Positions 1-64,000 of a stretch of 64,000 bases of DNA are shown here, piece after piece. The notes under the pieces are model-generated. The model did no database searches and was not told the origin of the DNA. It saw only the letters and a list, made by a program, of their open reading frames with translations. The stretch lies in the NCBI GenBank assembly GCA_032622095.1, contig CP136069.1, forward strand, positions 68,843,319 through 68,907,318. The letters are read 5' to 3'. Numbering within the stretch: position 1 is the stretch's first letter; each line of letters starts with the position of its first letter. The position numbers were made by a program, and so were the translations under genes. The DNA comes from Siphonodentalium dalli. Its lineage: Eukaryota > Mollusca > Scaphopoda > Gadilida > Siphonodentaliidae.

Positions 1-563
1 CGATGTAAAACGGAATTATCCCAACATATTTCACTAAAGGAAACTTGGACTGTGTCTATACATAAGAATAATATTAAATTATAGTCATTTATCGCGACCT
101 ATGGGGCTGTTTATATACCATCGCACCGGATAACGTATATTAGACACCAACTAAAAAGTGTAATCCGAGACAATTTGTGTTGTATATGAAGTCGGGTTTA
201 TTTCATTCGTTTCTCAATGAATATATGCGTGAAATTTGAAATGCATGTTCGCATGGGAGTAAGTAATGCTTTTTACATTACTGTTGCATTTTTTCAAAAG
301 TATTCAGTTGTTTTCTTGTAATATATTTTAAGACCCCTGATGATAAGTTAGGGTGTCTCCGGTTGTATGGTATAGCGTGAAACAATGTGCGTAGGGTGGG
401 ACCAATACGCCGCGTGTAGAGACAACCCTACTAGGTTTCGATATATATGTAGCACACAACTGAAACTTATAACCCTTATTTAGAGTTGCATGCAGTCGAA
501 TAAAATATTATGCATTGAATAAAGTACAGAAAGTCTAAAAACTTGGGCCGAAATATCTACTTA

Positions 564-662
564 AATTATCGTTTTTGATACTTTGTTGATGACTTAGTCC
601 CTTATTTGGTCAATGACCAAATAAGGGACTAAGTCATCAACAAAGTATCAAAAACGATAATT
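564..662. repeat. Perfect 49-bp-arm palindrome
   Basis: The two arms are exact reverse complements around a single central A at 613 (TGGTCA-A-TGACCA at the tip). The right arm ends 28 bases before the proposed acceptor of mucin-like exon I. The second mucin exon (20047) has related upstream sequence but no such palindrome, so the structure arose or inserted after the duplication. A perfect hairpin this long suggests a recent foldback or template-switch event. Confidence 0.93.
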
Positions 663-690
663 ATGGGTCAGGAATATATATATTTGACAG

Positions 691-1191
691 TTCTGTCTGA
701 AGAAATAACATTCGAACACACGAGCACCACACCAGCCAACATCGACACGGCATCCACCATCGTCACCGCAGCAACAACAACCGACGGCACAACCCCGACA
801 TCTGCCAGCACCGATCCAGAAACCACCATCACCACACCGATAACGACCAGCACCACACGGGCAACCACCAGCACCACCCCGGTAACCAGCACCGATCCCA
901 CAACCACCACGACGACCGCCAGCACCGAATCGGCAACCACCAGCACAACCCCGACACCCACAACCGATACCATCGTAACCACCAGCACCACCCTTGTAAC
1001 CACCGGCACCACTCCGGTAACCAACAGCACCACCCCGGAAAACTCAACTGATAACTCGGCGACCACCAGCACCACCCCGATAACCACCAGCACCACACAG
1101 GGAACCACAGCCGAAACCACAACCACCAATAAGCAAAGCAATTACGGGTGTGAACACAACGCCAGTGCTAGTACTATGGACGGAAATTCAG
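691..1191 (+). CDS. Mucin-like Thr/Pro-rich exon I (phase 1-1 internal exon)
   Basis: This open stretch encodes about 167 residues dominated by Thr, Ser and Pro, with TTSTTP-like units. Such tracts are usually densely O-glycosylated stalks of secreted or membrane mucins. I place the 5' boundary at the acceptor TTTGACAG ending at 690 and the 3' boundary at the donor TTCAG|GTATAT at 1191/1192. Both junctions fall after codon position 1, so the exon is symmetrical and can be duplicated or skipped without changing frame. It begins LSEEIT and ends with NYGC followed by DGNSG; exon II at 20047-20745 has matching ends (LTEAIT; NNGC; SGNTG). NST and NAS sequons are present. An ATG at 663 would give a 178-residue ORF, but I see no signal peptide, and the conserved splice-like ends argue for an internal exon. 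The Val-rich reverse-strand ORF is its shadow. Confidence 0.6.
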
Positions 1192-1283
1192 GTATATAAT
1201 AATCGTTGAATTGTTGAAGCTACACCATTTGGGTTCCAAGGCTAAATATGGCTCCTCCTAAGAGAGTTTTTGAGTAATATATC
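1192..1283. other. Start of putative intron after exon I
   Basis: The GTATAT donor is followed by AT-rich sequence with nothing recognisable before the LINE remnant. If exon I splices to exon II, the intron is about 18.9 kb. Confidence 0.4.
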
Positions 1284-1876
1284 ATGTGTAGTCAAACATA
1301 CAATTTTCGACTTTTATCCTCCATCTGCTCGTCTCCAACACAAGCTGATGATATGACACTGTTGTCCCTCTCAAGTTACGGCTTACAACATATATGCGAT
1401 ATATGCACATCGTATAGTAAAAAGTGGCGCTTCGTGTATAATTCAAACAAATGTAAGGTCATCGTTTTTTAACGAAACGTCTCGCCAGAGTTGCAGCACA
1501 AGTAGGCGTCATTTTGGGCATACAAGTAAATAAGTACAGCTTTGTCAAAGAATTTGTTGAAGTCATTGTAGACAAAATCAGGTCAACGTTTTTCCTCTTA
1601 ATTAATGCTGGACTTTATGCCGGAGGGATCACTCCGTCGAGTTGCGCAACTATATACAAAACGATGGTGCTGCCAAAAGGATTATGTGGATCAGAATTTC
1701 AGTGTGGCATGTCTGTGTCAGACACTACTTCGCTCGAGAAAATCCATCGATTTTGCTTGAAACGCATTCAAGGGTTGTCTGTAAGGACGAGAACCGATAT
1801 TGTCATAGGTCTCATGGGTCTAGGCCCTATTTCCTCTTCTATAGATGCACTAAAACTCAGTTTGTCTGCATGGTAG
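1284..1876 (+). pseudogene. Decayed LINE reverse transcriptase, C-terminal part
   Basis: Fragments in different frames read as the end of a non-LTR retrotransposon. First comes an ADD catalytic-box remnant (QADDMTLLS) followed by YSKKWRFVYNSNKCKVIVF, the usual region after the RT palm. Further on are LPKGLCGSEFQCGMS and SLEKIHRFCLKRIQGL then RTRTDI, typical of the post-RT tail of LINEs common in molluscs. Stops and frameshifts separate the blocks (for example after 1470), and no endonuclease or RT N-terminus is present. It is a dead, 5'-truncated copy. Confidence 0.75.
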
Positions 1877-2004
1877 CCAAACTACACCTTTTAGCGGACT
1901 CGGCCTCCGGGTCGCGCAGTTCGACTTTTAAATCCGTCCCAAAAATTCCCATTTCTATAAATAAAACCCCCAGCGCAAACTCCAGCGCCCAGGCGAAACA
2001 ATAA

Positions 2005-2625
2005 TTTCCCGGGTTGGCAAAGTGCCTGGGCACTAACTTATCAATTTATCGCACCCGAAAAAGTCCATAACAAGTCCATAATATGTCTTTAAGCATATAT
2101 ATAAACTACGAAAACAAAAATTCTAAAGCATTAAACGATTTCTTGAAATTAAGTTTTTCTGAACAGTCTTCCTTGATTAAAGTGATGTGAAACACTCCGG
2201 CAGACAACGGGCAGAGTGATCAAATAGAAATTAAGAATAATCTTTCTGAAAGTAGTTATTTGTTACGAATATTAATCCAAATGGATGATACACAACGTCA
2301 TTATTATATATTAGTTAAATGCAATGACTCTCGATGGCGAAATCATTTTTGTTTAATTATAGCCGATAGTTGCGCCCCGAATCGAGATGTAAATATTTAC
2401 AATTTGGAGTAGTTCAGACGATGTTCTCTATGAAGTGGTGTGGTAGACATTTTTTGAAATTTTCAGTGATGTTAGTAGAATGATAACATTCCCCAGGTTG
2501 GCAAAGTGCCTGAGCACTAACTTATCAATTTCTCGCACCCGAAAAAGTCCATAACAAGTCCATAATATGTCTTTTAAGCATATATATAATCTCCGAAAAC
2601 TAAAATTCTAAAGCATTAAACGATT
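2005..2625. repeat. Dispersed repeat flanked by ~137-bp direct repeats
   Basis: The blocks 2005-2141 and 2489-2625 are nearly identical (GGTTGGCAAAGTGCCTG through TAAAGCATTAAACGATTT) and flank about 350 bp. The central part, beginning AGTGATGTGAAACACTCCGG at 2181, recurs in diverged form at 49583-49860 and 57263-57636. The third copy also carries part of the right flanking block. The layout resembles a small terminal-direct-repeat element or a partial tandem duplication. No ORF is present. Confidence 0.75.
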
Positions 2626-4849
2626 TGCTATATTTCCAGGGCATATATTTCATCTGATATTGCGAGAATCCATATATACTTTTTCACGAGAATCCAGGGT
2701 TATTTGCGAGAATATTTACGAGAATCTAGATTTGGATTCTCGCCGAAATATAAGCCCTGATTTCACTCTGAAGTGTACCCAAATGGCATAAATTGTACCG
2801 TGGTTCCCTTGTTCGCCAAAGTGGCATAAATTTATTTCAGGATAATACTAATTTTAGGCATTCATTTATATCACTGATATCAGGACAATAAATAGCCATT
2901 TCCATTGCATGGAACAGAAAAGAGCGTTATTGTTTATCGGTGTTGTTTTTGGAAGTGGTTGTAGTTCAATTTTATACGTTTCGACCCTCAATAAGTATTT
3001 CCGAACAAATGAATTATTAACAAGCGTGACATGACATCATTGACGAAGATAATTAAGTACGTACCAGTAGCCAAATACCTTAAGGTAAATGACAGTCTTT
3101 CGGCTGCTATTATCTGATTAATATTGATAATCTCATGTTGGTATCCTGCTTCTCTATTAGCCACCATGGAAAGAAGCAGAGCAAACATATCAGGTTTTAA
3201 AGTACACTGAGTTGCAGAACTGCCAGAACTTGGCAGAACTTCCAGAAGGCAAAAAACTAATCAGAGACAACGCATGCAACAATAATGGCGATATCTGCTT
3301 GATTTAGCCACCCATAAACACTTTTAAATATTGCATATCCTCGCGGTGAGGTTTACATTGCATTAGCAAAATAAATTATATTTTTCCTCCAATAAAATTG
3401 CCATTTTAGTTATGTTTTGTATCGCAAACGATGAATCTTCTAATTTTCATGGTAGCTGCCATTTGTATTGGGTCACGTGATCACCAAACGAGATCAGGGG
3501 AGATAATCAAAAAGTTACGGATAACCAGTAGATCCGCCCAACGCGTAGTAGTATTATTATTAGTACAAGAACAAAGGATCATTGAAATCTGCGATTATAC
3601 AAATCAACTTCGCAGGTGCGGTGGATATTTGCAGAACTGATCTTACCATCGTGTTATCAACACAAAATTGACTATTATTGATCAAATAACATCCCCATCA
3701 TAAATTAAATAAATGAAACAAAAATTTCTCTGCCTGGACTAATAAAAAAAATGGCGACATCTTCATGGAATTCTATCATTTCTGCGCATGCGCAAGAAAC
3801 TTCCAAATAAGGAGTTGCCATATAAGGAAACTGCAATTTCAATAATTACCAAGCAATTAAATTCTTAAAATGAGCTAAAATTTAACATTTTCTTTAAAAA
3901 ATTTACATTTTTATCTCTCGCGACATAATTATCACCAATAAAATCAAATTTGATTCATCGTGGAAGTTTGTCGGTGACTATAAATAATGTCACCATTCAA
4001 CTGAATGTTGTTGAGCATATTTCAACCAAATTTGGAAGTTTAAATGAATATTTTCTTCACACGCAAAGTCAAATTGACAAATTTCAGGATTTTAGCCTGC
4101 TTTGTTGGGACCAAAATTTGTTGTGTACACCCAAGGAACGTCTATAATGCCATGACCATGCTATAAACTAGCTTGAAATTGGCAAAACAATGAATTTTTT
4201 TTGGTTGAAAAAATTTACATGGGAATCTTCATAGAGAACGATTATTTTTCGATAAAAACGAAAATAATGCGAAATGAAAGTCGGCACTCGTCAGAATGGT
4301 GCAGAATAACATACGAGTCTTGTTATAAGCGAAAATTTGACCTCATTCGATAAATTAGTCTCTTAGTTAAGGAATCAATGGCGCTCGGACATGTGGAATT
4401 CCGTCGCAGACTGTACATGGCAGACGCAATTGTAAACACGCATCAAACACGCATCAAATTTACCTTTTGTGAGAATAACAAAAGCGCAACCTTGATCAAA
4501 TTAATACAATACACAACAACACATAGAATAAAACTGATATAAACACGGTATAAGTGAGAATAAGACGCGAATTTAGACGTGGAATTTGACAACATTTCTT
4601 CGCTTCGTTAGCAGAACCGACGCTATAAATATATCTGCTCAAGGCGATCAAGATTACCGAGATGCAGCTATCTGATTTGAAACAAATACCAAGCAATAAT
4701 CTTAACATAAAGTCAGAAATTTATTGTTTCATGATCGAACTGCGGACCTGATAATTATCGAAATATGTAGGCGAAATAATTTTTAATTAGTTAATCACAT
4801 GATATAGACATCAACACACTCTTAAAGACGCAATACACGGGTGTACCTA
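2626..4849. other. No gene recognised
   Basis: AT-rich sequence. Open frames at 2988-3188, 3431-3640, 3950-4147 and 4496-4708 are short, have no recognisable motif and look like chance. An AAAGAGCGTT decamer lies at 2919-2928. Confidence 0.6.
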
Positions 4850-7078
4850 AAACGCTGAATCAGCAGCTGATCAGCAGGTTATCACCTAAAACGCTGATCA
4901 GCAGATTTACCGATGTTAGTTTAACTCAAATATAACGCCGATGGCGGGCTGTAGGTTGTACAAATGGCACGTAATATATGTGTTATATACCAATATAAGA
5001 AGGGGACACATTTGGACCGCCCGCTATGTCCGTTCAGCAGTTCAAAATCCCGTTCAGCAGTTCATATCGAGCAGATCAGCAGATTATCACCTAAAACGCT
5101 GATCTGCAGATTTCCCGAGTTTAGTTTAACTCAAATATAACGACGATGGTGGGTTTTGGGTTGTGTAAATGACACGTAATACATGTATTATATGCTAATA
5201 CAGGAAGGGGACACATTTTCACCGCCCACCATGCCCGTTCAGCAGTTCAAAATCCCGTTCAGCAGTACGGCAGCTGCAGTTCAGCAGATTATCGCGAACG
5301 CAGTTTAACTCAATTGTAACGAAGTTAGTTGAGTTTAGGTGGTGTAAATGACTTCTAATTAATGGGACATAACCAGGTACATGGAGAAAGCCATTTGGCC
5401 GACGTTCACTCCAGTTCAGCAGTTCAAAATCCCGTTCAACAGTTCATATCTATAGGTTCAGCAGATTCACCGAAGGCGGTTTAACCGATTTTTAACGAGG
5501 ATAGTCGGGTAAGTGTTGTGCAAATGACATTTTATCGATGGTGCATAAAGACATACAGGAAGAAAACACGATTTGGCCGACATACACCCCAGTTCAGCAG
5601 TTCAAAATCCCGTTCAGCACTCTATTTGGGGCAGTTCAGCATAATTTCCAAAACTCAGTTTAACTGATTTTTAACAAATATATTCCGGTATAGGTGATGC
5701 AAATGGCATTTTATCGATGGCTCATAACCAGGTACATGAAGAAAAAAACCATTTGGCCGACGTCCACCCCAGATCAGCAGTTCAAAATCCCGTTCAGCAG
5801 TTCATTTCGAGCCGTTCAGCAGATTCCCCGAACGCAGTTTAACCGATTTTTAACGAGGATGGTCGGGTATTTGTTGTGCAAATGACATTGTATCGATGGT
5901 CCATAACGAAATACAGTAAGAACACACGATTTGGCCGACATACACCCCAGTTCAGCAGTTCAAAATTCCGTTCAGCACTTTATTTGGGGCAGATCAGCAG
6001 AATCTCCAAAACTCAGTTTAACTGATTTTTAACAAAGATATTCTTGTATAGGTAATGCAAATGACATTTTATCGATGGCTCATAACCAGGTTCATGGATA
6101 GAAAACCATTTGGCCGACGTCCACCCCAGATCAGCAGTTCAAAATCCCGTTCAGCAGTTCATATCGAGCCGTTCAGCAGATTCCCCGAACGCAGTTTAAC
6201 CGATTTTTAACGAGGATGGTCGGGTATTTGTTGTGCAAATGACATTGTATCGATGATCCATAACGAAATACAGTAAGAACACACGATTTGGCCGACATAC
6301 ACCCCAGTTCAGCAGTTCAAAATTCCGTTCAGCACTTTATTTGGGGCAGATCAGCAGAATCTCCAAAACTCAGTTTAACTGATTTTTAACAAAGATATTA
6401 TGGTATAGGTGATGCAAATGACATTTTATCGATGGCTCATAACCAGGTTCATGGATAGAAAACCATTTGGCCGACGTCCACCCCAGATCAGCAGTTCAAA
6501 ATCCCGTTCAGCAGTTCATATCGAGCCGTTCAGCAGATTCCCCGAACGCAGTTTAACCGATTTTTAACGAGGATGGTCGGGTATTTGTTGTGCAAATGAC
6601 ATTGTATCGATGGTCCATAACGAAATACAGTAAGAACACACGATTTGGCCGACATACACCCCAGTTCAGCAGTTCAAAATTCCGTTCAGCACTTTATTTG
6701 GGGCAGATCAGCAGAATCTCCAAAACTCAGTTTAACTGATTTTTAACAAAGATATTCTTAGTAGGTGATGCAAATGACATTTTATCGATGGCTCATAACC
6801 AGGTTCATGGATAGAAAACCATTTGGCCGACATCCACCCCAGATCAGCCGTTCAAAATCCCGTTCAGCACTTTTCCGGGAACAATTCAGCAGATTCCCCG
6901 AACGCAGTTTAACCTATTTTTAACGAGGATAGTCGGGTATATAATCTGCAAATGATTTGTTATCGATGGGACATAAGGAAATACAGGAATAAAACACGAT
7001 TTGACCGACTGCACCCCAGTTCAGCAGTTCAGCAGTTCAGAATCCCATTCAGCACTTTATTTGGGCAATTCAGCAGAT
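4850..7078. repeat. 178-bp satellite with A/B dimer (357-bp) higher-order structure
   Basis: Tandem monomers are marked by CAAATGACATTxTATCGATGG. Markers fall at 4971, 5166, 5345, 5521, 5700, 5879, 6058, 6236, 6415, 6593, 6771 and 6949, with 178-179 bp spacing through the middle. From 5345 two monomer types alternate strictly. Type A (GGCTCATAACCAGG, then GATCAGCAG) is at 5345, 5700, 6058, 6415 and 6771. Type B (GTCCATAACGAAATACAG, then GTTCAGCAG) is at 5521, 5879, 6236, 6593 and 6949. Central dimers are nearly identical while both ends are diverged, the usual outcome of unequal exchange. Each monomer contains repeated TTCAGCAG octamers and a TTTTTAAC box. The first two units form a third, older subtype. 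Confidence 0.93.
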
Positions 7079-7835
7079 GGAACATAGGGGGATAGAGGGG
7101 GACAATGAGCAAGAAACAAATGTATGGAAATTTGTACCTGACCAGGGGATTGTCATTGGATGGGCGTCTTTGGCATCGTCTGATATATAAGATCAATAAA
7201 GAGCGTTTAATATAAGCCAAGACGATATGTTAAAAAATTTGAGCACAAAAGTAAAATGATACGGAGGGGTGTTCGATATGTGTAAACATATTTTATTCTC
7301 TAAATCATGCACATGAATTAACAAGCTAATGGTACAAGTATAACATAAAGACAATTTTATTAGAGAATGGGATTTGGCAGAAAGCATGATGCTTATATCA
7401 GCCATGTCCCCATCTTTAGCATTCACAGGTGGTGTCTTTATTGATTATTCATAATGTTCTTTTCCCAGTTAGATTTTGCTTTCATGTTCAATGTTTCTAT
7501 CTTATTGGCTTTGTCAGCCATCTGGGGCATAGACTGTCAAACAGTAACTCATCATGAGTCACTGCTGGGCAGTCCATGCATCAGATGACCGGAATTGTTA
7601 CATGTATGTGACCTGACCCCAGACCTCACCCCATCATTTTCTAATAATCGTAGCTCAAAGTTCAAGTTTCGAAATCAAAACGACAAGAGAGTTGTGTCTT
7701 ATAGTATTACGAGCAAAATATAATACATGTATACTGAAATATATGATATTTTTCCACTTTTCTAAGTTATACTGTATAATTGGTAACTTCGAAGTCTAGT
7801 TTTCACACGTTCACGTTGTTTCATAGAGGCAGAAT
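7079..7835. other. No gene recognised between satellite and LINE
   Basis: Nothing coding is apparent. A decamer AAAGAGCGTT lies at 7198-7207. The region includes the presumed 3' end of the neighbouring minus-strand LINE. Confidence 0.5.
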
Positions 7836-10000
7836 GTTTTATTTATTTATAAAGTTTATTTATAAAGTTAGCGACTTAGGAAAAGTTCAATTTGGAAATC
7901 GTTTAGATAAAATTATGAATTTTTGGACCCTCATAAATAAATCTATATTCTCTTCCAATGATAGTTTGTGGCTTCCATGTAGCAAGGTTTTTACTCCTGG
8001 TCTTGTTATTAATCCCCCAAAACACCTATCTCTTTCAACCAAATATCTGCGACAATAAAAAAGAAAATGTTCTGATGTTTCTTTGGCACCACAAATACAC
8101 AACGGACTATCTCTCAGATGGTTGCTGAAAAGATCATAGTTTAAATTACTGCATTCCAGTCTTAATCGGCAATGGTATATTTGATTTGCTCTCGTATATG
8201 CATATTCCAAGTATCTAGGACGCTCTTTGAGGTCACTATTCAAAAATGTTTTGAAGTCTGAGAGTGTTTCACATTTCCTCACTTCTGGTTTTAACTCGTT
8301 CCAAAGATTGATTGTGTGTGGAAGAAATGATTTCTGATAAGTAACTGAGTTGCAGAAAGGTACTCTAAGATCATCTGATCTCGTGTCATATCCACTAGTA
8401 CTCGATATTGTATTCGGAACAGCATTGTATAGATAAGGGGGAGTGAGTTTTTTCGTAATTTTAAAAAAGAGCATGAGTTTAGTATTTACTCTCCGTTTTG
8501 ATAATTTTTCCCACCCAACTTCTTGAAGAACTGTGCATTTATTACAACTTCTTGTTCCACCGGTTACTATTCTAGCGGCTTCGTACTGAATATCTTCTAG
8601 TGAATCGGCTTCTTCGCCTGTACAATTGTCCCATACCGAGGAAGCATATTCCAAGACGGGACGAATATAGGACAAGTAAATTCTTTCTAGAGTTCTTCTA
8701 TCAAGGATAAATTTATACTTCCTCAGTATGTACAATCTTTTGGACGCTCGGTTTTCAATATCTTCTATATGGTCTTTCCATTTACCCTGTCGGTTGAATG
8801 TCAGACCCAAATGTTTATGTGAGTCTACCTCATTTATTCTCTCGTTTGACATGTTTAGTACTGGTTGGTCAATAGGTATTTGTTTCCACGAAACAAGCAC
8901 GGATTCTGTTTTCAATGGGTTGAATTTAACTGCCCAGGTCTTTGACCAGTTGAATATTTTGTGTATAGGTCTGAATTGATCAAATCTGCAGCAATTGTGG
9001 GATCTTCTATAGCAATATAAAGTGATGTATCATCCGCAAATAATCTTATATTACATGTAATTCCCTCGACTATGTCGTTTATATACACGAGAAATAGGAG
9101 AGGGCAGATTATTGATCCTTGAGGCACTCCTGTTGTAACGTCTTTCCATGGCGAATTAAAGTTAGAAATTGTTACTCTTTGTTGTCTACAATCAAGATAG
9201 TTTTCAAGTAGTTTTAAAAGCTTCCCAGTTATCCCCATTCTTTTAAGTTTAAAGAGGAGACCCCTGTGCCAAACCTTATCGAACGCCTTGCTTATATCGC
9301 AGAATACACCCCTTATTTCCCTCCCATCGTCAAGGGCTGAGATAATATAATGGTAAATATCGATCAATTGGAATACTGTGCTATCGTTCGTTGTAAATCC
9401 CGACTGTAGGTCGGTTAAAAGCTTATTTGTTCGTAGGTATTTTGATATATGATAGAATAGACATTTCTCGAAGACCTTAGACAGACAACTGAGTAAGGAT
9501 ATTGGTCGATAATTGGATGGATCGCTGGGATCTCCATTTTTGAAAATTGGGCATACGTTTGCCTTTTTCCATTCTGAAGGAAAATACGACCGTTCAATGA
9601 AAACCCTGAAAGAGAATGCTAGTGGTTTAGCTAGTGATATCGTACAATTTTTTAATACTTTGGGACTAATACCATCGTATCCGGCCGCTTTCGATGTCTT
9701 GGTTGAGTTTAAACTTGCGAGTACACGTTCATCAGATATTTCAATGTCGCTCAGGCGCTTATCCATTAACCAATCAAAGATGGGTAACTCTAACTTATCT
9801 TCATCAGGTAAGGAGGAGATTTTACAAAAATAGTTATTTAATAAGTCTGCCTTTTCTTCATTTTCGGTTATTATAATCTGGTCAGTTTTTAGGGCTGGTA
9901 TTGGTTTAGGTTCGGGTTTCATGAGGTGGTTTAATGTTTTCGATATGTGAGGTTGAATCAAATTATTTGAAGAGACACTAGTAATCAGCACCAAAAAACA
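7836..10000 (-). mobile_element. 5'-truncated LINE (CR1/Jockey-type), one frameshift
   Basis: Read on the minus strand this is a non-LTR retrotransposon RT ORF. The N-terminal segment (about 8980-10000) has SKAAGYDGISPKVLK, FKNGDPSDPSNYRPISLL, DISKAFDKVWHRGLL, TGVPQGSIICPLLFLVYIND and the catalytic FADDTSLYI. The C-terminal segment (7887-8915) has SHKHLGLTF, SYIRPVLEYAS and a late CICG...H...C cluster, ending in SKRFPN and a stop. The two lie in different frames; at about 8990 one lost base moves the frame between the INSDL codons and the WAVKFNPLKTES block. The endonuclease domain is missing, as expected of 5' truncation during target-primed insertion. The AT-rich TTTATAAATAAA stretch near 7850 is probably the 3' tail. 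The copy cannot be autonomous but is far younger than the other LINE remnants here. Confidence 0.9.
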
Positions 10001-10036
10001 TTTATTGTAACTTGTAATATATATCTGCTTAAACAA

Positions 10037-10489
10037 AAGTAATCACCCTGTCGCCAACACCATGAACGCCAACTATTGAGATGTGTTAATTGTCACCACT
10101 AGCTTTGGGAAGATGAAAGCACTCTCAATGTTATTTATTTAAAATGAGGTGACAACAATTGTTGGGTTAAAACCTGTAGGTTATGAAGCCAGTGTCACAG
10201 TGGATCAACGGACACGGACCAAAACCGAAAGTCGTAGATTTCGAGGTGGAGAAAAAAAAGTCCACAAATATTTGTTGACATTTTTCAACGTGTTTTTTGG
10301 AATATAAACGGTTGGATATAATTTCTGACCAACTGAAGGTGAGTGAATAGTTCTTCACTAATGTTCGGGCAGCGCCATCGCTTCAGTTTGCCAGTGGTCT
10401 CTAAAATGGCAGATACGGTTCAATTCGTCAATACAATAACCAGAGAAAGCAATATATAATGACAGATACACCGGAAGCACCTAATATAC
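10037..10489. other. No gene recognised between LINE remnants
   Basis: No motif-bearing frame or clear repeat was found here. Confidence 0.5.
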
Positions 10490-11135
10490 TAGTATAGCAG
10501 CGTGAACAAGATTTGGGAATCCATATTGATTGATGATCAGTTAAAATTTGAGAAGCATGTCAGCACCGCCATTAATAAAACAAATCAAATCCTTGGTGTC
10601 ATATACAGGACTTTCACCGAACTAAATTCTAATACTTTCACGAGACGTTATACTCGCCAATGCTAGGGGCAATATTAGATTACGCTCACTGCATATAGGC
10701 CCTCACCTGCTTAAACATTGAAGGACATTAGCGTACAGATCGAGACGCGCAACCCGCATGATCCCATGGCTGCGGAAATATCCATATGAACACTGGCTTC
10801 ATTATCCTAGATCTTATGTCCCTAACATACAGGAGACTTCGTGGCGACCTGACAGATGTGTACAAGATAAAAAAGTGGACATTATAATATCAACCATGAT
10901 ACGTTATTTCCTGCTGCGACTTATACAGCAACGAGGGGACATCATCAAAAACTGATGGTCGACCGCAGCAACAGAGACATAAGAAAGTACTTTTTCACCC
11001 AGAGAATCCGACCTATGCGGAATGCTCTTCATAATCAAATAATTAACGCTGAATCCTTGGAACAATTTAAGGAATTGGTGGACTACCATTTCACCAGTAT
11101 AAATTATCAAACAGACTCCACATTAACATGTTAAT
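10490..11135 (+). pseudogene. Decayed LINE, post-RT tail
   Basis: Blocks in several frames match the end of a CR1-like LINE protein: EQDLGIHIDDQLKFEKHVS, then INKTNQILGVIYRTF, later LMSLTYRRLRGDLTDVYKI, and finally DRSNRDIRKYFFTQRI followed by WN-like residues (MRNALHNQII) and a stop near 11133. Several frameshifts and stops interrupt it and the RT core is absent. A GATAC/GATAT-rich stretch at 11205-11220 may be its short 3' tail. It is unrelated in sequence to the neighbouring minus-strand LINE. Confidence 0.75.
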
Positions 11136-11219
11136 CAATTGTTATTGTAAAATAAGTATGTAAGCACCGGAACTAAGAGTCGGTCAGACTCGTTTCGTGA
11201 AATATATGATACGATATGA

Positions 11220-11960
11220 TAACAACAACAACTTGTATTACTTCTAGTAACATTGCCTGGGTTAATAGTGACAAAACCTATAATTTTTCAGTATATCGCC
11301 AATTATAAAAAAATTGGCTGAATAGTTATATAAATCAATGCAAAGATTGACCCGTTTCCCCACACCCATATTGTAGTGTAAGCGTGACTTGAATTCACTA
11401 CTTCTGAATTTAATCAAGCAACCGTATTTAAACGGTAATAATATATTCTTTTTATAAAAGCATGTTTTCCATTCCGGAAGTTACATAATACAAAAACTCA
11501 TGGGACATTACTAGCTTCGATCGAACATAAAATAGAGTTATTCCTCCTTAATTGAATGTGAGATAGTACATGTACATATATCACTGGTTCGGATGACACC
11601 ACGTGGATCTAGATATTGCCAATAACGTCACAAACATACGGTGGCTGATTTGCGACATATTCAATACATATATTATCTCGAGATCTCGAGATATTATCTC
11701 GAGATAATTATGTCAGTGGAAACACCACAGTGAAATAAACCATAGTTAACCCATTTATGACAGGAGCTGCGCTGGTGCAGCATTAAATACCATGGCCAGT
11801 TCATTCTCTTATATATGCTAATCTCCCATAGGGATCCCGCTTATATAAGAGAATGCCCTGGCTTACAAGGTCAAGGTAAATATTGTTAAGCCAATGTATA
11901 CTCGCATATATATAAGAGAATGCATTGGCACAGGGTGTTCGCAAAATTTCAGGAAGCTCC
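11220..11960. other. No gene; short inverted sequences
   Basis: A dense TCTCGAGATCTCGAGATA palindromic stretch lies at about 11677-11710. CATTCTCTTATATATGC (about 11802) and its complement GCATATATATAAGAGAATG (about 11904) form a roughly 120-bp inverted pair that may be a small MITE. Confidence 0.5.
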
Positions 11961-11964
11961 AGTT

Positions 11965-13215
11965 CTGGAAGGGTTAAGCAGGGTGCAGAACACAGCCACG
12001 ATTTATATTGTATTTTATGGCAAGTTTATACTTGGTAAACAATGGTGGTAGTTACAATTTTTTAATAACCACAGTGAAATAAACCATATTTAAGCAGGAT
12101 GGAGAACACAACCACGGTCTATATTTTATTATTTTATGGCAAGTTTATACTTGGTAAAAGAATATGGTAGTAACAATTGTAATTAACCACAGTGCAATAA
12201 ACCATATTTAAGCAGTATTGAGAACACAATCACGGTTTATATTTTATTTTATGGCAAGTTTATACTTGGTAAACAAATATAATGGTCACAATTGTTTAAT
12301 AACCACAGTGAAATAAACCATATTTAAGCAGGATGTTGAACACAACAACGGTTTATATTTTATTTTATGGCAAATTTATACTTGGTAAAAAAAAATATGA
12401 TAGTCACAATGGTAATTAAAGGCACGTGAGGCCTTAATTGTCGAAAATATTCAAATTTGTTCCAAACACCGTAAACAGAAAAACATTAAAACGCATACAG
12501 TTTCGTTCATATATACCATGACCATCGCGTAAATAGCATGTTATCATAAATACCTACTATATTTTACCTAAGCAAGAGCCTGATTGTGTTACAGAGGACA
12601 GCACAATGCTACTGGCTAATCACACACAAATGGCATAAACGCTCTTTATTAGTTCCATATCAGGAATTCACCAACAAAGAACGCTCTTTATGTTTACCAT
12701 CATAATATAAACAAACACCAGAAAAGTAACTTTTTATGCTTTTGTTTACATAACAATGGTTAAACATATGAGAATAACATACTGTTTATGCGATATTTCT
12801 TATTTATATATGGATAAAGTCTGTCTACATTTTGATGTTCTTTCTGTTTGTGGCGGTTTTTGACGGGTGGAAATATTTTCACAGGATACCCACCGCCAAG
12901 GCCAACCGTACCTTTAACCACAGTGAAATAAACCATATTTAAGCAGTATGGAGAACACAATCACGGTTTATATTTTATTTTATGGCAAGTTTATACTTGG
13001 TATACAAAGATGGTAGTCACAATTTTTTAATAACCACAGTGAAATAAACCATATTTAAGCAGGATGGAGAACACAACCACGGTTTGTATTTAATTTTATG
13101 GCAAGTTTATACTTGGTAAACAAATATGGTAGTCACAATGGTAATAAGTTAAATAAACCACAGCTAAACAGGATGAAGAACACAAACACGGTTTATATTT
13201 TATCTTGTGTCAAGC
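11965..13215. repeat. ~117-bp tandem array interrupted by ~490 bp
   Basis: Units contain AACCACAGTGAAATAAACC, AAGCAGGATGGAGAACACA and TGGCAAGTTTATACTTGG. Unit marks at 12067, 12185 and 12301 (116-118 bp apart), then 12916 and 13032, show one array split by 12421-12911. The interrupting segment carries two AACGCTCTTT decamers (12638 and 12680) and is not tandem. Terminal units are diverged. A related AACCACAG-type motif already occurs at 11726. Confidence 0.88.
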
Positions 13216-13239
13216 TTATACTTATTGTTGGTGTGGATA

Positions 13240-14110
13240 GTCTTTAATGAGCCTATGATAGCAATTGCCAGCTATAGAGCTGCTAGCTCTATAGTGACAA
13301 CCAGTTTTAGTCGTATAGTGTTTATCCGACAGCAAGAAAACAACCTGACTGTTAGTCACAAGGAATGCGATCGATTATTGTTGCCATTATCTGGTTCCCA
13401 CCGATAAACATGGTGTCCGGTTACATATCCCGCAGATCATTATTGTGCCAGGTTGCGTAACATCCGAAATAAGGAGCCTCGACATTGTTCCAGCATTGGT
13501 AGAAGTCACCCGATAGCACGAATACAAGGAATAATCTCGATTATTGCAGCCATTGCCCGAATCTCACAGATGATCTAGTTGCAGTGTCCGGTTACATATC
13601 CTCAAATATCAGAGAATTTCGACAGTATTCCCATATTGTAGAGTCACGTGATAGCACGATTACAAACAGACTGTCAGTCACAAGAAATATAATTAATTGA
13701 CCATTCCCATGATTCCACAGCTATCAATCAAATAATTATTAGCAGATGTTTTCTACCAATCAGCGACAGAGCCGGTCGCTTGCTGCAATGAATATTCTTT
13801 GTTCACCCTAAATATGATATCCGATCATACCTTCAGTGTTAAATTCCCTATATTCAACAGTAGTGTTTGTTCTCAAATCATAATATACTCAAATGTCTAT
13901 TTACGTCATGATGTTGCAAATTCATTTATGGTTATAACACTGCTTTCGTTTTACGTGACACTTTTCACAATTAAAGGCAAAATCAATGTATGTTCTCTGA
14001 CGTATTTCATAGCAAAACGGTGGGCGCTGTAAAACTAATTAAACTAGTTCGTCGCCTTGTCGCGTGGTATCCGTACGCTCCCCACACTAATGGATACGTG
14101 TGGAAAGCTC
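13240..14110. repeat. Diverged repeat units
   Basis: Motifs TCCGGTTACATATCC (about 13417 and 13589) and CGACATTGTTCCAGCATTGG with AGAAGTCACCCGATAGCACG (about 13483, 13619) recur roughly every 130-180 bp. A further copy of the TTCGACATTATTCCATCG block lies at about 14828. This looks like an old, degenerate tandem family with no coding content. Confidence 0.55.
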
Positions 14111-15844
14111 CATTAGTCTCGGTGTTGAAGCCTTAATTTGGCTGAAGGTGCACTGTTGGTGATGGAGGACAATTAAATTGTATCAATCAATCAAGTTTAT
14201 TGTCTGTTAAATCGTGCATGCGATGACATTTAGACAACAGTAATTGACATATATACAGGCAGTTGTGAGCGAACAGCAGCCACACACATTACTTGGGGAA
14301 CCCAACAATGCATGCAGCTGATAGCTACACATAACTACCCGCGATTGTTTAAAACAACCTCATGCTCACCATCACTGACATGCCGTATCATCGAGGTCAT
14401 TGGCAGAGAACACCCCTCCAAATGGAGCATATCTATGTCCCGTGCCCAACCAGCCACAGACAACCCGTCGCGGCACAGCAGAGCGCAATTTTAGAATTGT
14501 TCCCTCGTTATAATATCCCAAGAAACAGTAGAACATGCTCGGTTGGAATCGGTAAATCTCCACTGGATTAAGTTCCCAGCTGTTGTTGCAGCTACTTACG
14601 TTGATGTTATATCCCTTATCGTCCATTCGAAAATAATATTGTCCTCACAAAGATTATGTATGTATTGACAAGCTACGTTGATACACTCATGAATCTCAGT
14701 AATCTGTGTGCTTTGGAATCCTGGTTATTTTAAACAGTCATTTTCTTTTGATTATCATAGCCATTGCAGCGTCTCGCGATCCGCAGTCATAAGTTGCGCC
14801 TGATTGTGCATCATTCGACATCAGAATGTTTCGACATTATTCCATCGTTGTAGAAGTCACTTTATACCAAAATCTTAGTGAAAATAGTTTATCGAGCTAT
14901 CACTCAGCCGTCTGTCATTTTCGACAGTGCTGAAGTCTATAGAGGTTACGAAAGATTGTAACTAAAAACTGGATGACAAAATGTTAACGAATCCTGAATC
15001 CTTTTTAAAACTATAAACGCAAATAATAGAGGTAATATGAGCGTAGGTAATACAACGAGCATATATGCACATGTTTGATGTTGCATTTTTCTGTGAGCAA
15101 AAAATTAATATGTACCATTTTAAGTTTATTTGGGGGGGGGGGGGGGTCGGTAATATTTGTTCTAGAAATATTGGCCACTAGTCTTGGGACTCAGATTTAC
15201 ACTGTTTCACCCATGATAAGTTAATGAAATTTGTGATGTTTTTTCCATAATTTACAATTTTAATACACCGTTTTAGAAAGGTTGTTGTAAATACGTTATC
15301 GCTATTTTATGCATGGGGTACATACCATCCAAATAAAATCGAACATATATTTGTTATTTTGTCCAGAATTTGTTTCGCTCAGGTAGTGTTGGGTTCTGTT
15401 TGGAATAGAGAAGCAATATTAAATCAAATCCAGGTCCGTAACCCTCCCACGTACAAATAAATTCCATTTTTTCCTTGAATAAGATCGTTAGAGAAGATTA
15501 TATTCAAAACTTTTTATTTCGCCCATCAAGAAATATAAAACTATTGTGGTATTGCAAACATTTGGACTATTGTCTGGTTTTATTTATATATCAATCGGTC
15601 ATTTTATATGGGAGGTCAGTGACAATTTTTGTCGCATATTACATATGTATTTCATTGTTTTGAATCATAGTCAATAACTTGTTTTTATATTCGCGAATTC
15701 GTGACTAAGATATATAACATATTCATACTTCACAATTAAGCGTAAATATTGGCTATATCGAGATTACCTATATAAGCTACACAAACGACATAGTAATATA
15801 TACATGCTTTGCGGTCGAACACACGGCCATGGTTACGTTGCTAA
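14111..15844. other. No gene recognised; G15 homopolymer
   Basis: Contains (G)15 at 15132-15146 and one diverged repeat block near 14828. ORFs such as 14372-14626 (-) and 15475-15663 (+) show no motif. Confidence 0.5.
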
Positions 15845-16639
15845 TCTCCTATATATTTTGAGAACTACGTATATATATATACTAGAAGGTGACCCGACTT
15901 CGTCCGGGCTATTCAAAAACCAAATTTCAAGTCGATTGCTCCACCCGTTTCCTAGATCTGGTCTGCGCATGCGCGAAGCTGGTGTCGCGCGTGCTCGGCG
16001 ACCCGATAAAATTCGTATCCGGGGCAAGATACATTCACATACCAAATTTCAAGTCGATAGCTACACCCGTTTCCGAGATATATAGCCCAATGTCATTTGC
16101 GGATACCTCGGCCGGTGATGAGTTAACGCGACACAGTCAAATGCATCGGCAGGGTGAGAGTTAACGTAATCTAACTTTATGACCTCTGACGACGTCATAG
16201 AAATTACGCATTGATTTTATCCCGATAAAAGCATCGTACCACTTGTACCTAATAATTGAGGCAGATAACTAAAACGGATACATACATATTATATATCGTT
16301 GGAAAGATGAAGCCACACAGATTCTAACCGTGCAAATTATATGACTGGCAATTTATTATTCGCGCTATATCGAATCGATTTGTGAGCACCGAACTGAAAT
16401 ATATTAGCGCAAAAACGGCGTAAAAATAGATTTGACCTCCGCACGTGAAAAGTTGACCTCGCACGGACAAATAAATATGCCTATGTTCGTCTCCGGCCGA
16501 AAACACATCCAAATACCAAATTTCATCGGAATTGGCTTAGTCGTTTTCGAGTCCATCGATTTCAAACACACAAACTTACAAACACACAAACTTACACACA
16601 AACACATACACAGATCTTTCAAAATATATAATAGATATA

Positions 16640-17440
16640 TATATGTGTGTGTGTGTGTGAGGGTGTGTGTGTATTTGTTCTCTATAGAATCGAAAACGGC
16701 TGGCTCGATTGAGCTCAAACTTCCCATCTAAGGATTAAAACCCACGGGAATCGTCGTCGCGGCGTTTTGGAGAAGCTCTGAGCACTCATTCTCCACTCCA
16801 AATTACAAAAACGGCACTGCGAGGGTTAATCACGTGATAATTTAATGAGCGTTTGTATACGACGCGTCGCTATAAAAGAGCGTTTGTTTACAATTCAACG
16901 CAACGTTATCGCTCGAAATTTAGAATCGAAAACATAATTACGTGTTGGACTCTGTCATTTTAAGAATATGTAAGTATTACACACAGACACTCCAAGTCTC
17001 AGCTTAAAATTTTGAAAAATAAGAGTTTTATCGACATAAATCGATTTTAATGGGAAATCCTATGTTAAAATTTAGCATCGAAAAAATTTAATTTCTTCCA
17101 TCTAAAACATACTTACGTGTTGGACTGTGTCATTTTAAGAACATATAAGTATTACACACAGACACACGAAGTCTCAGCTTGAAATTTTGAAAAATAAAAG
17201 TTTTATCGACATAAATCGATTTGAATGCGAAATCCTACATGTATGTTAAAATATATATTTTGAGAACTACGTTTATATATATGTGTGTGTGCGTGCATAT
17301 TTGTCCTCTATAGACTCGAAAACGGCTGGCTCGATTGAGCTCAAACTTCCCATCTAATGGTAAAATCCCACGGGAATCGTCGTCGCGGCATTTTGGAGAA
17401 GCTCTGAGCACTCATTCTCCACTCCCAATCATCAAAATCA
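16640..17440. repeat. Duplicated ~170-bp module and ~170-bp tandem pair inside the Helitron-like element
   Basis: The block CGAAAACGGCTGGCTCGATT through GAGCACTCATTCTCCACTCC occurs at about 16690-16800 and again at about 17318-17428, each preceded by a GT-rich microsatellite. Between them ACGTGTTGGACTSTGTCATT with ATTACACACAGACAC recurs at about 16941 and 17114 as a tandem pair. The phrase ATATTTTGAGAACTACGT also occurs at about 15852 and 17253. Confidence 0.85.
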
Positions 17441-17594
17441 CCGTCCTCGGCACTGCGGGGGTTAAGGCAGTTACGCTCTTTATATTGACCAAATTTGGCG
17501 TTGCTAACCGAGTAACGCTCTTTATTGCCATCGGCGTTGCTAAACGGTCACATATGCGTACGAATGCGTAAGAAACTACGGATGCAAAACGCAC

Positions 17595-18170
17595 CGGAAC
17601 CGGAATGCATCTATCTTGATTAAAAAGGCAGAATTAACTCATTTGAAAACAACAAATGCGTGTCGTGTGATTCTTATGTCTGTCGTTCCTAGGAACGGGT
17701 GATATTTTCATCGAATCACAAAACGCACCGGAACCGGAATGCATTTATCTTCATTCAAAAGGCAGAATTAACTCATTGGAAAACAACAAATGCGTGTCGT
17801 GTGATTCTTATGTCTGTCGTTCCTAGGAACGGGGGAGATTTTCATCGAATCATACCTCTTTTAGGGACGGGGGAGAATTTCATCGGGTCAGTTTGTTCCG
17901 CCCTAGGGACGGGTACCATCATTTCTCTTGATTAAAAAGGCAGAATTAACTCATTGAAAAACAAAAAATTAACTTAAAAAAAAAAATGCGTGTTGTGTGA
18001 TTCTTATGTCTGTCGTTCCTAGGAACGGGGGAGATTTTCATCGGGTCAGTTTTTCCGCCCGATGTACCGTAAATCATACCTCTTTTAGGGACGGGTACCA
18101 TCATTTCTCTTGATTAAAAAGGCAGAATTAACTCATTGAAAAAAAAAAAATTTAAAAGACAGAATTATTT
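17595..18170. repeat. Irregular tandem repeat with CCTAGGAACGGG units
   Basis: Units combine AAAGGCAGAATTAACTCATT, GTGTGATTCTTATGTCTG and TCGTTCCTAGGAACGGG with a TTTTAGGGACGGG variant. Three to four imperfect copies of about 130-180 bp are present. CCTAGG is itself palindromic. No coding frame is maintained. Confidence 0.8.
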
Positions 18171-18328
18171 TTTTATTTTTTTTAAATGTCATGTTTCTGA
18201 CCAACCACGGCTGTGGCGGGCTAACATGCTAGTTATATATAAATAGATTACTATCAAACCTTCGAGCATTACTGTAAAGGAAATATGTATGTGTATTTGG
18301 GCTAACAAAGCTTTTCACACAGGAATAT

Positions 18329-19274
18329 CACGCTGGTCGTCCTATAATACCCGCTGCGGTCAAATATTGAGTAAAGCCCGTTGCGGGCAGCCGGGCACGA
18401 GTGAAGACTACAGGTAGGTTTGTTTTGAGGGAAATGTCATTTATTGTTTTTCTTCGGACACAAGTCCAGATCCACGAGGTGCTTGATGAACCCATCTTCA
18501 GGCAATTGTCAACAGTTCGACGAATAAAGCTCCATAAAGTGACGAAATGCGATAAACTGTGAGCTTAAGCTTCCATGTTTTCAAATGTATTTGTTTTCAG
18601 CTCCAAGATGAGTGCGTGGTGATGAATTAGGACATCGCTGTCAACGTTACATTGCTGTAGATAGTTTAGAAAACTAATTCTACATTCACATTGGAATTTG
18701 CTACATTTAATTAGGAAAATATTGACAATTGCATGCGATACTCCACGATGTCGGAGTAAACCCCGAAGCGGGCACGATTTTGCCCGCATCGCAGTTTACT
18801 CCTGCCCGCATTACGTTTTAATTTATCGATGCACGGTATGTTTGGAAAGATATCTTCATTCGAGTTACCGGAAAGGGATTTGGGTTCTTTTTGTATCAAA
18901 ACACGTCACGGGTAAAGTGTGCCATATAGATTGTTCCACGTTTTCAAAAAAATAATCTCGAGAAGTTTTTGCAGTTAAAGTTTTGCTGAGTGAAACATAA
19001 ATCTACCCCGAAATTCCGAATGCGCTCGACTAAGATTGTGTTTTTCTCGAGAACTGATATATGAATTATCTCTGAACTACTGTAATAGCATAAATAGGCA
19101 TTGCCTACCATATATGTCCTCCGTCGGTTGGTAAAACTTCTAAATTGAATAATTTTAACTGATTAGACTAGCCCTGGTATGGAAAACTCTAACTGTTATA
19201 GTCCGATGTGCGGCTTACTGACGCCCGCACCGGTGTTTATTGCCCGCAGCGGGCATTATAGGATGACCAGCGTG
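18329..19274. mobile_element. 946-bp TIR transposon, non-autonomous, 5-bp TSD
   Basis: The left end CACGCTGGTCGTCCTATAAT pairs with the right end, read inverted, CACGCTGGTCATCCTATAAT; the TIR continues through CCCGCTGCGG. AATAT directly flanks both ends (18324-18328 and 19275-19279), supporting a 5-bp target duplication. The interior has further GCCCGC/GCGGGC motifs (18770-18810, 19215-19250) but no transposase. The CAC start recalls the CMC/Chapaev group, but I cannot assign a superfamily with confidence. Confidence 0.88.
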
Positions 19275-19279
19275 AATAT

Positions 19280-20046
19280 GTTCCGATGAAGATTTTACTG
19301 GACACTCGACGTGACGCTCTGGTCAGTTTTGCACATCATCTCGGCACATTGCACGCTGGGAGGATGGTTGACGTTTTATTATACTGGACGCCTGGTGCTG
19401 TATATATTGTTTCTATTGTTGGTGCTGTTCGTGTACATTAAAAGAATATTCCCGACTCTGATCTCTAATCGGGAAACACAAACAGATGGAAAACAAAAAG
19501 GGTATATCGCTCTATCACATATACTATACTCTTCGCCAGAAATGTGGCGGGAAATTGTGACCAATCGTAGGTCAACTATATTTTGTTGGTAAATTCGGGC
19601 AAAACACCGAGCGTGAATTATGAGCGCGACAACGGCCTTATTATCTTACTAACTAAATCGTTGTGTTATGATGTACGGACGGACTTCGTTTCGAAATATA
19701 ACATTTATGACTGACTTCTAGGTAATATTTTCCGCCTCGGGCATAGGGAACTACAGTCTGTTATTCTTGACGCTCGACTTTGGAAGTTTTATCAATCTAA
19801 ACCTTCCCGTTCACTCCCAATCCCTCTGCATATTTATCGTCATAATATAGATTTTAAGACCAGAAACAAGATTAAATTTATTCAGAGATATTTGATAAAT
19901 GTAGATGAATAACGCAACATTCGTTAAATACAGCAGAGAAGGACATGGGTCGAAATGTCTGCTTAAATGACCGTTGTTACTTTTTTACGTCCAATCCCCT
20001 TAATTGGACATTAAACTAATATAGGTCAGGGATATATACTTTACAG
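19280..20046. other. Unidentified open frames upstream of mucin exon II
   Basis: A 93-codon frame at 19311-19592 (+) contains one strongly hydrophobic segment (LVLYILFLLLVLFVYIK). An overlapping frame from 19288 and an ATG-less frame at 19715-19915 also look protein-like. They may be a decayed mobile-element protein; I recognise none. The last 120 bases share sequence with the region upstream of exon I (GGGTCGAAATGTCTGCTTAAAT against GGGCCGAAATATCTACTTAAAT), so intronic flank was duplicated with the exon. Confidence 0.35.
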
Positions 20047-20745
20047 TCCTGACTGAAGCAATTACATCAGAAGATACCAGCATCACAACCGCCATCACCA
20101 ACCCGGCATCCACCAGCACCGACTCGGTAACCCCCAGCACCGACCCGACAACCATCAGCACATACCCGACAACCGCCAGCGCCACCCCGGCCTCTACCAG
20201 CACCGACCCGGCAACCATCAGCACTTACCCGACAACCGCCACTGACAACACAACCCCAACTTCCGCCAGCACCGATCCGACAACTACCAGCACCATCCCG
20301 ACAACCACAACCGCCACCCCGATAACCACTAGCACCGACCCGGTAACCACCAGCACCGACCCGACAACCGCCAGCACCGACCCGGCAACCGCCATAACGA
20401 GCCCGGTAACCACCAGCACCGCCGCGGTAATTACCAGCACCGATCCGGCAACCACCAACAACGACCCGGTAACCACAACCGCCACCCCGATAACCACTAG
20501 CACCGACCCGGTAACAACCAACAACGACCCGGCAACCATCAGCACCACCGACCCGGCAACCGCGACAACCATCAGTATTACCCCTACAACCACCAGCAGT
20601 GCCTCGACAACCACCAGTACCACCCCGGTAACCACGACCGACACCCCGACAACCACCAGCACCACCCCCATAATCGCCAATCCGACAACCACCATAAATC
20701 CAAACAACGGGTGTAGCAATTACCCACCAATGAGCGGAAATACAG
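20047..20745 (+). CDS. Mucin-like Thr/Pro-rich exon II (phase 1-1 internal exon)
   Basis: About 233 codons of ST-DP-TTT-type repeats, open throughout but without a start codon. The acceptor ATACTTTACAG ends at 20046 and the donor TACAG|GTATAC lies at 20745/20746. Both junctions are phase 1, as in exon I. The conserved beginning LTEAIT and end NNGC...MSGNTG match exon I, so the two are paralogous exons about 19 kb apart. The core repeat (STDPVTT / STDPTTA) is richer in Asp and Ala than that of exon I. It would supply an O-glycosylated stalk. Reverse-strand ORFs of 357 and 164 codons over this stretch are low-complexity shadows (GGCRVGAGG and VVVG patterns). Confidence 0.62.
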
Positions 20746-21240
20746 GTATACAAATGCGAGAAATAATATGTGTAGGGTATTGCTATGTCACATCCATAGG
20801 ACAGTAATTTCGCATATGTGTTGACTATCGTGATGTTGACTATCGTGGTTATGAATTTGTAATTTTTTAAGTGAATCAAGGTTGCAGTGGATAAATGGGC
20901 AAAACATATTAAAGCATGTGAAAACATCACCAAAGAAGAACATAAATTATACAAATCGATAAACTTTGTTCTTATATTAATTACTGATAGTCCTCCAATA
21001 ACGATATGTATATGTAAACATTGATTTGTCAATAAACAACGGTAATCGCGTAGTACGTCAGTTATTTTGTTCTGTGTATGGTTTTCGGAGTATTTTACAA
21101 TGGCATTGCCGATCAGGTGAAACGGCGAAATTTCTTTCAATTAAATAGAAACAGATTTGACATAACAATGTTAATTGATACACACTCTTCAGTAAAAGTA
21201 GAACAAAACTGGACAGCAGAACTGAGCAGAATGAGGATAT
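20746..21240. other. No gene recognised after exon II
   Basis: AT-rich, presumably intron. No motif seen. Confidence 0.5.
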
Positions 21241-21276
21241 GAAGCATGTTTTAGTTCTTACTCTAGTTCAAGTAGA

Positions 21277-21759
21277 GTGGTGGCCATCCTTTTGAAATCA
21301 TCAACGGATAATAATAATATGCATTGGTCCATTCTAGACACAGGGGGGTATATTATACTTGATATAACAATACAAAATCAAAGAATCACTCTATATACAC
21401 TATATGGGCTAAATGAACATAGACTAACATTCTTTGACGAAATATTTACAAAATTAGAAGAGTTAGAAAACTCAACCATTGTGTAATTTGTGTTAGGTGA
21501 CGATTGGAATGTACCCCAAGACTATGATGTAGACAGTACTAGACACAATTAATTATAAATACAAAAATAATACAACATCAAATGAAGCATTTTAAAGAGA
21601 AATACAGATATTGGACCCAAATGATGTTTGGACACTTGAAAATAAAATCTAAAAGAGATACACTTGGAGGGGTCCAGGTAAAAAATATGGCTAGATTGGT
21701 CTATTTTCTTGTATCGGCCGATCTACAGCCTTCTGTCAACAGTTCGGATGTATATTACA
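21277..21759 (+). pseudogene. L1-like LINE endonuclease fragment
   Basis: The frame begins VAILLKSS and continues GYIILDITIQNQRITLYTLYG, LNEHRLTFFDEIF, then VLGDDWNVPQDYD after an in-frame stop. This matches the apurinic-endonuclease pattern YGPNxD...GDFN of L1/Tx1 elements, with GDDWN in place of GDFN. Further on KRYTW, ARL and FLVSADLQPSVNSSD appear in other frames. The hAT element interrupts it at 21760. Confidence 0.8.
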
Positions 21760-22049
21760 CAGTGTTCACGCTGGACCGAAAAAAACTTTAGTCAAAAGTA
21801 TAGCCAAATGAACATTTTATTAGCCAAATGAAAAAAACTTTAGCCAAATGTTTTCTGGCCAAATTAAAAACAATTTGGCCAAATTAAATCATCGTTTTCT
21901 GGTCGGTTTATTTGTTATACTCAGAATGAAAACATAATTAAAACAACACAAAAACAACTTTAAAATCAATATTATACGAACATATCATCACATATCACAT
22001 AACACACAGGCAGATCAATTTATAAAACATTAATATAAAATACTAAAAT

Positions 22050-24475
22050 ACTAATGTAACCCCTGTCTTCAAGAGTGGTGATCATAGTGTCATATCTAAC
22101 TACCGCCCAATCTCACTATTGAGCTGCGTATCAAAAACATACGAAAAGTGCATATATAAATACCTCTCGTCGTATCTTGACAAACGCAATTTGCTTTCTA
22201 TTTACCAATCTGGGTTCACTAAAGGTGATTCTGTCGTATACCAACTTGTTGATGTATATGATTATATTAGCTTGATTTATTGATTTATTGTTCCACCAAT
22301 AACACATGGTATATGACAGGTCGCAGATCGCTCGATGAAGGTAAGGATGTGCGTTGTATCTTTTGTGACATCAATAAGGCTTTTGATAAAGTGTGGCATA
22401 AGGGGCTTCTACATAAACTCTCGAAAATGGGTATCAATGGCAAGGCATATAACTTGATTAAATCATATTTACAATCCAGACAACAGAGAGTCCTAATTGA
22501 TAATGCTAGCTCCGATTGGCATGCTGTTTCAGCAGGCGTACCACATGGATATATCTTAGGTCCACTCCTATTTCTTGTATACATTAATGATATAACTGAA
22601 AATATTATATGTAATATACGACTTTTTGCAGACGATACTTCAATATATTATGTTTTGAAAATCCAACGTTAGCTGCAGAAATCATGAACAATGACATTCA
22701 AACTATTGTGAACTGGTCAAAAATATGTGGTTAGTAAAATTTAATCCTTTAAAAACGGAAGCGTTAATAGTATCAAGGATGAATTCTGCTATTGTTCACC
22801 CACCATTAATTATGGCGGCATCGCAAGTTACAGAGGTAAGTTCTCATAAACATCTAGGTGTCTCTTTCGATAACAACGGATCCTGGGAAACTCATATACA
22901 AACGATAACCGAAAAGGCATGGAAAAGAGGAAATCATATTCGGAGACATAAATTCCGACTGAGCAAGAGAACACTTGAAAAATCATATTTATCATATGTA
23001 AGGCCGATACTCGAATATGCGTCACCTGTTTGGAATAATATACCAATTTATAAGAGTGACAAAATTGAAGATATTCAATATGAGATGGCGAGGATTGTTA
23101 CTGGGGCTACCATAAGTGTCAGTGATAAAAACTTATTACTTGAAACTGGTTGGGAAACCCTTTCATCCAGGAGACATACTCAACAAATGATATTATTTTA
23201 CAAGATGCATAGAAATCAGGCCCCATCTTATCTTTCAACCATGATTCCACCCGATTCGACATCTTCTGGATATAATCACAGACGCGTAAGTATTCACCCT
23301 CCAAATAGTAACAGAAATAAATATATGGATACGTTCTTACCGTCAGCATTACGCGCATGGAACAATATACCTGTATCAATAAAAGCATCATCAACCGTGG
23401 AAGAATTCAAGCGTCTTCTGAAGGTCGGTCATACTAATTTAGCTAAGTTTTATTATCATAGTCACTCTCGTAGAGGCCAAGTATATCACACAAGAATGAG
23501 ACTGGGGTGCAGCCATCTGAACAAAGATCTTGTTGTAAATTACGTAAGAGATTCCCCATTTTGCTCTTGTGGAGAATTTGTAGTTGAATCCGCGTACCAC
23601 TTTCTTTTGCAATGTCCCCAATATAGTCAAATTAGAGCTGATATGATAGCCGCTCTACCATTTTCGCGAGCAGATGTGAACATTGATGTCCTATTATATG
23701 GGTCTAATGAGATGTCCGATGAAACAAATTCTATAATATTTGAAGCTGTACAACTGTTTATTATCCAAAGTCGACGTTTCGATAATGTGTGAGCTCCGTG
23801 CGCAGGGGGTCGTGTATGTGAACATGAGGTGCATAACTTGTATGTATAAATATGTAAGTCGCGTTTCTGCACATTGTGTTCGGGCATATCCGCCTGTCTG
23901 CCCACGGAGTTACTACTGATTGTACTTACATGTACTAATTGTATCTAGATTATATTGATACGCACTACAAGTATAACAATTATCCTAATATATACTTATT
24001 TTCATGCATCATCTCTCCTGGGTGCCGAGACGTATTTGGGGTCTAATTCCGTTTCTATATTGGACAATACACCATGATTTAACGCCATAATGTGACATTT
24101 AGATAATGACTTAGGGATTATTGTATACAGCATTTATCACACTTCTTTTCCACCTACTTTATTATCTTTCTTGTCTATTTCATAATCTCCTCCCTTCTAT
24201 CACTCCTCCATCTTTCTGATCCCTGCACTCGCTTAACTAACTTCCCAACATTTATTTGAAAACACAGAACAATATTCAAATTCCCGTCCTCTTTACCCTG
24301 TAGCTGTCCGTATTGACACTCGGGGTAACATTTTTGGAGGAAAAGATTTTTATAAAAGCCATAGGCTCATGGCTTGTTATCTAATCCTCATTTGAACTAT
24401 GTTTTTTTTCTCAATATGTATAATTGTCAATGTGATGTTCTGTTCTTTTGTTCAAATAAATATTGTTTACACTAA
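22050..24475 (+). mobile_element. LINE (CR1/Jockey-type), frameshifted, nested in hAT
   Basis: The RT begins PVFKSGDHSVISNYRPISLLS (about 22055), runs through YQSGFTKGDSVVYQLVD, and resumes CIFCDINKAFDKVWHKGLL (22280-22672 frame), AGVPHGYILGPLLFLVYIND and FADDTSIYYV. A 50-60-bp insertion (about 22268-22332) and frameshifts near 22655 and 22725 break it. The C-terminal frame 22725-23792 has VKFNPLKTEALIVS, SHKHLGVSF, SYVRPILEYAS and a CSCGE...H...C cluster, ending SRRFDNV. The catalytic context VPHG replaces the usual VPQG. The 3' UTR contains TATAAAAGCCATAGGCTCA and ends near CAAATAAATATTG (about 24465). It is homologous to the LINE at 7836-10000 but clearly a different copy. Confidence 0.88.
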
Positions 24476-24719
24476 TATAAAATACGACGGGATTTCACGT
24501 CGGACCATGCGCACGGACCACGGCCGCTAACAATGGCTTATTATAGTAAGGTGTTAACTGGTGAATATCTATTGTATTCAAATCTTTTATGAAGTTAAGC
24601 AAGGGATACATTTAATGACACACATTGCGTAACCACTAGTTAAGAACTGCTCTTCTATCACGAACAAAGCAGACGGCTTAATTAATTACATAACCAGTAT
24701 ACAGCTTATACGTTTTGAT

Positions 24720-25015
24720 GATTAGATGATGATGGAAATTGTGAATGATGGATACTATTCCGGTCCGTCTATTTATTGGACATTACAAAAACACCTTAAA
24801 ATAGCAGCGGTATCACTAGTTAATCACCTATTCATTGTGCTCACTGATGACAACTCTCTTCAAAACATACATGTTTCGTATTGTTTACATAGTCGGTGTC
24901 ATCGACGGCGTATAAACAAAAAATCACTCTTTAAAACAACAGCGTCACCACTAGGTATTCACCTATTAATTGTGCTCACTGATAACAACTCTCTTCAAAG
25001 CATATATATAAACAA
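24720..25015. repeat. Two-copy ~140-bp tandem repeat
   Basis: CACCTATTCATTGTGCTCAC with GACAACTCTCTTCAAA (about 24827) recurs at about 24960 as CACCTATTAATTGTGCTCAC with AACAACTCTCTTCAAA. It lies in the right half of the hAT-like element. Confidence 0.7.
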
Positions 25016-25318
25016 AAATACTGATCAGATGTCAATCAGTTGTATAATGTTCCCTTTGCACAGCCGCCACACGGAACGATATTTCATAAGTACGAAAATA
25101 ACGAAATACCGGTACTTTCGTCACCTAACTTCGTCTTGAATGTCGATCTATTGAGCGCTTTTATTAATTAGCTTTCTGACTCCATGATTTCCGTCTCCAT
25201 TTTGGGTCAAAAAAAGTTTAGCCAAAAGTTTAGCCAAATGAAATTTGTATTAGCCAAATTCGAAAAATATTAGCCATTGGCTAATTTGGCTACCGACAGG
25301 GTGAACACTGATATTACA

Positions 25319-25434
25319 TATTTACATATCTGATCATAACCCAGTTAGCCTAAGTTTTCAGTTCATTGATCATCCAAGAGGACGGTTTTTTTGGAAGTTC
25401 AATGATAGTCTCTTAAGAGACGCAGAATACATAA
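25319..25434 (+). pseudogene. L1-like LINE fragment, end of endonuclease
   Basis: Reads SDHNPVSLSFQF, then RGRFFWKFNDSLLRDAEYI. The SDH motif of the endonuclease and FWKFNxSLL of L1/Tx1 proteins are recognisable. It continues directly from the fragment on the other side of the hAT-like element. Confidence 0.8.
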
Positions 25435-26311
25435 ACCCTAAATCTAGTTGGATGAACGTTATATACAACTCGTTGGGTGCGAATTTGTTGTGTACTTATT
25501 ATCCAACAGTTTAGTACGATGTACACAACTGATTGCGTGAACTGTCTTCTGTGGTATTACTTTCATACCACATTGGATAAAAACCGCCACGTGACCGGAT
25601 CATCCAATAGTAGCGCGTTTCCGGTGCGGGCGAGCATGCGAGTTTTTGGCTCCAAATATTTCAAAACAAGATGGACGACTGCGTGAAAAACTCCTGAGCG
25701 ACTGGAAAATGGGGCAAGACGTCGTGGAGAGCTTTGCCGTTATAGTATACCTTTGTTATAATTATCCTTTGTACGATACACTGATTATGTAGGCTTTATG
25801 TATTGAGTTTATATTTATTTATATTTGCCAAATTTTGAAGTTTACAAATTTACACAACTTGCTGACGGCACTAATTTGACTAAAGTAGTACACTCATACA
25901 CTCAACACATAAAGCCTACATAATCAGTGTATCGCACAAAGAATAATTATACCAAAGGTATACCATACCGGCAAAGCTATCTACGACGTCTTGTCCCATT
26001 TTACCTTCCAATCAACGTTGGGTAAACTTTCCAATCAACAAATGTCATCCAACTCTACCCAACACCCAACAGTTCAATAAACGTAGATACTTGCTGTGGG
26101 CAATTAACGTTGCTTGAGTGTTGTGTGAAATTTCATCCAACACGTTGTATAATTAACATACAACCGTTGGTAGTAAATATATATGCAACGTTGTGTAAAA
26201 GTGTATCCAACCAAATTGTCATGCAACTTTTCACACAACGTAGATAGGTGCTGTGGGCATACAACGGTTGATTGACTGTTGGATAACTTCTTATCCAACT
26301 AGATTTAGGGT
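25435..26311. mobile_element. 877-bp TIR element with CCCTAAATCTAG ends
   Basis: ACCCTAAATCTAGTTGGAT at the left is matched by its exact complement at the right end. A second, internal inverted repeat has arms of about 100 bp (about 25707-25806 and 25896-26001). The right half carries many ATCCAAC/CAACGTTG motifs, including two copies of ACGTAGATAxxTGCTGTGGGC (about 26081 and 26239), which look like subterminal binding repeats. No transposase is present. The target duplication could not be settled (TAA-like flanks), so the superfamily is open. It interrupts the L1-like LINE. Confidence 0.8.
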
Positions 26312-26585
26312 GTAAAGATAGTGAAAGAAACCATAACTCAAGCTATAAATCAATATTCTCGCTAGAATGATCACTCCCTCAACATTAATGAACAACTATT
26401 TTGGGAAACACTTAAAATCATGATCCGTGGTGAATCAATTAAATACTCATCAAAGCTTAAGAAATCTAGGGATAAACGGGAAGCTAATCTCGAAAAGCGA
26501 CTCTCAGAGTTGTCTTTAACACTAGACGGAGGGAATAACGCGGTTGAAATAGAGATAGATAAACTTAATGCTGAAATTAATGGCG
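26312..26585 (+). pseudogene. L1-like LINE fragment, endonuclease-RT linker
   Basis: Reads EQLFWETLKIMIRGESIKYSS, then KKSRDKREANLEKRL, a charged coiled-coil-like stretch typical of the L1/Tx1 linker. Similarity stops near 26585, where inserted sequence begins. Confidence 0.75.
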
Positions 26586-27659
26586 CGTCCACATGCAGCT
26601 GCAAGAAAATATCTGCAAGAAAATATCAGGTACAATTGTACCCTGATATTTTCTTGCAACAAAGATTACGACCGTGAGAACACGGCGGTTTAGATGGCGT
26701 TGATTGAGCTCAATCAGAACAGTATTAGTCGTGCTGGTTCAAGTGAATTGCGTCCGGTAAACAACCTATAGTCTATATTGGCAATTTATGAAATTTCCAG
26801 CTGTTGACACGTATTTCTATAATCGGGTGGGGTGAGGCACACACCGACCTGCAGCCACGTTGCTACTCTCATGCATAAATACATTCTATATAATGAGAAA
26901 GTGGTCACGTTATTTGTAAATAGGTACACGCCTATGTTAGAATTTCATAGTACATGCATATGTGGGATGACAAAAGTTTTTAAGGTTTTGTGGCAAATCG
27001 GATAACACCCACTGCCATTGAGACCCCATATGAAGTTTTCTAGAGTTGTGGATTTGGCTTGGTTCGTGGGGCTGTGGTTATATTACGTTACCAAACATAC
27101 AGGGGTACATGTGTGGACATGGGACCCCCACCCAACTATGTTTAATGTTTAAACAGTTTTCATCAGTTGGAAATATCAAACCTGACACAACATTAGTAGG
27201 AATTTTAACACCAACTATGGGTTGAAATTGTTATGGTAGTCTCAGTTTCCAACCATTAATGTATGTGGAATTTGTTGTTTTAGACCATTTGCATTTCTTC
27301 CTACTTTTAGCCAAAATATTGGTTTGAAATTTTCTCTGGGCCCCTCCCTGGTGTCCAGTCAAAATTCAAGTTAATAAACAAGGCATGTGGGGTACCAGGT
27401 GGGAAATTCAAAGCCGATGGGAAGGGTGCAAATTGAATTATGAGATCTTGGGAGTTTTGCCTGGTTCAAGGGCGGTTGCAATTTCCGTCAACGGAAACCC
27501 TCTATAGATACTCCCCTATAAACGTATCCATATAATACTTCAGCGATTCTGTCAATTCATCCAAATGGAATTACGAAGTCAGTTGTTGAAACAGGCGATA
27601 ATATTGATGGATCATAACTCGGTGTGCGTGAACAGTAACCAGCCTATCCCTTAGAGATT
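26586..27659. other. Inserted sequence within the LINE, unassigned
   Basis: Begins with a near-perfect hairpin: TGCAAGAAAATATCAGG (26609-26632) against CCTGATATTTTCTTGCA (26641-26658), after a partial duplicate of its left arm. The remainder to the SINE has no recognised gene or repeat. Confidence 0.5.
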
Positions 27660-27964
27660 GATTGATTGATTGGGGTTTATTGTCGCTTTAGCCACTAAGG
27701 CCATATCACGACATTGCCAGTTTTAGTGGTGGAGGAAATCCGCACACTTGCGACTAATCTAACAGTGATTTCAATGGCTGATAAACTCGTCAACCATGTG
27801 CGGCAAACCACCGGCCATCGACGAGTAACTGGTAACTCCACCAGATAACGATTTCGAGTTACAAAGTCCACGATGGAAACATGTGGATTTGAACCCTAAT
27901 CGCCAGCGCTGGAGGGCGAAACGGCTTGGAGTTGTACCCCTAACCGATTGAGCCACCGAGGCCC
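27660..27964 (-). mobile_element. tRNA-derived SINE (family A), full length
   Basis: On the minus strand it starts GGGGCCTCGGTGGCTCAATC, which contains a pol III A box (TGGCTCAATCGG), followed by a B box (GGTTCAAATCC). It ends in an (ATCA)n-type tail. A 17-bp duplication, CCTATCCCTTAGAGATT, flanks it at 27643-27659 and 27965-27981. The long TSD indicates LINE-mediated insertion. Relatives lie at 41458-41672 and 44271-44507. Confidence 0.95.
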
Positions 27965-27981
27965 CCTATCCCTTAGAGATT

Positions 27982-28339
27982 ATTTAACGGATACCGATGA
28001 CCACCAATCAAGGTGAGCACAGGCGATAATATACCAGTGCACTGCCTCCATCGGGTATTTTCCTGTATTATGTTTTTATTGGTCAAGTAAGTCACACGGG
28101 CCATACCTGACATTTTCTTGCCCGTCATGTGATCTATCAGAGATCAAAAAGTGAAAGGAATTATGCTTTGAACAAAAGCTCAATGGAAAATCGAAGGGGG
28201 GGGGGGGGCCTTCAAAATAGTTTTTGAATTTGGAAAAGAGACATTGCACATAAAAACATATTCCAAAACTTATTAGATCAGATGGATCAGAAACAGACGA
28301 TTTTTTTCCGAAATTCACATAGAGCAGAAATCTTTATAC
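27982..28339. other. Unassigned insert continues; G13 tract
   Basis: No gene. A (G)13 run lies at 28196-28208. Confidence 0.5.
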
Positions 28340-28738
28340 ATCAAAAATAAAAAAAGAAACAGAACACAAAAAAAACCTTTGATTCCCGTGACATTGAAAA
28401 TCCATTCCTAAATACCCTAGATGATCAGGAATCAGAAAACTTAGATGGTCCATTATCCAACTTCGAATGTGCCTATGCATTAAAATGGACGAAAAACTAC
28501 CGCTCACCTGGAATCGATGATTACACTGCAAGCTTTTCTAAATATTTTTGGAAAGATCTTGGTCAATTTGTTATAAACACTCTTAATTATGTGTATTATG
28601 TTTGGATTTGGGAATAAAAATATGTTTACACTAATTATGGTTAATCCAACCGAGACCTGTCAATCACTCAACCATGTGGAGTAATCACCATTATTCCAAA
28701 GCCAAACAAATGTAAACAATATACGAAAAAGTTCTCTT
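28340..28738 (+). pseudogene. L1-like LINE fragment, RT N-terminal part
   Basis: Reads DDQESENLDGPLSNFE, YALKWTKNYRSPGIDDYT and FSKYFWKDLGQFV, then, after frameshifts, GVITIIPKPNK. These correspond to the SPGxDGxxxEFxKxFW and IxxIPK blocks of L1/Tx1 RT. Sequence beyond KQYTKK is lost or displaced by the following insert. Confidence 0.8.
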
Positions 28739-30082
28739 CTGGGGTCAATACTATGAACAATTTTATACCTGTAAATACAAATTGTATTTATTAATTTGTA
28801 ATTACAAATTTGTGTTAACTATCACAGTGGTTTCATAGTACAGGGGAAATTTAGCCGTATTATTGTAATACCTTAGACTGGTCGAGAGGTGAAACCCCTA
28901 AAACGCAGCTGTAAAACTTATAAAAAACTAACTCACTACTCTGCTCCCATGCACCTGTTATCAGTGTTATCTGAATACCAGTTCAAATTAGACGGACATG
29001 TATATAGAGCTGAAATAACTGACAACAATTTATATGGGGAAGTTACAATGCGTGCTATCATATTGTGATTAGTGATAACGCCGGTACTATGAAACGATGA
29101 GCTAACAAAATCTCGCAAATTTCACAAAGATCTACTGTTGATTATTGTAGATTGCTTACGGGCAAACCTTTCCCCGTGAGTGATTCACAATATATTGAAT
29201 CACGGCAAGCCAAAGTTACAAAAGAAATAACCAATCATAAGTTGAGAGGTGATATCTTATCAGAGCTATCCAATCGGTTCACGGGTTGCTAAGTTGATGA
29301 CCACTTGTCTGCGCAAAGTTAACAAATAAACTGTTCGTTTGTAGTGTGTGTATGTAAGTACAAGTCAGTGTAATAACGAGTACTACAACCAATTTGGTAT
29401 CATTGTTTTTACAAATTACAAATTTACAACCATTCGGTTTGTGAAAACAAAATATTATTTTGATGGTTTAGCATTATATATATTGTGACCATGCTATGAT
29501 TTCAAACTGATCCGCTACTCTTATCATAACATATCGAGGCAGTAACGTGGCTCCATTTGTATCAGGGGGGTGTATCGAAGCAGGGACGTGCTAATTGTGT
29601 CGGTTATAGGAGTGGTGGGGGGCCCCCGGTGGTCCAGTCGGTAGAGTGCCAGGTGAATTACATCGTCACAGGCCGTCCAGCGCTGACGAAGCTGGTGGGA
29701 ACCCCGTCATAGGGAGGGTGACCGCAATCGTGTATCTGGGCAAGTTTGTCAGTTGCTTTCCGGGGGTCGGTGGTTTCTACACGCAGTGGGACGATTTCTC
29801 GATGAAATCAAGCATCTGCGTGGTCTTTCCTCCACCTGTAAAATTGACAACGTCGTGTGTGGTCTAGCGGCTAGAACGACGATAAACCCTAATAAACCAA
29901 ACCGAACCAATAGGAGTGGTGGTCATTTTATAATTTCAAACTGCTCCGATATCTTATAATATATCTAGATAGGGACGTGGCTATATGGGCTCAGTTTGGC
30001 GATGGGGTGTCCATCCTATAATTTCCATATGCATCCTTTGAATAAAAAAATGCGATACGAAAATACACAATTTTGAATCATG
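28739..30082. other. Insert within the LINE RT domain
   Basis: About 1.3 kb replaces roughly 100 codons of RT. It contains an inverted pair GGTTTCATAGTAC (about 28828) and GGTACTATGAAAC (about 29083) and a SINE at 29619-29909. No coding sequence is recognised. Confidence 0.5.
29619..29909 (+). mobile_element. tRNA-derived SINE (family B), full length
   Basis: Starts GGGGCCCCCGGTGGTCCAGT with an A box (TGGTCCAGTCGGTAGA) and a weaker B-box-like GTGGGAACCCC. The 3' end is TGGTCTAGCGGCTAGAACGA with an ATAAACC-type tail. A 13-bp duplication ATAGGAGTGGTGG flanks it at 29606-29618 and 29910-29922. Its body differs from family A. A fragment of the same 3' end occurs at 43105-43140. Confidence 0.93.
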
Positions 30083-30831
30083 TCAGGACGACACATAGGC
30101 GAGTCAACAAGACTATTCGATCTGATCGAAAAATGTTAGAAAAATTATATACCTGGAATACTAAATGATTTTAGATTTTGAAAATGCCTTTGATTCTCTT
30201 GAGTGTGGTCTTGAACAAAACTATATTGACTTTTTCAGTTTTGGCCCATCAATGAAAATATGGATAAAAACATTCTACACCAATATCAAAAGCTTATCAA
30301 ATAAAATAAATATTTTCAGAGGAGTTAGAGAAGGTGGCCAGTTGTATTCGTGTTTATTTATTTTGTGCGTAGTAATTCTTAGTACCTGGTTTAAAATCAA
30401 TCCTGACATGAAATGGATACAATTTAATAACTCTGAGTATACCTTGACTCAATATGCAGATGACCTAACCATCTTCCTCCAAGTTTATCAAAAAACTCCG
30501 AACACTGCATTAAATACTAGTAGCGCCTTTGAGGCCATTTCATGTCTAAAAGTGAACTTTGATAAAACACAAGCGGTATGGATTGGGGAAAAAAGGGGTT
30601 GTGGTGAAGAAATAAATACAGATAAAATGAAATCATAATCAGGCTTTCATGATACTTGGAAATGGATACAACCTATTCAATGAAAAGTTCATTGAAAATA
30701 ATTATAAAACAATGCTAAAGAAGATAGAAAACTTGCTGCATGACTGGTCCTTAGTTTATATGGCAAAACAACTGTTGTAAAGACACTTTTGTTTAGCTTT
30801 CTATGGTATGGGAAAACACAAAGTAAAGCAC
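30083..30831 (+). pseudogene. L1-like LINE fragment, RT palm
   Basis: Reads SGRHIGESTRLFDLIEKC, ILDFENAFDSLE (motif A), GVREGGQLYSCLFILCV (usually GVRQGCPLSPYLF) and TQYADDLTIFL (motif C, YADD intact), then LKVNFDKTQAVWIG. The 157-codon frame 30165-30638 covers the core. Later LFNEKFIENNYKTMLKKIE and WYGK appear in other frames. The TTAA MITE interrupts it at 30832. Confidence 0.88.
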
Positions 30832-30835
30832 TTAA

Positions 30836-31274
30836 AGGTACTCAATCAGAATTAACTTTCGCAAATTACTATTTCCTTGGCTTCGGGGGTAAAAAATATT
30901 GATTCGAGTCGAGGAACCCACCCATCAAAGCTAGGAGTGATCAGATATCGGTGTTTGAAATATATTAATTTAATTTTATGTGGCCCAGTAACCTGTCGAC
31001 GAGAAGAACTTATCTGACCAGATAGCGGATGAAGATCGATAACTCTAAAATCCAGTGGCTTTTTTTGTGTCAGATATATGACAACTGGCAAAATTTCGTT
31101 GAACAAAACGTTGATAAATAACAGGTTTTGGGCAATTTTATACTATAGTTGACCGTGGTTAGCATTATTTTTGGGCAATTAATCGATTCTGATATCTGAA
31201 GCGGCATTTCAAAAAATGTTGTTGTGTTGTTGGAATCTGATGATATGGGGATCGTCGAATCGGATTGAGTACCT
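30836..31274. mobile_element. 439-bp MITE with TTAA target duplication
   Basis: AGGTACTCAATC at the left and GATTGAGTACCT at the right are perfect TIRs flanked by TTAA at 30832-30835 and 31275-31278, as in piggyBac- or Kolobok-type insertion. The interior (GATCAGATATCG, GTCGACGAGAAG, TCAGATATATGACAA) matches the copy at 60474-60930 and the broken copy around 52110-53780. No coding capacity. Confidence 0.93.
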
Positions 31275-31278
31275 TTAA

Positions 31279-31483
31279 AATGACACGGATAAAAAACATA
31301 GATACTCAATTTGAAGCTAGATGGAAAGCATTATTAGTTGGTGAATTGGAACGATTTGGAGGTCGCAACGTGTGGAATATTCGCAGAGAAGGTCTCGAAG
31401 CAATAGGCAAAACTGTTAATCTATTTTGGAAAGATGTACTTCATGCATGGCCATTCCTTCGGCATAATAATTCAATGAAATAA
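31279..31483 (+). pseudogene. L1-like LINE C-terminal fragment
   Basis: Continues from the other side of the MITE: MTRIKNIDTQFEARWKALL, then LERFGGRNVWNI and LFWKDVLHAW, ending in a stop at 31481-31483. FWKDVLxxW is the usual C-terminal block of L1/Tx1 proteins. Confidence 0.78.
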
Positions 31484-33034
31484 AAATAATAAAATGTAGT
31501 GACAGGTTTGAAGTGACTTCGAATCTAACACAAAATTACATATAAAAAGCATCAAACTTTTAAAAATGATTTTACATAGTTAGATGTATATTCTTGAGAA
31601 GTTTCCCTTTACACTTTCTAAAGTATCATATACTGCTCAGCCGTATTAACTGTTAGCACGCATATCGGCATGTGGAGCCTGCGATCTTACAGGGGCAGAT
31701 TAAGTTGGGCGCCACAGAGACTCTGCTGACAAATCAATATCAACCGGGTCCCCAGTGAGACGTAGCTTATTCTTTACCCTGAGATTGCACGTGCAACACA
31801 TTCCAACCAAAATACATTGCCTTGTTGCTGCAGTTTGTAAATCCATGTTCATGTTTTTGATTCGAATAAAAATTATTAAAACAAAACAAACAAAAAACAA
31901 AACAGTCTGAAAATCATACATTAAAATCCTAATTGAAACTGACTAGCCTCTTTATTGGTGTCAGAACGTTTTACTGTTAATTGCATGTGTTTATTCATCA
32001 ACATCATCATCACAATCATCATCATCATCATCATCATTTATACAAATGATGAGTCTGACTGACTATTAGTCCCGGTTAGTATCAACATTACAAATTCGTC
32101 ACAATAATCTACATGTCAAGACTGGATATGCAGGGGGTATGCTGAGATATGCATATGTATGATTTGTTTTTGTAACATTGGATGCATATACTTATAATAG
32201 TGTGTATGTGCTCCTAGCCATTTTTCAATAAAATTCAATTCGAAAACAGCTTAAACTGTCAATTGAACTAAAGGAGATAATTTCACATTCATGTGAGTGA
32301 TATCAGTACATATTTATGCGGTTTTAGACCAACATTATTGAAATTTGGGGGTGGGTGTAAAAATAATGTTTCTATTTGTGTCGGTTTGGGAGTGGATGCA
32401 TGTTGATCCCCCGAAAACGCCACATAAAAAAACGGCATACCTTCATGCAAATGTGTTATTACCTCCCTCCCCCTTTCCTCACTGGTTGGATCACAAGCGT
32501 ATTGTTATTATCTGCTTTTGCTATAGCAAGCGAGTGATTTAATCTTATTCGAAATTTCCTCAAATAAATCATGTCATCCAATGACACTGTATTGATAGGA
32601 TAATATTATGGCTCAAGTAGATTCCTTCTTGAAAAGACGATAAGGTATCAGTTTGTTACTTCCGGACTTTGAGGAATCGTCACTTAAGCTGCTGTTTTTA
32701 CAATATATCCAGTAGTCTGACTAGTGACGATAAAGACGAAGAGAGTTTATAGTATTGCACATTGACTTTTTGGACCAGGTGATCCGCTGTTCAGTAACTG
32801 CATCTCGTACCTGCACTTAAAAGTTCACAGTCAGAGCGTGAAGAAACATTGATGGCATATTCCGACATTCCGTGTACAAATGGAAAGGGGAGAGCGGACT
32901 AATTCCTCGCACACAACATTATTTGGTGCATATTTTCCAACCACTGGTAACTTACTAATAATCATGAAATGTGAAATGTTTCACACGCAAGGCGATCGTG
33001 ATTTCTAAAAGCGATTTCGATCCCCCACAGTCCA
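31484..33034. other. No gene recognised; CAT microsatellite
   Basis: A (CATCAT)n stretch lies at about 32003-32036. The ORFs at 31700-31921 (-) and 32345-32542 (+) have no motif. Confidence 0.5.
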
Positions 33035-33440
33035 TTACAATAAATGTGTATTGGTTTTACCAATGTATCGAAAAGTTTGAGAGGTTTTCAAAGGCAGCGG
33101 TGATGTGTAGTTACACGAATTGACCAATGAGTAGATTGATGCCAACACTTTGGCACTTAAATTGTATAGCCTTATAAGTAATTTAATATAAATGCCGAAG
33201 GTGATACCCAAATACTTATATTCCATTACATTTTCAATGTTTTTATCACCAATGTGGAGGCGTTTTGTTGTTGTTGTTTTTTGTATCGTTCTGAATATCA
33301 AGCATTTTGTTGTTTTCGGCATTGACAGTGAGATGATTCATATCGGTGCACAGCTGGAGTTTATTCAAACAGTTTTGCAGTCCCGTGGTATAAGTGCTTA
33401 CATAGATTTTGATATATGTGGGGACAATATATAGCATTGA
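33035..33440 (-). pseudogene. LINE remnant, post-RT region
   Basis: Two minus-strand frames overlap: one reads GLQNCLNKLQLCTDMNHLTV and AENNK, the other KTTKCLIFRTIQK and MEYKYLGITF. Together they correspond to the segment after the RT catalytic box (KCxxxxF...YKYLGI) of a CR1/Jockey-type LINE. A frameshift separates them near 33310 and the rest is missing. Confidence 0.7.
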
Positions 33441-33594
33441 CTAACACCAATAGTTCACAAAGCAGCTGGACACCAATCATCTTTGCGTTTCGTAACGTAA
33501 CTGCTTGAGGAATGCTTAATGGAGTATGTTTTAATGTTTAGCCACCCACCTCCATTCTTCTGGTTTATCGCAGATATACTTTTAATTTCCACAG

Positions 33595-34223
33595 ATTGTC
33601 AGACCTTGTTTGAAGCTGGTAACGTGATTAGTGGGATGTACAACATTTACCTGGACGGCACTCCGATATGTGTCTTCTGCGACCAGGAAACATCGGGTGG
33701 TGGTTGGACCGTCATTCAACAACGTCACAGCGGAAATGTAGATTTCTACCGGAACTGGGCCGACTACGTCAGTGGATTCGGCGACAAGACGGTTGATGGC
33801 GATTTCTGGCTTGGTCTACAGTGGATCTATCTACTCACAGTTAACACACCGAGCGAGGTGTACATAAAGCTGAAAACAGTAGCTGGGACCGATTATTTTG
33901 CTAGATACTCCTCTTTTGGTATCGACGATGAATCCGCAAAGTTCAGGCTTAGTGTAAGCGGCTACTCGGGGAATGCTGGGAATTCGCTGATGAATGACAA
34001 TGGGAAGATGTTCTCCACAAAGGATGCTGACAACGACAATCAAGCTACTAAGGATTGTGCCAACGATTGGCTTGGCGGATGGTGGTATTACAAATGCGGT
34101 CCAGTCAACATCAACGGGCAGTATCAGAATACAGCTGCAGGCACTCTGGCAGGAATGCGCTGGCACCTCGACCTTCAATTAAATTCGATGATGAAAACTG
34201 CTGTCCTCATCCGCAGAAAGTGA
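33595..34223 (+). CDS. Fibrinogen-related domain (FReD), terminal exon
   Basis: About 209 residues form a near-complete fibrinogen C-terminal domain, a secreted lectin-type fold that binds acetylated sugars or microbial surfaces in invertebrates. It starts DCQTLFEAG, then GMYNIYLDG, CDQETSGGGWTVIQQR, VDFYRNWADYVSGFGD and GDFWLGLQWI. The calcium site is KDADNDN, followed by DCANDWLGGWWYYKCGPVN and INGQY, and it ends MMKTAVLIRRK with a stop. The extra cysteine in CVFC is unusual. I place the start at the acceptor TTAATTTCCACAG (ending 33594), giving a phase-1 junction with the Asp codon split. An in-frame ATG at 33519 would put intron sequence in the protein. The phase fits the donor of mucin exon II. 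I see no AATAAA soon after the stop. Confidence 0.9.
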
Positions 34224-35917
34224 ACAGATGAATGTGAGAAGAGACAAAATACAAACTGATTCAACAAACAGAGGAAAAGGTGATCTGGTAAACCACACTA
34301 AATACATGCACTGTGCCGTCAGTCGGTGATTGGTTTGACCACGACCACCAAGCTTTTAGAGCACTTCGGTGGAGCTGAATGTCTATTCATATTGTACACG
34401 CTGTGGCGATTTTATGGCCGCGGTTTTAAGTCGGGCGGCTCTGGTACTCAATTGTGTTCAATTGCATTCCTGCCTTTCAGTGCATGCTTGCTAACCGTTG
34501 TTTTCCTCCGTTTGGATTATCGTCATCGATTGCCCATTGGTATAGACGTGTCAATTAAAAACAATTGACAGCAGGTCTAAGGTCCACTTCTGTCGATGAG
34601 ACACTAGCGATTGATTTCAATTTGGTGGAAATTGGAGGGCTGATCATCAGAAGTTGCACATGGTAAACAGCACACGATTATCAATAGCGGCCAAATATTT
34701 GACCTATATTATGTGAATGTGGCGGTTCTCTGTTGTACCGACAACACTTAATTCGTTGCAAGCCATATCTCTTCTGGTTGTTTTTCTTTGTATTCTGGCA
34801 TTGTTTTGTTCCATAGATACGGATATTTCCGCACGTTTAATGTTGTGTCGGCCATCGCACATCAGTTAGAGATGTGCATCAGGTCAAGAGTCAGGTCAAG
34901 AGTCATGCTGCTCAAGAGAACTAGGCCATTCCCTGTATATATAACGGCTATCTCGGGGACGCGTTTGATGAAGATAATTGGTAACGAATAGCTCTGCTTT
35001 ATGCTAACACACACCTTAAAACGTGGCGATTAAATTGCCAGCGTGTGTATAATATGAATAGACATTAACTCAAAGCAAAACTGTTACTTACGGTTACGAC
35101 AGTTACCAATGCAGTAGATGCATGCAATCCACATGGGGAGTATTGAAACAGTCAAGGTGGTAAGAAAGAGTGTGCTCAGTGTGCACTGTGCTGTGGCAGA
35201 GACCATGGTCGAATTTCGATGACGAAATCCATTTTCTGTAAAATGGGATGAATATATCAAACTAGGAACTGTGCTGTTGAAAGGGATAAAGTCTTTGCCA
35301 GATGCTGATGCACCAATAAATTTCCTCGCTCGTAATAAAATATGGAGTTGTCTCTCTAATACACAAATTCATATGAAAAATATAATACCCAAAAATAGTT
35401 ACTAGGTCAGCCATATCTTATATTCAACAATCATCGTTATATTTAACGATTATAGTTGAATTTGAGAGTGTAAAGTCCACCATTCCCATGTTTTCTGTTT
35501 TTTGTTTTTTTTAACAGTCCAATGCGCAGCTAAATATAACTCTTTACAATATTGCAGCAAAGGAAGTCTCCAGATAAAAACGTTTGGAAACATTTTGCGC
35601 CAGCTTATCTTATTTAATAAATAATAATGGCAAACGTGTGCATTTCTAAATTACACTAACATGATGACTCAATCGGTTCTTCATAACAATATTTAGGCCA
35701 ATTTAACCTCTTTGCTGCTAAGACGTCCGGAACTATTACGAACGTAAAAGTGCATGTCGTGCACTATATGGACCTACTTAGCACACTAGCAATAGGCCAG
35801 TATGCATAACTGGAACTCAGAGATTGGTTAATCGGAATAACTGTATCTCAAACAGTTTATGATGTTCCACGATTGTGAACGATAATAGCCTTTCAACTGA
35901 GTCAATTGTATGGTTGT
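34224..35917. other. No gene recognised downstream of FReD exon
   Basis: The first part is presumably 3' UTR. The remainder has no recognised repeat or coding motif. Confidence 0.5.
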
Positions 35918-36415
35918 TATGATCTCGGTGGGGAATCACGTGGTTTCGAGGTTGGTGAGTACCACGCATTCAAAGTGGTAGAGGCTAGCGCAAACGTACA
36001 CAAACATAGTATATGAGGAACGGACACAAAACGCAGAATTTGGACTATTACGAGCATATGCTAGTTTATTTTAAAAACAAGTTGACATTTTATTTGTTCC
36101 GAAATTCTCAGTAGTTTCCAGTCGGAGGTTCGTGGAACACACCAGTACATGCATCTATGAGAATTCTTCTACTGACAACTTTGGTCAAAATTTTAGAGCA
36201 AACAACTGTGAGTTTGGAAAGAAATGAGGTACCAGCTTGTTTGAAAAATAGTATATAACATGCTCGTATATAGCTGTCAAAATACTATGTAACATTTCAT
36301 ATCATTAGTTTATTTCCTTTTTCCTCGTTTCTGGTCGCGTTCTCGATCGCCTCGGCCATCTTGAATGCGTGATACTCATCAGCTTGAAACCACGTGATTC
36401 CCCACCGTGATGATG
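35918..36415. repeat. Inverted repeat pair, possible TIR element
   Basis: GGTGGGGAATCACGTGGTTTC (about 35928) through ACCACGCATTCAAAGTGG is complemented at 36356-36415 (CCATCTTGAATGCGTGATAC ... GAAACCACGTGATTCCCCACC). Arms are about 60 bp at roughly 87% identity and about 380 bp apart. An ORF crossing the right arm (36297-36554, -) has no recognisable domain. Confidence 0.75.
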
Positions 36416-39198
36416 TTCCCGATATATTTTTCCACAACAATGTCAATAACGTCAACAGTGCAGCACACGACGTCATAACGTCTTTTAGCAGCGAAGATGT
36501 TAATGTAATGGTTCCCTTATCATGTACTGCCATTGCAATGTTAATCATTCGCAAGGATCGAGATATGTTATTTCGTCACAAAACAAACATGGTACCGAAT
36601 TAGTGCGACACTGATCTTCAGTGATTTTTTGTGATAAATTATTTGGATTACTTATCTATTTTATCAAATTCATGGAACGGCAATGTCTATATGCAGCTAT
36701 AACAGTTAAATATAACTATATTAGTTTAATGCTAGGTTGTGCCAGAACTTATTACATACCAATTCATGAATGTCAGCTGGTCTTGCAGTTGTATAGGGAG
36801 CAAGGTCTCCGAGCCTGTAAACAGTGTGTCTGTCATTTGCATAATGAGGTCCCCAGAGAGAAAATAGCGAGTTTGCGATACCCGTCCGACGGGAACGGGT
36901 GGGGTTAAATCGGTGAATTTCGTCACGGTCACTTGCGTACTTTCAATGTAGCACATACAGCGATAGGGATTTGGAACGGGTAGATGTGTCCCATTGACCG
37001 GTAATATTTCACTACGTTTTTATCACCCATAAGTATATTAATTCTGCGAAATACCAGTCAACTATGTATTAACCTATTTACTGCAAGATAGCATCCGCAA
37101 ATCTCATGAATAAAGTTATCATTTCAGTCACATTTTATGTTCAAACTCTCGAGGTGGCTTCTAGCAGTGAGCTAACTACGGAAAGCCAATCGTTTCACAT
37201 TATAATAATGTGATACATTGATGGAAAGAGCTCTTACAAACAACTGCGTTCTCGCCAATAATGACAGATTATGGTTGAGAGAATGACTATATTGTGCTAG
37301 ATGCAGTCTCGACCATTACATATATAAAGACATTAGTATATCGTGGAATTAAAACATGACCATGGCGGATCTCCTTTGTTCGCCGCGTCCTGTTAATACA
37401 TGTAGGATAATGGATCGTATATTATTTTACAAACAACGATCCATTATTTTAATAACGAACGCTCAACATCGAACTTAATGAACGGTTATTTCACTTGGAA
37501 CGATTTATTGTATATGACTTACATATACATGCATGATTACATCATATATGCGTGTATTGAGGTTGGCACGGGTGCTATAACCCGGACATGGGCGAAAACC
37601 GGAATGATTCTCTAGCTTGATCTGAGGTGAACATCTCAGTTTTCCATTCCAATCGATATATACATGGCCATTTCGATAATAAATAAGAATTTTTTCACCA
37701 AAGGAAGCACATTTGAAAAAAATGCACCATCATACTTAGTCCATACCTCCACACATCTCATATACAATGATTTACAAGTATAATGGCGCTCTGACTGACA
37801 ACTGGAACTATATATCAGAAGGAATATGCAAATAGAGCCAAATTCCAGGAATTAAAATTTCTCGAATTTAAGCATAATAAGTGCATCAATCAATCATTCA
37901 ATTTATAATTCTCCGCCAAATCCGAAGTAAACAAGCTATAAATATTTTAATACAATTGTGGAATGTAAGAGCAAAAACGTCGTGTTCATTTAACGGTTTG
38001 AAAAAGCATTGGGGTACTGCTAGTCCATTATGTTGACATTGTGTTAAGAAATCACGCCAATGAACGGTTGGGCGGGCCCACCGCATGGTACGACTCAGGT
38101 GTGCTGGTCCAATTTTGGGTTAATCCATTATGATCAGAGGTGACTGATTGGACCAGGCCATATTTAAGTTGGATAATAGTCTCTGACTGATAATTATATT
38201 TCAACGAACAGAACGATCTCGGCCTGCGGCATCAATCGATCCATTCGCCGAAATAATGAACAGTTATTTAAGCCATAGTCCTATACTTATACATATATTA
38301 CACTTTTTGCATAGAACCGTTTAGTTACTTTATCGCGTATGGCTGGTGCCTGCTTTCTCAATTTAATATATTTTACCTTTTGTACGGACATGGCGCACTT
38401 GAACCTTTAAAATGATGAATATTGCAATGGGGATACTATACATGTAGGCTGACAATGACACGAAGTACATATAACTTATACTCTTATAACGGTAAGTATA
38501 ATGTCGACCAATAAAGCGAATGTGAATAACACTTTCTCTATACATACATAGCATATATTAATTTGTTTGCAGTTGGCTCACCATACATTACCAGTCGATA
38601 TTCTACCCGTGAAACAGTTTGCGATTACAAAACGTGTACCGGTACGGGTAGCTACCCGTATACGTACCCGAATACGTACCGGTTTGAAATCGCATACTCG
38701 CTATGAGTCGCAAATTAGCATTGATTTTATTTACTTTTTTCTTTCTGTTCAGTTTCTATATCCCCTAATTTGCAGAAGATAACATGCATAATCGAGGTGA
38801 CTAATGGGTGAACAAAAGCTTCAACTGGAGAATTTCAATAATATCCTAAGTCGCACATAGTTGAGGCCTGATCAGATGAGGTTTCCAGAGGACGATTTTT
38901 TTGACCCTATAGCCCGTCGTCCGGGATATGATATAAGGAACCTAATGATGTAGTCCTAGTTTTCCGAAGCAAGTTGTGCGATATAGGTCAGGAATGTGTC
39001 CGATAGGAGTATAACCATTGATAAACTAATATTTTTTCGCCTATTGTCCAACAAGCATACATTATAGGTGTATTCTCGACGCGAGCAACCACAAACATGT
39101 ACAGTTCGCAAATGACGCTGTCCTATTTAGGAATAGATGTCAGGGAAAGCAGCACCAGAATTTAAAAATAAAATTATGATTACCGAATTCATTTAACT
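36416..39198. other. No gene recognised; fragment of a foldback family
   Basis: At 37199-37235, ATAATGTGATACATTGATGG continuing to AAAGAGCTCTT is identical to part of the TTAA foldback at 44783-44978. A CCGGTACGGGTAGC/ACGTACCCG-rich simple stretch lies at about 38635-38690. ORFs here look random. Confidence 0.55.
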
Positions 39199-39331
39199 TA
39201 TTTAAGATATAACTCTTGTTTCGATAAAGGTTATACAGTTATAACCGAAAAGTTTGAAGACAAATTTGTCTTCAAGCTTTTCGGTTTTATCTCATAACCA
39301 TAATCGAAACAAGTTATTTCTTATAATTTAA
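39199..39331. repeat. Foldback hairpin, ~65-bp arms
   Basis: Centred on GACAAATTTGTC at 39265/39266. Arms carry TTGTTTCGAT, GGTTAT and ACCGAAAAG with a few mismatches and short indels. Confidence 0.85.
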
Positions 39332-39616
39332 TCCGTCATTCCACAGGCGATTCCCCCATAAGTAGCAGGTAGAAGTAAAACTTATTTACGACGAAAAAGA
39401 GACGTAGGCCAAAAGTTGAAAGTGACATGCTGTCACTCAAACATAGTATTATCGATTGATCAAGTCGCGTCATAAATTCGTCGCTTTTGATTGGCTATAC
39501 AGGCTAGTGGACAGTATGCACGCAATGACCATGCAGTCGGTCCACCGTAAAATTAAATGCTGATTAATATGTTGAGTGAAAAAAAAATTGCATCACATCT
39601 TTTTTCCGACCTCGAA

Positions 39617-39642
39617 CCCCCCCCCCCCCCCCCCCCCCCCCC
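39617..39642. repeat. C26 homopolymer
   Basis: The longest of seven C or G runs in the window. Others are G15 at 15132, G13 at 28196, C23 at 54650, C17 at 54933, G10 at 56985 and C15 at 60133. They stand out in AT-rich DNA. Confidence 0.95.
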
Positions 39643-39955
39643 ACTCATTCGCTCCCTTTGTCTGAAATTGTTCTGCAAACCCCTCCCCTCACCGAAACCC
39701 CCCCTACAACAACCAATGATATATCGCACATGGCAGCACTAACATTACATGTCAAATGTTATCGTTAGATGACATTGCAATCACAATGGCCCTCCTTTAT
39801 TATACAAACTCAAATTTTACATTCACAATGACGTCATCAAAATATTGGCATGCCTTCAATCCGACATATGTTGTATAATAACCGTTGTGTTAGTAGGCAT
39901 CCTGCCATCGGGGTACGATAAGAAAATATTCCAGTTGACTTCCGCCTTGTTATTT

Positions 39956-40829
39956 TTAAACTTCGGACGATACGTTAATACTGACGTCATCAAATAACGG
40001 ATTTCTAAGATGGAAGACGGACACGTGACATGCCTTCAGCCCACCATGAGTTACGTATAAAGTTGTGTTCATTTTCCCGCAGCTCACATCAACTCCTTGC
40101 GGTCTGACGACACCTCGCTCTGACGACAGCAAGTTCTGCATAAATTCACCATCTTTTGAAAACATACACAATCGATTATTGTAATGATCCGCAACAATAA
40201 TTCTTCCTTCGTTGTCAGTACAAATCCCGTATGGGGAGCGAAATTGTCCTGGACCACGCCCATATTTTCCGAATTTCTTAACAAAATTCCCGTTTTTGTC
40301 GAAAATTTTCACACAATGATTTCCAGAATCTGAAATCAGTATTTTTCTGGAATAATTGCACCATGTAACATAACGAGGGTTATCAAACCCCCCATAGTTA
40401 CCAGCCAATTGCCCAATGGTCCGCCCGCCAGGCCCAAGCATAAGTACATAGTTCATTTTTGCGTCGCACACTAACAGGTTACCATCCTCGTTCGAAACGA
40501 GACCAGAAGGACAGTCAAGGTCTTTATTCATCATATGGATCTGGTGGCTGCCCTTTAAGTTGGTAACAAACAGCTCGTTTGATCTCATAAGGGATGCCAC
40601 TAATGCACCAGATGGCGTTACTGTCGCTGAGAAAGGGTGTGATCCTTCGCCCGTAGGAATTTCTTTTTTAAAGCGGCCAGTCTTCGTGAAAATTATGAGC
40701 TTGTTGTTGAGCTTATCTGTAACTACTGTGGTGCCGTTATAAATATGTTTTATATGAGTGGCGTCGCTTATTTCGCCACTCACAGTCCCTTTTTGTCCAA
40801 ATTTGTTCACAAGCCGAGCCTCATAAACC
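39956..40829 (-). CDS. NHL-repeat beta-propeller, terminal exon (TRIM/NHL-like)
   Basis: About 290 residues of NHL-type repeats as in TRIM2/3/71-like proteins: VNKFGQKG..., VTPSGALVAS, CPSGLVSNEDGNLLVCD, NPRYVTWCNYSRKILISDSG with HCVKIFDKNGNFVKKFG, then GPGQFRSPYGICTDNEGRII with VADHYNNRLCMFSKDGEF, and a final blade ending FHLRN. Five to six blades suggest a propeller used for protein or RNA binding. No RING, B-box or coiled coil is visible nearby. On the minus strand the acceptor TTTTATTCTATTCCAG precedes 40829 (phase 2). The ORF extends to an ATG at 40996, but that N-terminal stretch (MDTCILNLSEG...) is not NHL-like and I read it as intron. An AATAAA on the minus strand at about 39797 could serve polyadenylation. 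Confidence 0.85.
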
Positions 40830-41004
40830 CTGGAATAGAATAAAATGAATTTATTAAAATATTTGACCCATCCATCGCGGGATAGTTTGGTTCCTTTGTA
40901 TTGATTCAATGTACAGTTGTTTTTCGAGGGGATTGTGGTATCTATATAATTTTGAATCCATGTACCCTCACTGAGATTTAAAATACATGTGTCCATTGTT
41001 TTAC

Positions 41005-41190
41005 GACGCCCCTTGACGGCTATTTATGGGATTTTACAAAACGGTCGCCAAAACGTGATATTCACCTGTTTTTTTCCTTGATTGGAAGTACCCTATCAAG
41101 TTTGAAAATAAATGCTTCCATTCCTATGACGCCCGCTGGTGGCCATCTTGGATTTTACAAAAATTAATGGCGACCAAATCGTGATATTCA
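41005..41190. repeat. Two-copy ~134-bp repeat
   Basis: GATTTTACAAAA followed by GCGACCAAATCGTGATATTC (about 41165) repeats an upstream GATTTTACAAAA with GTCGCCAAAACGTGATATTC (about 41030). The second copy includes GGCCATCTTGGATTTT, the complement of the AAGATGGC motif found elsewhere. Confidence 0.65.
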
Positions 41191-41457
41191 CCAGGTTTTT
41201 CGTTGACATATCTGCCCCAATAATTATTATTATCAATTGATTCACTGAATGAGTTTGGGTGGACTTGTAAAAGTTTATCTATCAAGTAGTGGTTAAAACA
41301 ATGGACGAAATCCGTTACATGTGGATAACCCACCCTCATGGTGGTTTTTGAGCAGAACAAAGATAATTCAAATCCGACATATGCTGAGATCGAGGGCTCC
41401 AACATTGTTACAGATAGACGGATGCACGGACGGACCATATTTCTATATATATATACC

Positions 41458-41672
41458 CCGCCAAATGTGTGCCGTTATCTGGTGGAGTTATCTGGTGGAG
41501 TTGCCAGTTACTCGTGGTTTGCCGCACATGTTCGACGAGTGTACCAGCCATTGAACTCACTGTTAGATTAGCCTCAAGTGTGCGGATTACCTTCACCACA
41601 AAAACGGGCAATGTCGTGATATGGCCTTAGTTGCTGAAAGCGACATTAAACCACAATCAATCAATCTCAAGT
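41458..41672 (+). mobile_element. SINE family A, 5'-truncated
   Basis: Matches the body and 3' end of the SINE at 27660-27964 (GTTATCTGGTGGAGTT, here duplicated in tandem; GGCAATGTCGTGATATGGCC; AAAGCGACATTAAACC; (ATCA)n tail). The tRNA-like head is absent. Confidence 0.85.
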
Positions 41673-41783
41673 GGGCCCGGGATAGAATAGGCCTACCGCT
41701 CCACTGCGATGGGTAAGAATCCCCTAATGTGGCACCATGTTTGCCGTGAGGTGCATCCCGTGAGGTGTGGTGTAGGGCCCTGC

Positions 41784-41873
41784 GAATCGGAATTCGGCAA
41801 CCGAATCAAATCTCGAATCGAATCGGGTATCCGATGTCGACATCGACATCGAATCCGAATCGAATCGGGACAA
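41784..41873. repeat. (GAATC)n-type simple repeat
   Basis: Degenerate GAATCGAATC/CGACATCGACATCGAATC stretch. ORFs crossing it encode low-complexity RIRIES-type peptides and are not credible genes. Confidence 0.8.
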
Positions 41874-43104
41874 GCACTGGACGGCGAAAATTCATAGCTG
41901 ACTATCTAGATATTGTTCACTTGTTTGTCATAAAAGCTGAAACATTTTCGAATAGGAAACAAAGACCCAAGACAGAGTTCACAGTCAAACGTTTGGCGAC
42001 TGACATCGTTCTCAATTTTATGTTAAACGAAAATCGAAACTAAATATCACCTAGTATGACACGTGACGTGTACGTTACCTAAGCAGTAACAACAGACCTT
42101 GACACCGACTATAATATGAATAATTACTACTGAAGATACACTATTCGACTACTCTACACACATATAATAGATCATAATAGTGTGTATTAATTTGATAGTC
42201 GACATTGACTATGAATGTATTCCAATGATTTCAGGACTGATGTGATATGCTGTATCATAAACAATGGCAGGCATATCGATGAGCATGGCCCGCCAATGCG
42301 CCATACCAGTACCCGGATGTGTACTTTTAATAATGCATTCCGTTTGACGGAGGTAACTCTATGTAGTAATCATGCGCGTTTTATCCCTGAATTTAATAAA
42401 ATATGGCATTACCTGACTTGCTTGTCGGTCGGAATGTATTTATGTGAGGGACCTTCATAACATGTTATTATAGGTGGATCATTGGATATTAACAGTGTGG
42501 GGTGATTAAAATGTATTAATATGCAACTAGTATAGTTATGACACAAAGCACACCTAATTGGCAAGTTAACACAAACTATATCAAATTATATACGATATAG
42601 ACCGTTGAGGTCTTGACGTTTGACCTGTATATAGTGATTATAGTCACTTATATATTACACTATTGTACCCCAACATTTTCCAGAAAAAAAAACACAAGTG
42701 TTAAGACTGATATACGCAATAGGGCGACGGAATACGATTGGACGTATATACGTATAACTAGTTTAGATAAACTCTAAATTACATCATACGCAGCGCCAAT
42801 CCACATACAGTTGCGTCCCTTTCAGATTTTATTTCTGTCTGCTGTATTTTGTTCCTAGTGAGTGTGTGGTGGTGTGTTGTGTTTTTCATATATGTTTTCT
42901 TGTACTACTCTTATGTGTTTCATATTAAGCGTGCACACTAGTCAGATTTTATATTACTGACACTAAGCGGAAACATTTCCTCTTGGGTGCTTTTATTTGT
43001 ACATAGGTCATTGTTTTAATATAATCCACTGTCTGATTTATATACGCAGCTGCTTCGTTGCGATCTTTTTTATACCTGATTCTGTTCTTGGTCATGATAT
43101 AGTC
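41874..43104. other. No gene recognised
   Basis: AT-rich DNA with no motif-bearing ORF. Confidence 0.5.
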
Positions 43105-43140
43105 TAGCGGCTAAAACGACGTTAAATCCTCAATCAGTCA
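43105..43140 (+). mobile_element. SINE family B 3'-end fragment
   Basis: TAGTCTAGCGGCTAAAACGA followed by CGTTAAATCC matches the 3' end of the SINE at 29619-29909. The head and body are missing. Confidence 0.65.
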
Positions 43141-43720
43141 ATTGTATCGAAAGCATTGGATAAATCGATAAATAGGGCTCAGTTGGATTCTTCGTGTGGT
43201 TGTGAATGAATGAATGATGCTTTAATCTCAGCTATTTTACATGGAACATGTCTTTATTTTTCACAACATGTTCCAGTAGGTGAATAATTTGATCAAAAGT
43301 TGAATGGCTAGGGCGAAATCCGTACTGATGTTTAAATAAGATGTCAGATTCATTAAGAAAGTCAACTAAACGTAGTTGAACAAATAACAACATAACAGTC
43401 TTATTGGAAATCGAGGGACAAACGCTGAAGCAACGGTGTGACTATTGAACGGACTTGTCTAATTGGAGTCAACATTAATATTGATTGTATATATACCTGT
43501 ATAACTTGTTTTGGCTGAAGAAGGCCATGTGGCGGAAAATTTCCAATAAGAGTGTTACGTTATTTGTTGGATTACCATGAAGTCCCTTTGGGCTTGGCTA
43601 TCTATTGAATTAAACGTAGTTGCATTAGTTTTTCGGGTAGTTAGAAAACGCAAGAATAATGATTATTGGACGATAATTGTTGTAGTCCCCTTGTCACCAT
43701 TTTTCGGTGTTAGTACAACC
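43135..43720 (-). pseudogene. Old LINE RT fragment
   Basis: On the minus strand GDYNNYRPIIIL (about 43680) precedes FLNESDILFKHQYGFRPSHS with TFDQIIHLLEHV, then ALFIDLSNAFDTI. These are the NYRPIS, GFRPxxST and DxxxAFDT blocks of a LINE RT. Frameshifts, a short (GAATGAAT) insertion and loss of the catalytic box show long decay. It belongs to a different group from the FADDT LINEs. Confidence 0.75.
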
Positions 43721-43932
43721 TAATAGATATTTTCATTTTATTGGGAACATGACCTTGTCCGAATGGATTGTTGAATATGTGCTTGCTTTAATGATGGTGC
43801 TACAAACAATATGGTAGTTCTACTATGGGTATAAACCTTAAACCCATGAAGTTTTATTGATACATTTGTGGCTAAGTAGGGTGTAAAGCTGAAATTTGCA
43901 AAACAGCTGTTATATACACAATAATACAGTGT

Positions 43933-44156
43933 TTAAATAAAAGACCTGTCATGATCCAGTTCGTCATCGGTCGGGATACCGGAAACATCAAACGAAGGAG
44001 AACGCTTCCCGTTTAGGATTATGCCGGTCTCATTACCGTCGGAACTGTTGCTATCCATGCTCATGATGGACATGCGACGTTGTCTTAGAAGACTGATGGC
44101 GTCTCTCCTCACATTTGCCACGCCCACTTCTATCCTTGGTAATTCGTGTTGGTAAT
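43933..44156 (-). CDS. Unidentified terminal exon
   Basis: Minus strand: the acceptor TTACTTCTATTTAG ends at 44157, then a 74-codon frame begins YQHELPRIEVGVANVRRDAI, continues LLRQRRMSIMSMDSNSSD and ends DELDHDRSFI with a stop. The composition (basic RRDAISLLRQRR, then acidic and Ser-rich) resembles a regulated cytoplasmic tail. I cannot name the protein. The junction is phase 1. A minus-strand AATAAA lies about 80 bases past the stop (near 43853). It is one of few stretches with amino-acid complexity, a good acceptor and a polyA signal together. Confidence 0.5.
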
Positions 44157-44270
44157 CTAAATAGAAGTAACAAAATAAACATTTCCAGATTAACAAAGAG
44201 AAAGAACTCTAGAACATAAATGCGAGCAAAACGATACACAACGTTACACAACGTCTAGAAGACCATGTCA

Positions 44271-44507
44271 GGGCTTCGATGGATCTGTCTTGCCCTCCAG
44301 TGCTGGCGATGAGGGTTCAAATCCACATGTTCGTTATCTGATGGAGTTACCAATTACTTGCCGATGGCACCTGGTCGACGAGTTTATCAGCCATTGAAAT
44401 CACTGTCAGATTAGCCGTTAGTTCTTCCACCACTAAAACTGGCAATGTCGTGATATGGCCTTAGTTGCTGAAAGCGACACTAAACCCCAAGAAATCAATC
44501 AATCAAC
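44271..44507 (+). mobile_element. SINE family A, internally shortened
   Basis: Contains the B box GGGTTCAAATCC, GGCAATGTCGTGATATGGCC and the AAATCAATCAATCAA tail, but the head with the A box is shortened and a piece of the body is deleted. AAGACCATGTCA (44259-44270) and AAGACCAAGTCA (44508-44519) are the TSD with one mismatch, so the copy is old. Confidence 0.88.
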
Positions 44508-44782
44508 AAGACCAAGTCAAATTTATCATTGTTGTCTGAGAACGTACAGCAGCGAATAAGATATACCGGCGACCTTGTACCCATATTTTGTGGACTTCCG
44601 CGATATTAATATATAAACTAAGTAAACAGAGCCACACGTTGCCCTGATCAAGCACACACAATAATTAACACAATTTGTGTAATTTAGTTTGGAAAGTCGC
44701 ACTCCCACCAATCCATTAGAGCCACATAACTATTTTTCGCGCAATGTAGTCCTTTGCATGCATGCATGGTTCTTCGGTTTAA

Positions 44783-44978
44783 CCCTTTCAGTGCCAAGTC
44801 CCAACCCATATTTCCTTGATCATTTTTGAAATTCATTGATTATAATAATGTGATACATTGATGGAAAGAGCTCTTGTAGCTCTTTCCATCAATGTATCAC
44901 ATTATTATAATCAATAAATTTCAAAAATGATCAAGGAAATATGGGTTGATACAAAAATCAGACTTGGCACTGAAAGGG
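44783..44978. mobile_element. 196-bp foldback MITE with TTAA target duplication
   Basis: Almost the whole element is one palindrome: CCCTTTCAGTGCCAAGTC ... GAAAGAGCTC / GAGCTCTTTC-type centre ... GACTTGGCACTGAAAGGG. TTAA flanks at 44779-44782 and 44979-44982 fit piggyBac-type insertion. A 37-base identical piece occurs at 37199-37235. Confidence 0.92.
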
Positions 44979-44999
44979 TTAAGACGTTGTCAATACGTT

Positions 45000-45893
45000 T
45001 TAGTGAGTGCTCTCAAGATCACATAGGACATTTGAATTTTGGGGGATCGAGTTCGCCATTTATGACAGAGTCAGAAAGGATGTATGACTGGTGCGCTCTG
45101 GTATATATTGCTGGATATAAAACCGATATGTTTTATCTTGAATTCAGCAACAAAGTTCATACATATACAACCGAATGATTTAATTTGCAGCACGAGTACG
45201 AACTGATATACATATCTCATTTAAAGGATAAACCGTCTACATGCTTAATTGAGAAATAAAATATTGTTTACAAACGTTGTGCATTTCTAACAGAGCCCAC
45301 ACGATGGCCGATATCCTTACGCAATTTCATTGAGATTATGTAACCTATGGTTGAGATATCTGCTTAAACGGACGAAACATCATTTTCCGATAAACAAAGA
45401 ACAGAACGGCAAATTAAAGCCATTGGACACTATACTCTTAACATCGTCATCCATGTCATCTGTGGTGAACATCCATACCAAAATTATATGGGTATTTCTG
45501 TGCGAAACGAAATAGAACGTCTTTAATACGCAATTAATTGTTATCAAGACTACATAATACATACATGAATATTGATGATCCATAAATATTTTTTTGAATT
45601 GAAAGGAATCATAATTACGAACAAAGCAGTCAGGTTCACGCCAACTCCAGCAATGAGGAAAGTTACACGATTACGTTGTTCTTCAACTTTCGATTAAATC
45701 GATATGGTGACATGATTGTATGAATGAAATGAACATTATGAAATTGACACGCTTCTTCGCATAGTAGATCAAGCGCAGAGCCCACCAGCGTCAACAAATA
45801 TATTGTATAATTTCAGTAAAATGCTCCCGTTTACCTCTGGGCAACATAGAACTATTTTCATTTTGAGTATGCTTTGATGTTGGTAGTTTATAT
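45000..45893. other. No gene recognised
   Basis: ORFs at 44927-45178, 45330-45515 and 45380-45583 have no motif; the first begins inside the foldback MITE. Confidence 0.5.
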
Positions 45894-46140
45894 TCTACTA
45901 GCGTGGGTACTCGGAGTTGTTCTGATGAAGAATGCACAATTTTATTAGTGGCCCTTCAAATCAGTTAAATCAATTATTAGTTATCTGGGCTAAACATCAC
46001 CTAATGCATGACTCGAGTCATGCATTAGGTGATGTTTAGCCCAGATAACTAATAATTGATTTAACTGACTTGAAGGGCCACTAATAAAAATATGCATTCT
46101 TCACCAGAACAATTAACGCCGGGTACCCAAGTTAGTAGAT
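45894..46140. repeat. Foldback, ~120-bp arms
   Basis: Near-perfect palindrome centred on GACTCGAGTC (46014/46015). Arms contain TTATTAGTGGCCCTTCAA and TGGGCTAAACATCACCTAAT. The outer ends (TACTAGCGTGGGTAC against GGGTACCCAAGTTAGTA) are more diverged. The arm phrase TTATTAGTGGC recurs in the degenerate tandem units that follow. Confidence 0.93.
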
Positions 46141-46227
46141 CTTCGGATAAAGTTACATCTATCTTTTAAATTGATAATAAACGCTCATATGGAATAAACA
46201 TCACATATTGCATGACTCTCCAGATAA

Positions 46228-46595
46228 AGTCACATATATAGAGGATCTCACATGAATTTCTATTTTATACGGAATTTATCAACCGAGTTCACTAAATTCG
46301 ATTTGAGCCGAGGTTTACCGAGGCTCAAATAGAATTTAGTGGACGAGGTTGATAAATTACGTATAAAATAGGACGAATGTGAGATACCTTTTATCACATG
46401 ATCAAATAAACGCGAAGCAACGCGAAGCAACGCGAAGCAACGCGAAGTTTTCATCGAAAACAACGATCATAAACTACAGCGATCGCAAGTAATTTAAAGA
46501 ACGGCGTGGCGTCATAGCACGCGCTGATATTAAACGTGTGTCTTACCGATAATTATGAAACTGCTTTTATGGGCAAATTATGTGATAAATATATT
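46228..46595 (+). repeat. Inverted-copy family, left copy, with internal cruciform
   Basis: Contains an internal palindrome (46262-46372: CTATTTTATACGGAATTTAT ... TACGTATAAAATAG) followed by CGCGAAGCAA four times in tandem, then ACTACAGCGATCGCAAGT. The same about 350 bp occurs in opposite orientation at 49880-50226 at roughly 90% identity, where the decamer is single. Confidence 0.92.
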
Positions 46596-46599
46596 TTAA

Positions 46600-47280
46600 G
46601 TTGATAATAAACGCTCTGTATTGCTAGTTATTAGTGGCTCTTTAAATTATTTGAGTTCAACATCGTGACATTTCCTCCGCCATTTTACTGTTGTGCACCA
46701 ATGTTCCCCCAAATCGTCTGGACTAATAATACACGCTCTTTGTTGATCATATCATTATTAGTCCCCATTTAAGTCACCTGAGGTCAAAGACGTGTATGAC
46801 ATTCCCATGGTCGGGTGACCCATATGTGCCAATGTTCGCACGTATCTCCTAAGCTGATAAGGAACGCTCTCTAATGATCATATTTGTCCCTTAAAGTCGT
46901 CTGAATTCAACAGCATCTATCTCATTTCACTCTAATGGTCTACTTATCTCCGTGTTTCAATTTTTACCGACCAGATTGCAACCATTGTGGGTATATAATT
47001 AATTGTTTTGTTAAATTAAATAGTAGTGTCCTGTTAAGACATCTGAGGTCAACGGGACCCATCTAATAAGATTCAAATTACCCATATATAACCATTTTCA
47101 GCTCCGATGGTCAATCAGTTTGGTTGCCTCTCGCCAAAATATATATAAAATAGTTATTAGTGCCCTACTACGACATCTGAGGTGAACGGGACATATCCAA
47201 TAATGCTCCCTGGGTCAAATTACTCCTATAAGCAAATTTTCGGCTCCGATGGCTATTGAATTTTATTAGTATAGATAACA
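46600..47280. repeat. Degenerate ~110-150-bp tandem units
   Basis: Phrases of the type TTATTAGTGCCCTTTAAGTC, ATCTGAGGTCAACGGGAC and GCTCCGATGG recur at about 46626, 46760, 46885, 47020 and 47155. Units carry AACGCTCTTT variants. Old array, no gene. Confidence 0.65.
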
Positions 47281-49582
47281 TTCGGTACCGAATGAACAGT
47301 TTAAAAGCCCACTTACTTGTCGAACCCCAGATCACATTAAATAAAATATATGCCATATTTATATTATATACCATTTGAAAGAGGAAGCTCCAAAATATTG
47401 TATTCTCAACTTTTCCGGTGTAACAGACTGTGAACATGCTGTTTTTGTTGAGGCACCTAAGTGCTGTCTGTGCTTAAGTTTCATCTGAATTGTACTGCAG
47501 TGTATTATTTCAATGGAAGGGGAATAACTCTATATCTTAGTTTGAATTATGTTGCATTATGGGAGCGAGACGGAGAAATGTTTCTATGATTTCAGCTATT
47601 TTTTATTACTCTATGGACACCTTATGAAACGCAGACGTTCCAAATTTTATTCATATTTTATGTCATAGATTGTTATTAAAACCATACATTAAAGGGCCTT
47701 TCAGTTATGTTCGTCCACGTTTACTCACTTAGTTGCTCAACAGAGACAAAGTCTCATGTGGATATATAGAAGATCTCGAACGAGTTATGTTGGGATATAA
47801 GATTTTATGAAACGAGTTTGATAAATTTGATTCACATGTTTGGGAAATATGTTAAATGATCAACCTTTCAATCAGCCGATTTTGATATCAAGTGTGTGAT
47901 AGAAAAATCCAAACATTTCTGGTAATGTCAGTGATTACAATAGTAACACTTAACCAATGTACATCAGAAATGTAAGGAATTTAATGTGTATAAATGTAAG
48001 GAATTTAATGTCTAAAAGACAGAATATAGCCAATTTTATTCATCGACCACAACTTGTAAGCGATTACATGGGATGCCGGCTCAATATTTACCATTTCCCA
48101 GGGTTTGGTCGCCATTTTGGCAGCTATTATTAGACCAAGTGAGAATTTTGGTTCTATTTAGTTTTAAAATTCATAAGTAATGGTATGCCTCACTTACTTT
48201 GCACAGTTCTGTCAATTTCTTGTTTAAAAAATTACAAAAATCCTAACGGTGATATTTGGTAAAAATTTCATACCGAGTTCTGTAAAATTGAATGTTTGAG
48301 GGAACCCAATGACATATATCATTGCTCCAATGATCAGTTTATATGAATAACACAAAAAAGGTCACAATTCTGAACCAGTTCCATACAGCAGAACAGTCCG
48401 GCTGCCATTTTGACGGCCATCTTGGACGGGGAGTTCCAATTTTACATAAAAATGTGGCATGATATCCCGCATAATCACACTTACTGTATATGCCGAATTT
48501 TAAATCGCATATTTCATTGTAAGATTATTTGCGACATTTAATAAATTAGATAATCACGAAACGCTCTTTAAATTTGGAATACCCCTTAAAAGAGGGGTTA
48601 ATGTGAAATTTCAGCATGGCTCCACATCTAATATCAATTAGTATGTGAATATGTACATATATTCAAAGTTTCATGCTTTAGTCACAAATTGAACAATTGC
48701 CTTGAATATTGGACTTAATCTATTCCACTGACACATCTTGAACAACTTGGTTGATTAATCTGACATTTTGATGTGAAGGGTCCCTGGATGGTTGGGATTC
48801 AGATTTTGTCAAATGGGACCGACCTCTCACAGAGGGGTCTTAATGTGACATGTTTCTCTCCAGTGAACTCACTGAAACTCATTGAACATATTATGGAACC
48901 ACCTGGTTGATTCATCTGACATTCGATGTGAAGGGTCCTTGCTTTTCTCGTTTGAACTGCAATTAGTTGATGAAATTCCCATAATAATACATTATCGATT
49001 CTATTCGACATTCGGCCCTTACTTGCACTTATCTTGTTGAACGTGAGTGCACCAATATACCATCCTATATTATCTAATCGTGATGTATTGCAGTATGTCG
49101 CTACTTCGTGACAACTTCTCAATATATTTATAAGACCAAGACAACGATCTAATCTTGATAAAACAGCAGTGCAGTGGGGCGTTTTCTACAACCCATTGAA
49201 TCTGATAACAGCTCCCTTTATCCAAATAACATATCTATATCTCGAAGACACTTGATCGCCGCCTTCTTAACCATTTCGTTACGTAATGGATTATGAACGT
49301 TATGAAAGTATACACTGGAATGGTCTATATATTATTCATCTGGAGTGTATGGCAGTTTAACGATTCAGCGATCTTATATTATACATGATATTTTATGACA
49401 AACTTAGATAAAGGGGCTTTTTATTGAATTTGGACGATAAAAGTGTGCGTCTTCTTGTGTTCATTGTATAGTGTAGACTTTGCATGTCCAACAAGTTGAC
49501 TAACGGAATACATACACGTGTACGGGGATGAGATCTATACATAAAATGAGTCACAAAAGGGGACATTAACAGTGCGCAAATT
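47281..49582. other. No gene; includes a repeat shared with 63.2-63.8 kb
   Basis: 48097-48440 (+) matches 63398-63790 on the opposite strand: TGGTCGCCATTTTGG, CACTTACTTTGCACAGTTCT, GTGATATTTGG and GGACGGGGAGTTCCAATTT align in order. The 107-codon ORF at 48799-49122 (-) has no recognisable domain. Confidence 0.6.
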
Positions 49583-49860
49583 AAAGTGATTTGAAACACT
49601 CCGGTCAGGTGTTTCGAACGGAATACAATTAATAATGCCAAAATAAGTTATTTTCATAAATTTGATATCCAAATAGCCTGATAACAGCGTCAATGTTATA
49701 AACGAATTACCCGCAATGAATGTTATTCGCGCAATCATTGCCATAAAGTTTATGCCCAATAAATCGTCCCGAATAAATTAGTAAATATTTACATTTATGC
49801 GTTGTTCTCTGAAATGGTACAGTCGATGTGGTTGAAATTTTCGACAATCTTAGTTGATTG
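49583..49860. repeat. Dispersed repeat, second copy of the 2.18-kb family
   Basis: Shares AAAGTGATTTGAAACACTCC, GTAAATATTTACATT and GGTACAGTCGATGTGGTTGA with 2181-2488 and 57263-57636, with internal gaps. Confidence 0.72.
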
Positions 49861-49879
49861 CTATAATCTTCCAACGCAT

Positions 49880-50226
49880 GGGGATAATGTTTTTTATCAC
49901 ATAATTTGGCCATAAAAGCAGTTTCATAATTATCGGTAACAGACACGTTTAATATCAGCGCGTGCGATGACGTCACGGCGTTCTTCAAATAACTTGCGAT
50001 CGCTGTAGTTTATGATTGTTGTTTTCGATGAATATTTCGCGTTGCTTCGGGTTTATTTGATCATGTGATAAAAGGTATCTCACACTCGTCCTATTTTATA
50101 CGTAATTTATCAACCTCGTCCACTAAATTCTATTTGAGCCTCGGTAAACCTCGGCTCAAATCGAATTTAGTGAACTCGGTTGATAAATTCCGTATAAAAT
50201 AGAAACTCATGTGAGATCCTCTATGT
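49880..50226 (-). repeat. Inverted-copy family, right copy
   Basis: Reverse complement of 46228-46595, including the same internal palindrome (50092-50203). With the left copy it could mark the long TIRs of one ~4-kb element, or be an independent insertion; no shared target duplication was found. Confidence 0.9.
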
Positions 50227-50972
50227 ATTATATACTTGCCCATGAATTATAAGGTTTTAGCAGTGAGATATAAGTGATATCCCACTAGTGAGATATCGAT
50301 ATCTCACTGGTATTATTACCAGCTCCATTATGATTGATGGTTTTTTTCTGATTCTCTTTTTATATCTACTTTGCTTCATTAATATGTGTTTTGTTTTTGG
50401 GCGTAATGTGTCAACATGAAATTTATGATGTACTGACATTCATTGTGGGGCCACCGACAAGTAACGAAAGTATATGATAAATACAAAATCTATACTTTTT
50501 GAGTGTTTTAAATATGGGACTATTTTTTTGGGCGTAATGTGTGTCAGCTTGAAATTTCTGATGTATTGACATTCATTGGGGGCCATAGGCAAGTAACTAA
50601 AGTATATAATAAACAGAATATCCACACGTTTTCAGTGGATGTGGGTTACATCTAATTCGTGATGACAAATAGAGGATATCCACACTTTGTCAGTGGATAT
50701 GGGTTATATCTCATGAGTGATGACAAAACATTGAATTTCCATGAGTGGCTTTAGCCACGAGTGGAAATTCAAATGTTTTGTCATCACGAATGAGATTTAA
50801 CCCATATCCACAGAAAAAGTGTGGATATTCTGTTTATTATATACTTTAGTTACTTGCCTATGGCCCCAATGAATGTCAATACATCGTAAATTTCAAGCTG
50901 ATATCACCCACTAGTGGGATATCACTTATATCTCACTGCTAAAACCTTATAATTCATGGGCAAGTATATAAT
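50226..50972. mobile_element. 747-bp foldback element
   Basis: The ends TATTATATACTTGCCCATGA and their exact complement at 50953-50972 continue inward through TAAGGTTTTAGCAGTGAGAT, ACATTCATTGGGGCCATAGG and TGTGGATATTCTG-type segments, so about 300 bp of each side pairs, with a centre near 50752. The left half contains an additional diverged duplicate of one segment (GGGCGTAATGTGT at about 50400 and 50530). No ORF. Confidence 0.9.
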
Positions 50973-51239
50973 AAAACATTTTATCTGACACCTTCTTCCA
51001 AATTGCGAATGTTCAAATGGGGCATGTTCGTTTAAAGATGCGCTGTCCGATTTGGCACCATTACAACACCATGTGTATACGTTTTATATTCTATAATATT
51101 TAACCTCACCTAGCAATGGTGCGTTTCGATTGGTCGAGATAATGTGTTCGGTATTGTGTACATGTAGTGTTGTGCTAAATTTAGAACACCACTATATTTG
51201 TATAGTATCGTGCTAAATGTTGCACACTACTATACCAAT

Positions 51240-52110
51240 CTAGCATGCAAAAAGCCATGAACAGAGGCAACAACCAAGATGGCTGCTGGCGGCCATGTTT
51301 TTCAACGAATTTCGGTAAAACAAAAATAGGAGGCTCCCATCTAGAGGTCACCCCGAAGATCCATATGAAGTCTGGTGATGATCGGATGAGTGGTGTGGTC
51401 TGCAGGATGTGCCAAATGATTTAGTCATGCAAAGACTAAATTCCAAGATGGCTGCTGGCGGCCATGTTTTTCAACGAATTTGGGTAAAAAATAAGAGGCT
51501 ACAATCTAGAGGTCACCCCGAAGATCCATATTAAGTTTGCTGATTATCGGATGAGGAATGTGGTCTGCATGGTGTGCCAAATGATTTAGTCATGCAAAGA
51601 CTAAAATCCAAGATGGTTGCCGGCGCCATGTTTTTTTTTTATCGAAAATTGTTCAAATTTGATAGCTCCCATCTAGAGGTGATTCTAAACATGACTGTAA
51701 ATTTTCAAATCAATTCTCCAATAAATGCGGTTCCAGTGTGTGCCGGTGTAAAATCCACCGGCAGCCATGTTTTTTTTTATTTCGGTCAAAATAGGAGGCT
51801 CCCATCTAGAGGTCACCCGAAGATCCATGTGAGCTTTGGTGACGATCGGATGAGAGATGTGGCCTGCAGGGCGCGCCGTTGGATTTAGTCATACAAAGTG
51901 TAAATTTCAAGATGGACGCTGACAGACATGTTTTTTCAAAAATATTTGGTTAAAATAGGAGGCTCCCATCTAGAGGTCACACCGAAGATCCATGTGAAGC
52001 TTGGTGATGATCGGATAAGGGATGTGGACTCTAGGGTGTGCCAAAAGATTTAGTCATGCAAAGAGTAAAATCCAAGATGGCTGCGAGCGGCCATGTTTTT
52101 CATCGAAAAT
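51240..52110. repeat. ~165-bp tandem array with AAGATGGC motifs
   Basis: Six units marked by CCATGTTTTT at 51293, 51462, 51626, 51765, 51929 (ACATG) and 52091. Each carries CAAGATGGCTGC, GGAGGCTCCCATCTAGAGGT, CCGAAGATCCAT and GATTTAGTCATGCAAAG. The unit at 51626-51765 is shortened and diverged. ORFs in it are incidental. Confidence 0.92.
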
Positions 52111-53780
52111 CGGGCTTTTTCCGCCTGGCAAATATTCGTCAGACCAACCAAATTGCGGATGGAGATGGATTATTCTAAACTCAAGTGGTAATACGAACAA
52201 ATTTCGTGATAATCAAGTGATAATACGGCTATATTTCGTTGAACAACATGTTTAGAAATAACACGATTTGGGAAATCTTATACCATTATAGTCCAAGTCT
52301 TCTCGTACTAAACCAGCTAAGATATTGGGTTGGCTAGATGCTGGATTTTAGTCTGAGATCGTCCCGTATGGTCTCTTATGACACGACTTACGCCCAAGGT
52401 TTGTGGCGGGTATTTGTTGTGTATTTTACTCGAATTACCTAGCAAATCAATACGTGATGCTATATACATCGGAAAGAGTGACATCTTATGGTCATAATGG
52501 TGTATAATAATATAACTTTAATGTTAAATTACACATAGAATATTCCCGTTGATTGCCACAAACATCGCTTTTTTTCTCTGTTTGTTTACGTTTTAACTGA
52601 AAGCCGAAGTGGTCCGAATAACTTCGGCATAATCCGGAGTTTGTTTTGGGTATACTAGTTTCCGTTTCTATATATAGCGCGGGGTTTTCCGAACAAAATG
52701 GCGAAAACCGATCGCCCCAAAGTCCAGTTTCCTATGTGCTTTGAGAACAATTCCCGCACTAAAAACTTAATGACATAATGGAGGATCAGAACGGTAGTTT
52801 TGTTGACAATTTTCGCAAGCAACTTGTCAAAATTGGAGCAAATTAGAACTCTTGTGTCTGACTTGCCATGTGTGTGATTTTCGTCCATGTGCATTTTGAC
52901 TTTTGTGTTGATAAAATAATCGGAGAACCGAATCACACAGTTTCGAAATATAGTTCTTCCGTTTTAGTGGGACTTTTCAAACGTAAGGTTCAAAATTTAT
53001 ACCAATTTTGTTTGATTTTGTGTGTGCTTAACAAGAGCAGTATATTGCTCTGTTCGCTTAGTATATATCTTAATTTCGCGGAAGTCCACCAAATGTTGGT
53101 AAAATGTAGCGCCATATTTATTCTAATGCTCGTACACTGTTTTAAACTTTGAAAGGGTTGTAATTCCCGTAATTTATTTAATGTATTACATTTATATCTT
53201 CAATGTTTACTTAATCTATTTATTTTTTATTTATTGACACACATAATTACGATTACAATGGAGAATTCATCGTAATTTGCGTGGTTAGTCGAAAATCTAC
53301 GGAATATTTACAACGGAAAATGCCGAACACAGTTCGCGAGGTCAACTGAGTTCGCATACTTTAAAAAAATTGTAAACAGTGCGGTAATTGTCTCTTTTCA
53401 CATTAAAATACCGCTTTCAATTCACAACTGATGTGGGTTTCAGATAAAATAGCATGTCTTCTGCGGAAAATGTCCGTTTATTGTCGCAATTGTGATATTT
53501 TATTTCATATAATTGTGGTTTTATTTGAGCGGGTCATTAACGCTTAACTCGTGTCATAAGAGACCATACTGGACGATCTCGGACTAAAATCCAGCATCTA
53601 GCCAACCCAATATCTTAGCTGGATTTAGTACGAGAAGACTTGGACTAATACCATTATTGACAGTGGTTATAATTATTTTGTTTCAATTAATCGATTCTGA
53701 TAACTAAAGCGTATTTTGAAGAAATGTTGTTATTGTTGTAACTTGATGATATGGGGACCATCTGATCGGATTGAGTACCT
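52110..53780. mobile_element. TTAA MITE copy split by a Mutator-like element
   Basis: Left part 52110-52288 (CGTCAGACCAACCAAATTGC, TATTTCGTTGAACAA, AAATAACACGATTTGGG) and right part 53648-53780 (TCAATTAATCGATTCTGATA, GATATGGGGACCAT, GATTGAGTACCT followed by TTAA) are the two halves of the family at 30836-31274. The left terminus is not recognisable at the junction with the tandem array. Confidence 0.8.
52289..53647. mobile_element. 1.36-kb Mutator-like element with 9-bp TSD and ~103-bp TIRs
   Basis: Long TIRs (52289-52390 and 53544-53647) start TAGTCCAAGTCTTCTCGTAC and differ at only a few positions. ATACCATTA lies at 52280-52288 and 53648-53656, a 9-bp duplication. Long TIRs with a 9-bp TSD are the MULE signature. 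The interior shows no MURA-type transposase; ORFs 52655-52936 (-) and 52868-53152 (+) are short and unrecognised. The target was an older TTAA MITE. Confidence 0.92.
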
Positions 53781-53784
53781 TTAA

Positions 53785-55559
53785 TGATTAATTTATATTT
53801 TAAAAATATATCATCGATCACAGCAGTGGTAGACTATTTGATGCAGCTATAAAGTTATTTCTGTTTACAGTGCAGCGGATATGATGTCAGCACTATTATA
53901 CCTGCATGTCTTAGATGACTTTGCTAATTTGCACATAAAATTTGTATTCAAATTGAATTGTACACCTTTGATGATTTCGAGCGATATATAGTAACCATTA
54001 TTTTCATAAAACCCATGGTGCCCGCGAATGTGATAGTTCTATCTTGCGGGTTTTTTTTAAATATAATTTCAAAGTGGAATAGAATATGTATCTTTTGTAC
54101 ATCTGTATGTATTATGACCACCCTTATTTTGATAGCCAATGGGTGCATATGCAGACAGTATTCTACCCTGTTCTATGCTGATATAGAAAACTTATTGATT
54201 ATACCTGGCTTTTGATCACTAATAGCATAAGGCATTGCACATTGAACATATACCTCGATCTGCATCTATTGGATCATTACAGAGTGGAGCATATCAAGTT
54301 ATCTCAGGATAACTGAGATCACGCATGTAGCATTCTATAATCAAAGGATATGATACCATTTAAGTTTTATATCTTATGAAAATATATTTTGTTGCTAAAT
54401 ATGTATCCAGTTAATTATAAACTATTCTCTCAAAACTGATGTTATTGTCCATGTTAGCGAACGGTACCAAACATACTGGAATAGACTTAAGACCGCAGTT
54501 CAATCTAAAACAAATTAAAGCGCCTCAGTATTGCAACATCCATGTATATATTCACCCTTCCACAAAAAGGGTGTTATTTAGCTGCTGAACAATAGACCAG
54601 TCTCAGTGTTATTTTTTCACCCCTGTGTATGGATTTTTTTTTTTGCAGACCCCCCCCCCCCCCCCCCCCCCCTCCCCCGGCAAAATATGTGGGGGTTTTT
54701 TAGAAGCAAAACTAACTCTGGAGATTCACTTACATTTATATGACCACTTTTATTTGCTGAATCGGGTGGGTCCGTACTTATGTCCTGTTAATAGTAAATT
54801 GTAGATGGACTGGAACTTGTCTTCTAGTTTGATTCCAGTTAAGGTCCCCTGACCGTTATAGACAATATAACAATGTTGCTCTTGCAAATATTCAAGGTAA
54901 TTATTGCTATTGTATGGGAAATTGAGCGGGCACCCCCCCCCCCCCCCCCGGAGGGCAGGATGAGATGGTTGCCCCTATATATGCCTCCTACTGACGGCGC
55001 CGATTACGAAATGAACTTATATTTGACCTAACACTATATATGACTGTACGTTACCATCCGTGCATATCATCCGCTATGATAGCTATTATTGTGACTAAGG
55101 TGATCACATTTTATTTACTAAATCAATTGAATTATTAGCGTTCAATCAAAACAAAATATTTGAGAGACGAGGTACGACAAACAGTCACATATATGCCGCT
55201 CCTCTGTTTAAATGCACTTGGCGGTTTGACGGTCCAATTAAATTGTGCTCGATTTTGTTACATCGCAGCCCGGTTCCATGCAGTGATCAACATAGGTCGA
55301 CAAATACGCTGAACATTCGTATACGGCCTCTTTATGCAACATAACGATTAATTCAAGTGGTCGAATCAGGATGTTTGGGTCCCAAACATTCTTCGCCGTG
55401 GAACAATAAAGAGCTAGCGTCCATGCATTGTTAGTTTATTCCCGATATGGTAGAAATAGAGAGTTTATTGCACACATGTGCGAAAAATTTAAACCAAAAT
55501 AATCAAGATATATTTAGATTGATCTTATGATTAACATTGACTGAATAACGGAGATATAA
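53785..55559. other. No gene; C23 and C17 tracts
   Basis: (C)23 at 54650-54672 and (C)17 at 54933-54949. No coding motif. The ORF pair 53948-54148 / 53958-54215 is antisense overlap in AT-rich DNA. Confidence 0.5.
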
Positions 55560-56050
55560 AAATGTTTTTTTAAGATATCGACTTTCAAAATAGGAAGTTT
55601 CCAATTTTTTTAAAATTTGTGTCAGCCTAGCCAAAATTCTAATGATCCCCTCATAGAAAAACTGTCCATGCTTTCGTCGCCCAAAAAAGCGGGAGACAAC
55701 AAAGAGCGTTCTCAAATATGAACTTTATTATCAAATAGTCAAATATCGATTTTCAAAAGAGGAAGTTTAACGTTTCGAATTTTTGTCAGCCTAGCCAAAA
55801 TTCCAATGATCCCCTCTTAGAGAAATTGTCCATGCTTTCGTCTCCCAAAAGGCGGCAGATAATAAAGAGCGTTCTTAATTATGAACTTTATTATCAAATC
55901 GATTTTAGATATAGAATTTCAAGAGAGGAAGTTTCACGTCTGCCTAGCAAAAATTCCAATGATCACCTCATATGAAGAGCGATCATGCTTCCGCCGCCTC
56001 AAAAGAGGTATATAATAAAGAGCGTTCACAATTATGAGATTTTATTGTTG
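55560..56050. repeat. Three-unit ~140-175-bp tandem repeat
   Basis: CAGCCTAGCCAAAATTC recurs at 55623, 55797 and 55940 (diverged), each followed by CCAATGATCCCCTC, CATGCTTTCGTC and AAAGAGCGTTC (55701, 55864, 56017) with TATGAACTTTATTATCAAAT. Confidence 0.88.
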
Positions 56051-57262
56051 TTTTCGACGTATACTAATGATGGTGATTGCATGCATTTTTCATGTTCTTA
56101 CATGTAAGCGGAAAATTGGCGAAGGAAAGTCTGAATTATTTAATGTCAAATCGCACCGTCAATTTTTAACTTAAAACTTAAATAAAAAATAAAAAGATTT
56201 CGAATTCTTTAAAAAGACGGGGATTGAAATTATTCTGATAGTTGAATTTCCCAATCAATATTGTGTGAAATTTGTTGATTTTCGACAAATAGTCGTTCAA
56301 ATCTCTGGACCGATATTGCCATAATTCCCAACCATGTGGGGGTGTCAGGTTTGAACTTTTCTACAATTTATAAGTTGGACTAAGGGGAAGGTGCAACTTA
56401 AATTTCTGTCGCATCTGGTTGAAAGGGTGTAGTTGGAAATTACTAAGTGTGTGGACACCCAACCCTTAACGGAAACCGTCAAGACACGTCCCTGGACACC
56501 TATATATGAGACAATTCACGAAATATAACCAACCTTCATTTCTGCCAATGTTCTCCATGTCGCTTACACCATTAATAATCCTAGATATGTCAGATTCACC
56601 GAATTATGAGCAAATGCTTTCTCAGCACGCGATATATATAGTCCGACAGGCGAATTCCAGGACATGTACAGACGACACTTTTTTATAGAAGCAACCAGGA
56701 CAGCCGCTCTGTTGTACTGACAACAACAACTTGTTTGCTTGTTTGTCTCAACGCTGTGTGGCTTTTTGTGGCGAAGATTTTTTGTCGATCTGGTTACTGT
56801 TTCGTGTTGCACAACATCAAGCTAGAGGTGCAGTGTGTAAATAGTGGGCGACGAGCAAAACACTCAACACCGCGCACTCTCAGAACAAATATGTATAAAT
56901 TCTAAACAGTACGTTTTAAATTTGATTTTAAACAGAATTGTGTACATATTGTGTAGAATGTATACCCATTTGTTCTAAGAGGGCGGGGGGGGGGTCGGGC
57001 ACTAAGCCAACCTATGAAAAACAGGATTCGCGGTGTTTTTATTTTCGCGGTTATCCACCGTGAATTTGATAAAAATGAATCAACAATCCTGACCATCCAT
57101 ATGACTCACCAATAATCTCCGCGAACCAATAATAATCGCCACAAAACACCAACAACTATATACTCAGAATAGTTCACGTCATTTCGATTTACTTTTATAA
57201 CACTATTAACTAAATATTGTCAATAATTGTCTTGCTTGACTTGTTCCAAACTGTTCTTTTAA
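56051..57262. other. No gene recognised; G10 tract
   Basis: (G)10 at 56985-56994. ORFs here have no motif. Confidence 0.5.
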
Positions 57263-57636
57263 AGTGATGTGCAACACGCCGGTATATATAGGGTGATCAA
57301 ATAGATATGGAGAATACCTTTGCTCAAGGTAGTTATTTTTACAAATATTCTATCCAAATTGACAAATTGTATATATTCAATAAATGAAGCGAGTCACGCG
57401 GCGAAATCATATTCGTTAGTTATCGCCAATAGTTGCGTCCCGAATCGAGAAGTAAATATTTACAATTGAGCGTAGTTTGGAAGATGTTTTCTATGGAGTT
57501 GTACTGTCGATTTGCTTGAGATTTGCGGCGATGTTAGTAGAATGATACATTCCTCCAGTTGACATAATGCCTGAATACCAACTTATATTAGTTTCACGGA
57601 CCCGAACAAATCCATAATGTGTCTTTAATTACCACC
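57263..57636. repeat. Dispersed repeat, third copy of the 2.18-kb family
   Basis: Follows 2181-2590 in order: AAAGTGATGTGCAACACGCC, GGTGATCAAATAGA, TAGTTGCGTCCCGAATCGAG, GTAAATATTTACAATT, GATGTTAGTAGAATGATA, then a diverged right flank (TCCAGTTGACATAATGCCTG). Confidence 0.88.
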
Positions 57637-58004
57637 AAATTGAAAAAAATTGTGGTAATTGTAAACTTATGCAATGCAATTCCCGTTGCACGCATATTAC
57701 TGGATTATAAAACCAAATTTTGAAACAGAGAATTACCTAACCCTATATATGATAACAGAGCAGTTAGCTATAGTATGGCCTTCCGGATAAGAAACCATAA
57801 ACTATATATAGAACATGGCACTTGGACACATACTCAGACCGAATTTGCACATAATGTAATTTTGAAATCGGCGACGGATATCACATGCATGCATGGTACT
57901 GAAGTGTTGGGGACTTATTAACGAACTTATAATTAAATACCTGACATCCTACTACTATATGAAACCTAACCCTTATAAACTAGCCGCTCTTTTTGACAGC
58001 TATT

Positions 58005-58479
58005 GATTTGTTGTCGTACATAGTGAGGATTGGACAAAGAATTAAATGTATATGTAGTGGGCGGGTGTTATTGGGGGATATGGCGAGGTCGTTGGGGCAA
58101 ATTGTGTGAGCAGCGAAGCGGTTCTCGCTAAATGCCCCAACTACCACAGTGCCATATCCCGAAATAACATATAACGCGATAAGAATAAACTTGAATTGAA
58201 TTAAATAGAAGTGCCTCGGTGATTACCGGCGATCGATCCATATTGCATGTGTGGCGGTGATTTGTTGTCGTATATAGAGAGGTTTGGATCAAACAACCAC
58301 CGCCACCATGTTGATTTAAGAATTTAATGTATATGTATAGTGGGCGGATGTGTTATTGGGGGATATGGCGCTGGGGTCGTTGGTGCAAATTCTGTGAGCG
58401 GCGAAGCTTTCCACTAACTGCCCCCAACTACCACAGCGTCGTATCCCCAATAACACACACCCACTACATTCAGTTCTTA
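58005..58479. repeat. 254-bp tandem duplication with embedded hairpins
   Basis: GATTTGTTGTCGTACATAG at 58005 recurs at 58259. Each unit has TATTGGGGGATATGGCG and, later, the complementary CCATATCCC or CGTATCCCCAATAACAC. The second hairpin (58317-58479) pairs TAAGAATTTAATGTATATG with CATTCAGTTCTTA at its base and may be a small MITE. Confidence 0.82.
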
Positions 58480-60469
58480 CATTTACATGTATATAGATTT
58501 TTGATGATTTATTCCCATAAAAAAGCTGAGTGAACTCTTATTTATTTTCACAAAATTTTCCGGGAAATTGAGACTAGTCCACATGTCATATTAAGTCAGC
58601 CAATATCCGATTTCCAAGCATTTATAAACGATAACGTGATCGGTATAATTAACTGGTTTCAGATGCAATTCGGCTGAACTTTGAAAAGCACGCCTAATTA
58701 TTCTGCTGGTCGCTTTTAATGATTATGTCAGATTAGGTCAACAATTTGTGGCGTCGTGTTCGTGTTATGGTCTGTGTGTTATTGAGGTATGAAACGGTCC
58801 AACGTGTGACCCAATTGACAGTTGACCAACCACCGAATATGATTTAGTGTAACACAGACGGGCTATGTAATTACTACGCCATATCGATCGCCACTCAAGC
58901 TTTCAGTGCTGAGTGGGTTAGCATGAATCACTATCCCAACCATCGACACTGTGTTGGGTGTTTTGCTTATTCCACACGCTTTACACACTGTATACGCACA
59001 ATCTTATCTGAACCTGAGGGGTTATCCACTTATGCATTAAGCAATCCTCAATTACCAGGCTATCGCGTTATCTGATACGCCCTATTACCAAATCTTTGTT
59101 GCAAAAAAAAGCGCATCGCGTTATCTTTGATAACCATTGACACTGCTTTAGATGGCATATATTGTAACCTATTGAGGCATACCACACTTAAATTACTAAG
59201 GCTAAATAAAATAATATTTTAGGGTAACGGGAGAAAAATAACAGGGGCGGGGTGTGGTATTTTATTTTTTCATTTTATTTTTTCTGGCTCAGCATTATTG
59301 CTGCCATTCTTTTCTATATTGCGGGAATTGGAAAGCAAGCGTTTTGTTCTGGGTGTCCGAAGGTATACAGGGACTGGAAGGTATGTCACTTGATGGAATT
59401 CAGTTGCATAAATTGACAAAATAATGAATGTTGTTCGCTATCTTTAAAGCAGCGGCTTATTCGGGTCGCTACCTTCCGGTCGCATATATTCGTTTTTTTT
59501 TAGTTTGAGGAAATTTGGAAAACAAAAAACGATAAAATGTTGAGGAGGTGACAGGTTTTTGGAGAGGCGGATGGGTTATCATAAACACACGTGTTATTTT
59601 ATTTAGCTGCATGGATTTTTGACACAGTGCATTTGGGGTGGGGCATTGGTGGGATTAGAACCCTGGTCCGTGACGGCGAGCTAGCGCGCCTTGCAGCTGT
59701 GTGCTATATATATATCTACCTTTATATATTAGGCTAAATCAAATAATATATACCTATATTATTTTATTTAGCCAAATATATAAAGGTTTTGGCCAGTATA
59801 GCCATGCGAGGCCACGTTTTTATTTGATTATTTGCGGATCCTCCTATACATATAGTAGGGGCGACAGTAGATTCCTTCCGAGTATGACACACTCGCAAAT
59901 TTTCCTGGCGAAATAAAACTAAATGGGCGAATGCGGTTACATGTCAGAAAAAATAGGGTTGGTCGGTAGGTTAAATGATTATTTTTTTAGATTTTTTATT
60001 AGACTATTTTTAAGCCATATCTGACTTGAAATTTAATGATAGCATTGTGCAGAGAAAAGTTGTCGTTGCTTCTTGTATAAACCAAATTCATTGACTATAT
60101 AGGGAATCAACAGATTTTCAGACATTGGAATGCCCCCCCCCCCCCCCATTTATCAAATGTTACCCATGCATATAATGATATAACCTGATGAAAATTATAC
60201 CATAAAAACATGCATGTGTAGGCTATTGGGTAAAAATTGGGATAGGTAGGGAATCCCCAACCACAAATATATTTTCTTTTATACAACTGTTTTCGCCGGT
60301 ATATACACGTTTGTATTTCTTGGTTTACGGATCTCGCTACCCTCAATATCATCAAAGTAGTATAAACATTTAATTTGCAATCAACACAATGGGTTTTTTT
60401 CGTCCTAGTCTAAGGTGCGTTCGGATACAGAACGCTACAATGTGCCAGAAAACAAACGCAGCAATTCTT
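58480..60469. other. No gene recognised; hairpin near 59750
   Basis: CCTTTATATATTAGGCTAAA (59719) pairs with TTTAGCCAAATATATAAAGG (about 59767). (C)15 lies at 60133-60147. No coding motif. Confidence 0.5.
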
Positions 60470-60473
60470 TTAA

Positions 60474-60930
60474 AGATGCATAATCCGAATAACGCTCGCA
60501 AGTTACTATATCCCTGGCTTCTGGGGTAAAAAACATGTTATTCGAGTCGAGGAACACACCCATCAAAGCTCAGAGTGATCAGATATCGCTGTTTGAAATC
60601 TATTTTTTTTTTTACCATTGGTAATTTTAAGCGGCCCAGAAAACAGTCGACGAGAAGACTTTCTCTGACCAAATTACGGATGAAGATGGACAACTCTAAA
60701 ATCAAGTGGCTTTTTTGTGTCAGATATATGACAAACCGGAAAAATTTCGCTGAACAAACTGTTGATAAATAACAGGTTTTGGGCAATTTTATACGATAGT
60801 TGACCGTGCATGCATGGTTAGCATTATTTTCGGCAATTACTCGATTCTGGTAACTGAAGCGGCATTTCAAACAAATGTGTTGTTGTTGGAATCTGATGAT
60901 ATGGGGACCATCGAATCGGATTGTGTACCT
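60474..60930. mobile_element. TTAA MITE, second intact copy
   Basis: TTAA at 60470-60473 and 60931-60934 flank an interior that matches 30836-31274 along its length (GAGTCGAGGAAC, AGTGATCAGATATCG, GTCGACGAGAAG, GGTTTTGGGCAATTTTATAC, TCTGATGATATGGGGACCAT). The right TIR (GATTGTGTACCT) is clear; the left (AGATGCATAATC) is degraded. Confidence 0.9.
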
Positions 60931-60934
60931 TTAA

Positions 60935-61394
60935 AATGCATCTGTACCGCAGCTCGCTATGTCAAATGGAAAACACTGACGTCCCACATGTAGCGATGCT
61001 TCCGAAATTTGCCTGTAAATGTAGCATGAACTTATGTCGCAAGAATCATTTATACAGGTATTGCTTAGCAAATGGTTCGGATCTATTAAGTACTTATATT
61101 AATTCTCAAATATGTTTGAAATTGAGATGCTTGCATGACGTTCAATTTAGAATTTTGCCGTTATCTTGCTACCCGAATTTTTTATAAAAAAAATGGTAAA
61201 AAATTCAGATCCAATTATAATTGGATCTGAATTTTATTACCATAAATATTTTAATAGTATCCCCTCATCCTAGAGGATTTAAATAATTGGATATTAACCC
61301 TTTGTGTATACTAAATTGATTATCACAGTCATTTGAAATATGTACATTATAGTCATGGTTTATTATTTATTTTGATGGATGTTATAGTGTTATA
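60935..61394. other. No gene; 48-bp palindrome at 61195-61242
   Basis: AATTCAGATCCAATTA pairs perfectly with TAATTGGATCTGAATT. The ORF 60921-61187 (+) begins in the MITE end and is not recognised. Confidence 0.65.
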
Positions 61395-62083
61395 GGGTGG
61401 ATACACACATGCGTGTAATCTCTGTAATTATCGTGTATTTGGCGTTTTACATAGATCATACAGACAATGTAATATGTGTCCACTGACAACCCAATCATTG
61501 CCGACGTGTTGACCGCACTGAGTTCTAGTTCCAAGCCGCTATCTTGAACCGAGTCGCCAGGCCACTTAAAATAACTGTTCGTGGGATAACCCATATGGCG
61601 GACGTTCTATTTAAATAGACTTGGGGCTATATATATGATCCCAAAAGCTACCATGCAGGCGGGGTGGCTAACTCTGAGCTATTTAAGTAAAACATATTAT
61701 ATTGTACCTTCTTGTCCAGATTATTCTGACCGATACAGCCAACTACGCGATTTGAGGCTTTCGACACCCAACGCCAAACACGCATCATGGTCGAAAATGT
61801 TCTATATCAAGTCTGTATATGCCAGACGTGTCGCTTCTGGTGTTCGTGCATTAATAAAATGCCAGATATCACACAGACTTGACTAATTTCCGCATCCGTA
61901 AGAGAAGACATGTTTTGGACTGGCCTTAAATGTCCTGATAGCAGACAGTTTGACTTTGCTAATCACTACTCACTTGTCAGGCCTGTTAACAATGAACCGC
62001 TCGCGCGCAGCTGATTAATGTTTTCAATTATTGGTGTGGCCATGTAAAATATACAGGAATTACATGCATGTGCGTATCCACCC
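61395..62083. mobile_element. 689-bp TIR element, TA-flanked (Tc1/mariner-like MITE)
   Basis: GGGTGGATACACACATGCGT (left) is matched inverted by GGGTGGATACGCACATGCAT (right), with TA at 61393-61394 and 62084-62085. TA duplication suggests Tc1/mariner mobilisation. The internal 83-codon ORF (61635-61886) has no transposase motif. Confidence 0.75.
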
Positions 62084-62093
62084 TAATTAAAGA

Positions 62094-62953
62094 ACAGATA
62101 AATAAAAATGCAGAAGAAGCCCTATTTATTGAGGAAATATTTAAATAACAAGTTCAACAAACATATGGTCGTTTGTTGAACTTATTATCTGAACATTCAT
62201 TTGTGATAACTACTCATCAATGGTGCTTTAGAAAGGGTTAATGTTACAGCTAAGATACTTTATTGATGGATGTAATTATGTATATGTATGCAGGGAGGAA
62301 CTTTTCTTGGTCATATCACACAACAAGTCCCCAGAACAAAAATTGACCGCACCCCCAATATACTATGGGATTAAATACTATTGTGGGTGGGGTCAATTTT
62401 TGTACTGGGGACCTGTGTATCGCAACGCATAAATAATGCAAAATTAAATCCTTCCTCTGCCCCAATTTTCAAAATTAACCGATAAACCGATAATAATCTG
62501 GGGTATTTATTTTGTATGGCCTTATAAACCTGATATATTATATAATATTAACGCCATGAAGCGCACATTGTGGAAAGGTATCATTATATCAGACAAGTAG
62601 TGTAAGCCGATATGAATGAGATCTGGACATATGTAGGTCTTTGTTACCCGAACTTTCACAATATGATGCAACGGCGTTATTTCGTGACCTTCATATATAT
62701 GCGTGTGAACTATTATCAATCCAAAATCCATGGAGCGATGAGAGATAAATATGCCTGTCCGAGTTTGTTATAAATCATGGGATTAGTCTTGTTATAGTTT
62801 CTATACCATAGGTGGTTGACACACATTAACCATTTCTATATAATCTATACTAAAGCATAGGAAATGTTTAGATAAATAGTTCAACATGTTGAACTTATTA
62901 TCTAAACATTTCCCTCAATAAATTGGACTCCTTCTGTGCTTTTATTTATCTGT
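62094..62953. mobile_element. 860-bp TIR element with a nested hairpin
   Basis: ACAGATAAATAAAAATGCAG at the left is matched inverted at the right (CTGTGCTTTTATTTATCTGT); about 70 bp of TIR continue through TTTATTGAGG and AAGTTCAAC. GTTCAAC/GTTGAAC repeats make extra small hairpins. An 86-bp hairpin at 62327-62412 (GTCCCCAG, AAAAATTGACC / GGTCAATTTTT, CTGGGGAC) sits inside. No target duplication was identified. Confidence 0.8.
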
Positions 62954-63234
62954 CGTCTGCTAATATATAATTTGTACATCCCTGAAAATGAATTGTGGAC
63001 TATTCCGAAGTACACAATTTAACTGACTGGGAATCCAATTAGTACTATTAACTTGTTTTCGAAAATAGAACAACTTTGTTCAAATAATTCTGACTAACTT
63101 CACACTTAATATTAATAGTTCGATCGACAAAAGGTTTGACCCAGAATAAATTTGGACTAAGTTGGTTTGTATACAATTTTGAAGACGAATATATCCTCTG
63201 CTACATATCCAAAATCCTCTAAAATCCGCTTTGA

Positions 63235-63790
63235 GCATTTTTTTTGTAATTCAAGATGGCATCCAAGATGGCTGCCATTTTCCGGTAAGTCAGTTTGATG
63301 AAATTATAGTGTCCTCTTGTAATAAATCTTGTCACATGTATACACATGTATCATTTTTGTGAAGCTAAAACATAACGCCACTTTTATGTGCCATAATTGG
63401 AACTCCCCGTCCAATATGGCCGCCAAAATGGCGACTGGAAGTGGAAATGTTTACGTTTTTTACTAATATCTTCCAGATAAGGTTCTGCCTTTTGGAACTG
63501 ATTGAGAAGTGTGACTTTTTTTGTATTTAGCATGTTAACTGACCATTGGGTCAATAAAATATGCCACTCATGTGGTTCCGACCCATTCCGATATCTCAAA
63601 AATTCGATTTTACAGAATCTAGTATAACATATCGCAAAATATCACCATTGGGATTCTAGTCATATTTCATCAAGAAATTTGAAGAACTGTGCAATGTAAG
63701 TGATGCATTATATTTTTTATCGATATTCCAAGGCAATGGTACCAAAATTGTCACATTGGATCAAAATGGCGGCCAAAATATGAAAAATGA
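63235..63790 (-). repeat. AAGATGGC-rich dispersed repeat, inverted relative to the 48.1-kb copy
   Basis: 63398-63790 matches 48097-48440 on the opposite strand (TTGGAACTCCCCGTCC; AATATCACCATTGG; AGAACTGTGCAATGTAAGTG; AAAATGGCGGCCAAAA). 63255-63290 has CCAAGATGGCTGCCATTTTC. The minus-strand ORF 63384-63599 across it is incidental. Confidence 0.82.
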
Positions 63791-64000
63791 TAAATATTAC
63801 ATCGGCGTGCCATGCAACCGCTCATAAGTTGTGGTTGCAGGGGGGGGAGGTAGTAAAAAAATTACAGGATGGTATGCCGGGGTGTGTGTGTGGCCCGAGG
63901 GGCAAAAACGCGTTTTTTACAACATCATGCAAATTTTTTACTAAAGACATTTTGTGCCATTATTTGACATTTGTAACAGTTTAAAACATATTATAAGAAT
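63791..64000. other. No gene recognised at window end
   Basis: G-rich stretches (GGGGGGGAGG, about 63841) and an AT-rich end. No coding motif. Confidence 0.5.

Follow-up and report, generated by a model that had tools for sequence, protein, structure and literature searches.

A predicted signal peptide–PAN–mucin-like stalk–FReD gene in the scaphopod Siphonodentalium dalli

Exon organization of gene B and its tandem duplicate

The window (the whole 64,000-bp stretch of S. dalli DNA analysed) contained two Thr-rich exons, B1 and B2, and a terminal exon encoding a fibrinogen C-terminal domain (FReD), which were assigned to a candidate gene designated gene B (Table 1); for these three exons, the original prediction was right as to position, strand, order, Thr/Pro content and phase. 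Their splice sites were GT-AG and their junctions phase 1, all on a single strand, with the mucin exons ending in AG with a lone G ahead of GTAT and the acceptors ending in ACAG. Thr, Ser and Pro together accounted for 62% of B1, 64% of B2 and 56% of the mucin exon of gene A, and the repeat spacing was mostly 21 bases, as expected of PTS-rich mucin-like regions. All three copies had non-repetitive ends, a length divisible by 3 and an intact acceptor and donor, and B1 was paralogous to both B2 and the mucin exon of gene A.

Gene A is a tandem duplicate upstream of gene B with the order first exon, one Thr-rich exon and FReD, modelled as 396 aa with a single mucin exon. By comparing the translated frames of units A and B, an exon 1 was located in both genes, encoding a leader plus a PAN_1 domain and closing on a lone phase-1 G. 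The original prediction had proposed an upstream search for a signal-peptide exon, and one was thus found ahead of both genes with a matching donor. A scan for hydrophobicity plus a donor had been tried for the same exon and was rejected, having returned no candidate for A, and three and one, unrelated, for B. The PAN_1 match (PF00024) in gene B scored 26.8 bits against a cut-off of 21.4, covering only profile positions 13–57 of 76. Exon 1 was conserved between A and B, the differences per codon position being 2/1/10, mostly third (dN/dS ~0.10). The interval from FReD A to FReD B yielded a single exon 1, which precedes both gene B mucin exons, and the translated-frame comparison of the two units gave, besides FReD, no strong coding match downstream of the mucin exons. 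The resulting model of gene B (leader-PAN-mucin-mucin-FReD) has 686 aa in four exons over ~57.6 kb (C9:68819896-68877541). Of the architecture originally proposed, the mucin and FReD part therefore stood, with an N-terminus that also has a PAN domain beyond the window and with the inclusion of B1 less sure.

Table 1 Positions of the features of genes A, B and C (numbers without prefix are window positions)
Feature	Position	Strand	Description
Perfect 49-bp inverted repeat	564..662	.	arms 564-612 and 614-662, 1 nt apart, 28 bases before B1
Mucin exon B1, gene B	691..1191	+	501 bp, 167 aa, phase 1-1, Thr 42%, one Cys
Mucin exon B2, gene B	20047..20745	+	699 bp, 233 aa, phase 1-1, Thr 39%, Pro 12%, one Cys
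Terminal exon, gene B	33595..34223	+	fibrinogen C-terminal domain (FReD, Pfam PF00147) and stop codon
Exon 1, gene B	C9:68819896-68820127	+	leader and PAN_1; donor G/GTGAGT, phase 1; outside window
Exon 1, gene A	C9:68772338-68772569	+	upstream of window
Mucin exon, gene A	C9:68792275-68792604	+	330 bp, phase 1-1
FReD exon, gene A	C9:68813250-68813878	+	85% identical to FReD B
Gene C locus	C8:28775809-28792689		leader and PAN_1 exon, Thr-rich stalk-FReD exon

FReD B matched its Pfam profile with 185.4 bits (cut-off 22, E 1.7e-54), and its best PDB match was ficolin-1 (E 3.8e-45), in the alignment with which a D-x-D stretch, which we take to be the Ca site, was present. The FReD of A and that of B each had one extra Cys (C-V-x-C); they were 85% identical to each other, the next relative among the matches listed being 53% identical. 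Constraint between them was moderate, with dN/dS of 0.44 by NG86 and 0.71 by YN00 and codon-position differences of 20/15/24. No Ig domain, of which FREPs carry one or two as IgSF N-terminal to the FReD, and no VWD, C8 or TIL domain of the gel-forming mucins was matched among the four exons of the gene B model, and no collagen-like Gly-X-Y run of the ficolin type was seen by eye in the modelled stalk. An additional exon confined to B would escape the comparison of the two units. The original prediction had also used the phase-1 junctions as a sign of linkage; the phases were right, but a phase-1 FReD start was common to 5/5 relatives examined, so that phase agreement alone is weak evidence.

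Thr-rich frames and gene C

A Thr-rich frame was defined as an open frame of at least 50 aa with at least 20 Thr in some 50-residue stretch. In 154 kb around the C9 locus there were three such frames, namely the three mucin exons, all on the plus strand and each lying between a PAN and a FReD exon, a concentration greater than chance would give. Apart from the gene C locus, none was found in 171 kb of other loci, which comprised seven loci (127.7 kb), C7 (20 kb), L007 (10 kb), L008 (8 kb) and five short pieces (5.4 kb). The 21.2 kb at C8:28.77-28.79M had one, the stalk-FReD exon of gene C, in which a stalk of 127 aa with 82 Thr (65%), almost without Pro, runs uninterrupted in frame into the FReD within a single exon (C8:28.79M). 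The third bases of its ACN codons were A28 C13 G20 T21. The distance from the lone stalk Cys to the first FReD Cys was 15 residues in C, 15 in A and 12 in B. An exon for a leader plus PAN_1 (29.5 bits), whose donor has a lone G in phase 1, was located 15.5 kb upstream, and the adjacency and phase of this exon suggest that it is joined to the stalk-FReD exon. Gene C differs from A and B in that stalk and FReD share one exon, and its PAN is weakly similar to theirs; the stalk/FReD border keeps AG/ACTGC, which might act as an acceptor for skipping the stalk.

Two further loci combine PAN and FReD. No Thr-rich frame was found in the whole PAN-to-FReD interval at C8:10.26M, nor in that at C4:218.93M, covered to all but ~390 bases beside the PAN exon, indicating that the stalk is not fixed in PAN-FReD neighbours. 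Neither a Thr-rich frame nor a PAN match was detected upstream of the FReD relatives at C3:23.76M (30 kb), C5:69.35M (20 kb) and C5:72.44M (20 kb). The nearest relatives of exon 1, at C7:90.16M (20 kb downstream searched) and C8:131.99M (10 kb downstream), had no FReD and no Thr-rich frame; for the former, the next FReD among the matches listed was 91 kb off, and the 20 kb before it were likewise free of both. Among the best 15 exon-1 matches listed, 4 were followed on their own strand by a listed FReD no more than 60 kb away, as counted by eye. The FReD repertoire of the genome is very large (at least 150 matches over the cut-off), and a Thr-rich extension was present in one of five FReDs with long open frames that were examined. 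Matches extending upstream of the FReD were drawn from 118 listed; those at C7:208.86M, 209.35M and 209.55M reached deep into Thr-rich-like DNA but were rejected for their 6, 10 and 11 stops, and those at C7:34.07M and C2:53.59M ran 27–28 residues into the stalk region free of stops.

Coding signal of the mucin exons

The mucin exons were 67–70% identical, about equal to the identity of their intron flanks, and in DNA-guided alignments the substitutions per codon position were about even (36/42/33, 39/41/44 and 54/50/41), so that purifying selection is not visible at the base level. The dN/dS values of 0.48–0.63 came from protein-guided alignments, which lean low. In the DNA-guided alignments, gaps were multiples of 3 in 14/16 cases, the remaining two being a 7+2 pair, and the in-frame columns were 321/321, 330/330 and 483/492; the 21-bp repeat unit by itself favours gaps in multiples of 3. 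Single-step neighbours of ACC were synonymous in 64/167 cases, barely over the neutral third, and under simulated neutral substitution without indels a frame stayed open with a probability of 0.21–0.72 per mucin copy, an open frame alone thus not being rare.

Among the matches listed, no mucin-exon match besides the three exons lay within 100 kb of any listed FReD, as judged by eye. Mucin-DNA matches at C6:31.72M and C5:201.82M were rejected as low-complexity and intron-flank matches, and matches to query bases 1–192 represented a dispersed intron-flank repeat, including one at C8:25132080, 2 kb from a FReD, that was not counted. A genome search with the B2 protein picked up Thr-rich places elsewhere but neither B1 nor A, and was therefore left out of the counts.

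Hairpin beside B1

The inverted repeat covers the region 29–127 bases upstream of B1, overlapping the usual branch-point zone, and the RNA of positions 555–720 was predicted to fold with -83.5 kcal/mol (z -16.4). Between the hairpin and B1 are 28 bases with a possible branch point. The second arm was missing beside the gene A mucin exon and B2, and in the upstream flank of both these exons a dispersed repeat occupied the corresponding position. Because of the perfect hairpin at its acceptor and the single mucin exon of gene A, inclusion of B1 is less sure, and the exon may be skipped.

Interpretation of gene B

As judged from the DNA, gene B is most probably a four-exon gene for a secreted modular protein consisting of a signal peptide, a short PAN, a mucin-like stalk and a C-terminal FReD. 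Linkage of mucin and FReD in one gene, as originally predicted, is very likely, backed by the same-order tandem paralogue, the matching upstream exon 1 and the in-frame stalk-FReD exon on C8. That the mucin exons instead form a separate secreted mucin gene overlapping the FReD gene is very improbable; exon linkage here is predicted from DNA, which leaves room for such a gene, but 3/3 mucin exons are stop-free up to open phase-1 donors, and the A-to-B comparison gave no strong coding match downstream of them other than FReD. Improbable too, though less so, is a reading of gene B as an ordinary PAN-FReD gene whose introns carry the Thr-rich stretches as non-coding, minisatellite-like repeats with a unit of ~21 bp. 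The weak base-level constraint, a frame that chance could keep open and the two PAN/FReD neighbour pairs lacking such an exon would agree with non-coding repeats, whereas the acceptor, donor, phase-1 lone G, one-Cys non-repetitive ends and lengths divisible by 3 kept in three copies, and the in-frame fusion in gene C, speak against them.

Alternatively, B2 alone might be used, the hairpin silencing B1, which would be a duplicate, in decay or used only conditionally, and the usual product would be leader-PAN-B2-FReD of 519 aa. The position of the hairpin and its restriction to B1, the one mucin exon of modelled gene A, and the flanking repeat common to A and B2, as expected if B2 corresponds to mucin A, all point that way; we nevertheless regard this as rather unlikely, since the frame of B1 is open, its length is divisible by 3, its AG/GT are intact and the bases left beside the hairpin include a possible branch point. 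It is quite possible, on the other hand, that a protein of this very anatomy has a structural or adhesive task in mucus rather than being an immune recognition molecule, like the Cornu aspersum proteins CAMP1 and CAMP3, which are described from mucus with Ser/Thr-rich N-termini, fibrinogen-like C-termini and O-glycans (PMC10475054). The size of the FReD repertoire is as expected of recognition molecules, but does not decide the role of a single gene.

For the four-exon gene B, the sequence itself shows the exons with their phases, domains and order, the paralogy, and the conserved exon 1 and FReD; we infer that the exons are spliced together and that the product is secreted and glycosylated, the terms lectin and O-glycosylated being putative labels; its multimerisation, binding and biological role are likewise proposals. 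Built of a single symmetric phase 1-1 exon or of two, rich in Thr, Ser and Pro, the stalk would be densely O-glycosylated and hence extended, keeping the FReD recognition head distant from the PAN end. The FReD may bind glycans or acetyl groups in a Ca-dependent manner, as ficolins do, and the PAN end and lone stalk cysteines might hold the protein in place in mucus or haemolymph or join it into multimers there. Gain or omission of a mucin exon leaves the reading frame intact, so that stalks of different length could arise, 110 aa in A and, depending on the exons used, 167, 233 or 400 aa in B.

Comparison with known FReD proteins

In published descriptions, the FReD of mollusc proteins is accompanied by Ig, EGF or coiled-coil parts, and in B. 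glabrata a coiled-coil of up to 320 aa lies between the IgSF and FBG domains (PMC7588048). Like gene B, gastropod FREPs are secreted with a terminal FReD, whereas the modelled gene B exons lack an Ig match and the N-terminus is PAN plus mucin. Ficolins have the FReD in common with gene B, which differs in having no collagen stalk and one extra FReD Cys. PAN and FReD occur in one protein in B. glabrata FREP1/Bg179 and some Lottia gigantea FReDs; FREP1 adds an IgSF1 domain, and the available text describing the PAN-FReDs names no mucin stalk (PMC7588048). The CAMPs (Conserved Anterior Mollusk Proteins) of C. aspersum mucus carry O-glycans detected by mass spectrometry, with one glycopeptide each for CAMP1 and CAMP3, and CAMP2 and CAMP3 run below 40 kDa; a conserved N-terminal region is common to CAMP1–3. 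CAMP1 and CAMP3 resemble gene B in their Ser/Thr-rich N-terminal region and fibrinogen-like C-terminus, but in the available text the CAMP N-terminus is said to occur also in a VWA protein and in a lectin, and no PAN is named (PMC10475054). The known relatives are thus the PAN-FReDs and the O-glycosylated fibrinogen-domain CAMPs of snail mucus, and what would be new here is the mucin stalk variant.

Tentatively, these genes may represent an undescribed secreted recognition class of signal peptide-PAN-mucin stalk-FReD with two or more origins in this genome (the C9 pair and C8:28.79M), its stalk tuned by cassette duplication or skipping and use of the second cassette of gene B perhaps controlled by the hairpin at the acceptor of that cassette. 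If true, the PAN-mucin-FReD arrangement would put a recognition domain straight into a mucus-compatible scaffold, and exon cassettes would tune stalk length within a large FReD repertoire, which would add modestly but concretely to the picture of how FReD repertoires diversify.

Proposed exon structure of gene B and its tandem duplicate

The original prediction, of a gene built from two Thr-rich stalk exons (mucin exons B1 and B2) and a fibrinogen C-terminal domain (FReD) exon, concerned the window C9:68843319-68907318 of an animal genome assembly of 2.23 Gb in 9 contigs. All three exons of this gene, gene B, were present as claimed, with AG/GT sites; Pfam assigned the last to Fibrinogen_C and matched no family to the Thr-rich exons. 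The predicted phase-1 junction was likewise borne out, as the lone final G of the preceding exon and the ATTGT that opens the FReD exon give Asp-Cys. A DNA search with B2 located, 71 kb upstream of the query, a third mucin exon, which belongs to a duplicate, gene A; along the plus strand, gene A (exon 1, mucin exon, FReD exon) is followed by gene B (exon 1, mucin exons B1 and B2, FReD exon). FReD A and FReD B were 85% identical at the protein level (NG86 dN 0.081, dS 0.181; YN00 dN 0.092, dS 0.128), and the next closest FReD to FReD B among the matches listed was 53% identical.

The prediction also called for an upstream signal-peptide exon. Units A and B were compared in translated plus-strand frames with low-complexity masking (at least 26 bits and at least 45% identity), and the best 60 matches contained one strong match besides FReD and its other frames, 84 residues of 92% identity lying ahead of the mucin exon in gene A and 23.9 kb before B1 in gene B. 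Apart from alternate frames of FReD and exon 1, the other matches reached at most 57 bits, fell in the 5′ flank of exon 1, the mucin exon starts and repeat-like or intron DNA, and many contained stops. This exon 1, found upstream of both genes, opens with a hydrophobic leader (MWSTHILLCVLQVSVSVG in B), a putative signal peptide assigned by eye, followed by PAN_1 (26.8 bits, cut-off 21.4), and closes with a lone G ahead of GTGAGT or GTAAGT, that is, in phase 1. Its two copies differ at 13 of 231 bases (2, 1 and 10 at codon positions 1, 2 and 3, respectively). It is present only twice within 154 kb around the locus; therefore, one first exon serves both B1 and B2. The mucin-stalk FReD gene is very probably real, and it also has an N-terminal PAN domain.

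Exons of genes A, B and C and other features of the window (contig C9 or C8 coordinates where so marked, otherwise window positions)
Feature	Location	Strand	Description
Exon 1 A	C9:68772338-68772569	+	leader and PAN_1, phase-1 donor
Mucin exon A	C9:68792275-68792604	+	330 bp, phase 1-1
FReD exon A	C9:68813250-68813878	+	20.6 kb after mucin exon A
Exon 1 B	C9:68819896-68820127	+	leader and PAN_1, phase-1 donor
Inverted repeat	564-662		perfect, 49-bp arms, 1-nt loop
Mucin exon B1	691-1191	+	501 bp; AG acceptor, GT donor, lone final G
Tandem array	4865-7114		periods near 178 and 357 bases
Reverse-transcriptase-type frame	7887-10042	-	
Mucin exon B2	20047-20745	+	699 bp; AG acceptor, GT donor, lone final G
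Reverse-transcriptase-type frame	22271-23792	+	assigned by resemblance of translation
Reverse-transcriptase-type frame	30165-30638	+	
FReD exon B	33595-34223	+	Fibrinogen_C
NHL-repeat frame	39956-41023	-	355 aa, Pfam NHL 57 bits
Gene C stalk-FReD exon	C8:28791659-28792689		single exon

The gene models encode 396 aa (A) and 686 aa (B), or 519 aa for B if B1 is left out; by eye, neither contains a membrane segment, and both stop a few residues past the FReD. After the leader, the gene B product has 4 cysteines in the PAN part, 1 per mucin exon and 5 in the FReD. Near the FReD start, both A and B carry an extra cysteine (C-V-x-C) that is absent from 5 other printed FReDs and could possibly form an interchain disulfide.

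The inverted repeat ends 28 bases upstream of B1, and its second arm has no counterpart beside mucin exon A or mucin exon B2. It may impede branch-point use at B1, the skipping of which leaves the frame intact. A common dispersed repeat sits at the equivalent position upstream of mucin exon A and of B2, which would fit B2 as the counterpart of mucin exon A and B1 as either an extra copy or one lost by gene A.

The reverse-transcriptase-type frames of the window, two with Pfam RVT_1, are retroelement remains. The NHL-repeat frame lies downstream of the FReD exon on the opposite strand.

Weight of the phase and composition arguments

Although the phases were as claimed, they are weak as proof: all 5 other FReD exons whose starts were printed share the phase-1 acceptor, so any phase-1 exon would fit upstream. 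In neutral substitution simulations, a Thr-rich frame of such length remained open with a probability of 0.21-0.72 per copy, and the three mucin copies differ from one another about equally at all codon positions; each of these three observations lessens the force of the argument as originally put. When open frames with at least 20 Thr in 50 residues were sought, the 154-kb locus gave three, exactly mucin exons A, B1 and B2, and the gene C locus on contig C8 (28.79M) gave one, the stalk-FReD exon. The other DNA scanned held none: 127.7 kb from seven other loci, 20 kb of C7, two further pieces totalling 18 kb, and 5.4 kb in short pieces. In the other Ser/Thr/Pro-rich frames listed, the best stretch had no more than 10 Thr.

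Other PAN and FReD loci in the genome

The FReD repertoire is very large genome-wide, with 677 first-look candidates (all 150 scored were above the cut-off) and clusters on C2, C3, C4, C6 and C7 among other contigs. One of five inspected FReDs with long open frames bears a Thr-rich stalk, that of gene C, in which 127 residues including 82 Thr (65%) run unbroken into the FReD (Pfam 178 bits); among 118 FReD matches listed, it was the sole full-length stop-free match to the stalk. Third bases of its ACN codons (A28, C13, G20, T21) are as would be expected with threonine itself maintained. The stalk/FReD border retains AG|ACTGC, which could serve as a stalk-skipping acceptor. Matches at C7:34.07M and C2:53.59M cover 27-28 residues of the Thr-rich query, free of stops, and are possible further short stalks.

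The gene C locus, the third of its kind, spans C8:28775809-28792689; 15.5 kb ahead of its stalk-FReD exon is a leader and PAN_1 exon (29.5 bits) whose donor is in phase 1. Their join into one gene is probable rather than shown, because this leader-PAN exon has 24 further near-full-length matches (51-61% identity, including C6:27.9-31.4M and C5:146M), and by eye all of these are more than 100 kb from any FReD among the matches listed. The interval C8:10259678-10267277 holds a PAN exon and, about 7 kb away, a FReD, and no Thr-rich frame lies between them; a similar pair at C4:218.93M also lacks one. Adjacency and strand are the grounds for treating each pair as one gene. Because some PAN-FReD neighbours are without a Thr-rich frame, the stalk looks like an addition onto a PAN-FReD backbone.

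Comparison with known FReD proteins

In the titles, abstracts and excerpts of open-licence full-text papers that ranked among the top matches listed, including excerpts of PMC12074976, PMC6321704, PMC9835746 and PMC11452194, no PAN-mucin-FReD protein was recognised. According to an excerpt of PMC7588048, PAN/Apple occurs together with FReD in Biomphalaria glabrata FREP1 and in some Lottia FReDs. An excerpt of PMC10475054 describes Conserved Anterior Mollusk Proteins CAMP1 and CAMP3 of Cornu aspersum, found in mucus and bearing O-glycans, in which a Ser/Thr-rich region is joined to a fibrinogen-like domain. The predicted gene B product is a variant of FReD proteins already known rather than a new kind.
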